Below, piece by piece: positions 1-64,000 of a stretch of 64,000 bases of DNA. Source of the DNA: Gossypium raimondii (Eukaryota > Streptophyta > Magnoliopsida > Malvales > Malvaceae). How positions within the stretch are numbered: the stretch's first letter is position 1; the number at the start of each line of letters is the position of its first letter. Location of the stretch: NCBI RefSeq assembly GCF_025698545.1, contig NC_068565.1:868001-932000 (forward strand). Direction: 5' to 3'. Position numbers and translations under genes: made by a program. The notes under the pieces are model-generated. The model was not told where the DNA came from, did no database searches, and saw nothing but the letters and a program-made list of their open reading frames with translations.

Positions 1-77
1 TGATTTAGGTACCAGATTAAATATCAAAGCCAAACTTAAATATCAAATTGAATTAATCATATATTAAATGCTTTATA

Positions 78-120
<43 letters not shown>

Positions 121-603
121 GTTATCCATTGTAAAACTAAAAATGTCAGAAAGGGTTTGAAAAAGACCAGACCCGAAGACAATAATTTTCATGTTTTTCT
201 TTAGCAATAGCCAATTAAAATTTGCCATTTGGCTAAATGATTGCCATTGAAATTTTTCTAGTTTTTATTTGTTTCATGCTAAAATATAGGGAAATAAATG
301 GCAATGGCAATGGCAATGCATGGTTGATTCAAGATTGGATACCGTTTGGATTCTAGGAAAACAAAAGAACAATAAACAAAGGTAAAAAAAAAAAAAAATT
401 TGAAGAGGGAAGATTAGGAAAGTTTAACAAAGGAGAGAAAGAGTAGAAAATTTTCTTTCATTTTCTTTCGTTTTCTTCTCTCTTCTCTTTTCTTTCCCTT
501 TTCCCATCAGCAATCTTTTCTCCGTCGATTGTTGTTGAGAATTTTTTTTTTTTAAATTTTGATATCGTTTGGGTATTTACTTGATAGTTAAATCCTTAAA
601 TCC
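1..603. promoter_or_regulatory. Upstream region and 5' UTR of the clathrin assembly gene
   Basis: No gene is visible here. A (TA)n microsatellite runs from about 80 to 117. A poly-A run lies near 385-398. A strongly pyrimidine-rich stretch (CTTTT/TCTTT words) lies at about 450-500, followed by a poly-T run at 542-553. Pyrimidine-rich tracts of this kind are common in plant 5' UTRs, so the transcript probably starts around or before 450. I could not place a TATA box with confidence. Confidence 0.4.
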
Positions 604-2921
604 ATGGCACCAAGTAAGATCCGAAGAGCTCTCGGCCATGTTAAAGACCAGACGAGCATTAGTCTCGCCAAAGTCGGCGGTAGTACATCGCTTTCTGACC
701 TCGATGTCGCCATCGTTAAAGCGACGAGACACGAAGAATACCCCGCCGAAGAACGGCACATTCGAGAAATACTTACGTTAACCTCGTATTCACGAGCTTA
801 CGTTAGTGCGTGCGTCAACACTCTCTCGAGACGTCTCAATAAGACTAAAAATTGGACCGTAGCATTGAAAACTTTAATATTGATACATCGTCTTCTCACC
901 GAAGGTGATCCGACGTACGAGCAAGAGATCTTCTTCTCGACGAGGCGTGGGACTCGGATCCTCAACATGTCAGATTTTCGTGACACTTCGCGATCGAATT
1001 CGTGGGATTTCTCTGCATTCGTGCGGACTTTCGCGTTGTACATCGATGAAAGTTTGGAATTTAGAATGCAAGGGAAGAATACGAAACGGAATGTTTATAA
1101 ATGTGAAGAAGATTTCGGGGAAGACTATAACAATAGCCTTGTCGCCGTTAAACCCACTCCGGTCAATGAGATGAAAACCGAGCAATTATTTCAAAGAATG
1201 CAGCAATTGCAGCAACTTCTTGAACGCTTCTTAGCTTGTCGACCAACAGGTTCGTTTACATGGTTTGGTAACTGAGTTCGATAAATTTGATAAATTTTTT
1301 TTAACGTGATATTTGGGTTATTTTTTATTTAATATGATCAGTTTTGACTGTGGGTTAGATAGCACATCCGGTCATTGGGTCTGGGCTTGGATAAGGTTTT
1401 TTTATATCTTGGGTAGTTTGAATTTAATTTAAATAATATAAAATATTTTTAAAATTTAATTTAATTCTAAAAATGTATTTTTAATATTTTATTAATTTTT
1501 AACAATAAAATGGAGTGGAGCCGAAAATGAGCTTGTGCTTTAATTTTTTTAATTGTAGACAGATCTAAATGTGTGATTTTTTGACAAAAATTATTATATT
1601 TTGGTACAATTTATCCCTCTATAAAAATACAAATTAATCATTACATGCTAAATAAAAGAACAAATCAATCCCTTTTTTTAAGTGAACGAAATTTTTAATC
1701 CCTAATACCTCCGTGGTAATTTTAACTTACAGTTTTCGATTTTACGTTGCATGAATTAATGACGTAACGTTGTCTTTTTCCTTTTCCTCTTTGCATGATC
1801 GGAAAAAAACAACAGGTGAAGCCAAATGCAATAGAGTGGTGACGGTGGCGCTTCATCCGATCGTAAAAGAGAGTTTCAATTTATATTACGACATAACCGA
1901 AACAATGGGAGCTTTAATCGATCGTTTCATGGAAGTCGACATGACAGATACCATGAAAATCTACGAGATTTTTTGCCGTCAAAGCAAACAATTCGACGAA
2001 CTCGAAGCTTTTTATTCATGGTGTCGGAGCATCGGCATAGCTCGACCGTCGGAGTTCCCGGAGATCGAAAAAATAACTCAAAAGAAACTCGACCTCCTCG
2101 ACGAGTTGATCCTTGACAAATCGGCGTTAGCTCAAGGGAACGTCAATAGAGATGAACCGGAACGGGAACCGGAAATTAAAGAACTGGAACCGGAACCGGA
2201 ACCGGAAGAAGATATTAACGCTATTAAAGCATTACCACCGCCGCCGGAAAATTTCTTTGAAGAAGAAGAAAAGGTTGAAGACGATAATTCAAAAGCTATT
2301 GTAGTACAACAAGAAGTTGATTTTTTGAACTTAGGGGAGAACGCTATGTCGAGTGAAGACCACGCCGATAAATTAGCTTTAGCTTTATTCGACGGTGCCG
2401 TTCCGGCGGCTACATCGTCGGGGTCGGGATGGGATACTTTAAAAGCCGATGCTGGTTGGGAAACCGCCTTGGTTCAGTCCGCGAGTAATCTAAACAACCT
2501 AAAACCGACCCTAGGTGGTGGATTCGACCATTTATTACTCGACGGAATGTATCAACAAGGACAAATGATGGCGGCGGTGACGAGTTCTGCGGCTACCGGA
2601 AGTGCTAGCAGTGTTGCGTTTGGATCAGCAGGGAGATCAGCGGCGACACTTGCGTTGCCGGCACCACCTTCATCGAATGGTAATAAGAACAATGAACCCG
2701 TCGCCGTTGACCCGTTTGCGGGGTCGTTGACGGTGGCGCCGCCGTCGTACGTGCAGATGTCGGATATGGAGAAGAAGCAGAAGTTGCTAATGGAAGAGCA
2801 AGTAATGTGGGATCAATTTAAAAGGAATGGAATGCGAGGAGGTAACGTTGCAGTGTCGAATGTACAACAACAAACGTATCCGTACAATCAAGGAGGGTGG
2901 TATACACATAATTACTATTGA
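604..2921 (+). CDS. Clathrin assembly protein, AP180/CALM (ANTH domain) family
   Basis: Adaptor that binds phosphoinositides and clathrin in endocytosis. Exon 1 is 604-1249, a 566-bp intron follows (gt at 1250, ag at 1814-1815), and exon 2 is 1816-2921; the joined protein has 583 residues. The intron splits a Gly codon at residue 216, between 'ACRPT' and 'EAKCNRV'. The ANTH domain fills about residues 25-320 and shows family signatures: 'DVAIVKATRHEE', 'LNKTKNWTVALKTL', 'RRGTRILNMSDFRD', 'SQFDELEAFY'-like and 'EKITQKKLDLLDE'. An acidic Pro-Glu linker follows (about 328-350), then a low-complexity tail with a DPF motif (about 514-516) and 'WDQF', typical adaptor/clathrin-binding signals. From memory of the family, the closest Arabidopsis relatives are At1g03050 and At4g02650 (PICALM5 type, pollen tube growth). 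Length and single intron position agree with these. Family certain; exact orthology inferred. Confidence 0.95.
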
Positions 2922-3415
2922 AGCTTTTCAAACTTCATTAGTTATTAATGTTTTGGTGTTAATTTTTGTTTCTGTTTTTTGTGTGTCATCCAAATCCATC
3001 TTCTAATATTGGATCTCAATTTCTTTTATATAATTATTTTCATAGTAAGATTTAAATTTTACAATTTTTCTCGTATTGAAACTTAAATTTTGGGGTTTTC
3101 AATGAATAATTTGGATAAAAAGATATTCAAACATCAATCCGAAAATAGAAACAATGGAAACAAATAAAATTTTTAATGGAAACAATCAGTTTGGTCTTTG
3201 ATCTAATGTAGAAAAGTTAATTTGTTTATTTTTTAATAAAAGGAACAGAATGCCATCTGACTCTTAATACAATAGCCTCCATAATACTTTTACAGACTAA
3301 TATGCCAAACTTTTGGATTGAAAACACTAAAAGATTATAATTTCACAAACTATTTACCTTGCATGGGAATGGTGTAATAACAAAGCTAAGGGGAAATTAA
3401 GCAAATTATTCAAAT
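2922..3415. other. Convergent intergenic spacer
   Basis: AT-rich spacer between the plus-strand clathrin adaptor and the minus-strand iron-transporter-like gene. It must hold both 3' UTRs and polyadenylation sites, for example 'aataaaa' words near 3233-3241. No coding sequence or clear repeat is visible. Confidence 0.5.
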
Positions 3416-4060
3416 TTACATCCCATTTAAGCCAATCAACTTAGTAAGCCCAAAAGTAATACCCATAGCAATCCATCCTCCCACAAGCACCCTACCACCG
3501 GATTTCGCCACCGGAGCTCCCCCGAGCAAGGCCCCCACCACCCCAAACACCATCAACGCCACACTAGCCACCACAACCACCACCGCCATCCTCACCTTAT
3601 GGTCCCTTATAAAAGCTGCCGCCAACAACGGAAGCACCGCACCAACCGAGAAAGCCAACGCTGATGCTCCCGCGGCTAGTCCCGGACTCGGCAACCGCTC
3701 CTTCTTCTCCATTCTCCGGTCATTTTCATCAACCACCGGTGATCTCTTTTCTCCGTCTCTTTTCATTTGAGCCATCTCGACATCCCTTTGGGTGTATACC
3801 GAGACGAACTCTCCGATGGCCATGCTACAAGCTCCGGCTACCAAGCCGGCGAAACCGGCGAGAACCATGGCTTTGACGTCTTGTTTAACTGAACCAACAC
3901 CCATTAACAGTGACGATACTGAAACTAACCCATCGTTGGCTCCCAAAACAGCAGCTCGAAGCCATTGTCCTCTTTGCGAGTAATCGAACTCAGGGTTTTC
4001 AACAGGTTCTTGAAACTGCTTTTGCTCGGTACCGCCATTGACATGAATTGACAACGCCAT
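3416..4060 (-). CDS. Vacuolar iron transporter homolog (VIT1/CCC1 family, nodulin-21-like)
   Basis: Single-exon membrane protein of 214 residues. Members of the short VTL branch move iron (or manganese) into the vacuole and lower cytosolic iron. The N-terminus is soluble; then 'WLRAAVLGANDGLVSVSSLLMGVG' carries the family GANDG motif (residues 40-44), followed by 'GLVAGACSMAIGEFVSVYTQRDVE', a short charged loop, and three more hydrophobic segments ending near the C-terminus, so about five membrane spans. I chose the Met at 4060 over the in-frame Met at 4159. A TATA box (TATAAAT, minus strand, 4172-4178) lies only 13 nt before the upstream Met, which would fall before the transcription start, but about 112 nt before the Met at 4060. 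The shorter start also matches family length. Family firm; substrate inferred. Confidence 0.93.
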   Translation of the reverse strand: MALSIHVNGGTEQKQFQEPVENPEFDYSQRGQWLRAAVLGANDGLVSVSSLLMGVGSVKQDVKAMVLAGFAGLVAGACSMAIGEFVSVYTQRDVEMAQMKRDGEKRSPVVDENDRRMEKKERLPSPGLAAGASALAFSVGAVLPLLAAAFIRDHKVRMAVVVVVASVALMVFGVVGALLGGAPVAKSGGRVLVGGWIAMGITFGLTKLIGLNGM

Positions 4061-4171
4061 TATTGACAAGAAAAGAGAGCAAAAAAGGCAAAGATAAATA
4101 ATAGAATATATAATATGATAATGATAAGAAAAAGGAGGCTTGTGGAGGACACACGCCATCGATGGAGGGGG

Positions 4172-4178
4172 ATTTATA
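4172..4178 (-). promoter_or_regulatory. TATA box of the iron-transporter-like gene
   Basis: TATAAAT on the minus strand in the context CCTATAAATCCCC. It sits about 112 nt upstream of the chosen start codon, implying a 5' UTR of roughly 80 nt, and argues against the upstream in-frame ATG. Confidence 0.6.
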
Positions 4179-4846
4179 GGAGAGGAATAGCGATGGTGAG
4201 ATTATAAATTATGATGCGGAAGGTCTACTCTCCTAATAATTAATGTATATTTTATTTTGTTAGTGGAACTAAAATATCTTTCTTTTTACCCTAAAATCTT
4301 TTTCCGGTCTTATACAAAATTCATATTTTCAAGTTGAAGGATATACGGTGGATCAATATTCATCGATAAATAGAATATATTTTAAATCCAAATTAATCTG
4401 ACGATCAATGTTGGAGATTAGAGAATAATGGATTTTGGTTCGAAAATTTGTGACGTTAAAAGTTGTTACATTAAAGAAAACTGAACTGTATAAGAGAAGG
4501 GGAAGGAAAACTTACGATTGGTACAAGCTGTGCCAACATAGAAAGCTATACAACATCGGTTTAACAATCCAATCACTTAATGGAAACTTTCGAATAATTT
4601 AATGATCATTTATATATATTTTTTAAATTGAGTGGCCAAAATGTAAACTTACTAATAGTTTAGTAATCTTAGCTTTTTCGTTGTCTTTAATGTTTTCTAA
4701 TTTTCAAGAATATGAAAACGAAATTCAAAAGTATAATTTAAGAATTAAAATTCAATCAATAACATATATTCAGATTTAACAAAAACTAATTAATAATGTT
4801 ATCAATTAAACTTAATTTTAGAATCAGACAAATATAGAGATTAAGT

Positions 4847-5063
4847 CTTAGTTTGAGAACGCTTCTCAAAAGTATTTTTGGGGAAAAAAATTACTTTTGG
4901 GGAGAAGCTAAAATTTCAGCTTTTGAAAAAAGTGTTTTTGGGCTAAATTTTAGCTTGGGAGAACACATTTTCTCTAAAAAACCCAGCTTGTTTAGGAATG
5001 CTTTTGGGACAATAAAGCTTTTGTTCCAAAAGTGCTTCATAGAAGTAATACTAAAAAGATCCT
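4847..5063. mobile_element. Small MITE-like repeat with AAAAGTGCTT/AAGCACTTTT words
   Basis: The stretch is built from self-complementary words such as 'GCTTCTCAAAAGTATTTTTG' near the left end and 'CCAAAAGTGCTTCATAGAAG' near the right end, with several imperfect copies between them. Plant genomes carry many short foldback elements with such wording. I see no convincing target duplication, so the class and exact ends are uncertain. Confidence 0.4.
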
Positions 5064-5769
5064 AAATTTATGAAATTAAAAGTAGAGAATTAATTTCCAA
5101 AAATCCAAAAAATACAGGGACTGAGGATAGAATTAAGCCCAAGAAAATCAATATCAATTTTCGTATAAATTATAAGCATTTAAGTTAATAATTTGCATCA
5201 CCTAATTTTTGTTAGGAATTAAGAAATTAAGTCACTTATACCTCTAACATTGTTAAATATTTCTAATGAAAAAGTTGACTCAACACTCTTTTTTATGTGC
5301 TTAATTAACATTTACCCAACATGTGAGTTCCCATGATTCTTCATCATAATTCTTGATGTTTTGATCACAAAAGGCATTACACTTGTTGAGTAATACCAGT
5401 ATTTTCAACTTAATCTTTTCAGTTTTTTTTAGAAGTAAAATAAAATACAAAAGTAGGAGTGAAGGATGAAAGCATGAAATAATGGAAAAATGGCCTAAAA
5501 GCAGCTTTAGAATTGATACATGTAGATCATATAAAAAGGCCTAGTGTATATTTATATTCTTCATCTCATAATATTCTAAACTTGAGCCAGGATAAGGTTG
5601 AGATTTTAAGAATTTTAAAAATTAAGGTCCGGTTTTTTCTCTCGATTTTTGTGTGTGTATGGTTATTGAAGTGATTGATGTTAATTAGAACTTTTGATAT
5701 AGTTTAAACTTAAAAAAAAATACTTAAAGCTTGATTTGTTACGATTGGATTAGATTAAGATTAATTGTT

Positions 5770-5890
5770 GATTGGGTATTAGCTTAATTGGCATCGGTAT
5801 TATTATCGGTGTAGTAGGACGTGAGTTCGAGCGCGCTGAAGCGCATTATAGGGAGGGATTATAGGTATTTTTAAGCATTATATTAAAAAG
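5770..5890 (+). mobile_element. tRNA-derived SINE
   Basis: An RNA polymerase III promoter is visible. A box A-like TAGCTTAATTGG lies at 5780-5791, and a box B-like GAGTTCGAGCG lies at 5823-5833, at normal tRNA-like spacing. After it come 'CTGAAGCGCATTATA', a short body, and an A-rich end. The text resembles a SINE family widespread in cotton (from memory). It is not a functional tRNA, since no cloverleaf can be drawn. The right end is approximate. Confidence 0.65.
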
Positions 5891-7002
5891 TTCCTACAGC
5901 CTCAAAACCTGTCTACAAACCATTTATTCCACTAACATCATTAAACTTTCTATGTCTTTCAACGATGTGAATATTGAGTAACATTATGAACCAAAATCAG
6001 ATTAGAAAAGTTGATTTTTCTAGCAAGTTTTGCTATGACAGGAACCCATTGGGGACAGCCTAAAAGCTGTTTGCTTCTCTAAATAATGGGTTTTTAGTTG
6101 ACTTTTTGTAACATTTAACAACATATTTTTAAGTTGTATCTCAATAAAATGCATAAGAGATTAAAAATTGAAATATACCTAAACCCTAACATACTTAAAG
6201 AAACTGACATACGACAATGATGCATATTAAGACCTTAAATCGAACCATCAGAATTTTATCAGCACAATGGATGCATGTTGATTTGGTAATTGTTTTGCCT
6301 AGTCCCCATTATCAATAATTTTCTCTCTCTATTTTCCTTGCTTAAACTCTGTTTAATGCCATTGGAAAAACCTGCATATCACATGTTTGTAAGTGATATG
6401 AGAAAAAAAAGTAAATAAAAAATAAAAAATCGGAATAAAAATCGTAATTTTGATTTCATTTTTCCTATCAAACTTATAAATGAACGAACCAGTTAAATTA
6501 TTGATTTTTAATTTGATCGATTCAAATTAAATAAATTATTATAAAATTATAAAATCTAGTTTAACAAATTTTTAGTTTGAGTCAATCAGTTCATACCAAT
6601 TTACGAATCAATCGATTTTTACCCTCTTTCAAACCGATATTCGATTGTTAAGTTATATGAAAAAGAAGAAAAAAACTTGCGAAAGAAGAAAAATAAATAT
6701 GAGTTATATTGTTGCATTACCTAATCATCACTTTAAATAGTTTATTTTCTATATATAAGAAGATATACCCACTATCATTGTTTATATACACACGATCTTC
6801 AAACATATTTGACAAGCAATAGTCAATCACCATTAATGAGAGTGGTTAAATGTGTGAAAAGGGGTTAAATTTGGGAATAATCCATCTCCATCAATGGTGG
6901 ATATCTGAGTTGGACACCATTTTTGTTTGATTATTATAAGGAAGTGTGGCTTCCACACTAAAGTAATTGGGAATATATAAATACTTTTATATCTCAATTT
7001 TG

Positions 7003-7515
7003 GGTAAACTTCATATTTTGGTCACTCAACTTCAAAAAAGTTATAATGATCAATGAACTATTTGAAAGTTTTCATTTAAGTCACTGGGCCATTAAAATCA
7101 TTATTGTATAACCCACCCTGTTCGCACTGCCTGCACTAATAAAAAATTCTCCTTCTTCTCTTCCACAGTTTAATTTTTTTTCATGAAATAACTTTAAATG
7201 TCACGAATTTACGAACTAAAATCTAAACAACTTTCTTCTTCGATTTTCAACACTGACCATCAGATCAACTTGGATTGAATATATTCTTCTACTCGTCGAC
7301 GAGTACTAATTCACCGTACTGATAATCGAATTATCACTTGAAGCTTGTTAATTGAATTGTTTTTTTTTTTAAAAACTTAACATCCTAGTTATTTAAATAA
7401 AATTTTTTGAGTGGTTCGTTGACTTAAAAGAAAACTTTCTAATAGTTTCATTACCATTTCATAATTTTTGAAGTTAAATAACCAAAATGTAAATTTATTA
7501 ATAATTTAATGACCT
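7003..7515. mobile_element. Inverted-repeat element, probably Mutator-type and non-autonomous
   Basis: The left end reads GGGTAAACTTCATATTTTGG and continues 'TCACTCAACTTCAAAAAAGT'. The right end, read on the minus strand, gives GGTAAATTACCCTCAAGGTC and later 'TTTTGGTTATTTAACTTC'. The two arms match imperfectly over about 100 nt. No clean target duplication is seen, so ends are approximate. The wording resembles the element with a perfect 9-bp duplication at 18252-19519. Confidence 0.45.
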
Positions 7516-8646
7516 TGAGGGTAATTTACCGTTAAGTCTTTGAAAGTGTGTAGTACACCCACTACTCTTTCTTGGTTAAAATAATGAATAAAAAAAGCTG
7601 AAATTCGTTCCACTTTTACGACCAAATTGTACACTTTTTCTACTCACTTTATATTCCTTTTTCTTCTATTTATGGGGCTGCTTAACCCTGCTTAATCGCG
7701 GTTGAGTTTGGAAGTGATAATCGAGGCGATTCAAAATTTTTTGAGTTGGATCTTTTATTTAGATTTATGTTTGGATAAGTTGGATTAAATTTTTACATAA
7801 ATAATTGTTTTTGGATAAAAAGATAAGTTTGATCAACGGTGATGATATAAAAATTAATGTTTGATTGTTTAATTTAAATTCCAAGTGTGTTATTATATTT
7901 TACTCTTAAAAATATAAATAAATTAGTTATTATATATTATATCAAAGAGTAAATTAGTTATTCTGTTAAAAATTTCATCCCATTCTACCATTTAAAACTA
8001 GTCTCTATATGTCAACATAAGGTATACATGACATATCATATGTAGCTATTTCATTATTCTATTAATTACACCAGTTTTTACTAGTAGAAATGAAAAGCTA
8101 TTATCTATACAATTTAAGAGTCAATTTACGAATAAAGCCAAAAAAGAATAAATGTTAAAAGTATCATGAGGACTCTTGTACTAGGAGCTAGATTGCATTT
8201 TGCTCTCTTTATCAAAAAAATGAACAAATTAACTTTTGTAAATTAGATTAAAGAGCAAATGGGTTATTCTGTTAAAAATTACATCCCTTTCTACTGTTAA
8301 AAATTGATCATTGCAAGTCAGCATGAGGTACACAAGGCTTGTCACGTATAACTATCTAGTTATTCTGTTAATCATGCTCGTTTTTAATAATAGAAATGTA
8401 TATAAATTTTAACAACAAGGACTAGTTTGCTTTTATTTTTAAATGCATAAGAACTAATTTATCTATTTAAAAAAACCTCTTCACGATACTTTTACAATTT
8501 AATATTCGCATCAAAAGCAACAAATAACAAAGGAACAAAATTCCCCTTACTCTTTTTGAAGGATTAATTTTCTTTGCTATAACAAGAGAAGTACAAGTAT
8601 GACAAAGTGAAAACAAAACAAAATGAAAATGAAAAAGAGGAAAATG

Positions 8647-11600
8647 TTACTCACTTATGTTGCAGCGTTGAAGGTAATAGTTATCAGAACTTACATATTT
8701 AGACCAGTATGATTGGTACTTGGAGACTGCTAGATCCAACCATGGCTTATAGTTTCCATTATAATGGATGACGGCTGCATTTTCGATCTCGGTTCGGTTT
8801 AAGGCCGGATCGTAACCGAGTCCTAATACGTGCCATTTTCGATCCAGTGGATGAGTCAAGTTGTAGAAAGTGATCAACCCTGGTGGCAATGTGCCAAGCT
8901 TCCAAAGAGTTCTATCATCATTCTGCAAAAACAGTTTATCTTCATCAGTGACGAATCTCGGTAAACTATGGAGAAAATGATGTTTAGAAACTCATATATC
9001 AATGACAATCCTTATGGTTTCTAGATTAAGCTAACATAATATAACAGACAAATGCGAAATACAATTTTCCATTCTTTTATTAAAGAAGGAAAATAGAAGA
9101 CTTGTTCACTAAGAACAAAGGACGAAGTAATCATTTGTATTAAGAACCAAAAAGAAATTAATAATTCTTGAGGGCTTAAGGCATAATTTTGTATTAAAAA
9201 GACTTTAAATTATTAAATTTTGAAAGGATTAGAAGAAAAATTAACTATTTGACCCAACGGGTGCAAAGAGGCAAAAATTATTAATTTTTTAAAAAGAATT
9301 AAGTAGGAAAGTGAAAAAAATTTATTTACTAAGTTCAGGAGACAAAATTATATTAAACCCTAAAAATATTAGGGATAAAGCAACATTTAATCTTAAACTT
9401 GACAATTTTTCTTAAATTGGTCCTTGAATTTTTGTCCATTTTAGTCCACGAACTTAATTACTTTTCTTAAATTGGATCATTGTGATGATGTGATATGTTG
9501 ATATTATACCACATCATCATTTAAAAATTTAGGTGATAACATGACACAATCTCAAAATATCACATTATTATAAAAATTAATATTTAAAAAATTATCGAAT
9601 TTAAAATCTAATGTAGACAAAAAAAAAACCTAATTATAAAAAATTACCAAATTCAAAAATTAAATATTCGGTTAGCGCAAAATATTATAACACTTCAAGG
9701 TATGGGATGTGCATGGACTCCAACATTAGGCTTAAGCTTAGCCTAGCGCATCGCAGTCCATTTTCTAATTTATAACATATTATTAAAATATTTTTTAAGA
9801 ATTATGTAATTTATATGTAACATGGAATTATATATAAGGTATCATATAAAAATTAAGAAATATATTAAATATATTAAAAATATAAAAAATTTGCTTATAT
9901 AATATTTAAAAATACCCATTATTTTTGTCAAATCTTAAGAGGATAAATGCACTTTAATATCGATGTCAATCGAATTAATACATCATCGGTAAAAATATAA
10001 AAGACTTAAATAGACTTAAACCAATTTCTTTTATAAGTAGGAGGTCTTTAAAAAAAAAAACTTTGAGTTTAAATAGGTATATATATTTTTGGAATTGAAT
10101 TATTTTCTATTTCCTAAACCCAAACTATCTACTTGAAAGAGAACTGAAAGAGTAAGAAAAGCAAAGAAGCATTACCAAATCTTGCCAATGATGATATATA
10201 GCAGTGATGTTTCGCTTTCTCCACTCCTTCAAATCAAAAATATTCATTCCAAATGCCCAACCACAAGCATTGGGATCGAAATTCTCTATGATTATCGGAT
10301 TAGAGAAGTTGAGATACTTATCAAATCTATGAAAGCTTTCTTTACATGTCTCCACTGCACCATTCACCATCCCTTTCAGATCAACATCCCAAAGAGGTGT
10401 CAAATCCTTTTGAACCACAATATCATCATCCAAAAACAAGATTTTATCCAGCTTTGGATGTACTTCAGGTAGGTAAAACCTAAGATGATTCAGAATAGAC
10501 AAATACTTCGGGTTCCTATACTTGAGGTGATCAGCTCCATCAGACAGAGTCGAAGGATGATTCGCCTTGAAATAATAATCTTTAATCCTTACAGATTCGA
10601 GTTGTCGAAGAACCGAACAGTAAGACGAATTCATCCACTTGAAATCATCGATGTTGTCGACTTGAATCGTCGCATTCTCGGGAGAATTCACCAAGAACCA
10701 CATTTTCATGGCGGCGAAATTCAGTTTATCAGTCACTAAATGGAAAACATGTTTCTCAGGCTCGTTTGCGTGCAACACCGTTGAATTGACGACCACTGAT
10801 GTTGCTAATACGTTATCGGAAAAGATGGCGTAATGGTATAACGAAGGGTCTTCGAGCTTTTCGTTGTATGGTTCTTGCTTGGTTTGATAATATCCATGAA
10901 AGTAGTAGTCGGCTGATAGTTGCAGAGATAGGCAATGCAATGGCTTCGGGACAGTTTTTGCAGCTAATTGAATCAAGAAGGCGCTTCTTTTCTTCTGTGA
11001 TTCTAAATTGTCTTCTGTTGTTAGAAGCATGGCTCGAAGTTTTCTTTCAACTGTGCAGCAATCATAGAGTTCATCTTTTGCTACAGATAATGCATGCCCC
11101 ATTTCTTTTGCACGATCAAGTGAACTAGAAACAGAACAACATCCATTTACATGAAAACCAATAGTATATAATCTATACATGATAGCCAAAGGTTAAATTT
11201 CTGATTAGTCCTTATAACTATAAAAATGAGCAATTTAATCATCCTATATTTAATTTTAAGGGATAAACGCAACATTTGGTCATTGATTTTGGCAACTTTT
11301 CGCACCTTGCTCCTTGACCTTTCACATTAGTCCCTAAACTTGTTAGTTTTTACCAATTTGTTCCTTAAATTTGAATTCCATTAAAATATGATGACGTGGA
11401 ATTTTCAGATTATGCCACATCATTTACATGAATTTTTTTTTAAAAATATTTCTAAAAATATTTTATGTATTTTTTAGATTTTATATAAAAATTTTAAATT
11501 TCCATATAATGACATGGCACAATGTCAAAGTATTACATCATCATCACACTTAATAGAATTTAAATTCAAGAACCAAATTAAGAAAAGTTATCGAACTTCA

Positions 11601-14600
11601 AACTAATATGTACTAAGCAAAAATTGGTTTGAAAAAGTTATCAAAACTAAATGCTGTCTTATCCCTAATTTTAAACCAAATAGTAAAAATTGTAAAAGGT
11701 GGGGAAAAGTTCGCTCACTAATATTGAAGCAACTTAGTTACCGTATACATGATAACTAAAGACCAAATATCACTTTAAAACGCAACAAGTAACGATCAAG
11801 TTAATTCTACTTTTCTGCCTCAAAGTTAATATGTTAAGGGACTAAATTGCTCAACTAATTTACTTGTTAACTTATAGTACAGGGACTTGTTAGGTAATTT
11901 AACCGATAACCAAAAACAGTAGACATAAAAAGTAGCCATACCTAGGATGAAGATCAGCATCGGAGTTAGCTTCTCCAATAACATTTAGACTTTCCATGAT
12001 TTGCTTCAAAAGAGAATTGTAAATAACAGTTTGTTTCTTAGACAAAGCAATGTTTGCATATACTTCGGCCATAATAATCTGGTCACGCATAAGCTTCAAG
12101 GTAGAATCAGCATTAGGATTTTCGAAATCTTTTCTCCATATACTGTATTTTCCCTTCACAACAGTGTCCATATTTTTCAAGCTCTCAATTGCTTCCATTG
12201 CTTGCATCTCTTTATCAACTTCTTTATCTTGGCGAACAAGTTCTGCAGTACGGAGATCCCTCCTTTTTTGCCGCAATATCTGAAGACCTTTACATACTAT
12301 CACAAGTCTAAACCAGGAAAGAAATATGTAAATATACAGTAGGACTTGTGGATGGTTTACCTGACGCTTGAACTTCACAGGGCTCCAGTATGTCTGTCGA
12401 TGACTTAGAATTTCACCTTCTTGAAATTGTTGATCATCGGTGGACTGTTCAACATTTTCTTGAAATGGTGTGCTAGTTTGGTATGTATCTTTCAGCTTAA
12501 GTACCTGGGAAGTAAATTACTCAACTGGTGATGTCAAACAACAGTACTTGGGTGTAAGTTGAGGAATGTGCTTGATATAGGTATGGTTAGAATTCTGTTT
12601 TAAGTTTTTTCAGATATCCGGAAGGTCTTTGGAGGCCTATCTCCACATCCATTTGTCGGATACGAGTGTCAAACATGGGCCTTTAGTTGAGATAGGTATG
12701 CTTTATTTCTCAAAGTTTTTTCATGTGTATCGAAGATGCTAGGAGGTCTATTCCTATATTGATGTGTCAGACATAAGTGTTGGATACAAGGAATTCAACA
12801 ATAATCAACTTGAACAAGGGAAAAAAAGGAGATAGATAAGAGTAGATGATATAATTTTGGTTTCCCCGGGCCATATAGCTCATATAACAGCTGAAAATGT
12901 ATTATTTCACCATAGAACAGTGCTTACTGCACTTAATTAGATTATACTTGCTGTTATGAATTGGACAGCCATGAATTGCTGGAAAGGATTTAACAAAATC
13001 AAATACCTGTACTTTGTCAACATTGATAGGGTTTTCGAGAACCCATGAAGCAGAAAGGTCCTTCATTTTCACCCTACATGTTCTAATAGTGCCCGAAACA
13101 TCACTGTATGTTGCAATTATGTCAAGATCCTGTATGAAAAATAATTTACATGAACATCATTCATCTTAGTTATTAAGTTAAGACAAAGATGAACTCCACG
13201 GATTACCTTCTCATTGTCATTGGACATGTAAGCCGCAGAGGAAGCTTCCCTTCCCTGCTTGTCAACATTCGGACAGATGGTAAGTTCATGCAACATTAAG
13301 AAACCTTGAATGCGGGCAGTGGTATTGCACAGTATGATAAGTTATGAAGCGATTCTTACTCAAAATCTATTAAATATAAAGGAAATCTTTCTGTACTACA
13401 GGCTGCAGCGACCATGCAGGCAGCAGTATAGAACACTATGATTAGTTATGAAACATTTCTGAGTTTTGCTAAATCGAACAAAACATGGATTCGGAATCTA
13501 TAAAACATAATGGAAACATTTTTGTCTAGTGAGGGTTGGTCCGCTCCTTTAAGATAAGTCCTTGAAGTTTCGTCTGCCGGGCAGCGAACTGGATCCCAAC
13601 AACTGAAGGTATTGTTCCCCAGGAGGGTTTTGTCACCTGTGCTTTGCCGAGAGCCAACATTCCATGAGCGGCTGCCCTGAGAGCCTAGCTCACAAAGTTG
13701 GGAGCGCTTTGACACACTAGCTCTTGGAAGACCACGGGAGACAAAGCACTCCCCGGAATTTCAAATCTTAAAAAATATAAAGAAACCATTCTGTCATACA
13801 AGGGATGATTGCAGGCAGCGGTATCAAATACTACGATTAGCCATGAAATACTTCCGAATTTTGATAAATCAAACTACAATGTGATTCAAAGCCTAAACAA
13901 TATAAAGGAAATCTTTCTTTCAGACGACGCATGATATGCAGGCAGCAGTATCAAACAGTATGATTAGCTATGAATCACTATTTGAATTTCGATAAATCTA
14001 ACTGCAACATTATTCAAAATCTATGAAGTATAAAAGAGACCTTTCTGTCATACAATGGCGGATATGCAAGCAGTGGCATCAAACACTATGATAAGCTATG
14101 AAGCACTTCCAAATTTCTATGAATCAAACTAAAATATGATTCGAAATCTATAAAATAGAAAGGAATCTTTTCTGTCCTTAAACGGATGACATGCAGCCAG
14201 CGTTATCAAACACCATTATTAGCTATGAAACACCTCTGAATTTCGACAAATCAAACTACAATATGATTCAGAATCTTATAAAATATAAAGGAAACCTTTC
14301 TGTCATACAGTGGCCAACATGCAGGAAGCAATGTTGAACACTATGGTTAGCTAGAAACACTCCGTAATTTCGATAAATCGAACTACTGCATGATTCAAAA
14401 TCTATAAAATATAAGCGGCAGATATGCAGGCTACAGTATCAAATACCACAATTAGTTATGATACACTTCTGGATTTCGATAAATATTAATAAAAATCTAT
14501 AAAATATAAAGGAAACCTTTCTCTCATACGGCAACGATATGCAGGCAGCGGTATCGAACACAATAATTAACTACGGAACACTTTTGATTTTCAATAAATC

Positions 14601-15175
14601 AAATTACAACATGATTCGAAAGCTATAAAACAAAGGAAACCTTTCTGTCTTTCGGCAGCCGATAAGCTTTGAGTGCTCTTCCACTGAAAGAAATTGTATA
14701 GAACATAAAATTAAGGTAATTTAAAATTAGAATAAAAATATCTTAAAAATCCTAGAAATGATCTCACATCGTTCTGTTATCTGATATTTCAGCATCCACA
14801 ATGATAATACTGGAAATAACCTGAAACAATAGCCATTAGTGGTGTCAATTATAATAAATAACTGATTAATGGCATAATAAAAAAAACAGAATAAACAAAT
14901 TATTATCTAATAAACATCGGCATTTTCTATTTTATTCTAATTTTACGGTTAATTTGGATACTAATTTAATGAAATCAATACATAAAAAAAAAGATCTAAA
15001 ACTTGTAAAATTGAGCCAATTATAACAAAAAGATTCAAATCCAAATCAATTCGATTTAAAAAGAGAAGAATAAGAGATTTGAGAGAGCGAAACATATCGG
15101 AATACGTACGAGTAGGAAACAAGTGATGAGTAGCAAGGAATCGAAGCTCCATACAGTCCTTGAAGCTGCTGCCAT
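8647..15175 (-). CDS. GAUT3: Galacturonosyltransferase, GAUT3 type (glycosyltransferase family 8)
   Basis: Golgi type II membrane enzyme of the GAUT family, which adds galacturonic acid to pectin homogalacturonan; GAUT3 itself is less studied. Nine exons on the minus strand: 15175-15110, 14820-14768, 14683-14641, 13254-13207 (or from 13257), 13129-13007, 12504-12361, 12279-11942, 11124-10176, 8922-8647. All introns are GT-AG and all phases agree, giving 679 (or 680) residues; Arabidopsis GAUT3 has 680 by recollection. A signal anchor spans about residues 13-30. Stem features: 'TYSDVSGTIRT', 'KMKDLSASWVLENP' and 'GKYSIWRKDFENPNADSTLK'. The GT8 domain follows: 'YHYAIFSDNVLATSVVVNST', 'LFLDDDIVVQKDL' with the metal-binding DDD at about 504-506, 'HRFDKYLNFSNP', 'CGWAFGMN', 'LWKLGTLPPGLITFYN' and 'AVIHYNGNYKPW'. 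No break is seen. Family certain; GAUT3 assignment rests on recalled similarity and length. Confidence 0.94.
9372..9672. mobile_element. Degraded MITE in the last GAUT3 intron
   Basis: The left end reads GGGATAAAGCAACATTTAATC. On the minus strand the right end reads 'AATATTTAATTTTTGAATTTGG', a decayed partner. The wording matches the better preserved element at 11260-11665 in the preceding intron. No target duplication can be seen. The rest of this intron (8923-10175) is AT-rich with nothing else recognisable. Confidence 0.4.
11260..11665. mobile_element. Mutator-type MITE in a GAUT3 intron
   Basis: A 406-bp element. It starts GGGATAAACGCAACATTTGG; its other end on the minus strand reads GGGATAAGACAGCATTTAGT. 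It is flanked on both sides by the identical 9-mer TAATTTTAA (11251-11259 and 11666-11674). A 9-bp target duplication with G-starting terminal inverted repeats is typical of the Mutator superfamily. It has no coding capacity. It lies in the intron between GAUT3 exons 7 and 8. Confidence 0.8.
13370..14640. repeat. Intronic minisatellite, about 105-130-bp unit, roughly ten copies
   Basis: Diverged direct repeats fill most of the intron between GAUT3 exons 3 and 4. Units begin (plus strand) with 'AAAGGAAACCTTTCTGTC' or variants near 13377, 13511, 13780, 13905, 14029, 14159, 14287, about 14400 (truncated), 14505 and 14632. They continue with 'GATATGCAGGCAGCGGTATC', 'ACACTATGATTAGCTATGAA' and 'CGATAAATCAAACTAC'. 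The last unit runs into exon 3. There its start, read on the minus strand, is the exon's own 5' splice junction (GACAGAAAG|GTTTCC), so most units carry a copy of that donor. Confidence 0.85.
13534..13757. repeat. GC-richer insertion inside one minisatellite unit
   Basis: The unit that starts near 13511 is interrupted after 'TTTTTGTC' by about 220 bp unlike the other units. The segment is distinctly richer in G and C, with words such as 'CTGCCGGGCAGCGAACTGG' and 'GAGCGGCTGCCCTGAGAGCC', and the repeat resumes near 'GGAATTTCAAATC'. It may be a piece of a transposon. I do not recognise it and see no coding domain. Confidence 0.5.
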
Positions 15176-15256
15176 GGAGAAAAAAGAGAAACCGAGAGAT
15201 TTGATTTTGAAAATGCAAAAAAAAAAAAATACAGCGGGAAAGTGACGAACAGGATC

Positions 15257-15275
15257 TGTATATATTTATATATAT
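15257..15275 (-). promoter_or_regulatory. TATA-like sequence upstream of GAUT3
   Basis: The minus strand reads AATATATATAAATATATACA, about 82-100 nt before the GAUT3 start codon. It is a plausible TATA box at normal distance, but the surroundings are simple-sequence rich, so the exact site is uncertain. Confidence 0.4.
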
Positions 15276-15284
15276 TATGAATCA

Positions 15285-16623
15285 AGGAACGGTTTCTTTG
15301 CTAAAGTGCGCCAGGGGCGCGCATTGTGGGAAGCTCGCAAATGGAGTGCTAAAACTTTTCAGTTCTACGACCGGTTGAAAGTTGAAACTTTCTAATTCTG
15401 TTTTACTTTTTCGTTTCATTTTATTATTATTTCGCGGGTGAAAGGGAATTTTAAAATCGGAAATATATATATATATATATATATGGTTAAATTATGCTTT
15501 GACTCCTATGCTCTTTGCACATATCAAATTTAGTCATTTTACTTTTATTTCTAGAATTTAATCTTACTTTTCAAATTTTAATAGTCAACACGATTAAAAT
15601 TCTTCTATTAAATTCAGATTAATTACAATGTAATTTTGTTTACATGTCTACCAAATGAGTTTTTTTATTTCAAAAAATATCATACTAACTAATTTAATAG
15701 AATAATTTTAGTAGTATTAATAATTGGACTTGAATTTTGAACTTGATTTTTTTGTCCCAATTTGGTACTCAGATTTGGCTTTAATGTTCAATTTGCATAC
15801 CCAGACCAAATAGCCCAATGAATGTTTGACATGTGTAATCTAGTAAAAAATAACGTAGGTACTTAATCGGAACAACAAAAATAAAGTCTAGATACCAAAT
15901 TAAACATTGAAACCAAACTCGGTACTTAAATGGGGTGAAACTTGAAGCCAAAATTGAGACAAAAACTCAAATACTAAATTAAACATTAAAACCAAATTTA
16001 TGTATACCAAATATTATATTAACCCTAAATTAAAAAACCTTTCCGTGGTGCTTAACATTTTAAGACACTTAAAATTTAAAAACCTAGAAAAAAAAGAGAG
16101 AGTAAAAATAAGTTAATTAACCATTCTAATACTACTATTATTATCATCATCATCATCATCAAAATATTTAAGTAGGCCAAACAAAAAAAAAGTCAAACAC
16201 TTATAGGGTCGAAACAACTCACCAATCAAGTAAAAAAAATTTGTTATCATTTTAACAGAACATGAAACGAGCAGCTCTACTCCCAACTTTTAGGTGTCTT
16301 ATCTTCGATCTGGTTCTCATATTTTTTTTTCATCAATTTTCATCCATTGTTCAAAGGTTTAATTCTTCATGTTATAATTTTTTTGGTTAAAAATGATTGT
16401 GAGCTTTGTCATGTTTAAAGGGTTTGCGAAGAAGGAAGATTTAACGTGAGTCCTATAAACGTGTGATAAAATAAAGAGTATATATATATATATATATATA
16501 TTTGATACTTGAACTTGATTTTAAGGTTCAAATTGGTACTTAAATTTTTTTTGTCCAATTAAGTACATAAACTTGGTCTTAAGGTTCAATTTGATACAAA
16601 GCCAAGTTCAAATTGGTTCAAGT
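15285..16623. other. Intergenic region upstream of GAUT3
   Basis: No gene is visible. Simple repeats include (TA)n near 15464-15484 and 16479-16501 and (ATC)n near 16143-16161. Two stretches (about 15720-16030, and 16500-17340 into which the hAT MITE is inserted) are built from phrases such as 'AATTTGGTACTCAG' and their reverse complements, which looks like old foldback elements. Confidence 0.5.
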
Positions 16624-17121
16624 TAGAGCTGCTCATGGGCCGAGCGGCCCGGCCCGGCCCGACGGCCCGTCCAAAATATGGGAGGGTTTGGGTAAAAATA
16701 TAGGCCCGAAATATGGGCTTGGGCAAAAAAATGAGGCCCGATTAAAAATGGGCAGACCTCGGCACCACTTTTTTTGCACGGGCAGGCTGCCCGAATATAA
16801 TAAATATTTTTAATTTTTTAATTTTAAAATACTTTTAAAATACTTTTTTTAAATTTTTTTAATTTTAAATATTTTAAAAAAAATTAAAAATACTTTTTAA
16901 TTTTTTTAATTTTAAAATATTTTTAAAATATTTTTTTAATTTTTGTTTTAATTTTTAAAATAATTTTTTGGTATTTATTTAAAAAAGGGCCGGGCCGGGC
17001 CTGGGCTTATGAATTTTTTCCCGGGCCGAGCCTGGGCAAAATTCTAGGCCCATATTTCGGGCCGGGCTGGGCCCGGGCCGAAATTTTTTCCTGGGCCCAG
17101 CCCGGCCCATGAGCACCTCTA
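16624..17121. mobile_element. hAT-type MITE with GC-rich terminal inverted repeats
   Basis: A 498-bp element. The left end reads TAGAGCTGCTCATGGGCCGA; the right end on the minus strand reads TAGAGGTGCTCATGGGCCGG. It is flanked by 8-bp duplications with one mismatch: GTTCAAGT at 16616-16623 and GTTCGAGT at 17122-17129. An 8-bp duplication plus TAGAG termini points to the hAT superfamily. The arms are rich in GGCCCGGCCC words and the centre is almost pure A/T, so the element can fold into a long hairpin. No transposase is present. It sits inside an older AT-rich repeat. Confidence 0.8.
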
Positions 17122-17129
17122 GTTCGAGT

Positions 17130-17678
17130 AAGCCATTTACTGCAAGTACTAATTTGGATAAAAAAAAACCAAGTTGAAGTACCAATTTAAACCAAGAATC
17201 TAAATTCAGTTGGACCAAAATAAACTTTAGATATCAAATTTAGCCTTAAAATCAAGTTCAAACACCTAATTTTGGACCAAAAATAATTTTAAATGCCAAT
17301 TTGAACCTTGAACCCATGTTCAGATACTACAATGTATATTACCCTAAAATAAAAGGATTGAGTATGCCATTATTTTTTTAAAATATAAAATTTTGAGCCT
17401 TATTTATATTGATTAGTACCATACATTCCATGTTGTTTCTATGTATTATCTTTTATCAATTGGATTGCATGCTTGTGCCTACAGTCATAAAAATGCATTA
17501 CTCCACAATTGAGAAACAAAATTTCAATTCGTTTACATCATAACGAAAACAACCCTTATCATCGTATCTCTCGAAACAACATACATTGCATAATTTACTT
17601 TCCGTTCTATAATAATATAGCTTAAAACATATCATCAAATAATGTACCCATCCATACATTACTCTTTGCTCTTAAAAT
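17130..17678. other. Spacer downstream of the metallothionein gene
   Basis: AT-rich. The first 200 bp continue the older repeat split by the hAT MITE, with phrases such as 'AACCTTGAACCCATGTTC'. The remainder presumably carries the 3' UTR of the minus-strand metallothionein gene. Nothing else can be supported. Confidence 0.4.
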
Positions 17679-19645
17679 TCAATTGGCACAAGTGGCGCAG
17701 GTACAACCGGCACCACATTTGCAGTACATCTTTCCGGTCCCGCTGCCCCCGGCGGCTTCAGCCTGGCTGCATGTGCATGGATTGCATCCGCAATGCTCCC
17801 CGCATGAGCACCGCTTGTGGGCCGCCTCGCCGGCTCCGCAACTGTTTCATTACTCATACATATTCGACAATGATGATAAAGTGATTCGATGTTTATATAT
17901 AGAATGCACATTAAAAATAATAAAGATAACTAACTAATAGTATAAGGTGGGGAAAATAATTAGTAAAAAGAACTCTTTAGTCCTTCTCAATTTCTAAATT
18001 GAGCAAATTGATCCTTCTAAAAAAATAGAACAATTTCATCCCTGTTGATTTCGAAAGCGAGCAACTAAGGACAATTCATAACATTAATGTTTTCTATCAA
18101 TTACACATAATTTTGATTGGTATAATAACAAATTTAGCCCTCAAAGTTAACTTATTTAGTTCTTGATCCTAATTTAACAAATTTAGCACTCAAATATTTT
18201 TGTTTACTGAAACTTAAAATTCATTTTTCGTGTTGTGTAAAATAAAATAAAGAGTAAATTATAGAATTAGTCACCCAATTATTAGCTTGTTTATGTTTTG
18301 GCCACTCAACTATGAAAGTTTTCAATTTAGTTACTAACGTTTTAGATCATTTACATTTTGTCACTCTTCGTTAAATATTTAACAAAAATGATGATGTGAC
18401 TTTTTCTAACTAGTATAATACATTTAATCCTCAACACTTACACATTTTATCAATTTGATTCTAATTCTAAATAGTTCAAAAATTGAACCCTCCATATTTA
18501 TAAATTCTACCAATTTGATCCTCAAACACATATAACTATTTAAACAGATCTTGACAAAATTATATGTAAATTTGTGATTTTGATAGACCCAAAACTCAAA
18601 ATCCCCAAAATTCAGTAATTTTGCGATTTTATAAACTTATTCATGATCGTTCTAATAACAATCTCAACAAAGGAATCCAATTTTCCCATGAAACCTAACA
18701 AATAATTAACAAAAAAAGGGTTCCTTTTCAAATTATCATCTTTTACATTCTTGTCAACTTGAAGAATTGTGTAATAATGCACCTATATTTAAGCATAAAC
18801 TTTTTGTAAAATTTATTTTCATATATTTTAATTGTTTGCAATTTATTTAGAAAAATATGTAAATTTTCTTTGATTTTTCTAACTTAAAATTTAGATTTTT
18901 TAATTTTTTAATTTTAGATACATATATTTTTATGATTTATGATTTATTTTTATTTTAAAATTTTATATAATTTATATATTTTTTCTTTTAAAATTTTAAA
19001 TATTTTTACGAAAAAACAAACTAATGCATCATTAGTGCCACGTACCACAACCTAAGAACATCATGTGTCCTATTTTTAATAGCATTACCAAAAAGTATGG
19101 TACCCTTGACAAAATGAAAATCCAAGTACCAACTCGGGGTGCAAAAAATCATAAGTACCAACTTGGGAGAAGGTGTCAAGTTTGGGGGCCAAATGCATAT
19201 TTGAGCCTTATAATTATAAATAATATTACATTTTATACTTTTTTATAATATATACTTTATATTTAATTATATGTGTTTGAGGATCAAATTGATAGAATGT
19301 GTAAGTATTGAGAAATAAATGTGTTATTCTATCAGTTAGAAAAATGCTAAATCATCACTCCCGTTAACCATTTTACAGAAAGTGACCAAAATAGAGACGG
19401 TCTAAAACGTAAGTGACTAAAACAGAAATGGTCTAAAATAACTAGTAATTAAATTGAAAAATTTTATAATTGAGTGATCAAAACAGAAATAAATTAGGTG
19501 AATAATTTATAGTTTACCCTAAAATAAATCAGCGAAAATAATAGGGCGAAAACCTGCAAGTCGTGCCGCCGGGGCACGGCGAAGGACAGCCACACTTATC
19601 GTTACACGCAGCGAATCCTCTAACTTCAACTTTGGAATCCGCCAT
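17679..19645 (-). CDS. Type 4 (Ec-type) metallothionein
   Basis: Small Cys-rich zinc-binding protein of 84 residues; type 4 metallothioneins act mainly in seeds as zinc stores. Exon 1 is 19645-19554 (30 codons plus 2 nt), starting MADSKVEVRG and holding 'CNDKCGCPSPCPGGTTC'. Exon 2 is 17841-17679, after an acceptor reading TGAAACAG, with 'HKRCSCGEHCGCNPCTC' and 'YCKCGAGCTCATCAN'. The intron (19553-17842) is GT-AG. It gives 17 Cys in three clusters of 6, 6 and 5 and two His, the pattern known for wheat Ec-1 and Arabidopsis MT4. The conserved 'GEHCGCNPC' block is intact. The Arg usual in the 'CRC' motif of the first cluster is Ser here, formed across the splice junction. A TATA-like TATTTAAAA lies about 92-100 nt before the start. 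The long intron is explained by a MULE-type insertion. Expression is not shown. Confidence 0.9.
18252..19519. mobile_element. Mutator-type element with long terminal inverted repeats, in the metallothionein intron
   Basis: A 1268-bp element flanked by identical 9-mers TAAAATAAA (18243-18251 and 19520-19528). The left end reads GAGTAAATTATAGAATTAGT; the right end on the minus strand reads GGGTAAACTATAAATTATTC. The arms match imperfectly over about 260-280 bp, including the phrases 'CACTCAACTATGAAAG' / 'CACTCAATTATAAAAT' and 'CCTCAAACACATATAA' in both. A 9-bp duplication and long inverted repeats point to a non-autonomous Mutator-like element. No transposase reading frame is visible. Confidence 0.85.
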
Positions 19646-19736
19646 TTTGTACCGTATAGTCTTTTTGTGTTGTTCGCAATATGTTTAATGTGAATGAAAA
19701 TTTTGAAGCTTCTGAAAGATCTCCTAAAGGTTGTCC

Positions 19737-19745
19737 TTTTAAATA
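19737..19745 (-). promoter_or_regulatory. TATA-like box of the metallothionein gene
   Basis: TATTTAAAA on the minus strand, about 92-100 nt before the start codon at 19645. This is a normal distance for a plant TATA box. I saw no clear metal- or seed-specific element nearby. Confidence 0.4.
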
Positions 19746-19759
19746 GAATTCTGAAAATC

Positions 19760-21375
19760 ATTGCAGGTTAACTGTTCGTTAAATTGCGTAAAAGGATTGC
19801 GGAAAAGCTAACACATGGCGATGTGTCGGATAAATCGGAAGAGTTCATTAAGCTGTGTCTTACGTATTGCTGCAAAAAGGTTACGTGTACCTAAAATCCT
19901 GTAAATTGTTAAGAATATTTGTTCGATTTTGTCATAAAAATACTATACCAAACCTCAATATATACCAAAATTTTTATATTTTTTTATGGATTCTTTTTAA
20001 TTTTTTCATTTTCTTTTGGAACCTTTTATGAGATTTTGTAAATTTTTATTTTGTTCTAAAATTTTAATTTTTAAGATTTTATTGTTTTAAATTTTAAATA
20101 TTTGTTAGTGGAACATGCAAAACTAAATAGTGCACATCATCATAAAATTTCACTTCAACATGTCAAAAAATACCACATAATCACTTAATTGATATATATT
20201 GTTTACTTAATGATAAATTTGTAACAACGTTAAAAATATATTATCTGCATAATTTTTTTAACATATAAAGATCTGTGTGTACCAATCTATGTTAACAATG
20301 CTCTCTTCTAGGGATTTCGCTGAAGTGGATTGTCTTTGTCACTTCTTTCATTCGGCGTAGGGTGGGATACCAAAGAGATTCGATTAAGAAAGGATGAACC
20401 AAAAAATGATCGTTTAAAGAGACTCTCTTGAGTGCAATGGGGAATGTGGTAAATGCAAAAAGTAATACAAATGAGGAAGATATCAAACTCTTAGAGGATG
20501 ATGTTTTGACTGAAGTCGTTGATTGAAGAGATTTGTTACATTTTGATCATTAGTGATGTCATTCTGTAACATTTTACTCGGCCATTCTTTTTCATTTTTT
20601 TTTAACTTCAAAACAGCAAACGGCGGGGGACGAGGTTATTGGATTCAAATCCTTACATGGATTTTTTAACAATATGAATTCATTGATGAAAAATCTAACC
20701 ATACCCATTCTTACTATCACCAGGGAATGGAGAAGGCGACGAGGCTAAGAGGTGGCCAAGATTTTATAGTTGAGATAAAGATGAATTTCACTTTTTTGGA
20801 AAATAAAAAGGTAACGAAGAAAGGAAAAGAGAAAGAAAAAAAAGAAGAGAAAATAAGGAAAATCAGGGAGATAAGGAAGAAATGTCTTTAGATTATACCG
20901 CAATGACATGGAAGTCACATAGTATTTAACGGGCTACCTGTGATTTCCTTTACACTTCTAACCAAAAATAACATTATTTAGCAAATAACTTATGCAATCA
21001 AAAGCGTAACAAATTAAAGTTTAATAACTAATACGTAAATTTAATCAAATATAAGTGATTATTTTGATAGTTTATCCCATAAATTTTGTACTTATAAAGC
21101 GAGTATTTTACATTTTTATATTTACGTATTTATTTAATCTCACCTAATTAAAAAAAATGCTTTAATGAACTCAAAGGTGTTTGTAACATGTAATTGAGAT
21201 ATAAAAGTTGAGACCAAAGTTTTCCACTTTGTATAAATAATTGATTGTACGAGTTGGTCTATTATTTCGAATATATATTTTTCATCTTAACTTCATTTTA
21301 TTAATTTTGAGCATATTCTTATAATTATTGTTGTAGTTTTGAGATTGAATCGAAAATAAGAAGATTTTTACGATA
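19760..21375. other. Intergenic region between the metallothionein gene and the peptide array
   Basis: No supportable gene. Between about 20310 and 20525 the plus strand has short open stretches in shifting frames, such as 'ATGGGGAATGTGGTAAATGC' followed by 'GAAGATATCAAACTCTTAG'. These could be a decayed fragment of a retroelement protein, but the frames are broken and I do not assign it. A purine-rich stretch (GAAAGAAAAA words) lies near 20815-20880. Confidence 0.4.
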
Positions 21376-21615
21376 TGTCACACACTCAAATATCTATTTT
21401 AAATTAGATTTCCAAGTTATCTTATATATTCTCGAAATACAAGTATCATGGTATTAATAGCACTTTGAAAGACTGAATATTACTCTTGAGATATATGAAA
21501 TATTTAATATTTAAAAGTTTGGAGAATTTTTTTTTAAAGATTAATTGACCTTAATCAATATTCAAAATATTTCATAACATTTGTTTTCTTTAAAACGTAT
21601 CAACGATCACCCACC

Positions 21616-21723
21616 ATGTCTTCGAGTGAAACAAAGAGAAGCAAATCTAAATCACCAATAAGAGTGATAAACATGGCCATTGAAAATGTGGATAGAAGTT
21701 ATACGTATTTTTGCTATGTATAG
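21616..21723 (+). other. Short upstream ORF (35 codons) in array unit 1
   Basis: ATG in the context CCACCATGT starts a 35-residue reading frame with 'SETKRSKSKSPIRV' and 'NMAIENVDRSYTYFC', ending 148 nt before the peptide gene. Other units keep the downstream part of this frame, including an internal ATG opening 'MAIENVKRSYKYFC', but have CCG in place of the first ATG. Whether it lies in the transcript depends on the unknown start site. It could be a uORF, a decayed exon or chance. Confidence 0.25.
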
Positions 21724-21871
21724 CTATTAGGCGCCGGACTAGTCAACAGCCCCCAAAATTCGCCAAAACTATCTCATTTTAAACACTTTAAATTCTGTCT
21801 CATTTTCATCCTTAAGCATCAATAAAAATATATCTCACTTTTTTTCTTAACCTTTTTAAAAAACATAAAAG

Positions 21872-22165
21872 ATGGCAAAGGTTCATTTCGTTGTGTTCTC
21901 ATTGGCTTTGGTGCTCTCAATCCAATTTGTAGTGGGACACGATGAGAAGGCTTTAGATGAGGCAGCATCCCCAGAAGCTGAAGATGCAATTTTAAGTTCA
22001 GGGGCAGCTAAACTTGTTGAAAACTTTAAAAGCTCTGCTGGAGATGATTCCCAGAGTGTGGATGGGCCAACTTCTGGCTTAGCTGATGAGATTGCAGCTT
22101 CTCCAGAATCAGAAGTAGAAGTTGCTCCTGAATCTACTGGTGAGATGAAGAGGAAAAGGGCATAG
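21872..22165 (+). CDS. Small secreted acidic peptide, array copy 1 (one module)
   Basis: A 97-residue protein of a family I do not recognise. Residues 1-22 form a clear signal peptide (Met-Ala-Lys, then a hydrophobic core 'VVFSLALVLSIQFVVG') with a likely cut before His-Asp-Glu. The mature part is rich in Glu, Asp, Ser and Ala and has no Cys. It contains 'DEAASPEAEDA', 'GAAKLVENFKSSAGDDSQS', one 26-residue module ('ADEIAASPESEVEVAPES') and a basic end (MKRKRA). No intron is needed. The design (secreted, acidic, repeated module, basic tail) would fit a peptide precursor or a structural cell-wall peptide; both are guesses. This unit's upstream region lacks the short segment that carries the G-box in other units. 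It is the left-most copy and differs from the others at its start (MAKVHF). Confidence 0.75.
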   Translation: MAKVHFVVFSLALVLSIQFVVGHDEKALDEAASPEAEDAILSSGAAKLVENFKSSAGDDSQSVDGPTSGLADEIAASPESEVEVAPESTGEMKRKRA

Positions 22166-23447
22166 TAAACCCCGATGATGTTTAAATAGCAACATCAGAC
22201 CCAAATTTTTTTAAAGATATGGCTAAAGTCGTTAAAAATAATAAAAACAATGCAGAAAATAGTAAAAGCAACATCCATTGTTTTTGTAAAATATGTCATG
22301 CAATAATTTACTTTTAAAAATAATAAAGTTACTTTCACATTTGTTGGCACATTTTTGTTACTTATTTTCTCAATTATATACATGTTTCCAATAGATATAT
22401 TTATTTTCATTTTAATAAAGTAGATGACATATTTTTATTTTGAGCAATTAATATTCTTAAATTTACAAAAAATCTTTTAGTTCCTCTTTATACAATTCAA
22501 TTTATGCTTTATCACGCTTATTTCATCATTAATTTATCAATCGAACATACAATATAACATATACAACCTTAATTTCATAACAATTTCATATATCTAGTAA
22601 GTCATGCAATTTTCTATTCTATTTAGTGTAGTCTCTGTTTCGATATTTAATCTAAATCATATCAATTCAGCTCAAGTAATCATCAATAACTCACATTCGA
22701 TTCCATATAATGTAGAGTGACATAAACATGCAGAAAATAAATGGTTCTCGAATCATAGAAACACAAACCAAAATTCCGAGTTACTCATCAATGACTTTGG
22801 ATTTTCTTTTCCTTCTCAACGAATCTGAGTCGACGTTGGATACAGATTAACGAATCCGAGTCGATGTTAAATACGGATTAACGAATTTGAGTTGATGTTA
22901 GATACAGATTAACATAAAACATATAGCACTATCAATAGTCAACCAATTCCCAATCAATTATCAATTTATACAAAATTTAAAATTTATTCAATTTAGTCCC
23001 TAAAATCGAGACTAAGATAACTTTAAATTTAAAGCTTTGGAGTGAAATTCAATTCCATTAATACTCATTAGGGACCTCCTATTTCTTATTCCTACTTTCA
23101 ATATTACATTTTATTCAATTTCTTCCCTAATATGCAAAACTATCAATTAAGCTTTACAATTTAGTCATTTTCTTAAACTAAACTTAATTTTTATCAATTT
23201 AACACCTAAAACTTCAAGAAATCAACAATGAAAATTTTCTAAAACTTCAACAGTTTTAAAATTGGTACATAGGCTAGCTAAATCAAGCTCGCACGACCTA
23301 AAAAAAATACAAAAAAAAGGGACTTGGAAATGCTTACCAATTAGGGGCTGAATTGAGTGAGCTTCAAAAATGGTTTTTTTTTTTTAGGTTTTTAGGCTTT
23401 GGACAACAAGGAAGAAGAAAGATGAACAAATTTCCACTAAGGTTTTA
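22166..23447. repeat. Non-coding part of array unit 1
   Basis: The 3' flank starts with 'CCCCGATGATGTTTA', kept after most copies, followed by A-rich sequence with AATAAAA words that may hold the polyadenylation site. From about 22580 to 23440 come phrases such as 'ACTTCAAGAAATCAACAATG' and 'GACTTGGAAATGCTTACC', typical in wording of decayed LTR-type repeats. The peptide gene was therefore probably amplified together with an older mobile-element remnant. Confidence 0.5.
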
Positions 23448-24472
23448 TGTAACACCCCAAAACCCGGCCAAAAAGTTTTAACTGGATTCTAGAGGTCACA
23501 TTAACCATCAGAAAGGCCCAAATCAGAACGCCGTTCAAATTTCCAAATTTCTTTTCGAAAACTATTTTCTTCTTATGTTTAACAAAAATCTCATAATTAC
23601 CCTATCTTACATTACCAAATGTTTGTTTTCTCGTAGCATAAATAAATTTAAAACCAAATTATCAAATTCCTATTCGGTTTGTAAACCTTTTAGATTTGAG
23701 CAAATTGTTAATCGAAATTCCAAAATTAATATTGCAGCGAAAAATCCGATGTTTTACCATTGGTTGAAATTCATAAAGTTGACACTTAAAATATGGCCAA
23801 AACAATTAATTGACCATTGTCCATGCATGAGATTGTTGATCTTAATCAAAAGCGGAAACCATATCACATATCACAACTTATTTACAAATTTGATATCGAT
23901 ATTCATATCTAAAATTTTTTTTATTCAAACCAAACCGAGACAAGAAATTCTGAGACCTTCGATTTGCTAAGTCCAACACCTAACCTCCCAGATTACCTGA
24001 AAGGAGAAAACTAAAGGGTGAGCTATGAGGCTTAGTGTGAGTCTTAAATAGAAGAATATAAGCAGAGTCGTATAGTAGCAAACAATGTAGCGACAAGAAT
24101 CGAACAATCATACAACAGTCAATTTCTAATCATGTCAAAACAAAACATCACATTATGTTATCACAACAAAAAATGTAACCAAAACCAAATCCAACGTATC
24201 CAACCACTACACACCATCTCCAACCATCTGACACACACCAAATAGGGTATGCTAGAACCTTCCGTCCTCTACACATCAAATTTTGGGTTATCATGGACCC
24301 ATCCAACCGGAAAACACCTCAAAGTGGTCATTTGCCACTTGAATTATTGCGGATTTACCGCTACATAAAATAAATGCAGTTTAACTGCCTAATTGAACTT
24401 CCTTCACTTTAGAATCAAATCCCAACCAATATGCATATGCAAAACTTTCATTACATACAGATAAACATATCA

Positions 24473-24520
24473 AATCGAGACTAACATTACTTTAAATTTG
24501 AGGTAATGGATTGAAATTTA
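24473..24520 (+). repeat. Scrap of an array unit at a LINE junction
   Basis: The words 'TCGAGACTAACATTACTTTA' and 'GGATTGAAATTTAATTT' belong to the non-coding part of the peptide-gene unit. The LINE tail begins directly after it. The same junction, with the same unit words, occurs at about 33430-33490. Confidence 0.65.
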
Positions 24521-24524
24521 ATTT

Positions 24525-27500
24525 CTTTCTTTCTTTCTTTTTTTATCAAAAAAGACCTTAAAAGGCCGAACTCAATTATTAGCATCATGAATTACAAACT
24601 TGTGAATTTCTTTAGGGTAATTCTCATCGAAATCCTAAGAATAATTATTGTTTAAAACAAAATTAAAAATGAAGTAGGCTAATTTATTACAGCATCTAGG
24701 AGCCACGTTACATCAACCAATTCAAAAGTCTTCAAATGCATGCAGGTCTCGTACACACACTGCCCCAGAAACGTGATATCTTGTTGATGGGCGTCGAAAC
24801 CACCAAAAATAATTCTTATAGTAAAATAACTCTAAACAGTAGTAAAGAGTGGTAGTAGGGTCGAGTCCATAAGGATTGGATATTATAATTAACTTTCTTG
24901 TTTAACTTGTGATCAGAATTTTTATCGCGTCAAAAGTCGTGACAAAAGTCGTGCCCACAACTCCAAACGGACCTGCTGAAAAAAAACAAATAAATTAGGG
25001 GAGTTTTGAGAATGTTTTAGTAAGTAAATAATCGAAACAACATAAATAAACAATCAATTAATATTGGAGATAAATTTAAATTGGGAAATAAATTCGGATT
25101 TTTAAACAAAGATAATAAGCCTTAGCCCTATACTGGGTAGATTCCGGATTAAGAATCGGTCCTCGAAAATTAATTTCTCCTCCAAACAATATTAAGCTAG
25201 TTATAGCAGCTAGGAACATCCTAACCACCAATTCTTCCTCTCGTAGCTGGTCCCGGTACGACCTACATACCAACACTTACCGATTATTTAACCGAGATAC
25301 ACGTGTTCCCAATTCAAGATTTTGGCAACCTTGCACTCTGAATAACCCAACTCAGATTAACGGCCTCAACCGCGTGGGTCGTTTAAACCCGATCGCTTCT
25401 CCATTGATATGTTCTCGGAGATCTGAGTACAACACGGCCGACTCGTTTCTCCAACTATCCGCAAACACAATTTCAACCCAACGTGCACCTTTTGACTTGA
25501 AATCGAGTTAACTTTAAGGGATGAGTTGTCAATCCCGAGACTTAAGAAAAAAAAGTGAATACCCATTGGAAGAATTTTTAGGATGGATACGTATCTCACG
25601 ATTCCCAACCGGAAAGAACATCGGCCTAAAGCTAAGATGAAATTTAGTTAAACATGAAATTAATCATGCTTTGTAGGTTTTGAAAGATTATTTGATGATA
25701 ATGGAGAAGAATGGAAATGAAAGGTACTTGAAAAGAATTAGACAAATTTGACAAAGAACAAAGAAATAAAAATAAAACAGCAGTAACTATTGACGCATCA
25801 ACTTTGGAAGAAAAAAAAAGTATAATCCTATTTAATTCTAAATGGAAGTCAGATCTAAAATATAATGTGTTTTTTTCAAGGTACCTTAAAGTTCTATTTA
25901 TATACATGATATTTACTAAATTTGGCTTTAACCATTTCATATATAATTAAAGTTCCATCACCTTCTTATCGAGCAGTCTCATAACAGCTTCCAGCCAATC
26001 GATACAGTGCTCAAAATGGTTACTAATCAGCCTGTCGTCCAAGCCGCCACACGCGAGGATAGCAGCTGACGGGCAATCTTTAATGGAGTGGAGCAATGTT
26101 TCTTTCTCAGCCCTGCACCGCAGACACGCCAGACTCATATTAGGGCGAATGGAAGCAATTTTGCTATTAGTGGGCATAATGTCGTGACCCAACCTCCAGG
26201 CGAACACACGAACTTTGGGAAGGGTCTTTAGCTTCCAAATGATCTTCCAGAACAGACAATGAGGCCCTATGCCAATATTTTGAAGAATAAGCCAAGAATA
26301 TCCCGACTTAGTAGTAAAAAAACCATGATGACTATGGAACCAAACCTGAAGGCCTTTCGGGACATTAGGGATAATGGGAATATTACATATTTGGTCCCCC
26401 ATATTCTCACCATAAATGTCTAACACCCTTTTTCTATTCCAGCATTTGCGGTCAGTCTCTCACAACTCATGCACCTTCTTCTCAACCACATGCGCCTTAT
26501 GACAAATAATGGATTCCCCATTAAGCCCCTCAAAACCTCAGTTATCGCTATAGATGTCCACACTATTTCCATCACCCACCAACCACCCGAAGCCTTTCTC
26601 CAAGCTCCTCGCAGCAGTAACTATGCTACTCCAAGTAAACGACGGTTTATCCACTTTTTTAGGGTGGAAAAGATTTCCCTCCGGGAAATATTTAGAGCTA
26701 AGAACACGGAAACATAACGTGTCTTTTTTTGTAAGTAACCTCCAAACTTGTCTACCGTGAAGCGCCAAGTTGAATAAATGAAAATCTCTTAAGCCAAGGC
26801 CCCCCATGCCTTTTGGGGCACAAATATTATCCCAACCAAGCATAGCCCATCCAGGATCCTTGTTCTGACAACCCCACCACATTCTACGAACCTTTGATTG
26901 CATCTCCTCGATAATGCCTCTAGGAGCAAGAAAAACAGAAAGAGCATAAGTGGGTAAAACCTGAAGGATAGATTTAATAAAGACTTCTGTACTTCCATAA
27001 GATAATAGTCTTTTTGACCAACTGTTAATTCTACAAGAAAACCGATTAAGAATGTCGTTAAAAGGTAAATATTTTTTTTCCCGATATGAAGCGGTAACCC
27101 GAGATAATTATCCAAACTATCAACCACACGCATGCGAAGCATATTACCGAAATGCTCTCTTTGGATTATTGGGGTATTCGGACTAAAATAGACCATAGAT
27201 TTATCAAGGTTGATTTGTTGTCTCGATACCTTTTTCAAATTCTTTTAGAATTTTCGTAAAAGCCTTAACTTCCTATTTTTTATTTCTAATGAAGAGGAGA
27301 GCATCATTATCAAAAAACATATGGTTAATGCTATGTCCATTAAAACTAGCTCGTATACCCCGAATAAGCCCATAATGCTGAGCATGGAGAAGCATTCTCC
27401 ATAATGCCTCCATACAAAATAGAAAGAGATAGGGGGATCCCTTGATGGAGCCCCCTCTCTGGGATTATAGCATCCGAGAGAACCGCATTACATTTAACAA

Positions 27501-28240
27501 CATACTTAGCCGACTGGACGCGTTTTATAATTAAATTGACCCAAACATCAACAAAACCCAAAGTTTTCGTGACATCTTCAAGGAACTTCCACTCCACCCG
27601 ATTGTATGCCTTGCTCATATCAAGTTTAACCACGAAACATTTATTCGGACCGTTCTTTAAACTTTGGAGGTAGTGCATCAATTCATGCGCAATGAGGATA
27701 TTGTCATGGATCATCCTTCCCAGAACAAAGACACTCTGATTTTGACTAATGCATAATGGCAAAACAACCTTGAGGCGATTCGCTAAAGTCTTTGCAATGA
27801 TTTTGTATATCACTCTGCATAAACTAATTGGTTGAAAATAAGACATGTCAACGGGTTCTTTAATTTTTGGAATGAGAACAATTATCGTCTCGTTAATGTA
27901 TGAAATGTCTTTTGTTCCACTTAAAATATCATGACAGAAAGTTAGAATGCCTTTACCCACGACCTCCAAGTTTTCCTTAAAGAAAATACCCGAGAGGCCG
28001 TCAATCCCGGGCGCCTTACGCGGATCCATTTGGTTAAAAGCTGCCAGAATTTCCTCATCCGTAAACTCCTTCACGAGCATGTCATTAACTTCTTGATTAA
28101 CGCAGGTAGGAATATAGCTCATGTCCACATCATCATTAGTAGAATTAGTGGTCGTGAACAGAGTTTAAAAATAATCTCCAACAACCATACAAATGTCCTT
28201 AGGTATCTTTCACCCATCTTCCATTCTGGTCTTTAAGCCT
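24525..28240 (-). pseudogene. Degraded LINE (non-LTR retrotransposon), reverse transcriptase to RNase H
   Basis: Read on the minus strand, pieces appear in the normal plant LINE order. Reverse transcriptase (28128-27346) has 'DPRKAPGIDGLSGIFFKEN', 'YFQPISLCRVIYKIIAKTLA', 'FVVKLDMSKAYNRVEW' and 'ERGLHQGIPLS'. Next, near 27313-27302, the catalytic FADD/YADD box reads F-D-N-D, losing the first aspartate, with the frame broken around it. Then come 'GGLGLRDFHLFNLALHGRQVW' type sequence (26903-26538) and a zinc-binding zf-RVT region (26426-25947, 'RVFAWRLGHDIMPT', 'CLRCRAEKETLLHSIKDCP'). The RNase H end (about 24790-24600) is near 'LVDVTW'. An unrelated insertion separates the last two. Multiple frameshifts make it inactive. 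The poly-A-like tail is at 24525. Confidence 0.85.
24792..25950. mobile_element. Insertion nested in the LINE
   Basis: About 1.15 kb separates the LINE's zinc-binding region from its RNase H end. It contains 'GGTAGTAGGGTCGAGTCC' and a GC-richer middle (about 25230-25620) with no conserved coding domain. The first ~210 bp recur next to the LINE tail at about 33745-33951. It is probably a non-coding piece of another retroelement; class and ends are uncertain. Confidence 0.5.
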
Positions 28241-28349
28241 CTTTACATTATTCTTTGTAACACTTTCGAAGTCGGCCGTGGTGTCTAGGTCAGGTTTGGA
28301 GTGTTACATTAATAGACCTTAATCAATATTCAAATTTTTTTATATAGTG

Positions 28350-28355
28350 CACGTG
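28350..28355 (+). promoter_or_regulatory. G-box (CACGTG) upstream of array copy 2
   Basis: CACGTG in the context TATAGTGCACGTGTTTAA, 324 nt before the start codon. The same site precedes copies 4-10, 12 and 13 (starts 35183, 37548, 39903, 42136, 44512, 46889, 49260, 56651, 58938). G-boxes bind bZIP and bHLH factors; whether this one is used is not known. Confidence 0.5.
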
Positions 28356-28673
28356 TTTAAAATAAGTATACTATTTTTAACATTTGTTTTCTTTAAAACA
28401 CATCAATGATCACCCACACTGTCTTCGAGTGAAACAAAGAGAAGTAAATTTAAACCACTAATAATAGTGATAAATTTGGCCATTGAAAATGTGGAAAGAA
28501 GGTATATGTATTTTTATCCTGTATGGCTATTAGGCACCAGACTAGTCAATGGCCCCCTAAATTCGCCAAAAATATCTCATTTTATACTCTTTAAATTTTG
28601 TCTCATTTTCATCCTTAAGCATCAATAAAAATATATCTTACTTTTTTCCTTAACCTTTCAAAAAACATAAAAG

Positions 28674-28967
28674 ATGGTAAAGGTTCCTTTCGTTGTGTTC
28701 CTATTGGCTTTGGTGCTCTCAATCCAATTCGTAGTGGGACAAGATGAGGAGGCTATAGATGAGGAAGTATCCCGGGAAGCCGACAAGGCACTTTTTAGTT
28801 CATCGCCAGCTAAACTCGTTGAAGACTTTAAAAGCTCTGCTGGAGATTATTCCCAGAGTGTGGATGGGCCAACTTCTGGCTTAGCTGATGAGATTGCAGC
28901 TTCTCCAAAATCGGAAGTAGAAGTTGCTACTGAATCTGCCGGTGGGGTGAAACGTAAAATGGCATAA
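28674..28967 (+). CDS. Small secreted acidic peptide, array copy 2 (one module)
   Basis: 97 residues with one module. The signal peptide is almost the same as in copy 1 (MVKVPFVVFLLALVLSIQFV). The mature part is the most diverged among intact copies: 'GQDEEAIDEEVSREADKALF' and 'SSSPAKLVEDFKSSAGDYSQ' replace the usual sequence, and the tail is 'GGVKRKMA'. The reading frame, length, acidic character and basic end are nevertheless kept, which suggests it is, or was until recently, under constraint. It lies between two mobile-element blocks, with its own G-box-bearing upstream region. Confidence 0.72.
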   Translation: MVKVPFVVFLLALVLSIQFVVGQDEEAIDEEVSREADKALFSSSPAKLVEDFKSSAGDYSQSVDGPTSGLADEIAASPKSEVEVATESAGGVKRKMA

Positions 28968-30393
28968 TAGACCCCGATGATGTTTAGAAAGCAACATCAG
29001 ACCCAAATATTTTAAAGAGGTGGCTGAAGCCGTAAAAAAATAATAAAAACAATGCAAAAAATAATAAAAGCAACATCCATAGTTTTTGTAAAATATGTCA
29101 TGCAATAATTTACTTTTAAAAATAAAAAAATTGGTTTAACATTTGTTCGCACATTTTTGTCACTTATTTTCTCAATAATATACACGTTCCCAATAGATAA
29201 ATTTAGTTTTCATTTTAATAAAGAAGATGACATATTTTATTTTGAGCAATTAATATTCTTAAATTTACAAAATAAGCTTTTAATTCCTCTTTTATACAAT
29301 TCAATTTATGATTTATCGTGCTTATTTCGTCATTAATTTATCAATCCAACATACAATATAGAATATACCAACTTAATTTCATAACAGTTTCATATATCAA
29401 GTAAGTCATGCAATTTTCTATTCTATTCAGTTTAGTCTTTGTTTCGATATTTAATCTAAATCATATCAATTTAGCTCAAGCAATCATCAATAACTCACCT
29501 CCAACTCCATATAATGTAGAGTGATACAAACATGCAAAAAAGAAATGGTTCTCGAATCATAGAAATATAAACAAAAATTCTTAGCTACTCTTCAACGACT
29601 TTGGATTTTCCTTTCCTTCTTAACGAAATTGAGTCGACGTTAGATACAGATTGACATAAAACATATAACACTATCAATAATCAACCAATTCCAAGTCAAT
29701 TATCAATTTATACAAAATTTTCAATTTATTCAATTTAGTCCCTGTAACCTAAACTAACATAACTTTAAACTTAAAGCTTTGTAATGAAATTCAATATTAT
29801 AAATACTCATTGGGGACCTCGTATTTCTTATTCCTACTTCCAATTTTACATTTTATTCAATTTTTCCCTAATATATAAAACTATCAATTAAGCTTTACAA
29901 TTTAGTCATTTTCTTAAACTAAACTTAATTTCTATCAATTTAACACTAAAACTTCAAGAAATCAACAATGACAATTTTCTAAAACTTCAACAGTTTTACA
30001 AATTGGTACATGGGCTAGGTAAATCAAGCTCCCACGACCTCAAAAAAATTTTACAAGAAAATAACTTGGAAATGCTTACCAATTAGGGACCGAATTGGTT
30101 GAGCTTCAAAAATGGGTTTTTAGGTTTTTTGGCTTTGGACGACAAGGAAGAAGAAAGATGAACAAATTTCCATTAAGGTTTTATATTTATACTTTAATCT
30201 AATCTTTTATTATCTAATTAAATTAATTTAATCAAAATTTATTAACTTAATCTATCATTAATCAAAATAAGTGGATCCTTCCATCATAGAGCACTAACTT
30301 ATATTTCAACATGGTTTAATTGGCATTTGGGATGTTTGGTTAATTGCAATTTAAGTCTTCAAGTTCGTTTCTAATTAAAAATTTATTATGATT
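28968..30393. repeat. Non-coding part of array unit 2
   Basis: Same order of non-coding segments as in unit 1: the 'CCCCGATGATGTTTAG' flank, A-rich 3' region, then the decayed LTR-like wording (about 29700-30120). It stops near 30393 within 'CTAATTAAAAATTTATTATG', a place that continues into the next unit elsewhere in the array. There the next mobile-element block begins. Confidence 0.6.
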
Positions 30394-32600
30394 TGTAACC
30401 TCCCAAACCTAGCCTAGACATTAATTAGCGCTAGATTGAGAATGCTACATTAGTCACTGAAATCGCTAAGCTAACTTATGTTACTTTTGAATACCTTAAA
30501 TAAACTCACTTTAGGGAAAAAAATCGTAGTTGTACTTTGAGTTAGTTTAAAAACATTCATTTATTAGGTCATGTGTACTTAAGATTAATTTTATTATTGA
30601 CAGTGTTTTTTAGAAAAAAAAAATTGTTCGTTGCTTTACTTTGTAAAAGCTTGATGTCAACTAATGCAGCGGAAAAAACATTATTCATATCATTCTGGAA
30701 TCTAGTCACTTTATCAATTTGTTTTTCAAAACTGGTTTCTTTCCATTGCAACAAAAATTATAAAACAATATCAAATTTTAGTTAAGCCAGATATCATGCA
30801 TTTTCTGGTTATTATACTTGAGTAATTCATTCATGCAAAAATCCCCAAAAGAAAAATTACCATAGTAGAGACTAGAAATAATTAAAAATTACAAACCCAA
30901 AACCAATAGAGACTTAATAATACTTATTAAAAATAGTTCAAGGTTCAAGGTAATTCTCTGTATGCCAGGTTCGGTCCTAGTTTTGAGGTTTACCTGAAAA
31001 GTTAAACACTATGGGGGTGAGCTTATGAAAGCTCACTGTGAGTCGGATAGTTAATAAAACGGACATAAATATCCAATACAGTGAAACATATTAGCATTGA
31101 TAGAAGAACACATAACTGTCATTGAAATTTCATATCATTTTAGAGCCATTATAAAAATCGATGCCAAACGGTGTATGAGCATGGGTCATCATTCATTCGA
31201 TTAACAACCATTACTTTTCATACCATTCAATACAACAGAATACAATACATAGCATAAATCAATAACATTCGAGTATGTTGTGAGCATGATGCATTGCAAA
31301 ACGGTTCCTACCCAAACCATCTGCTACACACCACGAGTTCCCCAAAACCCGTCTGCCAAACTCCAATGTTTGCAAGCAAAGCTCGATGTGGTAGAAACCA
31401 CCGTATAACATAAATGCAGAAAATCTGTCAAGTAACATATAATACGATAAAATCAGCAATCCCCTCGGTACTACAGGTGCAATGCACTGACTACGTATAA
31501 ATGTGGACTTAATATGCCGCCAGTACTCCACGGAACTCCTCTGTCAACCACAAAAATAACCTGCCTCAATGCACATGCTATATGCCATATAATCTCATAC
31601 ATATCCCTAAATTAGTACTTTCATATTTAATTTGAATTTTTAACATATGCCCTTATTTATCAAATACTTTCAGTAAATGGAAATGATATTCCAACTTTCA
31701 ATTTACCAATAAAATGGTATCATTCAACAAATCACAATTTCATGTTCATTTACAACTTTTCTTTATGTACATGTATAGAAGCCTTTCGAACATATCATTA
31801 ACAAATCACTTGTACGAATATATCATGCATAACCCTTATTTCATTCATAAGAATACTATACACACAACCAATCATACATCAAATTAACCAAACATTCATG
31901 ACAACGTCATTCATTCAATCATTCAGTCAAACTGGCAACATTGCTACCATGCCAAACAGTTAGGGCTCGAAACGTACCTGATTCGACCACCTACAAATTA
32001 ATTATTTCGCTAACTAAGCCAAGCCCAATCAGCAAGCTAAATCACAAATTAAATAATAATTATCATTACCAATCAAGTTATTGAGTTTAAGACCCACACC
32101 TTATTTTACACTTTTCTGCAGCACACTAGCTAATCTCGTGGTTCCTCTAATAAGCGTTAAAATTAGCCTAAATTAAAACTCAGTATTAAACTCAATTATT
32201 ACACCTCTTAAACAGCCCCTAAACAGCCACTTATGGGTTCAATCCATTCGTCACAAATACATCAATTTTTCAAATCCAAACTAGTTACATTTCTTACACT
32301 GATTTGATGCAAATTGTACGCGCGAACGTCTTTCGACTTTATTATTGATTTGAGGCGTTTAAGTCGGCATCTAAACGATTAATTACTAAAAAATAAATAG
32401 CTAATTGATTATTAAAATTCTTTATTTGATCAATTAACAACTTTTCCCAATATCTAAATTGAATATATTCACTAGTTTACAATTATCCACACTTACGCTT
32501 TTCGAATTATCAGATCTGAAGTGTCAATTGATCAAGACCGATTTTCCCTAATTAACACATGTTTCAAAGCTTATTATGAGGGGTTAAAGAACCCAAAATC
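30394..32600. mobile_element. LTR-type element fragment
   Basis: Begins TGTAACCTCCCAAACCTAGC, a variant of the TGTAACACCCC end seen at 23448. It contains 'GGTGAGCTTATGAAAGCTCA', similar in place and wording to 'GGGTGAGCTATGAGGCTTAG' in the first block (about 24016). There is no coding domain. It runs up to the fragment of array copy 3. Confidence 0.55.
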
Positions 32601-32602
32601 AA

Positions 32603-32683
32603 GCTGACGAGATTGCAGCTCCAGATTCGGAAGTAGAAGTGGCTACTGAATCTGCCAGCGCAATGAAGAGGAAAATGGCATAG
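32603..32683 (+). pseudogene. Array copy 3, 5'-truncated (only the last 26 codons)
   Basis: The in-frame remnant starts in the module ('ADEIAAPDSEVEVATES'; one residue is lost compared with other copies) and ends with 'AMKRKMA' and a stop. Signal peptide, first half and promoter are absent; upstream is LTR-type sequence. Downstream the normal unit continues (CCCTGATGATGTTTAG) to about 33480, where the LINE tail begins. Confidence 0.85.
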
Positions 32684-33429
32684 TAGACCCTGATGATGTT
32701 TAGAAAGCTACATCATACCCAATTTTATTGAAAGTGGTGCCTAAAGCCGTAAAAAATAATAAAAGCAACATCTGTAGTTTTTGTAAAATATGTCGTGCAA
32801 TAATCTACCTTTAAAAAAAAAGTTAGTTTCACATTTGTTCGCACATTTTTGTCACTTATTTTCTCAATTATATACACATTCCCAATAGATATATTTATTT
32901 TTCATTTTAATAAAGTAGATGACATATTTTATTTTGAGCAATTAATATTCTTAAATTTACAAAATAAGCTTTGAATTCCTCTTTTATACAATTCAATTTG
33001 TGATTTATCGTGCTTATTTCGACATCAATTTATCAATTCAACATACAATACAACATTTACCAACTTAATTTCATAACAATTTCATATATCAAGTAAGTCA
33101 TGCAATTTTCTATTTTATTCATTTAGTCTCATTTGATATTTAATCTAAATAATATCAATTCAGCTCAAGCAATCATTAATAACTCAACTTCAACTCTATA
33201 TAATGTAGAGTGATATAAACATGTAAAATAGAAATGGTTCTCGAATCATAGAAATACAAACCAAAATTCTGAGCTACTCGTCAACGACTTTGAATTTTCC
33301 TTTCCTTCTCAACGAATCCGAGTTGACGTTAGATACGGATTGACATAAAACATATAGAACTATCAATAATCAATCAATTCTGAACCAATTATCAATTTAT
33401 ACGAAAAATTTAATTTATTTAATCTAGTC

Positions 33430-33951
33430 CCTAAAATCTAGACTAACATTACTTTAAATTTAAGGTAATGGATTGAAATTCAATTCCTTTTTTTTTATCA
33501 AAAAAGACCTTAAAAGGCCAAACTCAATTAATAGCATCATGAATTACAAACTCGTGAATTTCTTTAGGGTAATTCACATTGAAATCCTTAAAACAATTAT
33601 GTTTTCAAGAAAATTAAAAATGATGTCAGCTAATTTATTACAGCATCTAGGAGCCCATGTCACATCAGCCACTTCAAAAGTCTTCAAATGCATACAGGTC
33701 TCGTACGCACACTGCCCCAGAAATGTGATATCCTGCCGATGGGCGTCGAAACCACAAAAAATAATTCCTAGAGTAAAATAACTCTAAACAATAGTAAAGA
33801 GCGGTAGTAGGGTCGAGTCCACCGGGATTGAATATTATAGCTAACTTTCGTGTTTAACTTGTGATCAAAATTTTTGTCGTGTCAAAAGTTGTGGCAAAAG
33901 TCGTGCCCACAACTCCAAACGTACATGCTGAAAAATAAACAAATAAATTAA
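33430..33951 (-). mobile_element. LINE tail plus nested insertion, second copy
   Basis: Array sequence ('GACTAACATTACTTTAAATT') runs into the 3' end of a LINE, whose poly-A-like tail lies near 33487-33498. On the minus strand the RNase H end reads 'VADVTWAPRCCNKLADI' (about 33690-33620), followed upstream by the same nested insertion as at 24792. The two copies align base by base, with scattered differences, over about 500 bp and then diverge near 25000 and 33951. They therefore come from one event. Confidence 0.75.
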
Positions 33952-35141
33952 GGCTGTGTTGCTCGCTGTGTGGTAGGCTATGTGCGACACATGGCCGTGT
34001 GATAGGCCATGTGTGACACACTGCTTAGGCCATTTTGGGCCGTGTTGTCCACACAAGTGTGTGTGGGTCGTGTGGCGCACACGGGCTTGCCCATTTTGGG
34101 CATGTGGGCCCAAATTTAAGAATTTTTCCTAGTGCCGTACATGTCATCCCGATCGACTATGGACCTTCCGTGTGGTCGATATGTGTTTAAATAAGCTATT
34201 AAGCACGAAATCTAATGGTTTGATAATATTAAGCATGACATAAATATCGTTTAACATGTATGATCTATTATGTACCAAGCATGTTCTATTTTTGTTATAC
34301 GAGTATGAATGTTATGTATATTCAGAAATGTACTATGCACTGTTTATGTCCGATTACGGGGTGGGATATGTATTATGTGGAGGAAGTGTTCTGTGTGAGG
34401 AGATATCTCGCCATTATACTGGCAGCACAGCTACGATTATCCATAAAAGTGACGTATGGACACTAAGGGTGTGTAGGGCTGGGTGGGTGTTTTATACCCT
34501 ACGTGGTGTACTGGGATGGTTGGAGCTGGTATGTAGAGGATGGGCGTAGGGTTATATATACATATTTGTTTCTGTATTCTTCTGATCTGATTCTGATTCT
34601 GGTATGAAATAAGTCTGTATCTGATTTGCCATGTATCTGAATTTGAGATTCTGTTTCAATGAGTTGCGCACTGGTTATAAAACTCATTTTTTGTTTGTCT
34701 GACAATTTCAGGTTACCCTCAGACTTAGGCAGTCGGTGCGATGGGAGCTTGGTTTTGTCCACATTGACGTAAAACAATATTTACTTAAATTGGCTTACTT
34801 AAACTTTTGTTTTGAAAGTTTTGTATTATTTGGACTCTCCGGACTTTTGGGACTATTTTTTCTTTCAGATTTTTATTTTGCTTTACAAGCATGGCGATTG
34901 GTAAAACGGTTTTTATGAAAACGACAGTTTTTCTCAAAATAACTGTTTTCAAGGAATAAATCGATTTACCAAAATATAACGTTTTAAGAAACTCCACTGC
35001 AAAATATTTGATTTATTTGAAAGATGTAATCGAACAAAGGTTTACGATGATTTCAAAAAGAAAGAAATCAGATTTATAACTTTTTCTTCATAACACTTCC
35101 AAATTCGGCCGTAGTGTCTAGGCCGGGTTTGGGGTGTTACA
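33952..35141. mobile_element. LTR-type element, right part
   Basis: Opens with sequence full of 'GTGTGGTAGGCTATGTGCG' and 'ACACATGGCCGTGTGATAGG' words, characteristic in my recollection of abundant cotton LTR repeats. It ends GGCCGGGTTTGGGGTGTTACA (ending at 35141), the inverted partner of the TGTAACACCCC start. No gag or pol domain is visible. Array sequence resumes immediately after. Confidence 0.6.
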
Positions 35142-35498
35142 TTAAAATACCTTAATCAATATTCAAAATTTTTTATATAGTGCACGTGTTTAAAATAAGT
35201 ATACTATTCATAACATTTGTTTTCTTTAAAACACATCAACGATCACCGATAACGTCTTCAAGTGAACAAAGAGAAGTAAATTTAAACAACCAATAATAGT
35301 GATAAACATGGCCATTGACAATGTGGAGAGAATTTATATGTATTTTTGTCGTGTATGGCTAATAGGCACCAAACTAGTAAATGGCCCCTTAAATTTGCCA
35401 AAAATATCTCATTTTATACTCTGTAAATTTGGTCTCATTTTCATCTTTAAGCATCAATAAAAATATATCTTACTTAACCTTCTTAAAAAACATAAAAG

Positions 35499-35867
35499 AT
35501 GGTAAAAGTTCCTTTCGTTGTGTTCTCATTGGCTTTGGTGCTCTCAATCCAATTCGTATTGGGACAAGATGAGAAGGCTTTAGATGAGGCAGCATCCCCG
35601 GGAGCTGAAGACGTACTTTTGAGTTCAGAGGTAGCTAAACTTCTTGAAAACTTTAAAAGCTTTGCTGGAGATGATTCTCAGAGTGTGGATAGGCCAACTT
35701 CTAGTTTCGCTGATGAGATTGCAACTTCTCCAGAATCGAAAGTAGAAGTTGCTACTGAATCTGTGAGGCCACCTTCTGGCTTAGTTGATGAGATTGCAGC
35801 TTCCCCAGAATTAGAAGTAGAAGTTGCTACTAAATCTATCGGCGGGAGGAAGCGTAAAATGGCATAG
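35499..35867 (+). CDS. Small secreted acidic peptide, array copy 4 (two modules)
   Basis: 122 residues. The signal peptide is as in the others (ends 'SIQFVLG'). It has two modules: the first reads 'FADEIATSPESKVEVATES'. The second is one residue shorter, begins VRPPSG, and reads 'LVDEIAASPELEVEVATKS'. The basic end is GGRKRKMA. The many private substitutions compared with copies 5-13 make this the oldest-looking two-module copy. G-box at 35183-35188. Confidence 0.75.
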   Translation: MVKVPFVVFSLALVLSIQFVLGQDEKALDEAASPGAEDVLLSSEVAKLLENFKSFAGDDSQSVDRPTSSFADEIATSPESKVEVATESVRPPSGLVDEIAASPELEVEVATKSIGGRKRKMA

Positions 35868-37865
35868 TGGACCCCGATGATGTTTAGAAAGCAACATAGA
35901 CCAAATTTTTTTAAAGAGGTGGCTAAAGCCGTTAAAAATAATAAAAGCAATGCAAAAAAATAAAAGCAACATCCATAATTTTTGTAAAATATGTCCTGCA
36001 ATAATTTACTTTTCAAAATAAAAAAGTTACTTTCACATTTGTTCGCACATTTTTTGTCACTTCTTTTCTCAACTATACACATGTTCCCAATAGATATGTT
36101 TATTTTTCATTTTAACAAAATAGATGACATATTTTATTTTGAGCAATTAATATTCTTAAATTTACAAAATAATCTTTTAATTCCTCTTTTATACAATTGA
36201 ATTTATGCTTTATCGTGCTTATTTCGTCATTAATTTATCAATTCAACATACAATATAACATATCTGAACTTAATTTCATAACAATTTCGTATATAAGGTA
36301 AGTCATGCAATTTCCTATTTTATTCAGTTTAGTTTCTATTTCGATATTTAATATAAATCATATCAATTCAGCTCAAGCAATCATCAATAACTCAACTTCA
36401 ATTCCATATAATGTAGAGTGATATTAACAGGCAGAAATGAAATGGTTCTCGAATCATTGAAATACAAACCAAAATTTTGAGCTACTCGTCAAAGACTTTG
36501 GATTTTCTTTTCCTTCTCAACGAATCCGAGTCGACGTTAGATACGGATTGAAATAAAACATATAGAACTCTAAATAATCAACCAATTATCGTTTTATACA
36601 AAATTTTAAATTAATTCAAACTAGTCCATAAAATTGAGACTAACATTACTTTAAATTTATGGTTATAGATTGAAATTCAATTTCATTAGGAACCTCCTAT
36701 TCCTTATTCCTACTTCCAGTTTTACATTTTATTTAATTTTTTCCATAATATACAAAACCATCAATTAAGCTTTACAAGTTAGTCATTTTCTTAAACTAAA
36801 CTTAATTTCTATCAATTTAACACTTAAAACTTCAAGAAATCAACAATGACGATTTTCTAAAACTTCAACAGTTTAACTAATTGGTACATGGGCTAGCTAA
36901 ATCAAGCAACCACGACCTCAAAAAATTTTTTAAAGAAAAAGACTTGGAAATGTTGGCCAATTAGGGACCGAATTGATTGAGCTTCAAAAATAGTTTTTTT
37001 AGGTTTTTAGGCTTTGGATGATAAGGAAGAAGAAAGATGAACAAATTTCCACTAAGGTTTTATATTCATACTTTAATCAAATCCTAATATATCAAATAAT
37101 CTTAATTTCATCACAATCTATTAGCTTAATCTATCATTAATCAAAATAACTGGATTCTTCCATCACAAAGCACTAACTCATATTTTAAAATTGTTTAATT
37201 GCTATTTTGGACCTTTGGTTAATTGAAATTGAAGTCCTCAAGCCCATTTCTAATTAAAATCTATAACGATTGAACTTTTACAACTTAGTATCGTATGATG
37301 GTATTGCTTCTTCTTTTCACAATATTTGTTAAGAATTTGTCACACACTCAAATATTTATTTATTATTTAAATTTCTCGGTTGTCTTATATATTCTCTAAA
37401 CACAAGTATCATCGTACTAATATTACATTGAAATAGTATAACTATACTCTTGAGATATATGAAATATTTAGTATTTAAAAGTTTTGAGGAAAATTATTTA
37501 AAAGATTAATAGACATTAATCAATATTCAAAATTTTTTTATATAGTGCACGTGCTTAAAATAAGTATACCATTCATAACATTTGTTTTCTTTAAAACACT
37601 TCAACGATCACCCACACCGTCTTCGAGTGAAGCAAAGAGAAGTAAATTCAAACCACCAAAAATAGTGATAAACATGGCCATTGAAAATGTAAAGAGAAGT
37701 TATAATTATTTTTGTGGCTAATAGGCACAAAACTAGTCAATAGCCCCCTAAATTCGCAAAATAAATCTCATTTTATACTCTTTAAATTTGGTCTCATTTT
37801 CATCCTTAACATTCAATAAAAATATATCTTACTTTTTTCCTTAACCTTTTTAAAAAACATAAAAG

Positions 37866-38237
37866 ATGGTAAAGGTTCCTTTCATTGTGTTCTCATTGGC
37901 TTTGGTGTTCTCAATCCAATTCGTAGTAGGACACGACGAGAAGGCTTTAGATGAGGCAGCATCCCCAGAAACTGAAGATGCAATTTTAAGTTCAGGGGCA
38001 GCTAAACTTGTTGAAAACTTTAAAAGCTCTGCTGGAGATGATTCCCAGAGTGTGGATGGGCCAACTTCTGACTTAGCTGATGAGATTGCAACTTCTCCAG
38101 AATCAGAAGTAGAAGCTGCTACTGAATCTGCCGATGGGCCACATTCTAGCTTAGCTGATGAGATTGCAGTTTCTCCTGAATCAGAAGTAGAAGTTGCTAC
38201 AGAATCTGTCGATGGGAGGAAGCGTAAAATGGCATAG
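37866..38237 (+). CDS. Small secreted acidic peptide, array copy 5 (two modules)
   Basis: 123 residues, the standard two-module form: signal peptide (1-22), 'HDEKALDEAASPETEDAIL', 'GAAKLVENFKSSAGDDSQS', module 1 beginning VDGPTSD, module 2 beginning ADGPHSS, and tail DGRKRKMA. It is intact. G-box at 37548-37553. A 194-codon ORF on the opposite strand (38434-37850) covers the whole gene. This copy begins the regular part of the array. Confidence 0.78.
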   Translation: MVKVPFIVFSLALVFSIQFVVGHDEKALDEAASPETEDAILSSGAAKLVENFKSSAGDDSQSVDGPTSDLADEIATSPESEVEAATESADGPHSSLADEIAVSPESEVEVATESVDGRKRKMA

Positions 38238-40230
38238 TGGATCCCGATGATGTTTAGAAAGCAACATAGACCCAAATTTTCTTTAAAGAGGCAGCTAAAG
38301 CTGCTAAAAATAATAAAAACAATGAAAACAATAATAAAAGTAACATCCATAGTTTTTGTAAAATATGTCTTGCAGTAATTTACTTTTATAAATAAAAAAG
38401 TTGCTTTCACATTTGTTAGCACAATTTTTGTCACTTGCTTTCTAAATTATCGCATGTTCCCAATAGGTATATTTATTTTCATTTTGATAGAGTAGATGAA
38501 ATTTTATTTTGAGCAATTAATATTCTTACACTTACAAAATAATCTTTTAATTCCTCTTTTATACAATTCAATTTATGCTTTATCGTGCTTAATTTTTCAT
38601 TAATTTATCAATTCAACATACAATATAACATACACCAACTTAATTTAATAACAATTTCAGTATATCGTAAGTCATGCAATTTTCTATTTTTTTCAGTTTA
38701 GTCTCTATTTCGATATTTAATCTAAATCATATCAATTCAGCTCAAGCAATCATAAATAACTCAACTTCAACTCAATATAATGTAGAGTGATATTAACATG
38801 CAGAAAAGAAATGGTTCCTGAATCATAGAAACACAAACCAAAATTTTGAGCTCCTCGTCAACAACTTTGGATTTTCCTTTCCTTCTCCGAGTCAACGTTA
38901 GATATGGATTGACATAAAACATATAGAACTATCGATAATCAACAAATTCTCAATCAATTATCAATTTATACAAAATTTTTAATTTATTCAATCTAGTCCC
39001 TAAAACCAAGACAAACATTATTTTTAAATTTATGGTTATAGATTGAAATTAAATTTCATTAGGGACCTCCTATTTCTTATTCCTACTTCCAGTTTTACAT
39101 TTTATTTAATTTTTCCCTAATATACAAAACTATCAATTAAGCTTTACAATTTAGTCATTTTCTTAAACTAAGCTTAATTTCTATCAATTTAACACCTAAA
39201 ACTTCAAGAAATCAATAATGGTGGTTTTCTAAAACTTCAACAGTTTAACAAATTGGTACATGGGCTAGCTAAACCAAGCACCCACGACCTCAAACAATTT
39301 TTTTAAAAGAAAAAGACTTGGAAATGCTCGCCAATTAGGGACCGAATTGATTGAGCTTCAAAAATGGTTGTTTTAGGTTTTTAGGTTTGGTTTGATAAGG
39401 AAGAAGGATAAAAAAATTTCCCCTAAGGTTTTATATTTATACTTTAATCAAACCCTAATTTATCTAATTATCTTTATTTAATCACAATATATAAACTTAA
39501 TCTATCTTTACAAAATTCCATCACAAAGCACTAACTCATATTTCAAAATTACTTAATTGCTATTTTGGACCTTTGGTTAATTCCAATTGAAGTCCTCAAG
39601 CCCTTTTCTAATTAAAAGTCTACAACGATTGAACTTTTACAATTTATTATCGGTATGATGGTATTGCTCTTTTCCTCACAGTATTTGTTAAGAATTTGTC
39701 ACACACTCAAATACCTATTTTTTATTTAAATTTCTAAGTTGTCTTATATATTCTCTAAATACGAGTATCATCGTACTAATATCACTTTCAAACAGTATAA
39801 CTATACTCTTAAGATATATGAAATATTTAGTATTTAAAAGTTTTGAGGAAAATTATTTAAAAGATTAATAGACCTTAATCAATATTAATTTTTTATATAG
39901 TGCACGTGCTTAAAATAAGTATACTATTCATAACATTTGTTTTCTTTAAAACACATCAACGATCACCCACACTGTCTTCGAGTGAAGCAAAGAGAAGTAA
40001 ATTTAACCCACCAATAATAGTGATTAACATGGCCATTGAAAATGTAAAGAGAAGTTATAATTATTTTTGTGGCTAATAGGCACAAAACTAGTCAATGGAC
40101 CCCTAAATTCGTAAAAAAAAATAACAAAAAACTCATTTTATACACTTTAAATTTGGTCTCATTTTCATCTCTAAGCATCAATAAAAATATATCTTACTTT
40201 TTTCCTTAACCTTTTTAAAAAACATAAAAG

Positions 40231-40601
40231 ATGGTAAAGGTTCCTTTAGTTGTGTACTCATTGGCTTTGGTGCTCTCGATCCAATTCGTAGTGGGACACG
40301 ACGAGAAGGCTTTAGATTAGGAAACATCCCCAGAAGCTCAAGATGCAGTTTTAAGTTCAGGGCAACTAAACTTGTTGAAAACTTTAAAAGCTCTACTGGA
40401 GATGATTCCCAGAGTGTGGATCGGCCAACTTCTGACTTAGCTGATGAGAGTGCAGCTTCTCCAGAATCAGAAGTAGAAGTTGCTACTGAATCTGTCAATA
40501 GGCCACATTCTGGCTTAGCTGATGAGATTGCAGTTTCTCCAGAATCAGAAGTAGAAGTTGCTACTAAATCTGTCGGCGGGAGGATGCGTAAAATGGAATA
40601 G
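40231..40601 (+). pseudogene. Array copy 6, broken (nonsense and frameshift)
   Basis: The signal peptide region is intact, but the codon after 'HDEKALD' is TAG (40318-40320), where other copies have GAG. About 40 nt later a run of four G is shortened to three, shifting the frame. The rest, including both modules and the basic tail, remains readable in the other frame to the stop at 40601. The G-box at 39903-39908 is kept. The damage looks recent because the remainder is close to its neighbours. Confidence 0.88.
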
Positions 40602-42453
40602 TGGACCCCGATGATGTTTAGAAAGCAACATAGATACAAATTTTCTTTAAAGAGGCGGCTAAAGCTGCTAAAAATAATAAAAACAATGAAAACAATAATA
40701 AAAGTAACATCCATAGTTTTTGTAAAATATGTCTTGCAGTAATTTACTTTTATAAATAAAAAAAGTTACCTTCACATTTGTTCGCACAATTTTTGTCACT
40801 TGCTTTCTAAATTATCGCATGTTCCCAATAGGTATATTTATTTTTCATTTTAATAAAGTAGATGACATTTTATTTTGAGCAATTAATATTCTTACACTTA
40901 CAAAATAATCTTTTAATTCCTCTTTATACAATTCAATTTATGCTTTATCGTGCTTAATTTTTATTAATTTATCAATTCAACATACAATATAACATACACC
41001 AACTTAATTTCATAACAATTTCGTATATCAGGTAAGTCATGCAATTTTTTATTTTTTTCAGTTTAGTCTCTATTTCGATATTTAATCTAAATCATATCAA
41101 TTCAGCTCAAGCAATCATAAATAACTCAACTTCAACTCAATATAATGTAGAGTGATATTAACATGCAGAAAAGAAATGGTTCCTGAATCATTGAAATACA
41201 AACCAAAATTTTGAGCTCCTCGTCAACAACTTTGGATTTCCCTTTCCTTCTCCGAGTCAACGTTAGATATGGATTGACATAAAACATATAGAACTATCGA
41301 TAATCAACAAATTCTCAATCAATTATCAATTTATACAAAATTTTTAATTTATTCAATCTAGTCCCTAAAACCAAGACAAACATTATTTTTAAATTTATGG
41401 TTATAGATTGAAATTAAATTTCATTAGGGACCTCCTATTTCTTATTCCTACTTCCAGTTTTACATTTTATTTAATTTTTCCCTAATATACAAAACTATCA
41501 ATTAAGCTTTACAATTTAGTCATTTTCTTAAACTAAGCTTAATTTCTATCAATTTAACACCTAAAACTTCAAGAAATCAATAATGGTGGTTTTCTAAAAC
41601 TTCAACAGTTTAAGAAATTGGTACATGGGCTAGCTAAACCAAGCACCCACAACCTCAAACAATTTTTTTTAAAGAAAAAGACTTGGAAATGCTCGCCAAT
41701 TAGGGACCGAATTGATTTAGCTTCAAAAAATGTTGTTTTAGGTTTTTAGGCTTTGGATGATGAGGAAGAAGAAGGATAAAAAAATTTCCCCTAAGGTTTT
41801 ATATTTACACTTTAACCAAACCCTAATTTATCTAATTATCCTAATTTAATCACAATATATAAACTTAATCTATCATTACAAAATAAATGGATTCTTCAAT
41901 CACAAAGCACTAACACATATATTAAGAATTTGTCACACACTCAAATACCTATTTTTTTAAATTTCTAAGTTGTCTTATATATTCTATAAATACAAGTATC
42001 ATCGTACTAATATCTCTTTGAAACAGTATAACTATACTCTTAAGATATATGAAATATTTAGTATTTAAAAGTTTTAAGGAAAATTATTTAAAAGATTAAT
42101 AGACCTTAATCAATATTCAATTTTTTTATATAGTGCACGTGCTTAAAATAAGTATACTATACATAACATTTGTTTTGTTTAAAACACATCAACGATCACC
42201 CACACCGTTTTCGAGTGAAGCAAAGAGAAGAAAATTTAAACCACCAATAATAGTGATAAACATGGCCATTGAAAATGTCAAGAGAAGTTATAATTATTTT
42301 TGTGGCTAATAGGCACAAACCTAGCCAATGGACCCCTAAATTCGCAGAAAAATTCTCATTTTATACTCTTTAAATTTGGTCTCATTTTCATCCTTAAGCA
42401 TCAATAAAAATATATCTTACTTTTTTCCTTAAACTTTTTAAAAAACATAAAAC

Positions 42454-42825
42454 ATGGTAAAGGTTCCTTTAGTTGTGTTCTCATTGGCTTTGGTGCTCTC
42501 AATCCAATTCGTAGTGGGACACGACGAGAAGGCTTTAGATGAGGCAGAATCCCCGGAAGCTGAAGATGCAGTTTTAAGTTCAGGGGCAGCTAAACTTGTT
42601 GAAAACTTTAAAAGCTCTGCTGGAGATGATTCCCAGAGTGTGGATGGGCCAACATCTGACTTCGTTGATGAGATTGCAGCTTCTCCAGAATCAGAAGTAA
42701 AAGTTGCTACTGAATCTGTCAATGGGCCACATTCTGGCTTAGCTGATGAGATTGCAGTTTCTCCAGAATCATAAGTAGAAGTTGCTACTGAATCTGTCGG
42801 TGGGAGGATGCGTAAAATGGCATAG
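42454..42825 (+). pseudogene. Array copy 7, truncated by a nonsense change in module 2
   Basis: Identical in plan to the 123-residue copies, but a GAA codon in the second module is TAA (42772-42774), ending the protein at 106 residues and removing 'EVEVATES' and the basic tail. The lost part is otherwise intact up to 42825. A 106-residue secreted product could still be made, so it may be functional or a new pseudogene. G-box at 42136-42141. Confidence 0.75.
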
Positions 42826-44832
42826 TGGACCCCGATGATGTTTAGAAAGCAACATAGACCCAAATTTTCTTTAAAGAGGCGGCTAAAGCAGCTAAAAATA
42901 ATAAAAACAATGAAAATAATAATAAAAGCAACATCCATAGTTTTTGTAAAATATGTCTTGCAGTAATTTACTTTTATAAATAAAAAAAGTTACTTTCACA
43001 TTTGTTCGCACAATTTTTGTCAGTTCTTTTCTAAATTATACTCAAGTTCCCCATAGGTATATTTATTTTCATTTTAATAAAGTAGATGACATTTTATTTT
43101 GAGCAATTAATATTCTTACACTTACAAAATAATCTTTTAATTCCTCTTTTATACAACTCAATTTATGCTTTATCGTGCTTAATTTGTCATTAATTTATTA
43201 ATTCAACATACAATATAACATACACCAACTTAATTTCATAACAATTTCAGTATACTAGGTAAGTCATTCAATTTTCCATTTTATTCAGTTTAGTGTCTAT
43301 TTCAATATTTAATCTAAATCATATCAATGCAGCTCAAGCAATCATAAATAACTCAGCTTCAACTTAATATAATGTAGAGTGATATTAACATGCAGAACAG
43401 AAATGGTTCCTGAATCATTGAAATACAAACCAAAATTTTGAGCTCCTCGTCAACAACTTTGGATTTTCCTTTCCTTCTCCGAGTCAATGTTAGATATGGA
43501 TTGACATAAAACATATAGAACTATCAATAATCAACAAATTTTCAATCAATTATCAATTTATACAAAATTTTTAATTTATTCAATCTAGTCCTTAAAACCA
43601 AGACTAACATTATTTTAAATTTATGGTTCTAGATTGAAATTCAATTTCATTAGGGACCTCCTATTTCTTATTCCTACTTTCAGTTTTGCATTTTATTTAA
43701 TTTTTCCCCAATATACAAAACTATCAATTAAGCTTTACAATTTAGTCATTTTCTTAAACTAAGCTTAATTTCTATCAATTTAACACCTGAAACTTCAAGA
43801 AATCAATAATGATGGTTTTCTAAAACTTCAACAGTTTAACAAATTGGTACATGGGCTAGCTAAACCAAGCACCCACGACCTCAAACAATTTTTTTTAAGG
43901 AGAAAGACTTGGAAATGCTCGCCAATTAGGGACCGAATTGATTGAGCTTCAAAAATGGTTGGTTTAGGTTTTTAGGCTTTGGATGATGAGGAAGAAGAAA
44001 AATAAAAAAAAATTTCCCCTAAGGTTTTATATTTATACTTTAATCAAACCCTAATTTATCTAATTATCTTACTTTAATCACAATATATAAACTTAATCTA
44101 TCTTTACAAAATAAATGGATTCTTCCATCACAAAGCACTAACTCATATTTCAAAATTGTTTAATTGCTATTTTGGACCTTTGGTTAATTGCAATTGAAGT
44201 CCTCAAGCCAATTTCAAATTAAAAGTCTATAACGATTGAACTTTTACAATTTATTATCGGTATGATGGTATTGCTCTTTTTCTCACAATAAATGTTAAGA
44301 ATTTGTCACACACTCAAATACCTATTTTTATTTAAATTTCTAAGTTGTCTTATATATTCTCTAAATACAAGTATCATCGTTCAAATATCACTTTGAAACA
44401 GTATACCTATACTCTTAAGATATTGAAATATTTAGTCTTTAAAAGTTTTGAGGAAAATTATTTAAAAGATTAATAGACCTTAATCAATATTCAATTTTTT
44501 TCTATATAGTGCACGTGCTTAAAATAAGTATACTATACATAACGTTTGTTTTCTTTAAAACACATCAACGATCACCCACACCGTCTTCGAGTGAAGCAAA
44601 GAGAAGTAAATTCAAACCACCAATAATAGTGATAAACATGGCCATTGAAAATGTAAAGAGAAGTTATAATTATTTTTGTGGCTAATAGGCACAAAACTAG
44701 TCAATGAACCCTTAAATTCGCAAAAAAAAAATCTCATTTTATACTCTTTAAATTTGGTCTCATTTTCATCCTTAAGCATCAATTAAAATATACCTTACTT
44801 TTTTTCCTTAACCTTTTTAAATAACATAAAAC

Positions 44833-45204
44833 ATGGTAAAGGTTCCTTTAGTTGTGTTCTCATTGGCTTTGGTGCTCTCAATCCAAATCGTAGTGGGACA
44901 CGACGAGAAGGTTTTAGATGAGGCAGCATCGCCGGAAGCTGAAGATTCAGTTTTAAGTTCAGGGGCAGCTAAACTTGTTGAAAACTTTAAAAGCTCTGCT
45001 GGAGATGATTCCCAGAGTGTGGATGGGCCAACTTCTGACTTAGCTGATGAGATTGCAGCTTCACCAGAATTAGAAATAGAACTTGCTACTGAATCTGTCG
45101 ATGGGCCACATTCTAGCTTAGCTGATGAGATTGCAGTTTCTCCAGAATCAGAAGTAGAAGTCGCTACTGAATCTGTAGGCGGGAGGAAGCGTAAAATGGC
45201 ATAG
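44833..45204 (+). CDS. Small secreted acidic peptide, array copy 8 (two modules)
   Basis: 123 residues, intact. Differences from copy 5: SIQIVVG at the end of the signal peptide, 'PEAEDSVL', and 'SPELEIELATES' in module 1. The changes are conservative (Val/Leu/Ile, Glu kept), which keeps the acidic character. G-box at 44512-44517. An antisense ORF (45356-44817, 179 codons) covers it. Confidence 0.78.
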   Translation: MVKVPLVVFSLALVLSIQIVVGHDEKVLDEAASPEAEDSVLSSGAAKLVENFKSSAGDDSQSVDGPTSDLADEIAASPELEIELATESVDGPHSSLADEIAVSPESEVEVATESVGGRKRKMA

Positions 45205-47206
45205 TGGACCCCGATGATGTTTAGAAAGCAACATAGACCCAAATTTTCTTTAAAGAGGCAGCTAAAGCAGCTAAAAATAATAAAAACAATGAAAATAATA
45301 ATAAAAGTAACATCCATAGTTTTTGTAAAATATGTCTTGCAGTAATCTACTTTCAAAAATAAAAAAAGTTACTTTCACATTTGTTCGCACAATTTTTATC
45401 ACTTCCTTTCTAAATTGCACATACGTTCCCAATAGGTATATTTATTTTTCATTTTAATAAAGTAGATGACATTTTATTTTCAAAGAATTAATATTATTAC
45501 ACTTACAAAATAATCTTTTAATTCCTCTTTATAAAATTCAATTTATGCTTTATCGTGCTTAATTTGTCATTAATTTATCAATTCAACATACAATATGATA
45601 TACACCAACTTAATTTCATAACAATTTCAGTATATCAAGTAAGTCATGCAATTTTCTATTTTATTCAGTTTAGTCTCTATTTCGATATTTAATCTAAATC
45701 ATATCAATTCAGCTCAAGCAATAATAAATAAGTCAACTTCAACTCAATATAATGTAGAGTGATATTAACATGCAGAAAAGAAATGGTTCCTAAATCATAG
45801 AAATACAAACCAAAATTTTGAGCTCCTCGTCAACAACTTTGGATTTTCCTTTCCTTCTCCGAGTCAACGTTAGATATGGATTGACATAAAACATATAGAA
45901 CTATCGATAATCAACAAATTCTCAATCAATTATCAATTTATACAATATTTTTAATTTATTCAATCTAGTCCCTAAAACCAAGACTAACATTATTTTAAAT
46001 TTATGGTTATAGATTGAAATTCAATTTCATTAGGGACCTCCTATTTCTTATTCCTACTTCCAGTTTTACATTTCATTTAATTTTTCCCTAATATACAAAA
46101 CTATCAATTAAGCTTTACAATTTAGTCATTTTCTTAAACTAAGCTTAATTTCTATCAATTTGACACCTAAAACTTCAAGAAATCAATAATGATAGTTTTC
46201 TAAAACTTCAACAGTTTAACAAATTGGAACTTGGGCTAGCTAAACCAAGCACCCACGACCTCAAACATTTTTTTTTAAAGAAAAAGACTTGGAAATGCTC
46301 GCCAATTAGGGACTGAATTGATAGAGCTTAAAAAATGGTTGTTTTAGGTTTTTAGGCTTTGGATGATGAAGAAGAAGAAAGATAAAAAAAATTCGCCTAA
46401 GGTTTTATATTTATACTTTAATCAAACCCTTATTTATCTAATTATCTTAATTTAATCACAATATTTAAACTTAATCTATCATTACAAAATAAATGGATTC
46501 TTCCATCACAAAGCACTAACTCATATTTCAAAATTGTTTAATTGCTATTTTGGACCTTTGGTTAATTTCAATTTAAGTCCTAAAGCCCATTTTTAATTAA
46601 AAGTCTATAACGATTGAAATTTTACAATTTATTATCGGTATGATGGTATTGCTCTTTTTCCGCAATATTTGTTAAGAATTTGTCACACACTCAAATACCT
46701 ATTTTTATTTAAATTTCTAAGTTGTCTTATATATTCTCTAAATACAAGTGTCATCGTACTAATATCACTTTTAAACAAGATAACTATACTCTTAAGATAT
46801 ATAAAATATTTAGTATTTAAAAGTTTTGAGGAAAATTATTTAAAAGATTAATAGACCTTAATCAATATTCCATTTTTTTTATATAGTGCACGTGCTTAAA
46901 ATAAGTATACTATAAATAACATTTGTTTTCTTTAAAACACATCAACGATCACCCACAACGTCTTCGAGTCAAACAAAGAGAAGTAAATTTAAACCACCAA
47001 TAATAGTAATAAAAATGGCCATTGAAAATGTAAAGAGAAGTTATAAGTATTTTTGTGGCTAATAGGCACAAAACTAGTCAATGGCCCCCTAAATTCGCAA
47101 AAAAAATCTCGTTTTATACTCTTTAAATTTGGTCTCATTTTCATCCTTAAGCATCAATAAAAATATATCCTACTTTTTTCCTTAACCTTTTTAAAAAACA
47201 TAAAAC

Positions 47207-47578
47207 ATGGTAAAGGTTCCTTTAGTTGTGTTCTCATTGGCTTTGGTGCTCACAATCCAATTTGTAGTGGGACACGACGAGAACGCTTTAGATGAGGCAG
47301 CATCCCCGGAAGCTGAAAATGCAGTTTTAAGTTCAGGGGCAGCTAAACTTGTTGAAAACTTTAAAAGCTCTGTTGGAGATGATTCCCAAAGTGTGGATGG
47401 ACCAACTTCTGACTTAGCTGATGAGATTGCAGCTTCTCCAGAATCAGAAGTAGAAGCTGCTACTGAATCTGTCAATGGGCCACATTCTGGCTTAGCTGAT
47501 GAGATTGCAGTTTCTCCAGAATCAGAAGTAGAAGTTGCTACTGAATCTGTCGGCGGGAGGAAGCGTAAAATGGCATAG
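47207..47578 (+). CDS. Small secreted acidic peptide, array copy 9 (two modules)
   Basis: 123 residues, intact. Private changes are LTIQFVVG in the signal peptide, HDENALDEAA, PEAENAVL and KSSVGDD. Modules begin VDGPTSD and VNGPHSG, and the tail is GGRKRKMA. G-box at 46889-46894; an antisense ORF lies at 47691-47191. HDENAL is shared with copy 10, so these two neighbours are probably sister copies. Confidence 0.78.
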   Translation: MVKVPLVVFSLALVLTIQFVVGHDENALDEAASPEAENAVLSSGAAKLVENFKSSVGDDSQSVDGPTSDLADEIAASPESEVEAATESVNGPHSGLADEIAVSPESEVEVATESVGGRKRKMA

Positions 47579-49578
47579 TGGACCCCGATGATGTTTGGAA
47601 AGCAACATAGAAACAAATTTTCTTTAAAGAGGCAGCAAAAGCTGCTAAAAATTATAAAAACAATGAAAATAATAATAAAAGCAACATCCATAGTTTTTGT
47701 AAAATATGGCTTGCAGTAATTTACTTTTAAAAATAAAAAAAGTTACTTTCACATTTGCTCGCACAATTTTTGTCACTTACTTTCTAAATTACACACACGT
47801 TCCCAATAGGTATATTTATTTTTCATTTTAATAAAGTAGATGACATTTTATTTTCAACAATTAATATTCTTACACTTACAAAATAATCTTTTAATTCCTC
47901 TTTTATACAATTCAATTTATGCTTTATCGTGCTTAATTTTCATTAATTTATCTATTCAACATACAATATAACATACACCAACTTAATTTCATAACAATTT
48001 CGTATATCAGGTAATTCATGCAATTTTCTATTTTATTCAGTTTAGTCTCTATATCGATATTTAATCTAAATCATATCAATTCAGCTCAAGCAATAATAAA
48101 TAACTCAACTTCAACTCAATATAATGTAGAGTGATATTAACATGTTAAAAAGAAATGGTTCCAGATTCATTGAAATGCAAACCAAAATTTTGCGCACCTC
48201 GTCAACAACTTTGGATTTTCCTTTCCTTCTCCGAGTCAATGTTAGATATGGACTGACATAAAACATATGAAACTAACGATAATCAACAAATTCTCAATCA
48301 ATTATCAATTTATACAATATTTTTAATTTATTCAATCTAGTCCCTAAAACCAAGACAAACATTATTTTTAAATTTATGGTTATAGATTGAAATTCAATTT
48401 CATTAGGGACCTCCTATTTCTTATTCCTACTTCCAGTTTTACATTTTATTTAATTTTTCCCTAATATACAAAACTATCAATTAAGCTTTACAATTTAGTC
48501 ATTTTCTTAAACTAAGCTTAATTTCTATTAATTTAACACCTAAAACTTCAAGAAATCAATACTGATGGTTTTCTAAAACTTCAACAGTTTAACAAATTGG
48601 TACATGGGCTAGCTAAACCAAGCACCCACGACCTTAAACAATTTTTTTTAAAGAAAATGACTTGGAAATGCTCGCCAATTAGGGACCGAATTGATTGAGC
48701 TTCAAAAATGGTTGTTTTAGGTTTTTAGGTTTGGTTTGATAAGGAAGAAGGATAAAAAAATTTCCCCTAAGGTTTTATATTTATACTTTAATCAAACCCT
48801 AATTTATCTAATTATCTTAATTTAATCACAATATATAAACTTAATCTATCTTTACAAAATAAATGGATTCTTCCATCACAAAGCACTAACTCATATTTCA
48901 AAATTACTTAATTGCTATTTTGGACCTTTGGTTAATTGCAATTGAAGTCCTCAAGCCCATTTCTAATTAAAAGTCTATAACCATTGAACTTTTACAATTT
49001 ATTATCGGTATGATGGTATTGCTCTTTTCTCACAATATTTGTTAAGAATTTGTCACACACTCAAATACCTATTTTTATTTAAATTTCTAAGTTGTCTTAT
49101 ATATTCTCTAAATACAAGTATCATCGTACTAAGATCACTTTGAAATAGTATAACTATACTCTTAAGATATATGAAATATTTAGTAATTAAAAGTTTTGAG
49201 GAAAATTATTTAAATGATTAATAGACCTTAATCAATATTCAAATTTTTTTTATATAGTGCACGTGCTTAAAATAAGTATACTATAAATAACATTTGTTTT
49301 CTTTAAAACACATCAACGATCACCCACAACGTCTTCGAGTCAAGCAAAGAGAAGTAAATTTAAACCACCAATAATAATGATAAAAATGGAAATTGAAAAT
49401 GTAAAGAGAAGTTATAAGTATTTTTGTGGCTAATAAGCACAAAACTAGTCAATGGCCCCCTGAATTAGCAAAAAAAATCTCGTTTTATACTCTTTAAATT
49501 TTGTCTCATTTTCATCCTTAAGCATCAATAAAAATCTATCTTAATTTTTTCCCTTAACCTTTTTAAAAAACATAAAAC

Positions 49579-49945
49579 ATGGTAAAGGTTCCTTTAGTTG
49601 TGTTCTCATTGGCTTTGGTGCTCTCAATCCAATTCGTAGTGGGACACGACGAGAACGCTTTAGATGAGGCAGCATCCCCAGAAGCTGAAGATGCAGCTTT
49701 AAGTTCAGGGGCAGCTAAACTTGTTGAAAACTTTAAAAGCTCTGCTGGAGATGATTCCCAGAGTGTGGATGGGCCAACTTCTGACTTAGCTGATGAGATT
49801 GCGCTTCTCCGAATCGAGTAGAAGTTGCTCTTGAATCATCGATGGGCCACATTCTGGCTTAGCTGATGAGATTGCAGTTTCTCCAGAATCAGAAGTAGAA
49901 GTTGCTACTGAATCTGTCGGGGGGAGGAAGCGTAAAATGGCATAG
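49579..49945 (+). pseudogene. Array copy 10, frameshifted
   Basis: Normal through module 1 as far as 'LADEIA'; then a cluster of single-base losses, mostly of A (GCAGCTT read as GCGCTT, CCAGAATCAG read as CCGAATCG), gives a stop at 49821. The locus is 367 nt long against 372 in copy 9, a net loss of 5 nt. The second module and tail are intact beyond. So many one-base losses within about 50 nt could reflect a local assembly or consensus error instead of a real pseudogene. G-box at 49260-49265. Confidence 0.75.
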
Positions 49946-52271
49946 TGGACCGCGATGATGTTTAGAAAGCAACATAGACCCAAATTTTCTTTAAAGAGGC
50001 GGCTGAAGCTGCTAAAAATAATAAAAACAATGAAAATAATAATAAAAGCAACATCCATAGTTTTTATACATTATGTCTTGCAGTAATTTACTTTTAAAAA
50101 TAAAAAAAGTTACCTTCACATTTGTTCGCACAATTTTTGTTACTTCTTTTCTAAATTATATGCACGTTACTAATAGGTATATTTATTTTTCATTTCAATA
50201 AAGTAGATGACATTTTATTTTGAGCAATTAATATTCTTACACTTAGAAAATAATCTTTTAATTCCTCTTTTATACAATTCAATTTATGCTTTATCGTGCT
50301 TAATTTGTCATTAATTTATCAATTCAACATACAATATAACATACACCAACTTAATTTCATAACAATTTCGTATATCAGGTAAGTCATCCAATTTTCTATT
50401 TTATTCAGTTTAGTCTCTATTTCGATATTTAATCTAAATCATATCAATTCAACTCAAGCAATCATAAATAACTCAACTTCAACTCAATATAATGTAGAGT
50501 GATATTAACATGCAGAAAAGAAATGGTTCCTAAATCATAGAAATGCAAACCAAAATTTTGAGCTCCTCGTCAACAACTTTGGATTTTCCTTTCCTTCTCC
50601 GAGTCAACGTTAGATATGGATTGACATAAAACATATAGAACTACCGATAATCAACAAATTCTCAATCAATTATCAATTTATACAATATTTTTAATTTATT
50701 CAATCTAGTCCCTAAAACCAAGACTAACATTATTTTAAATTTATGGTTATAGATTGAAATTCAATTTCATTAGGGACCTCCTATTTCTTATTCCTACTTC
50801 CAGTTTTACATTTTATTTAATTTTTCCCGAATATACAAAACTATCAATTAAGCTTTACAATTTAGTCATTTTCTTAAACTAAGCTTAATTTCTATCAATT
50901 TAACACCTAAAACTTCAAGAAATCAATAATGATGGTTTTCTAAAACTTCAACAGTTTAACAAATTAGTACATGGGCTAGCTAAACCAAGTACCCACGACC
51001 TCAAACAATTTTTTTTAAAGAAAAAGACTTTGAAATGCTCCCCAATTAGGCTTAAAAAATGGTTGTTTTAGGTTTTTAGGCTTTGGATGATGAAGAAGAA
51101 GAAACATGAAAAAGTTTCCCCTAAGGTTTTATATTTATACTTTAATCAAACCCTAATTTATCTATTTATCTTTATTTAATCACAATATATAAACTTAATC
51201 TATCATTACAAAATAAATGGATTCTTCCATCACAAAGCACTAACTCATATTTCAAAATTGTTTAATTTCTATTTTGGACCTTTGGTTAATTGCAATTGAA
51301 GTCCTCAGGCCCATTTCTAATTAAAAGTCTATAACGATTGAACTTTTACAATTTATTATCGATATGATGGTATTGCTCTTTTCTCACAATATTTGTTAAG
51401 AATTTGTCACACACTCAAATACCTATTTTTATTTCAATTTCTATGTTGTCTTATATATTCTCTAAATACAAGTATCATCGTACTAATATCACTTTGAAAC
51501 AAGATAACTATACTCTTAAGATATATGAAATATTTAGTATTTAAAGGTTTTGAGGACAATTATTTAAAAGATTAATAGACCTTAATCAATATTCAAATTG
51601 TTTTATATAGTGCACTTGCTTAAAATAAGTATACCATTCATAACATTTGTTTTCTTTAAAACACATCAACGATCACCCACACCGTCTTCGAGTGAAGGAA
51701 AAAGAAGTAAATTTAAACCACCAATAATAGTGATAAACATGGCCATTGAAAATGTAAAGATAAGTTATAAGTATTTTTGTGGCTAATAGGCACAAAACTA
51801 GTCAATGGCCCCCTAAATTCGCAAAAAAAATCTCATTTTCTACTCTTTAAATTTGGTCTCATTTTCATCCTTAAGCATGAATAAAAATATATCCTACTTT
51901 TTTCCTTAACCTTTTTAAAAAACATAAAACATGGTGAAGGTTCCTTTAGTTGTGTTCTCATTGGCTTTGGTGCTCCCAATCCAATTCGTAGTGGGACACG
52001 ACGAGAAGGCTTTAGATGAGGCAGCATCCCCGGAAGCTGAAGATGTAGTTTTAAGTTCAGGGGCAGCTAAACTTGTTGAAAACTTTAAAAGCTCTGCTGG
52101 AGGTAATTCCTAGAGTGTGGATGGGCCAACTTCTGACTTAGCTGATGAGATTGCAGCTTCTCCAAAATCAGAAGTAGAAGTTGCTATTGAATCTGTCGAT
52201 GGGCCACATCCTGGCTTAGCTAATGAGATTGCAGTTTCTCCAGAATCAGAAGTAGAAGTTGCTTCTGAATT

Positions 52272-53789
52272 TGTACAACCCAAATTTAGCCCAGGCCTCA
52301 CCAAATCATACCAGGCCCACTAACCTTAAACCAAGACCCAAAGCCTCAACCCAATTACAAGCCTAACCCACCAAAACCAAAGCCCAAATCAGCAACTCAA
52401 TTCAGCCCAATAGACCCAAGCCCAAGTGCCAAAGTCAGACTAGGGTTTCAGACATTCTGAAACCCTGTGCCGCCTCTTCTGACCCCTCGTCTACCGCCGT
52501 CGTTGTCACGTCATCAGCACAAGTGGAGTACCCCACTTGCCCCGGACGCCCCCACCTGCTTCACCTGCAAAAGAAAAGACACAATAGCAGTAGAAAATAG
52601 GGTTTTTGTAACAAAAATGGGCTATAAAAGCCATGAAAAACAAATTGTAAGGGGATTCGGCCCCTATTTCTACAAGGAACAGAAAATAAAAAAAAGGTGG
52701 AACATCCATTTCTGCTCGGTTTTCCTTTTTCCTTTTTTTCTTACTGTTACTATTATTTTTTACAAGTTTATTTCTTTCATTTTTTAACACAAAAATATAA
52801 AAAAAAGAATAAAAAGGAGAAGCCTTTTACCTTTTTTGCCGTCACCGGAGCCCTCAAGAGAGTCATCGGAGAGAAAAAAGGGAGACTTTTGGTCTCCTCG
52901 CCATCACAAGACGCAAGAATACTGCAAGGCGTCGACGGCCGGTGCAGTGGTTTCTCACTGGACCGATGGCCAGATTCTGGGGAAGAGAACGAGAGAGAGA
53001 GAGCTTTCTCTCTGATTTTTTTTTTAAAATGAAAAAACTGATTGTTTTGTTTTTTTTTAATATTTATACTAAACATAAAACGGCGCCGTTTTGAGGCCCC
53101 TGACCCGCGCGGTGACCCGACCTGAGGGGAGGATCCGCGTGTTTTTGCCTCTCGAATTATTTGCGCAATTGGTCCCTCCAATTTTGTGGCGTTTTCAATG
53201 CAGTTTTTCGCATATTTTCAATTTTGGCCTTAAATTTTTTTGTTGTTTCGATTTGGTCCTTAGACCGTGCGCTTGGATTCCGCTAGAACGGCACCGTTTC
53301 AGTGACGTGGGAATATTGCACGTTTGATCCTCATTCTTTTGTAGCGTGTTTTAATTACCCCTTTTTTATTTATAATTTGAGCCCTTAAATTTATCCCTGA
53401 TTTCGATTTAATCCCTTCCGTTTTTTATTTTATTTAATTTTATTTCTCTTTAACTATTATTTTCTGTTTTGTTTATATTTTCATTTATCTTATATATATA
53501 TGTGTATACGTTATTTTAATATGTGCTTTTTATTATATATTATTATTAAAACTAATATAATTATTATTATTAGCATTATTATTAATATTATTAAATACCT
53601 TTTTACTTCAAGTAATGTTATATGTATATACATACATACAATTATTTTAGTATATATACGTGCGTACATCCCATGTTTCATATATGTTTATATGTACATA
53701 TTTATTATTATTATTTTACAATCTCAAGCATGTATGTGAACAAGTTTTTATGATATATGTATGTACATATTTTTTTTAAATTTGTATAA

Positions 53790-53830
<41 letters not shown>

Positions 53831-54930
53831 TTGTTATATCTTAGATTTTTATATTTATGTACATACACATGTTTTTATAACGTACATACCTATATTTTTA
53901 TATGTTTGCATTTTATAATCTATATACATATACATGTAAATACTTATATTTTTATATCTTATACTTCATATATATATTTTCATATTTTCATAATTTTATG
54001 TATATACATACATATATATTTCCTTATATGTACATACACATGTCCATATTTTATAATTTTCATCTATTTTCCTTTATTGTTTTTTAATGTTCATTTATGT
54101 ATTTATTTATATGTCCATTTTATGTTTTAGTTTATTTTTTATTTTTTATTTGTTATGGTATATACATGGTGTTTTTTTAATTCGTTTTTGCTCATATTAT
54201 TTTTGTTCATATTATCATATTTATTATTCCATTATGCATATTAACACCATGCTTCAAAAGGAATTTTTTTAAGTACGGCAATACTTTGCATTTGGAAATT
54301 CGAGAAAACATGCCCTAATGTGTTGGGTTTCGATTTTTCTCGTTCAACCAAATAGCTAAATATCCTTTTAAAATTTTCAAAATAAGACAATGTTTTGTGT
54401 TTGGAAATTCGAGAAAACGTGCCCTAATGTGCTGGGTTTCGATTTTTCTCGTTAAACCAAATAGCCAAATATTCTTCCAAAAATTTCAAAATAAGGCAAT
54501 GTTTTGCGTTTGGAAATTCGAGGAACGTGCTCTAATGTGCTAGGTTTCGATTTCTCGTTTAACCAAATAGCCAAATATCCTCTTGAATTTTAATCCATGT
54601 CATTCGAGTTTTTTAAGGATCGTATTTTAAATTTCTTTAAAGTTTTCAACTTTCGACATTAAGACGTAAACTATTCAACTTGTTACCAGTTTTTGGGCGT
54701 TACGAGGGTGCTAATCCTTCCTCGTACGTAACCGACTCCCGAACTCATTTTTCTGAATTTCGTGGACCAACTCGTTGTTTTAATAAAATTAAATTGTTTA
54801 TTAAAAACAACCACTTTTGCGAGGTGACCCGATCACACCTCATCAAAAAAGAATTGGTGGCAACTCCCATTTTCATTTTTTTCTCAAAACCCAAGTTCAC
54901 ACTGTTTCGTCAAAAAAAATGGTGGCTACA
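52272..54930. mobile_element. LTR-type insertion, probably a solo LTR, in array copy 11
   Basis: 2659 bp starting TGTACAACCCAAATTTAGCC and ending GGTGGCTACA. It is flanked by GAATT (52267-52271) and GAATC (54931-54935), the latter being the sequence in uninterrupted copies. TG...CA ends with a 5-bp duplication are standard for LTR retrotransposons. No gag, protease, reverse transcriptase or integrase is visible and no second LTR is found, so a solo LTR left by recombination is likely. Inside are a GC-rich patch (about 52850-53330), a TA/TATG-rich region (53480-54180) with (TA)n at 53791-53825, and a tandem triplet near 54275-54590. Confidence 0.8.
54275..54590. repeat. Three tandem copies of about 105-108 bp within the LTR insertion
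   Basis: Copies start near 54275, 54380 and 54489. Each contains 'TTTGGAAATTCGAGAAAACG' or a variant, 'GCCCTAATGTGCTGGGTTTC', and 'AACCAAATAGCCAAATAT'. Differences among the three are few. Subrepeats are common in LTRs. Confidence 0.8.
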
Positions 54931-56968
54931 GAATCTGTCGGCAGGAGGAAGCGTAAAATGGCATAGTGGACCCCGATGATGTTTAAAAAGCAACATAGAC
55001 AAAAATTTTCTTTTAAGAGGCGGCTAAAGCTGCTAAAAATAATAAAAACAATGAAAATAATAATAAAAGCAACATCCATAGTTTTTGTAAAATATGTCTT
55101 GCAGTAATTTACTTTCAAAAATAAAAAAAAGTTACTTTCACATTTGTTTGCACAATTTTTGTCACTTCTTTTCTAAATTATACATACGTTCCCAATAGGT
55201 ATATTTATTTTCATTTTAATAAAGTAGATGACATTTTATTTTGAGCAATTAATATTCTTACACTTACAAAATAATCTTTTAATTCCTCTTTATACAATTC
55301 AATTTATGCTTTATCGTGCTTAATTTTTCATTAATTTATCAATTCAACATACAATATAACATACACCAACTTAATTTCATAACAATTTCGTATATCAGGT
55401 AAGTCATCCAATTTTCTATTTTATTCAGTTTAGTCTCTATTTCGATATTTAATCTAAATCATATCAATTCAGCTCAAGCAATCATAAATAACTCAACTTC
55501 AACTCAATATAATGTAGAGTGATATTAACATGCAGAAGAGAAATGGTTCCTGAATCATTGAAATACAAACCAAAATTTTGAGCTCCTAGTCAACAACTTT
55601 GGATTTTCCTTTCCTTCTCCGAGTCAACGTTAGATATGGATTGACATAAAACATATAGAACTATCGATAATCAACAAATTCTCAATCAATTATCAATTTA
55701 TACAAAATTTTTAATTTATTCAATCTAGTCCCTAAAACCAAGACTAACATTATTTTAAATTAATGGTTATAGATCGAAATTCAATTTCATTAGGGACCTC
55801 CTATTTCTTATTCCTACTTCCAGTTTTACATTTTATTTAATTTTTCCCTAATATACAAAACTATCAATTAAGCTTTACAATTTAGTCATTTTCTTAAACT
55901 AAGCTTAATTTCTATCAATTTAACACCTAAAACTTCAAGAAATCAATAATGATAGTTTTCTAAAACTTCAACAGTTTAACAAATTGGTACATGGGCTAGC
56001 TAAACCAAGCATCCACAACCTCAAACAAAATTTTTTAAAGAAAAAGACTTGGAAATGCTCGCCAATTAGGGACCGAATTGATTGAGCTTCAAAAATGGTT
56101 GTTTTAGGTTTTTAGGCTTTGGATGATGAGGAAGAAGAAAGATGAAAAATTTTCCCCTGAGATTTTATATTTATACTTTAATCAAACCCTAATTTATCTA
56201 ATTATCTTTATTTAATCAGAATATATAAACTTAATATATCATTACAAAATAAATGGATTCTTCCATCACAAAGCACTAACTCATATTTCAAAATTGTTTA
56301 ACTGCTATTTTGGACCTTTGGTTAATTGCAATTGAAGTCCTCAAGCCCATTTCTAATTAAAAGTCTATAACGATTGAACTTTTACAATTTCTTATCGGTA
56401 TGATGGTTTTGCTCTTTTTCTCCCAATATTTGTTAAGAATTTGTCACACACTCAAATACCTATTTTTTATTTAAATTTCTAAGTTGTGTTATATATTCTC
56501 TAAATACAAGTATCATCGTACAAATATCACTTTGAAACAAGATTACTATACTCTTAAGATATATGAAATATTTAGTATTTAAAAGTGTTGAGGAAAATTA
56601 TTTAAAAGATTAATAGACCTTAATCAATATTCAATTTTTTTTATATAGTGCACGTGCTTAAAATAAGTATACCATTCATAACATTTGTTTTCTTTAAAAC
56701 ACATCAACGATCACCGACACCGTCTTCGAGTGAAGTAAAGAGAAGTAAATTTAAACCACCAATAATAGTGATAAACATGGCCATTGAAAATGTAAAGAGA
56801 AGTTATAAGTATATTTGTGGCTAATAGGCACAAAACTAGTCAATGGCCCCCTAAATTCGCAAAAAAAATCTCATTTTATACTCTTTAAATTTGGTCTCAT
56901 TTTCATCCTTAAGCATCAATAAAAATATATCTTACTTTTTTCCTTAACCCTTTCAAAAAACATAAAAG

Positions 56969-57340
56969 ATGGTAAAGATTCCTTTCGTCGTGTTTTCATT
57001 GGCCTTGGTGCTCTCAATCCAATTCGTAGTGGGACACAACGAGAAGGCTTTAGATGAGGCAGCATCCCCAGAAGCTGAAGATGCAGTTTTAAGCTCAGGG
57101 GCAGCTAAACTTGTTGAAAACTTTAAACGCTCTGCTGGAGATGATTCCCAGAGTGTGGGTGGGCCAACTTCTGACTTAGCTGATGAGATTGCAGCTTCTC
57201 CAGAATCAGAAGCAGAAGTTGCTACTGAATCTGCCGATGGGCCACATTCTAGCTTAGCTGATGAGATTGCAGTTTCTCCAGAATCAGAAGTAGAAGGTTC
57301 TACAGAAGCTGTCGATGGGAGGAAGCGTAAAATGGCATAG
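56969..57340 (+). CDS. Small secreted acidic peptide, array copy 12 (two modules)
   Basis: 123 residues, intact. Private changes are HNEKAL instead of HDEKAL, 'VENFKRSAGDDSQSVGG', SEAEVATES in module 1, and SEVEGSTEA in module 2, the least conserved module 2 among intact copies. The 3' flank lacks about 65 bp that follow the stop in other copies (no CCCCGATGATG). G-box at 56651-56656; antisense ORF at 57474-56953. Confidence 0.75.
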   Translation: MVKIPFVVFSLALVLSIQFVVGHNEKALDEAASPEAEDAVLSSGAAKLVENFKRSAGDDSQSVGGPTSDLADEIAASPESEAEVATESADGPHSSLADEIAVSPESEVEGSTEAVDGRKRKMA

Positions 57341-59262
57341 TGGATAAAAATAATAAAAACAATGAAAATAATAATAAAAGCAACATCCATAGTTTTTGTA
57401 AAATATGTCTTGCAGTAATTTACTTTTAAAAATAAAAAAGTTACTTTCAAATTTGTTCGCACAATTTTTGTCACTTCTTTTCTAAATTATACGCACGTTC
57501 CCAATCGGTATATTTATTTTTCATTTTAATAAGTAGATGACATTTTATTTTTAGCAATTAATATTCTTAAACTTACAAAATAATCTTTTAATTCCTCTTT
57601 ATACAATTCAATTTATGCTTTATCGTGTTTATTTTGTCATTAATTTATCAATTCAACATACAATATAACATACACAAAATTAATTTCATAACAATTTCAG
57701 ATATCAAGTAAGTCATGCAATTTTCTATTTTTTTCAGTTTAGTCTCTATTTCGATATTTAATCTAAATCATATCAATTCAGCTCAAGCAATCATAAATAA
57801 CTCAACTTCAACTCAATATAATGTAGAGTGATATTAACATGCAGAAAAGAAATGGTTCCTGAATCATAGAAATACGAACCAAAATTTTGAACTCCTCGTC
57901 AACAACTTTGGATTTTCCTTTCCCTCTCGGAGTCAACGTTAGATATGGATTGGCATAAAACATATAGAACTATCGATAATCAACAAATTCTCAATCAATT
58001 ATCAATTTATACAAAATTTTTAATTTATTCAATCTAGTCCCTAAAAAGAAGACTAACATTATTTTAAATTCATGGTTATAGATTGAAATTTAATTTCGTT
58101 AGGGACCTCCTATTTCTTATTCCTACTTCCAGTTTAACATTTTATTTAATTTTTCCCTAATATACAAAGCTATCTATTAAGCTTTAATTTAGTCATTTTC
58201 TTAAACTAAGCTTAATTCCTATCAATTTAACACCTAAAACTTCAAGAAATCAATAATGATAGTTTTCTAAAACTTCAACAGTTTAACAAATTGGTACGTG
58301 GGCTAGCTAAACCAAGCACCCACGACCTCAAACAAATTTTTTTAAAGAAAAAGACCTTGAAATGCTCGCCAATTAGGGACCGAATTGATTGAGCTTCAAA
58401 AATGGTTGTTTTAGGTTTTTAGGCTTTGGATGATGAGGAAGAAGAAAGATGAAAAGATTTCCCCCAAGGTTTTATACTTATACTTTAATCAAACCCTAAT
58501 TTATCTAATTATCTTTATTTAATCACAATATATAAACTTAATCTATCATTACAAAATAAACGGATTCTTCCATCCCAAAGCACTAACTCATATTTCAAAA
58601 TTTTTAACTGCTATTTTGGACCTTTGGTTAATTGCAATTGAAGTCCTCAAGCCCATTTCTAATTAAAAGTCTATAATGATTGAACTTTTACAATTTATTA
58701 TCGATATGATGGTATTGCTCTTTTTCTCACAATATTTGTTAAGAATTTGTCACACACTCAAATACCTATTTTTATTTAAATTCTCGGTTGTGTTATATAT
58801 TCTCTAAATACAATCACTTTAAAACAGTATAACTATACTCTTAAGATATATGAAATATTTAGTATTTAAAAGTGTTGAGGAAAATTATTTAAAAGATTAA
58901 TAGACCTTAATCAATATTCAAATTTTTTTATATAGTGCACGTGCTTAAAATAAGTATACCATTCATAACATTTGTTTTCTTTAAAACACATCAACGATCA
59001 CCCACACCGTCTTCAAGTGAAGCAAAGAGAAGTAAATTTAAACCACCAATAATAGTGATAAACATGGCCATTGAAAATGTAAAGAGAAGTTATAAGTATT
59101 TTTGTCGTGTATTGCTAATAGGCACAAAACTAGTCAATGGCCCCCTAAATTCGCAAAAAAAATCTCATTTTATACTCTTTAAATTTGGTCTCATTTTCAT
59201 CCTTAAGCATGAATAAAAATATATCTTTCTTTTTTCCTTAACCTTTTCAAAAGACATAAAAG

Positions 59263-59556
59263 ATGGTAAAGGTTCCTTTCGTTGTGTTCTCATTGGCTTT
59301 GGTGCTCTCAATCCAATTCGTAGTGGGACACGACGAGAAGGCTTTAGATGAGGCAGCATCCCCGGAAGCTGAAGATGTAGTTTTAAGTTCAGGGGCAGCT
59401 AAACTTGTTGAAAACTTTAAAAGCTTTGCTGGAGATGATTCCCAGAGTGTGGATGGGCCAACTTCTGACTTAGCTGATGAGATTGCAGCTTCTCCAGAAT
59501 CAGAAGTAGAATTTGCTACTGAATCTGTCGGCGGGAGTAAGCGTAAAATGGCATAG
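59263..59556 (+). CDS. Small secreted acidic peptide, array copy 13 (one module)
   Basis: 97 residues, intact, with one module ('LADEIAASPESEVEFATES') and the tail GGSKRKMA. Sequence outside the module resembles copies 5-12, so the single-module state here probably arose by loss of one module and not by long separate history, unlike copies 1 and 2. G-box at 58938-58943. It is the right-most copy. Confidence 0.77.
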   Translation: MVKVPFVVFSLALVLSIQFVVGHDEKALDEAASPEAEDVVLSSGAAKLVENFKSFAGDDSQSVDGPTSDLADEIAASPESEVEFATESVGGSKRKMA

Positions 59557-60534
59557 TGGACCCCGATGATGTTTAGAAAGTAACATTAGACCCAATTTTT
59601 TTTAAAGAGGTGTCTAAAGCTGTTAAAAATAATAAAAACAATGAAAAAATAATAAAAGCAACATTCATAGTGTTTGTAAAATATGTCTTGCAGTAATTTA
59701 CTTTTAAAAATAAAATAAAAAAAGTTACTTTCACATTACAATTTTTATCACTTCTTTTCTAAATTATACATACGTTCCCAATAGGTATATTTATTTTTCA
59801 TTTTAATAAAGTAGATGACATTTTATTTTGAGCAATTAATATTCTTAAACTTACAAATAATCTTTTAATTCCTCTTTATACAATTCAATTTATGCTTTAT
59901 CGTGCTTATTTTATCATTAATTTATCAATTCAACATACAATATAACATACACCAACTTAATTTCATAACAATTTCAGATATCGTAAGTCATGCAATTTTC
60001 TATTTTATTCAGTTTAGTCTCTATTTCGATATTTAAACTAAATCATATCAATTCAGCTCAAGCAATCATAAATAACTCAACTTCAACTCAATATAATGTA
60101 GAGTGATATTAACATGCAGAAAAGAAATGGTTCCTAAATCATAGAAATGCAAACCAAAATTCTGAGCTCCTTGTCATTAACTTTGGATTTTCCTTTCCTT
60201 CTCAACGAGTCCGAGTCAACGCTAGATATGGATTGACATAAAACATATAGAACTATTGATAATCAACAAATTCTCAATCAATTATCAATTTATACAAAAT
60301 TTTCAATTTATTCAAATTGATTGAGCTTCAAAAATGGTTTTTTTAGGCTTTTAGGCTTTGGACGATGAGGAAGAGGAAAGATGAACAAATTTCCCCTAAG
60401 GTTTTATATTTATACTTTAATCAAACCCTAATTTATCTAATTATCTTAATTTAATCACAATATATTAACTTAATCTATAATTAATCAAAATAAATGGATT
60501 CTTCCATCACAAAGAACTAACATCAAAAGCTAAA

Positions 60535-60969
60535 TTTGTTACTATACTAATCAAAATATATACAATTGGCGAAAGGCATTAACACCATGATTAATTATCC
60601 TTAATTACTCACTTTTGAAATTGACCGTAATTAAATTGCTCCAATATTTTTAAAGCCAATTTGTTCAATTTTGAAATTGAGAACGACTACATATGTCTTT
60701 TACCTTAATTGTATACAAAACATTATAAAATTACATGTATTATTACAATTTTTACATTTGTCAAGTTCAAAGATCAAATTTTAAAATATACAAAACTAAA
60801 AATAACTAAATTATAATATAAAAACTAAATACTCAGCTTCCACACAGAGATTAACAGTAGAATTTAACCAATTTTATATCATTATCATTTTTTTTTTCCT
60901 TTTCTACCTAAATCAAATCAAAAGACTATTTGCAATCACCTAATAAAAAAAATTTGAACACATATTCCT
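60535..60969. other. Spacer between the array and the sugar transporter
   Basis: AT-rich sequence following the end of the last array unit. It should contain the 3' UTR of the minus-strand transporter. Nothing else can be supported. Confidence 0.5.
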
Positions 60970-63768
60970 TCAAGATGTTCTTTTTGCACCAACAGAGAAG
61001 ACATCCATAATGACTTCAAGAGGCATGCCTTTGGTTTCAGGAACTTTTAGAAAGACGAACACCCACGATATGGCACATACAACGGCGTACATGCCGAAGA
61101 GGCCAGCAAGACCGATAGATTTGAGCAGTACGGGGAGTGAATATGTGACAATGATGTTGCAAATCCAGGAGATAAGAAAGCATACAGCAATGCAAATGCC
61201 ACGAACACGCGTTGGGAAGATCTCGGTGCAGAGTATGTTTGGGATTGGACCAAACCCCATAACAAAGAAAAAGAAGCAGAGCACGACACTAATGGTTGAT
61301 AATGCGGCATTCGTGACGTTCCCCATTTTAACGATGGTTCCGATGACTAATACAAGGAGAGATATTATCAGGAGTGGGACTGTAGTGAGTAGCAAACTCC
61401 TGCATGCACAGGAAGCAAAGAACAAACGTTGATAGAGCTTCAGCATGAACTCGGATATATGATACTCCAAATACACGGAAAAAAAAAATCAATCTACCTT
61501 CGACCAGCAACATCCATAAGCCGCATTGCAACAGCTATACTTGGAAGCATCAACAAAATTGTAATACCGCTTATAAGCAGTGACGCAGAAGCTGAACTGA
61601 TTCCCATGTTGGAAAGAAGAAATCCGACCCCGGCCTGCTCTAGAATTTGCGGAGTGTAGTACAGAACACCTTTTATACCCAAGAACTGCATTTGGAAAAC
61701 GAAGGATCATCAATAGTAGGAAAATAACTTTGCAACAGTACTATACCCCAATCACATTAGCGCATCAGCTTCAACAGAGGGTAATAAGAGATCGCAGGAG
61801 TTCGGTCGAAAAATCAAGAAGGCCTACTCTTCGAACAGTAAAGCAAAAACCCTATACCGTAACAGTATTATTCTTTGAAAACAGTAAAGCAGGCAGTAAT
61901 GCAGCCATAAGGAAATGATTTTAAGATGAGAAACAAGAACTTTATAAAAATACTTCATAATTCAGCAAGCACAAGCTGGAAAGGTTATACGAACTGTTTC
62001 TGGAAATGGAACAAGCAGATTATGGTAAGGTTTTCGACATACCTGCTGAAGTACTTGAATTCCCACCCCCACCAGTAAAGCATGCTTGACTCCGGGATCA
62101 AAGAGATCACTCCAACTTGGACCCTGCACAGTTTCAGTTGGATGGATCATAGCTGGTCCAACCGGATGCTCCTTCATAAGCTCCTTGGAATAAAGAGCCG
62201 GCTGACTCACTAAAGCAACAGCCTTGACATACTTGCTGTCCGAAGGGGCAACAGCACCAGACAAAGAAACTAGTGATCCACGTATAGATCCAGGGGCACC
62301 CTCTTGGCGCAAATAAATTCTTTTAAATCCCTCTTCTTTTTCTTGGCCTTCTTTTTTGGACCATTTCCAAACCAGTTGCCAACCACCACCGATCCCTGTG
62401 CTACCAACCAGTTCTCCATCATTTCCTTGCATTAAACTAATTAGTCTCAAGTTTGCAAAGCTTCCTTGTGCAGGTGGAACAATGCCTGTCTCCACAGTGG
62501 TTGTCTGCCGAGAAATCAAAGGACTATGCAAGTTGTCATCAGAATCACCAGCAGCAGCATCAGACAGGTAGTCCTCACCCTCTCTAATGACACTCTCATC
62601 GTCCTCCCACTCTTCATGTCTAGCTTGATTACCTCCCACACTGAACATGCTGCCAAAGTGTGGAAACAGAATGCTTTGCATGCTTCCTGTTTCGGGAAGC
62701 TTCTCATGGATATTTCCAAAGAGAGTGACAACAGGATCCACAGGAACAAGGGCACTCCGGCTAGCTATGCTTCCATGCTGAGACACAAGACCAAGGGTAC
62801 TACGTCCAGTAACCGGTTTGGCTACCCATGAAAGACCTGGTTCTGGTCCATATAGCTTGATTTGATCTCTATCAGCCGATATATCAGGGTCTTCAATGTC
62901 TTCATTGGCTGGACCAATTATGTACTCCTCTATCGATGTTTCACCTCCAACACCGAGCCCCTCAACTAGCAAAGCCATCTCAGCTGTTTATCTAAATACT
63001 ATCAGTACCATCTACAATATGTGCATCATCATTCATCAAATAGATAAAAAGAGCACATATTCTTTCGACAAATACCTATTTTTTTGAGTTCTGGCAAGCA
63101 CACATGAACAGACCACAAACACAAACACAATACAGGTGGCAAGTACAATGTGCATACCGAAAAAAATGAAAACTTGAAAGAGTGAATGCGGATGAACTAA
63201 CCGGTAACGTCTTCCCTGTCACGGAGCCTCTGCAAAACCTTTATCGCCTCACACATTCGCCCTTTACTTACTAACCATCTCGGTGACTCAGGCAAGAAGA
63301 ACACAGTTAATGCAAAATATACAAGGGAAGGAATAGAAAGAACTCCAAGCATCAATCGCCAATTCGGTATTGTCGATAACGACATTCCAAAAACCATGCA
63401 ATACGAAAGAAACATTCCAATGGAACCAGTAAACTCTGGAAGGGTATTCAACAACCCCCTTATTTCTGGTGGTGCTGTCTCAGATATATAAACCGGGACC
63501 AGTGTAACAGCCAAACCAACTCCAAAGCCATCCATAAGTCTTCCCAGAAGTAGGATATAAACATTAGGAGACCATATCATTACGATACCGCTAAGAAAGT
63601 AAAAGACCGATGAGATTATTAGCAATGGCCGGCGGCCGAGCCAATCCGATATGTATCCTGAGCATGTAGTAATGCAGGTGGCTCCAATAAGAGACATTGC
63701 AATAATCAAGCCTTCTATAGTTGGTTCACTTTCCAATTTGAACTCTCTCTTAACATATAAAACAGCAC
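60970..63768 (-). CDS. TST2: Tonoplast sugar transporter, TST2/TMT2 type (monosaccharide-sensing protein 2), first exon outside window
   Basis: Proton-coupled sugar importer of the vacuole membrane (major facilitator superfamily). Visible exons on the minus strand: 63768-63202, 62983-62043, 61685-61498, 61399-60970; phases agree and encode 707 residues. The first exon (about 27 residues in relatives) lies beyond 64000. The N-terminal half has 'GYISDWLGRRPLL', 'GRLMDGFGVGLAVTLVPVYI' and 'FFLPESPRWLVSKGR'. The long central cytosolic loop typical of TST proteins follows ('EMALLVEGLGVGGETSIEEY', 'SILFPHFGSMFSVGGNQ', 'DLHSPLISRQTT'-like). The C-terminal half has 'VLYYTPQILEQAGVG', 'MGFGPIPNILCTEIFPTRVR' and 'VPETKGMPLEVI'. 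Odd points: the family's QQFSGIN reads QQFLGIK, and the usual FWICDIIVTY reads SWICNIIVTY. No frame is broken. Family certain; TST2 subgroup inferred from recalled sequence. Confidence 0.92.
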
Positions 63769-64000
63769 CTACAGAAAAAAAGAAAATGACAAAGAGGGTA
63801 TATATATAACGTGTGTATATATATATGTATTGTATATATATATAATCCAAATTTAATCATAAAATGAAGTTTGCCATAGATATTTGATAGATAAAAAGGT
63901 AAAAGTAGCATAGAGGTCGTTGTACTAGGATTAAGATTGCATTTTATCCCCTCTGCTCAAAAAAATGGACAAATTAACTCCTATACATTAATCAAATCAA
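63769..64000 (-). other. Start of the first TST2 intron, with a dispersed repeat
   Basis: The acceptor TTTTTTCTGTAG precedes the exon at 63768. Beyond it lie (TA)-rich sequence (about 63798-63843) and, from about 63888, text matching the repeat near 8145-8240 ('TTGTACTAGGA', 'AGATTGCATTTT', 'AAAAAATG.ACAAATTAAC'). The first exon is not in the window. Confidence 0.6.

Follow-up and report, generated by a model that had tools for sequence, protein, structure and literature searches.

A tandem array of genes for small, predicted secreted, cysteine-free acidic proteins in Gossypium raimondii

Background

Do the short, repeated genes found in one segment of the Gossypium raimondii genome encode working secreted peptides, or are they largely the product of an unstable repeat? 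The window, that is, the whole stretch of DNA analyzed here, spans 64 kb (contig NC_068565.1, positions 868,001 to 932,000). The reading that we tentatively prefer, with a probability of about 0.45, is that of a tandem family, young and lineage-specific, whose members encode acidic, Cys-free precursors of secreted peptides; a few copies would be maintained, and the recent block would be mostly drifting surplus.

Organization of the array

The array consists of 13 units, all on the + strand, located at approximately 21.4-60.5 kb of the window. This agrees with the original prediction from the same DNA, namely, thirteen head-to-tail copies on one strand, seven or eight of them apparently intact, in a unit of about 2.3-2.4 kb: eight units contain intact ORFs, four contain broken ones and one is a fragment, and beyond 35.5 kb the gene starts are spaced by 2.22-2.38 kb, except for one 5.04-kb interval that spans an insertion. 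The 5' part of the gene is present in 12 of the 13 units, the remaining one being a 3' fragment, and blastn matches of one unit to the others reach lengths of up to 2.4 kb at 82-96% identity, far above chance. A unit of approximately 2.3-2.4 kb, comprising promoter-side sequence and the ORF, has been duplicated repeatedly in one orientation; the 26-residue module is present once or twice, depending on the copy, and mutation or insertion has disrupted some copies. The 12 genes that retain the 5' part are denoted below by their CDS starts, the first coordinates of the respective lines.

Copy 1: 21872..22165, + strand, intact ORF, 97 aa, single module, KRKRA end
Copy 2: 28674..28967, + strand, intact ORF, 97 aa, single module; segment 23-45 highly divergent
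Copy 3: ~32591..32683, + strand, 3' fragment limited to the last module plus the basic end; ~0.9 kb of unit sequence lies beyond it (tblastn, blastn)
Copy 4: 35499..35867, + strand, intact ORF, 122 aa, two modules
Copy 5: 37866..38237, + strand, intact ORF, 123 aa, two modules
Copy 6: 40231..40601, + strand, broken by a nonsense codon and a frameshift
Copy 7: 42454..42825, + strand, broken by a nonsense codon inside module 2
Copy 8: 44833..45204, + strand, intact ORF, 123 aa, two modules
Copy 9: 47207..47578, + strand, intact ORF, 123 aa, two modules
Copy 10: 49579..49945, + strand, broken by frameshifts
Copy 11, 5' part: 51931..52275, + strand, nonsense codon, insertion next
Insertion in copy 11: ~52276..54921, unstranded, 2.65 kb, boundaries approximate
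Copy 11, 3' end: 54922..54966, + strand, beyond the insertion
Copy 12: 56969..57340, + strand, intact ORF, 123 aa, two modules
Copy 13: 59263..59556, + strand, intact ORF, 97 aa, single module; position of the 78-bp gap unlike that in copies 1 and 2

The insertion in copy 11 has an A-run at its end, adjoining an imperfect duplication of the target sequence, and appears to be retroposon-like. The context of the start codon is identical in all 12 copies (A at -3, G at +4). On the promoter side, CACGTG and a TTGAC-type box are each found in 10 of the 12 copies, counts to which we give no weight.

The predicted proteins

All eight intact products start with a hydrophobic segment that ends in VVG or VLG and, judged by hydropathy, resembles a signal peptide; the mature part is devoid of Cys and of a second hydrophobic stretch, and is acidic in every case (pI 4.05-4.35, net charge -9 to -19). 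The mature part contains 3-6 Pro residues, with a PAST content of 37-42%, and the Ser content is 14-16%, with 1-4 S-x-E sites per copy. The tripeptide SQS occurs once per copy in all eight products, at residues 60-62, in the middle of the protein and immediately before the repeated module (28674 contains SSS as well). The entire intact set shows the predicted combination: an N-terminus resembling a signal peptide, a mature region that is acidic and free of Cys, and a basic end. Two other features that had been ascribed to the intact products in general hold in part: the 26-residue module is double in five of the eight but single in three, and the C-terminal end is basic in all eight, but KRKMA itself is found in seven, with KRKRA in 21872. 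A single-sequence AlphaFold model is of low confidence (mean pLDDT 60.8, pTM 0.17).

Comparison with known families

In the Pfam-A scan of seven of the eight intact proteins (47207 was left out), no hit exceeded the curated cut-off; two sub-threshold hits both involved 28674 (E 0.098, 13.9 bits vs 25, and E 0.18). With the single protein 44833, a sequence search of the PDB produced no matches, the prokaryotic genome collection produced 591 pattern stretches and no relative, and plasmid records produced three hits at chance level (E 2 to 8). The family has no credible match in the collections searched, namely, Pfam (seven proteins) and the PDB and prokaryotic genomes (one protein each). Among the papers listed in searches for cotton families of small secreted, orphan or tandemly arranged secreted peptides, no title or opening part of an abstract describes the array, and six sequence strings from the family had no match in the literature.

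Most of the precursors of the CEP, PIP/IDA, CLE, PSY, RGF, PSK, RALF, CTNIP and systemin peptides likewise combine a signal peptide with a short conserved stretch. When the intact proteins were compared with consensus patterns of the known peptide families, written as regular expressions, none of the eight matched those for CLE, PIP/IDA, CEP, RGF, PSK, RALF or CTNIP; the loose DY pattern of PSY (a sulfated motif) and the loose PPS pattern of systemin were each found in one of the eight (DYS in 28674, and 35499, respectively), as three-residue matches with the remainder of the motif absent. The cysteine-rich peptides (RALF, defensin, LTP, EPF, GASA) are ruled out by the complete lack of Cys in the mature part of all eight proteins. 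Arabinogalactan proteins and AG peptides resemble the cotton products in being Ser/Ala-rich and secreted-looking, but are recognized by clustered Ala/Ser/Thr-Pro and a PAST content of at least about 50%; at the PAST values given above, with no clustered [AST]P repeats and a mature part free of hydrophobic stretches, they are ruled out for all eight proteins as well. By Cys count, motif patterns and PAST, the earlier statement that the family cannot be matched to RALF, CLE, CEP, PIP, defensin, LTP or AGP stands, and so does the statement on PSY.

PROSCOOP, at least in excerpts of the published accounts (PMC6382344, PMC8448819, PMC11331138), sets a precedent for a secreted family that is arranged in tandem, specific to one lineage and devoid of Cys. 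As described there, PROSCOOPs resemble the cotton family in being small, Cys-free, equipped with a signal peptide, divergent in sequence and clustered in tandem, with two motif copies in some members; the Arabidopsis cluster occupies 37 kb on chromosome 5 and contains transposon remains. In the excerpt of a survey of 350 plant proteomes, PROSCOOPs and MIK2 are confined to Brassicales (PMC11331138), and excerpts of the same literature also describe repeated peptide modules in CEP and PIP precursors (PMC6382344). The combination of a signal peptide and no Cys that serves as a SCOOP criterion is found, by hydropathy and Cys count, in all eight intact cotton proteins. The PROSCOOP C-terminus is described, again in excerpt, as conserved and containing S-x-S (PMC8448819), with motifs that are not at the extreme C-terminus (PMC6382344); the SQS of the cotton proteins lies in mid-protein, 97-123 residues being the total length, ahead of the duplicated module. 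Because the proteins are Ser-rich and the copies share ancestry, SQS is weak evidence of kinship with SCOOP, and S-x-S alone is non-specific. Furthermore, the cotton product is strongly acidic, unlike PROSCOOP, and the likeness is one of description only. On the best reading, by analogy, the cotton family would be organized like Arabidopsis PROSCOOP; we do not claim that it belongs to PROSCOOP.

Evolution of the copies

Whole-gene tests do not distinguish the intact copies from neutrally evolving sequence. The estimates of omega for these copies are 0.98 (GY), 0.92 (MGK, first optimum), 0.78 (MG without kappa) and 0.76 (pooled NG), and omega = 1 was rejected neither under GY (log-likelihood -1109.33 vs -1109.35, a cost of about 0.03) nor under MGK (-1083.65 vs -1083.82, a cost of about 0.16). 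In total length, the tree of the coding region exceeds that of the flanks (0.50 vs 0.43), and the N:S counts, 94:40 in intact and 42:9 in broken copies, are not separable (Fisher P 0.13). The original prediction had named dN/dS near 1, combined with a lack of transcripts in every tissue, as a pattern that would speak against it. The point estimates come close to that value; hints of constraint are confined to the older copies.

The values of omega and the N:S counts are compatible with passive amplification, whereby one or two functional genes reside in an unstable tandem array, the extra copies are neutral and copy number brings no benefit. The same holds for the recent block of nine copies, five of which are intact: when neutral decay was simulated from an intact ancestor, 2.0-5.1 of 9 copies on average stayed intact, the mean varying with the indel rate and the tree (P of at least five intact, 0.06-0.67). 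Against passive amplification, the ORFs of all three older copies (21872, 28674 and 35499) are open, an outcome that has a probability of 0.000-0.034 in neutral simulations under eight settings. The retention of eight of the 12 ORFs (P of at least eight, 0.000-0.12) was dropped as evidence of selection after the recent block was conditioned on an intact ancestor, because this block alone fits neutral decay; nor are in-frame length differences among the intact ORFs evidence, because such ORFs can vary in no other way.

Comparison of coding segments with their own flanks also argues against passive amplification, with the qualification that the segments were picked after inspection of the alignment and that 72 tests were made. 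In copies 1 and 2, the two oldest, taken together, codons 46-114 accumulated 8 changes vs 25.8 expected (Poisson P 4e-5), and in the signal peptide there were 7 vs 13.6 (P 0.04), so that the signal peptide and the module region are conserved relative to the flanks in two older copies. In copy 2, codons 23-45 show an excess of change (16 vs 6.3, P 0.0008, uncorrected for the 72 tests). A conserved signal, a variable spacer and a conserved module make up a layout that is typical of peptide precursors, and the pattern in copy 2 fits it. In copy 1, the same spacer segment is not variable (3 changes vs 7.9), and the coding part as a whole changed less than its diverged flanks, except for the last nine codons, 115-123, which are faster (9 vs 3.1, P 0.005); silent changes are scarce in this copy too, so local gene conversion could mimic constraint. 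Copy 4 (35499) is not conserved in codons 46-114 (18 changes vs 14.2); with it included, the three older copies summed have 26 changes vs 40 (P 0.012). Among the recent copies, the whole CDS is faster than the flanks in the intact 56969 (19 vs 9.2, P 0.003) and in the broken 40231 (16 vs 7.5, P 0.005) and 51931 (12 vs 6.8, P 0.04). Signs of constraint are found only in the older copies, and not in every part or every copy of these. On balance, we consider passive amplification unlikely, albeit a serious competitor.

Possible function

Counted in favor of the precursor reading are the shared protein features, the start context, the open older ORFs, the conserved segments, the low-confidence AlphaFold model and the PROSCOOP precedent; omega of about 1, the longer coding tree, copy 4, the spacer and tail of copy 1, and the three fast recent copies count against it. 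Under this reading, the product is predicted to enter the secretory pathway, to shed its N-terminal ~22 residues and to be largely disordered. More speculatively, the active part might extend from approximately residue 46 through the module(s), AKLVENFKSSAGDDSQSVDGPTSxLADEIAxSPESEVEVATES, and might be trimmed from a variable leader and the basic tail; by analogy with SCOOP, CEP or PIP precursors, it could serve as an extracellular signal perceived by a receptor. Selection would keep a few copies, the recent central block being mostly drifting surplus, and the family is presumably lineage-restricted. A more specific version, which we regard as rather improbable, is that of a Gossypium- or Malvaceae-specific phytocytokine family whose design, although of independent origin, came to resemble that of SCOOP: precursors that are arranged in tandem, lack Cys, evolve fast and carry the peptide module once or twice, with a family-specific receptor, module doubling within the array and a diversifying spacer.

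Should the older copies encode secreted peptides that work, cotton would possess a local source of fast-evolving apoplastic peptides of its own; comparable families, such as SCOOP, carry immune signals elsewhere, and readily escape annotation owing to their short length and the lack of a shared domain. Besides, this one locus documents, as a clean series, how the number of modules changes, copies decay and an insertion enters. If passive amplification is true, the array is ordinary.

Conceivably, the product could instead be a secreted acidic structural or ion-binding protein of the wall or apoplast that acts whole, with no signalling peptides released. The strongly acidic mature part with its S-x-E sites and the module duplication in five intact copies, as in repetitive extracellular proteins, are in line with such a role, but the few Pro residues, the PAST content and the lack of clustered arabinogalactan-type repeats are not, and the small size and the variable spacer of copy 2 indirectly suit a precursor better; we find this explanation quite improbable. 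That the real feature is a noncoding transcript, or an ORF of about 166 aa that overlaps the gene in antisense, is highly improbable: six of the 12 gene copies do have an open antisense ORF of 145-178 aa, one of them (42438-42938) opposite a broken sense ORF, and two further copies have shorter versions, of 134 and 90 aa, but the N-terminal part of the antisense ORF derives from an AT-rich low-complexity stretch 3' of the sense gene, and it is the sense ORF that has the consistent start context and the signal-like N-terminus.

As for other genes in the window, ARAGORN detected no tRNA under the bacterial code, and the sole result of an Rfam scan, in keeping with a Gossypium source, was a full-length match to the miRNA family MIR7502 at 8270-8414, a family reported, in the excerpt of the source, as gar-miR7502 in G. 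arboreum (PMC5471329).

The array and its products

Comparison of the window with itself showed that a unit of 2.2-2.4 kb recurs head to tail, on the + strand, between about 21.4 and 60.5 kb, with 82-96% identity between units. In agreement with the original prediction of a one-strand array of 13 copies, there are 13 units: the gene's 5' part is present in 12 of them, and the other, near 32.6 kb, is a 3' fragment. Seven or eight intact copies had been predicted; open ATG-to-stop frames were found in eight of the 12 copies (97, 97, 122, 123, 123, 123, 123 and 97 amino acids), and the frame is broken in the other four. Judged by flank distances, the nine copies with coding sequences starting at 37866 to 59263 form a recent block, and copies 1, 2 and 4 (starting at 21872, 28674 and 35499) are older. 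In all 12 copies, the start codon is preceded by A at -3 and followed by G at +4.

The N-terminus of every intact protein is a hydrophobic segment, ending in VVG or VLG, with H/Q-D/N-E next to it; there is no second hydrophobic stretch, and the remainder is Cys-free and acidic (pI 4.05-4.35, net charge -9 to -19), so the predicted signal-like N-terminus and Cys-free acidic remainder are borne out. The predicted repetition of a 26-residue module holds for five of the eight proteins, the module being single in the other three. Antisense open frames of 145-178 amino acids lie over the genes at 37850-38350, 40178-40714, 42438-42938, 44817-45317, 47191-47691 and 56953-57390, persist also over copies with a broken sense frame, and are probably a by-product of codon composition.

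Insertions and repeats within the array

24472-25008 and 33434-33961: repeat common to both stretches, interrupting the array
27346-28122, minus strand: reverse transcriptase reading frame, interrupting the array
~52276-54921: 2.65-kb insertion in copy 11 (start 51931), with an A-run at its end, adjacent to an imperfect target-sequence duplication

The A-run and imperfect duplication in copy 11 resemble the kind of trace that a retroposon leaves; within this insertion, at 54285-54581, there is a tandem repeat of ~109 bp (2.8 copies). The reverse transcriptase frame is, in our judgement, LINE-like. Copies 2 and 4 are cut at the identical upstream point (~28256-28308 and ~35090-35141) by related sequences with the LTR-end-like terminus GTGTTACA, which suggests a single insertion that was duplicated afterwards. 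Just beyond the downstream end of the array lies one member of an inverted pair with 74% identity (17966-18138 and 60529-60701).

Evolution of the copies

As a whole, the family is not visibly constrained. Pairwise NG pooled pN/pS, in a pool that takes in the broken copy 42454, is 0.76, and codon models fitted to the eight intact coding sequences gave omega of 0.98 (GY) and 0.78 (MG, no kappa) and, at the first logged optimum, 0.92 (MGK), 0.96 (MGK F1X4) and 0.90 (GY F1X4); fixing omega at 1 costs 0.03 (GY) or 0.16 (MGK) log-likelihood units. Nonsynonymous to synonymous differences from the consensus (94:40 in intact and 42:9 in broken copies) do not differ from the neutral expectation of 2.79:1 (P 0.38 and 0.20) or between the two groups (P 0.13). 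Branch lengths sum to 0.50 in the coding tree and 0.43 in the flank tree.

Starting with an intact ancestor of 123 residues, neutral decay was simulated with base composition and indel lengths from the flanks, on two trees (flank and coding) rooted at the basal split, and at four indel rates of our choice (0 to 0.07 per substitution), eight settings in all, a lost stop being scored as broken. In the recent block, a mean of 2.0-5.1 of nine copies remained open, with five observed. All three older copies are open, for which the neutral probability is 0.000-0.034 over the eight settings, given that 123-residue ancestor, although two older copies encode 97 residues.

Changes by segment were compared with those expected from each copy's own flank divergence, with the consensus of the recent block as reference and with segments picked after the alignment had been seen. 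In codons 46-114, copy 1 shows 2 changes against 14.4 expected, copy 2 6 against 11.4, and copy 4 18 against 14.2 (P 4e-5 for copies 1 and 2 pooled, 0.012 for all three). In the three copies together, the signal peptide has 10 changes against 18.3 (P 0.026) and codons 23-45 have 28 against 19.1 (P 0.033), the latter excess being due to copy 2 (14 nonsynonymous and 2 synonymous changes against 6.3; P 0.0008 before correction for 72 tests) and, to a lesser degree, copy 4 (9 against 4.9), with copy 1 at 3 against 7.9.

The constraint reading is opposed by the final nine codons in copy 1 (9 changes against 3.1) and by the faster whole-coding-sequence change in three recent copies, namely, the intact 56969 (19 against 9.2) and the broken 40231 (16 against 7.5) and 51931 (12 against 6.8). 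Furthermore, silent changes in copy 1 are few, so gene conversion may contribute to its low change. A dN/dS near 1, together with a lack of transcripts, had been named beforehand as a sign against a peptide family, and on dN/dS the outcome is mixed: family-wide omega is 0.78-0.98 and 1 is not rejected, but the older copies are all open and two have conserved codons 46-114.

Here, the signal segment is conserved, as is the module region, which some copies have in duplicate, and the leader varies, at least in copy 2; secreted peptide precursors are laid out in this way. As the most likely reading, we propose that the older copies encode precursors that, judging by their sequence, would be secreted, and that their conserved region would be the source of an active peptide, processed and perceived by analogy with known peptides; the recent block would consist of surplus, decaying copies.

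Relationship to known families

None of the seven intact proteins scanned (of eight) scored above the Pfam cut-off, and the single array protein compared with PDB had no match. Single-sequence AlphaFold input often yields poor models, and with a mean pLDDT of 60.8 and pTM of 0.17 no fold can be obtained from the model here. The apparent novelty of the family is relative to literature text and to the Pfam, PDB, prokaryotic-genome and plasmid collections.

In organization, the nearest match is PROSCOOP, whose members are Cys-free, have a signal peptide and, in some cases, a duplicated motif, and are found only in Brassicales, with a 37-kb tandem cluster that contains transposon remains (PMC6382344, PMC8448819, PMC11331138). 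All eight intact cotton proteins contain SQS at residues 60-62; it lies mid-protein, upstream of the module, and so is no proof of SCOOP membership, and given a Ser content of 14-16% and shared descent, a single conserved S-x-S carries little weight. Two three-residue peptide patterns, a DY-type one and PPS, each occur in one protein; the other known-peptide patterns tried matched no intact array protein.

Flanking sequences

Flanking reading frames match the ANTH, VIT1, Glyco_transf_8/GAUT_1 and Sugar_tr families, the last being, presumably, a split monosaccharide-sensing type; of ten frames submitted, eight had a match. A separate tandem array with a ~127-bp unit occupies 13356-14667, with about five copies in 13763-14414 and more diverged ones around them. 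At 8270-8414, Rfam matched MIR7502 over its full length, with hits on both strands (95.8 and 71.2 bits); this family is reported from Gossypium arboreum as gar-miR7502 (PMC5471329), which makes cotton a likely source of the window. Sequence overlapping or adjoining the match recurs in the window at 7908-8092, 3150-3292 and 63894-63990, so the miRNA family looks to be derived from a small dispersed repeat.
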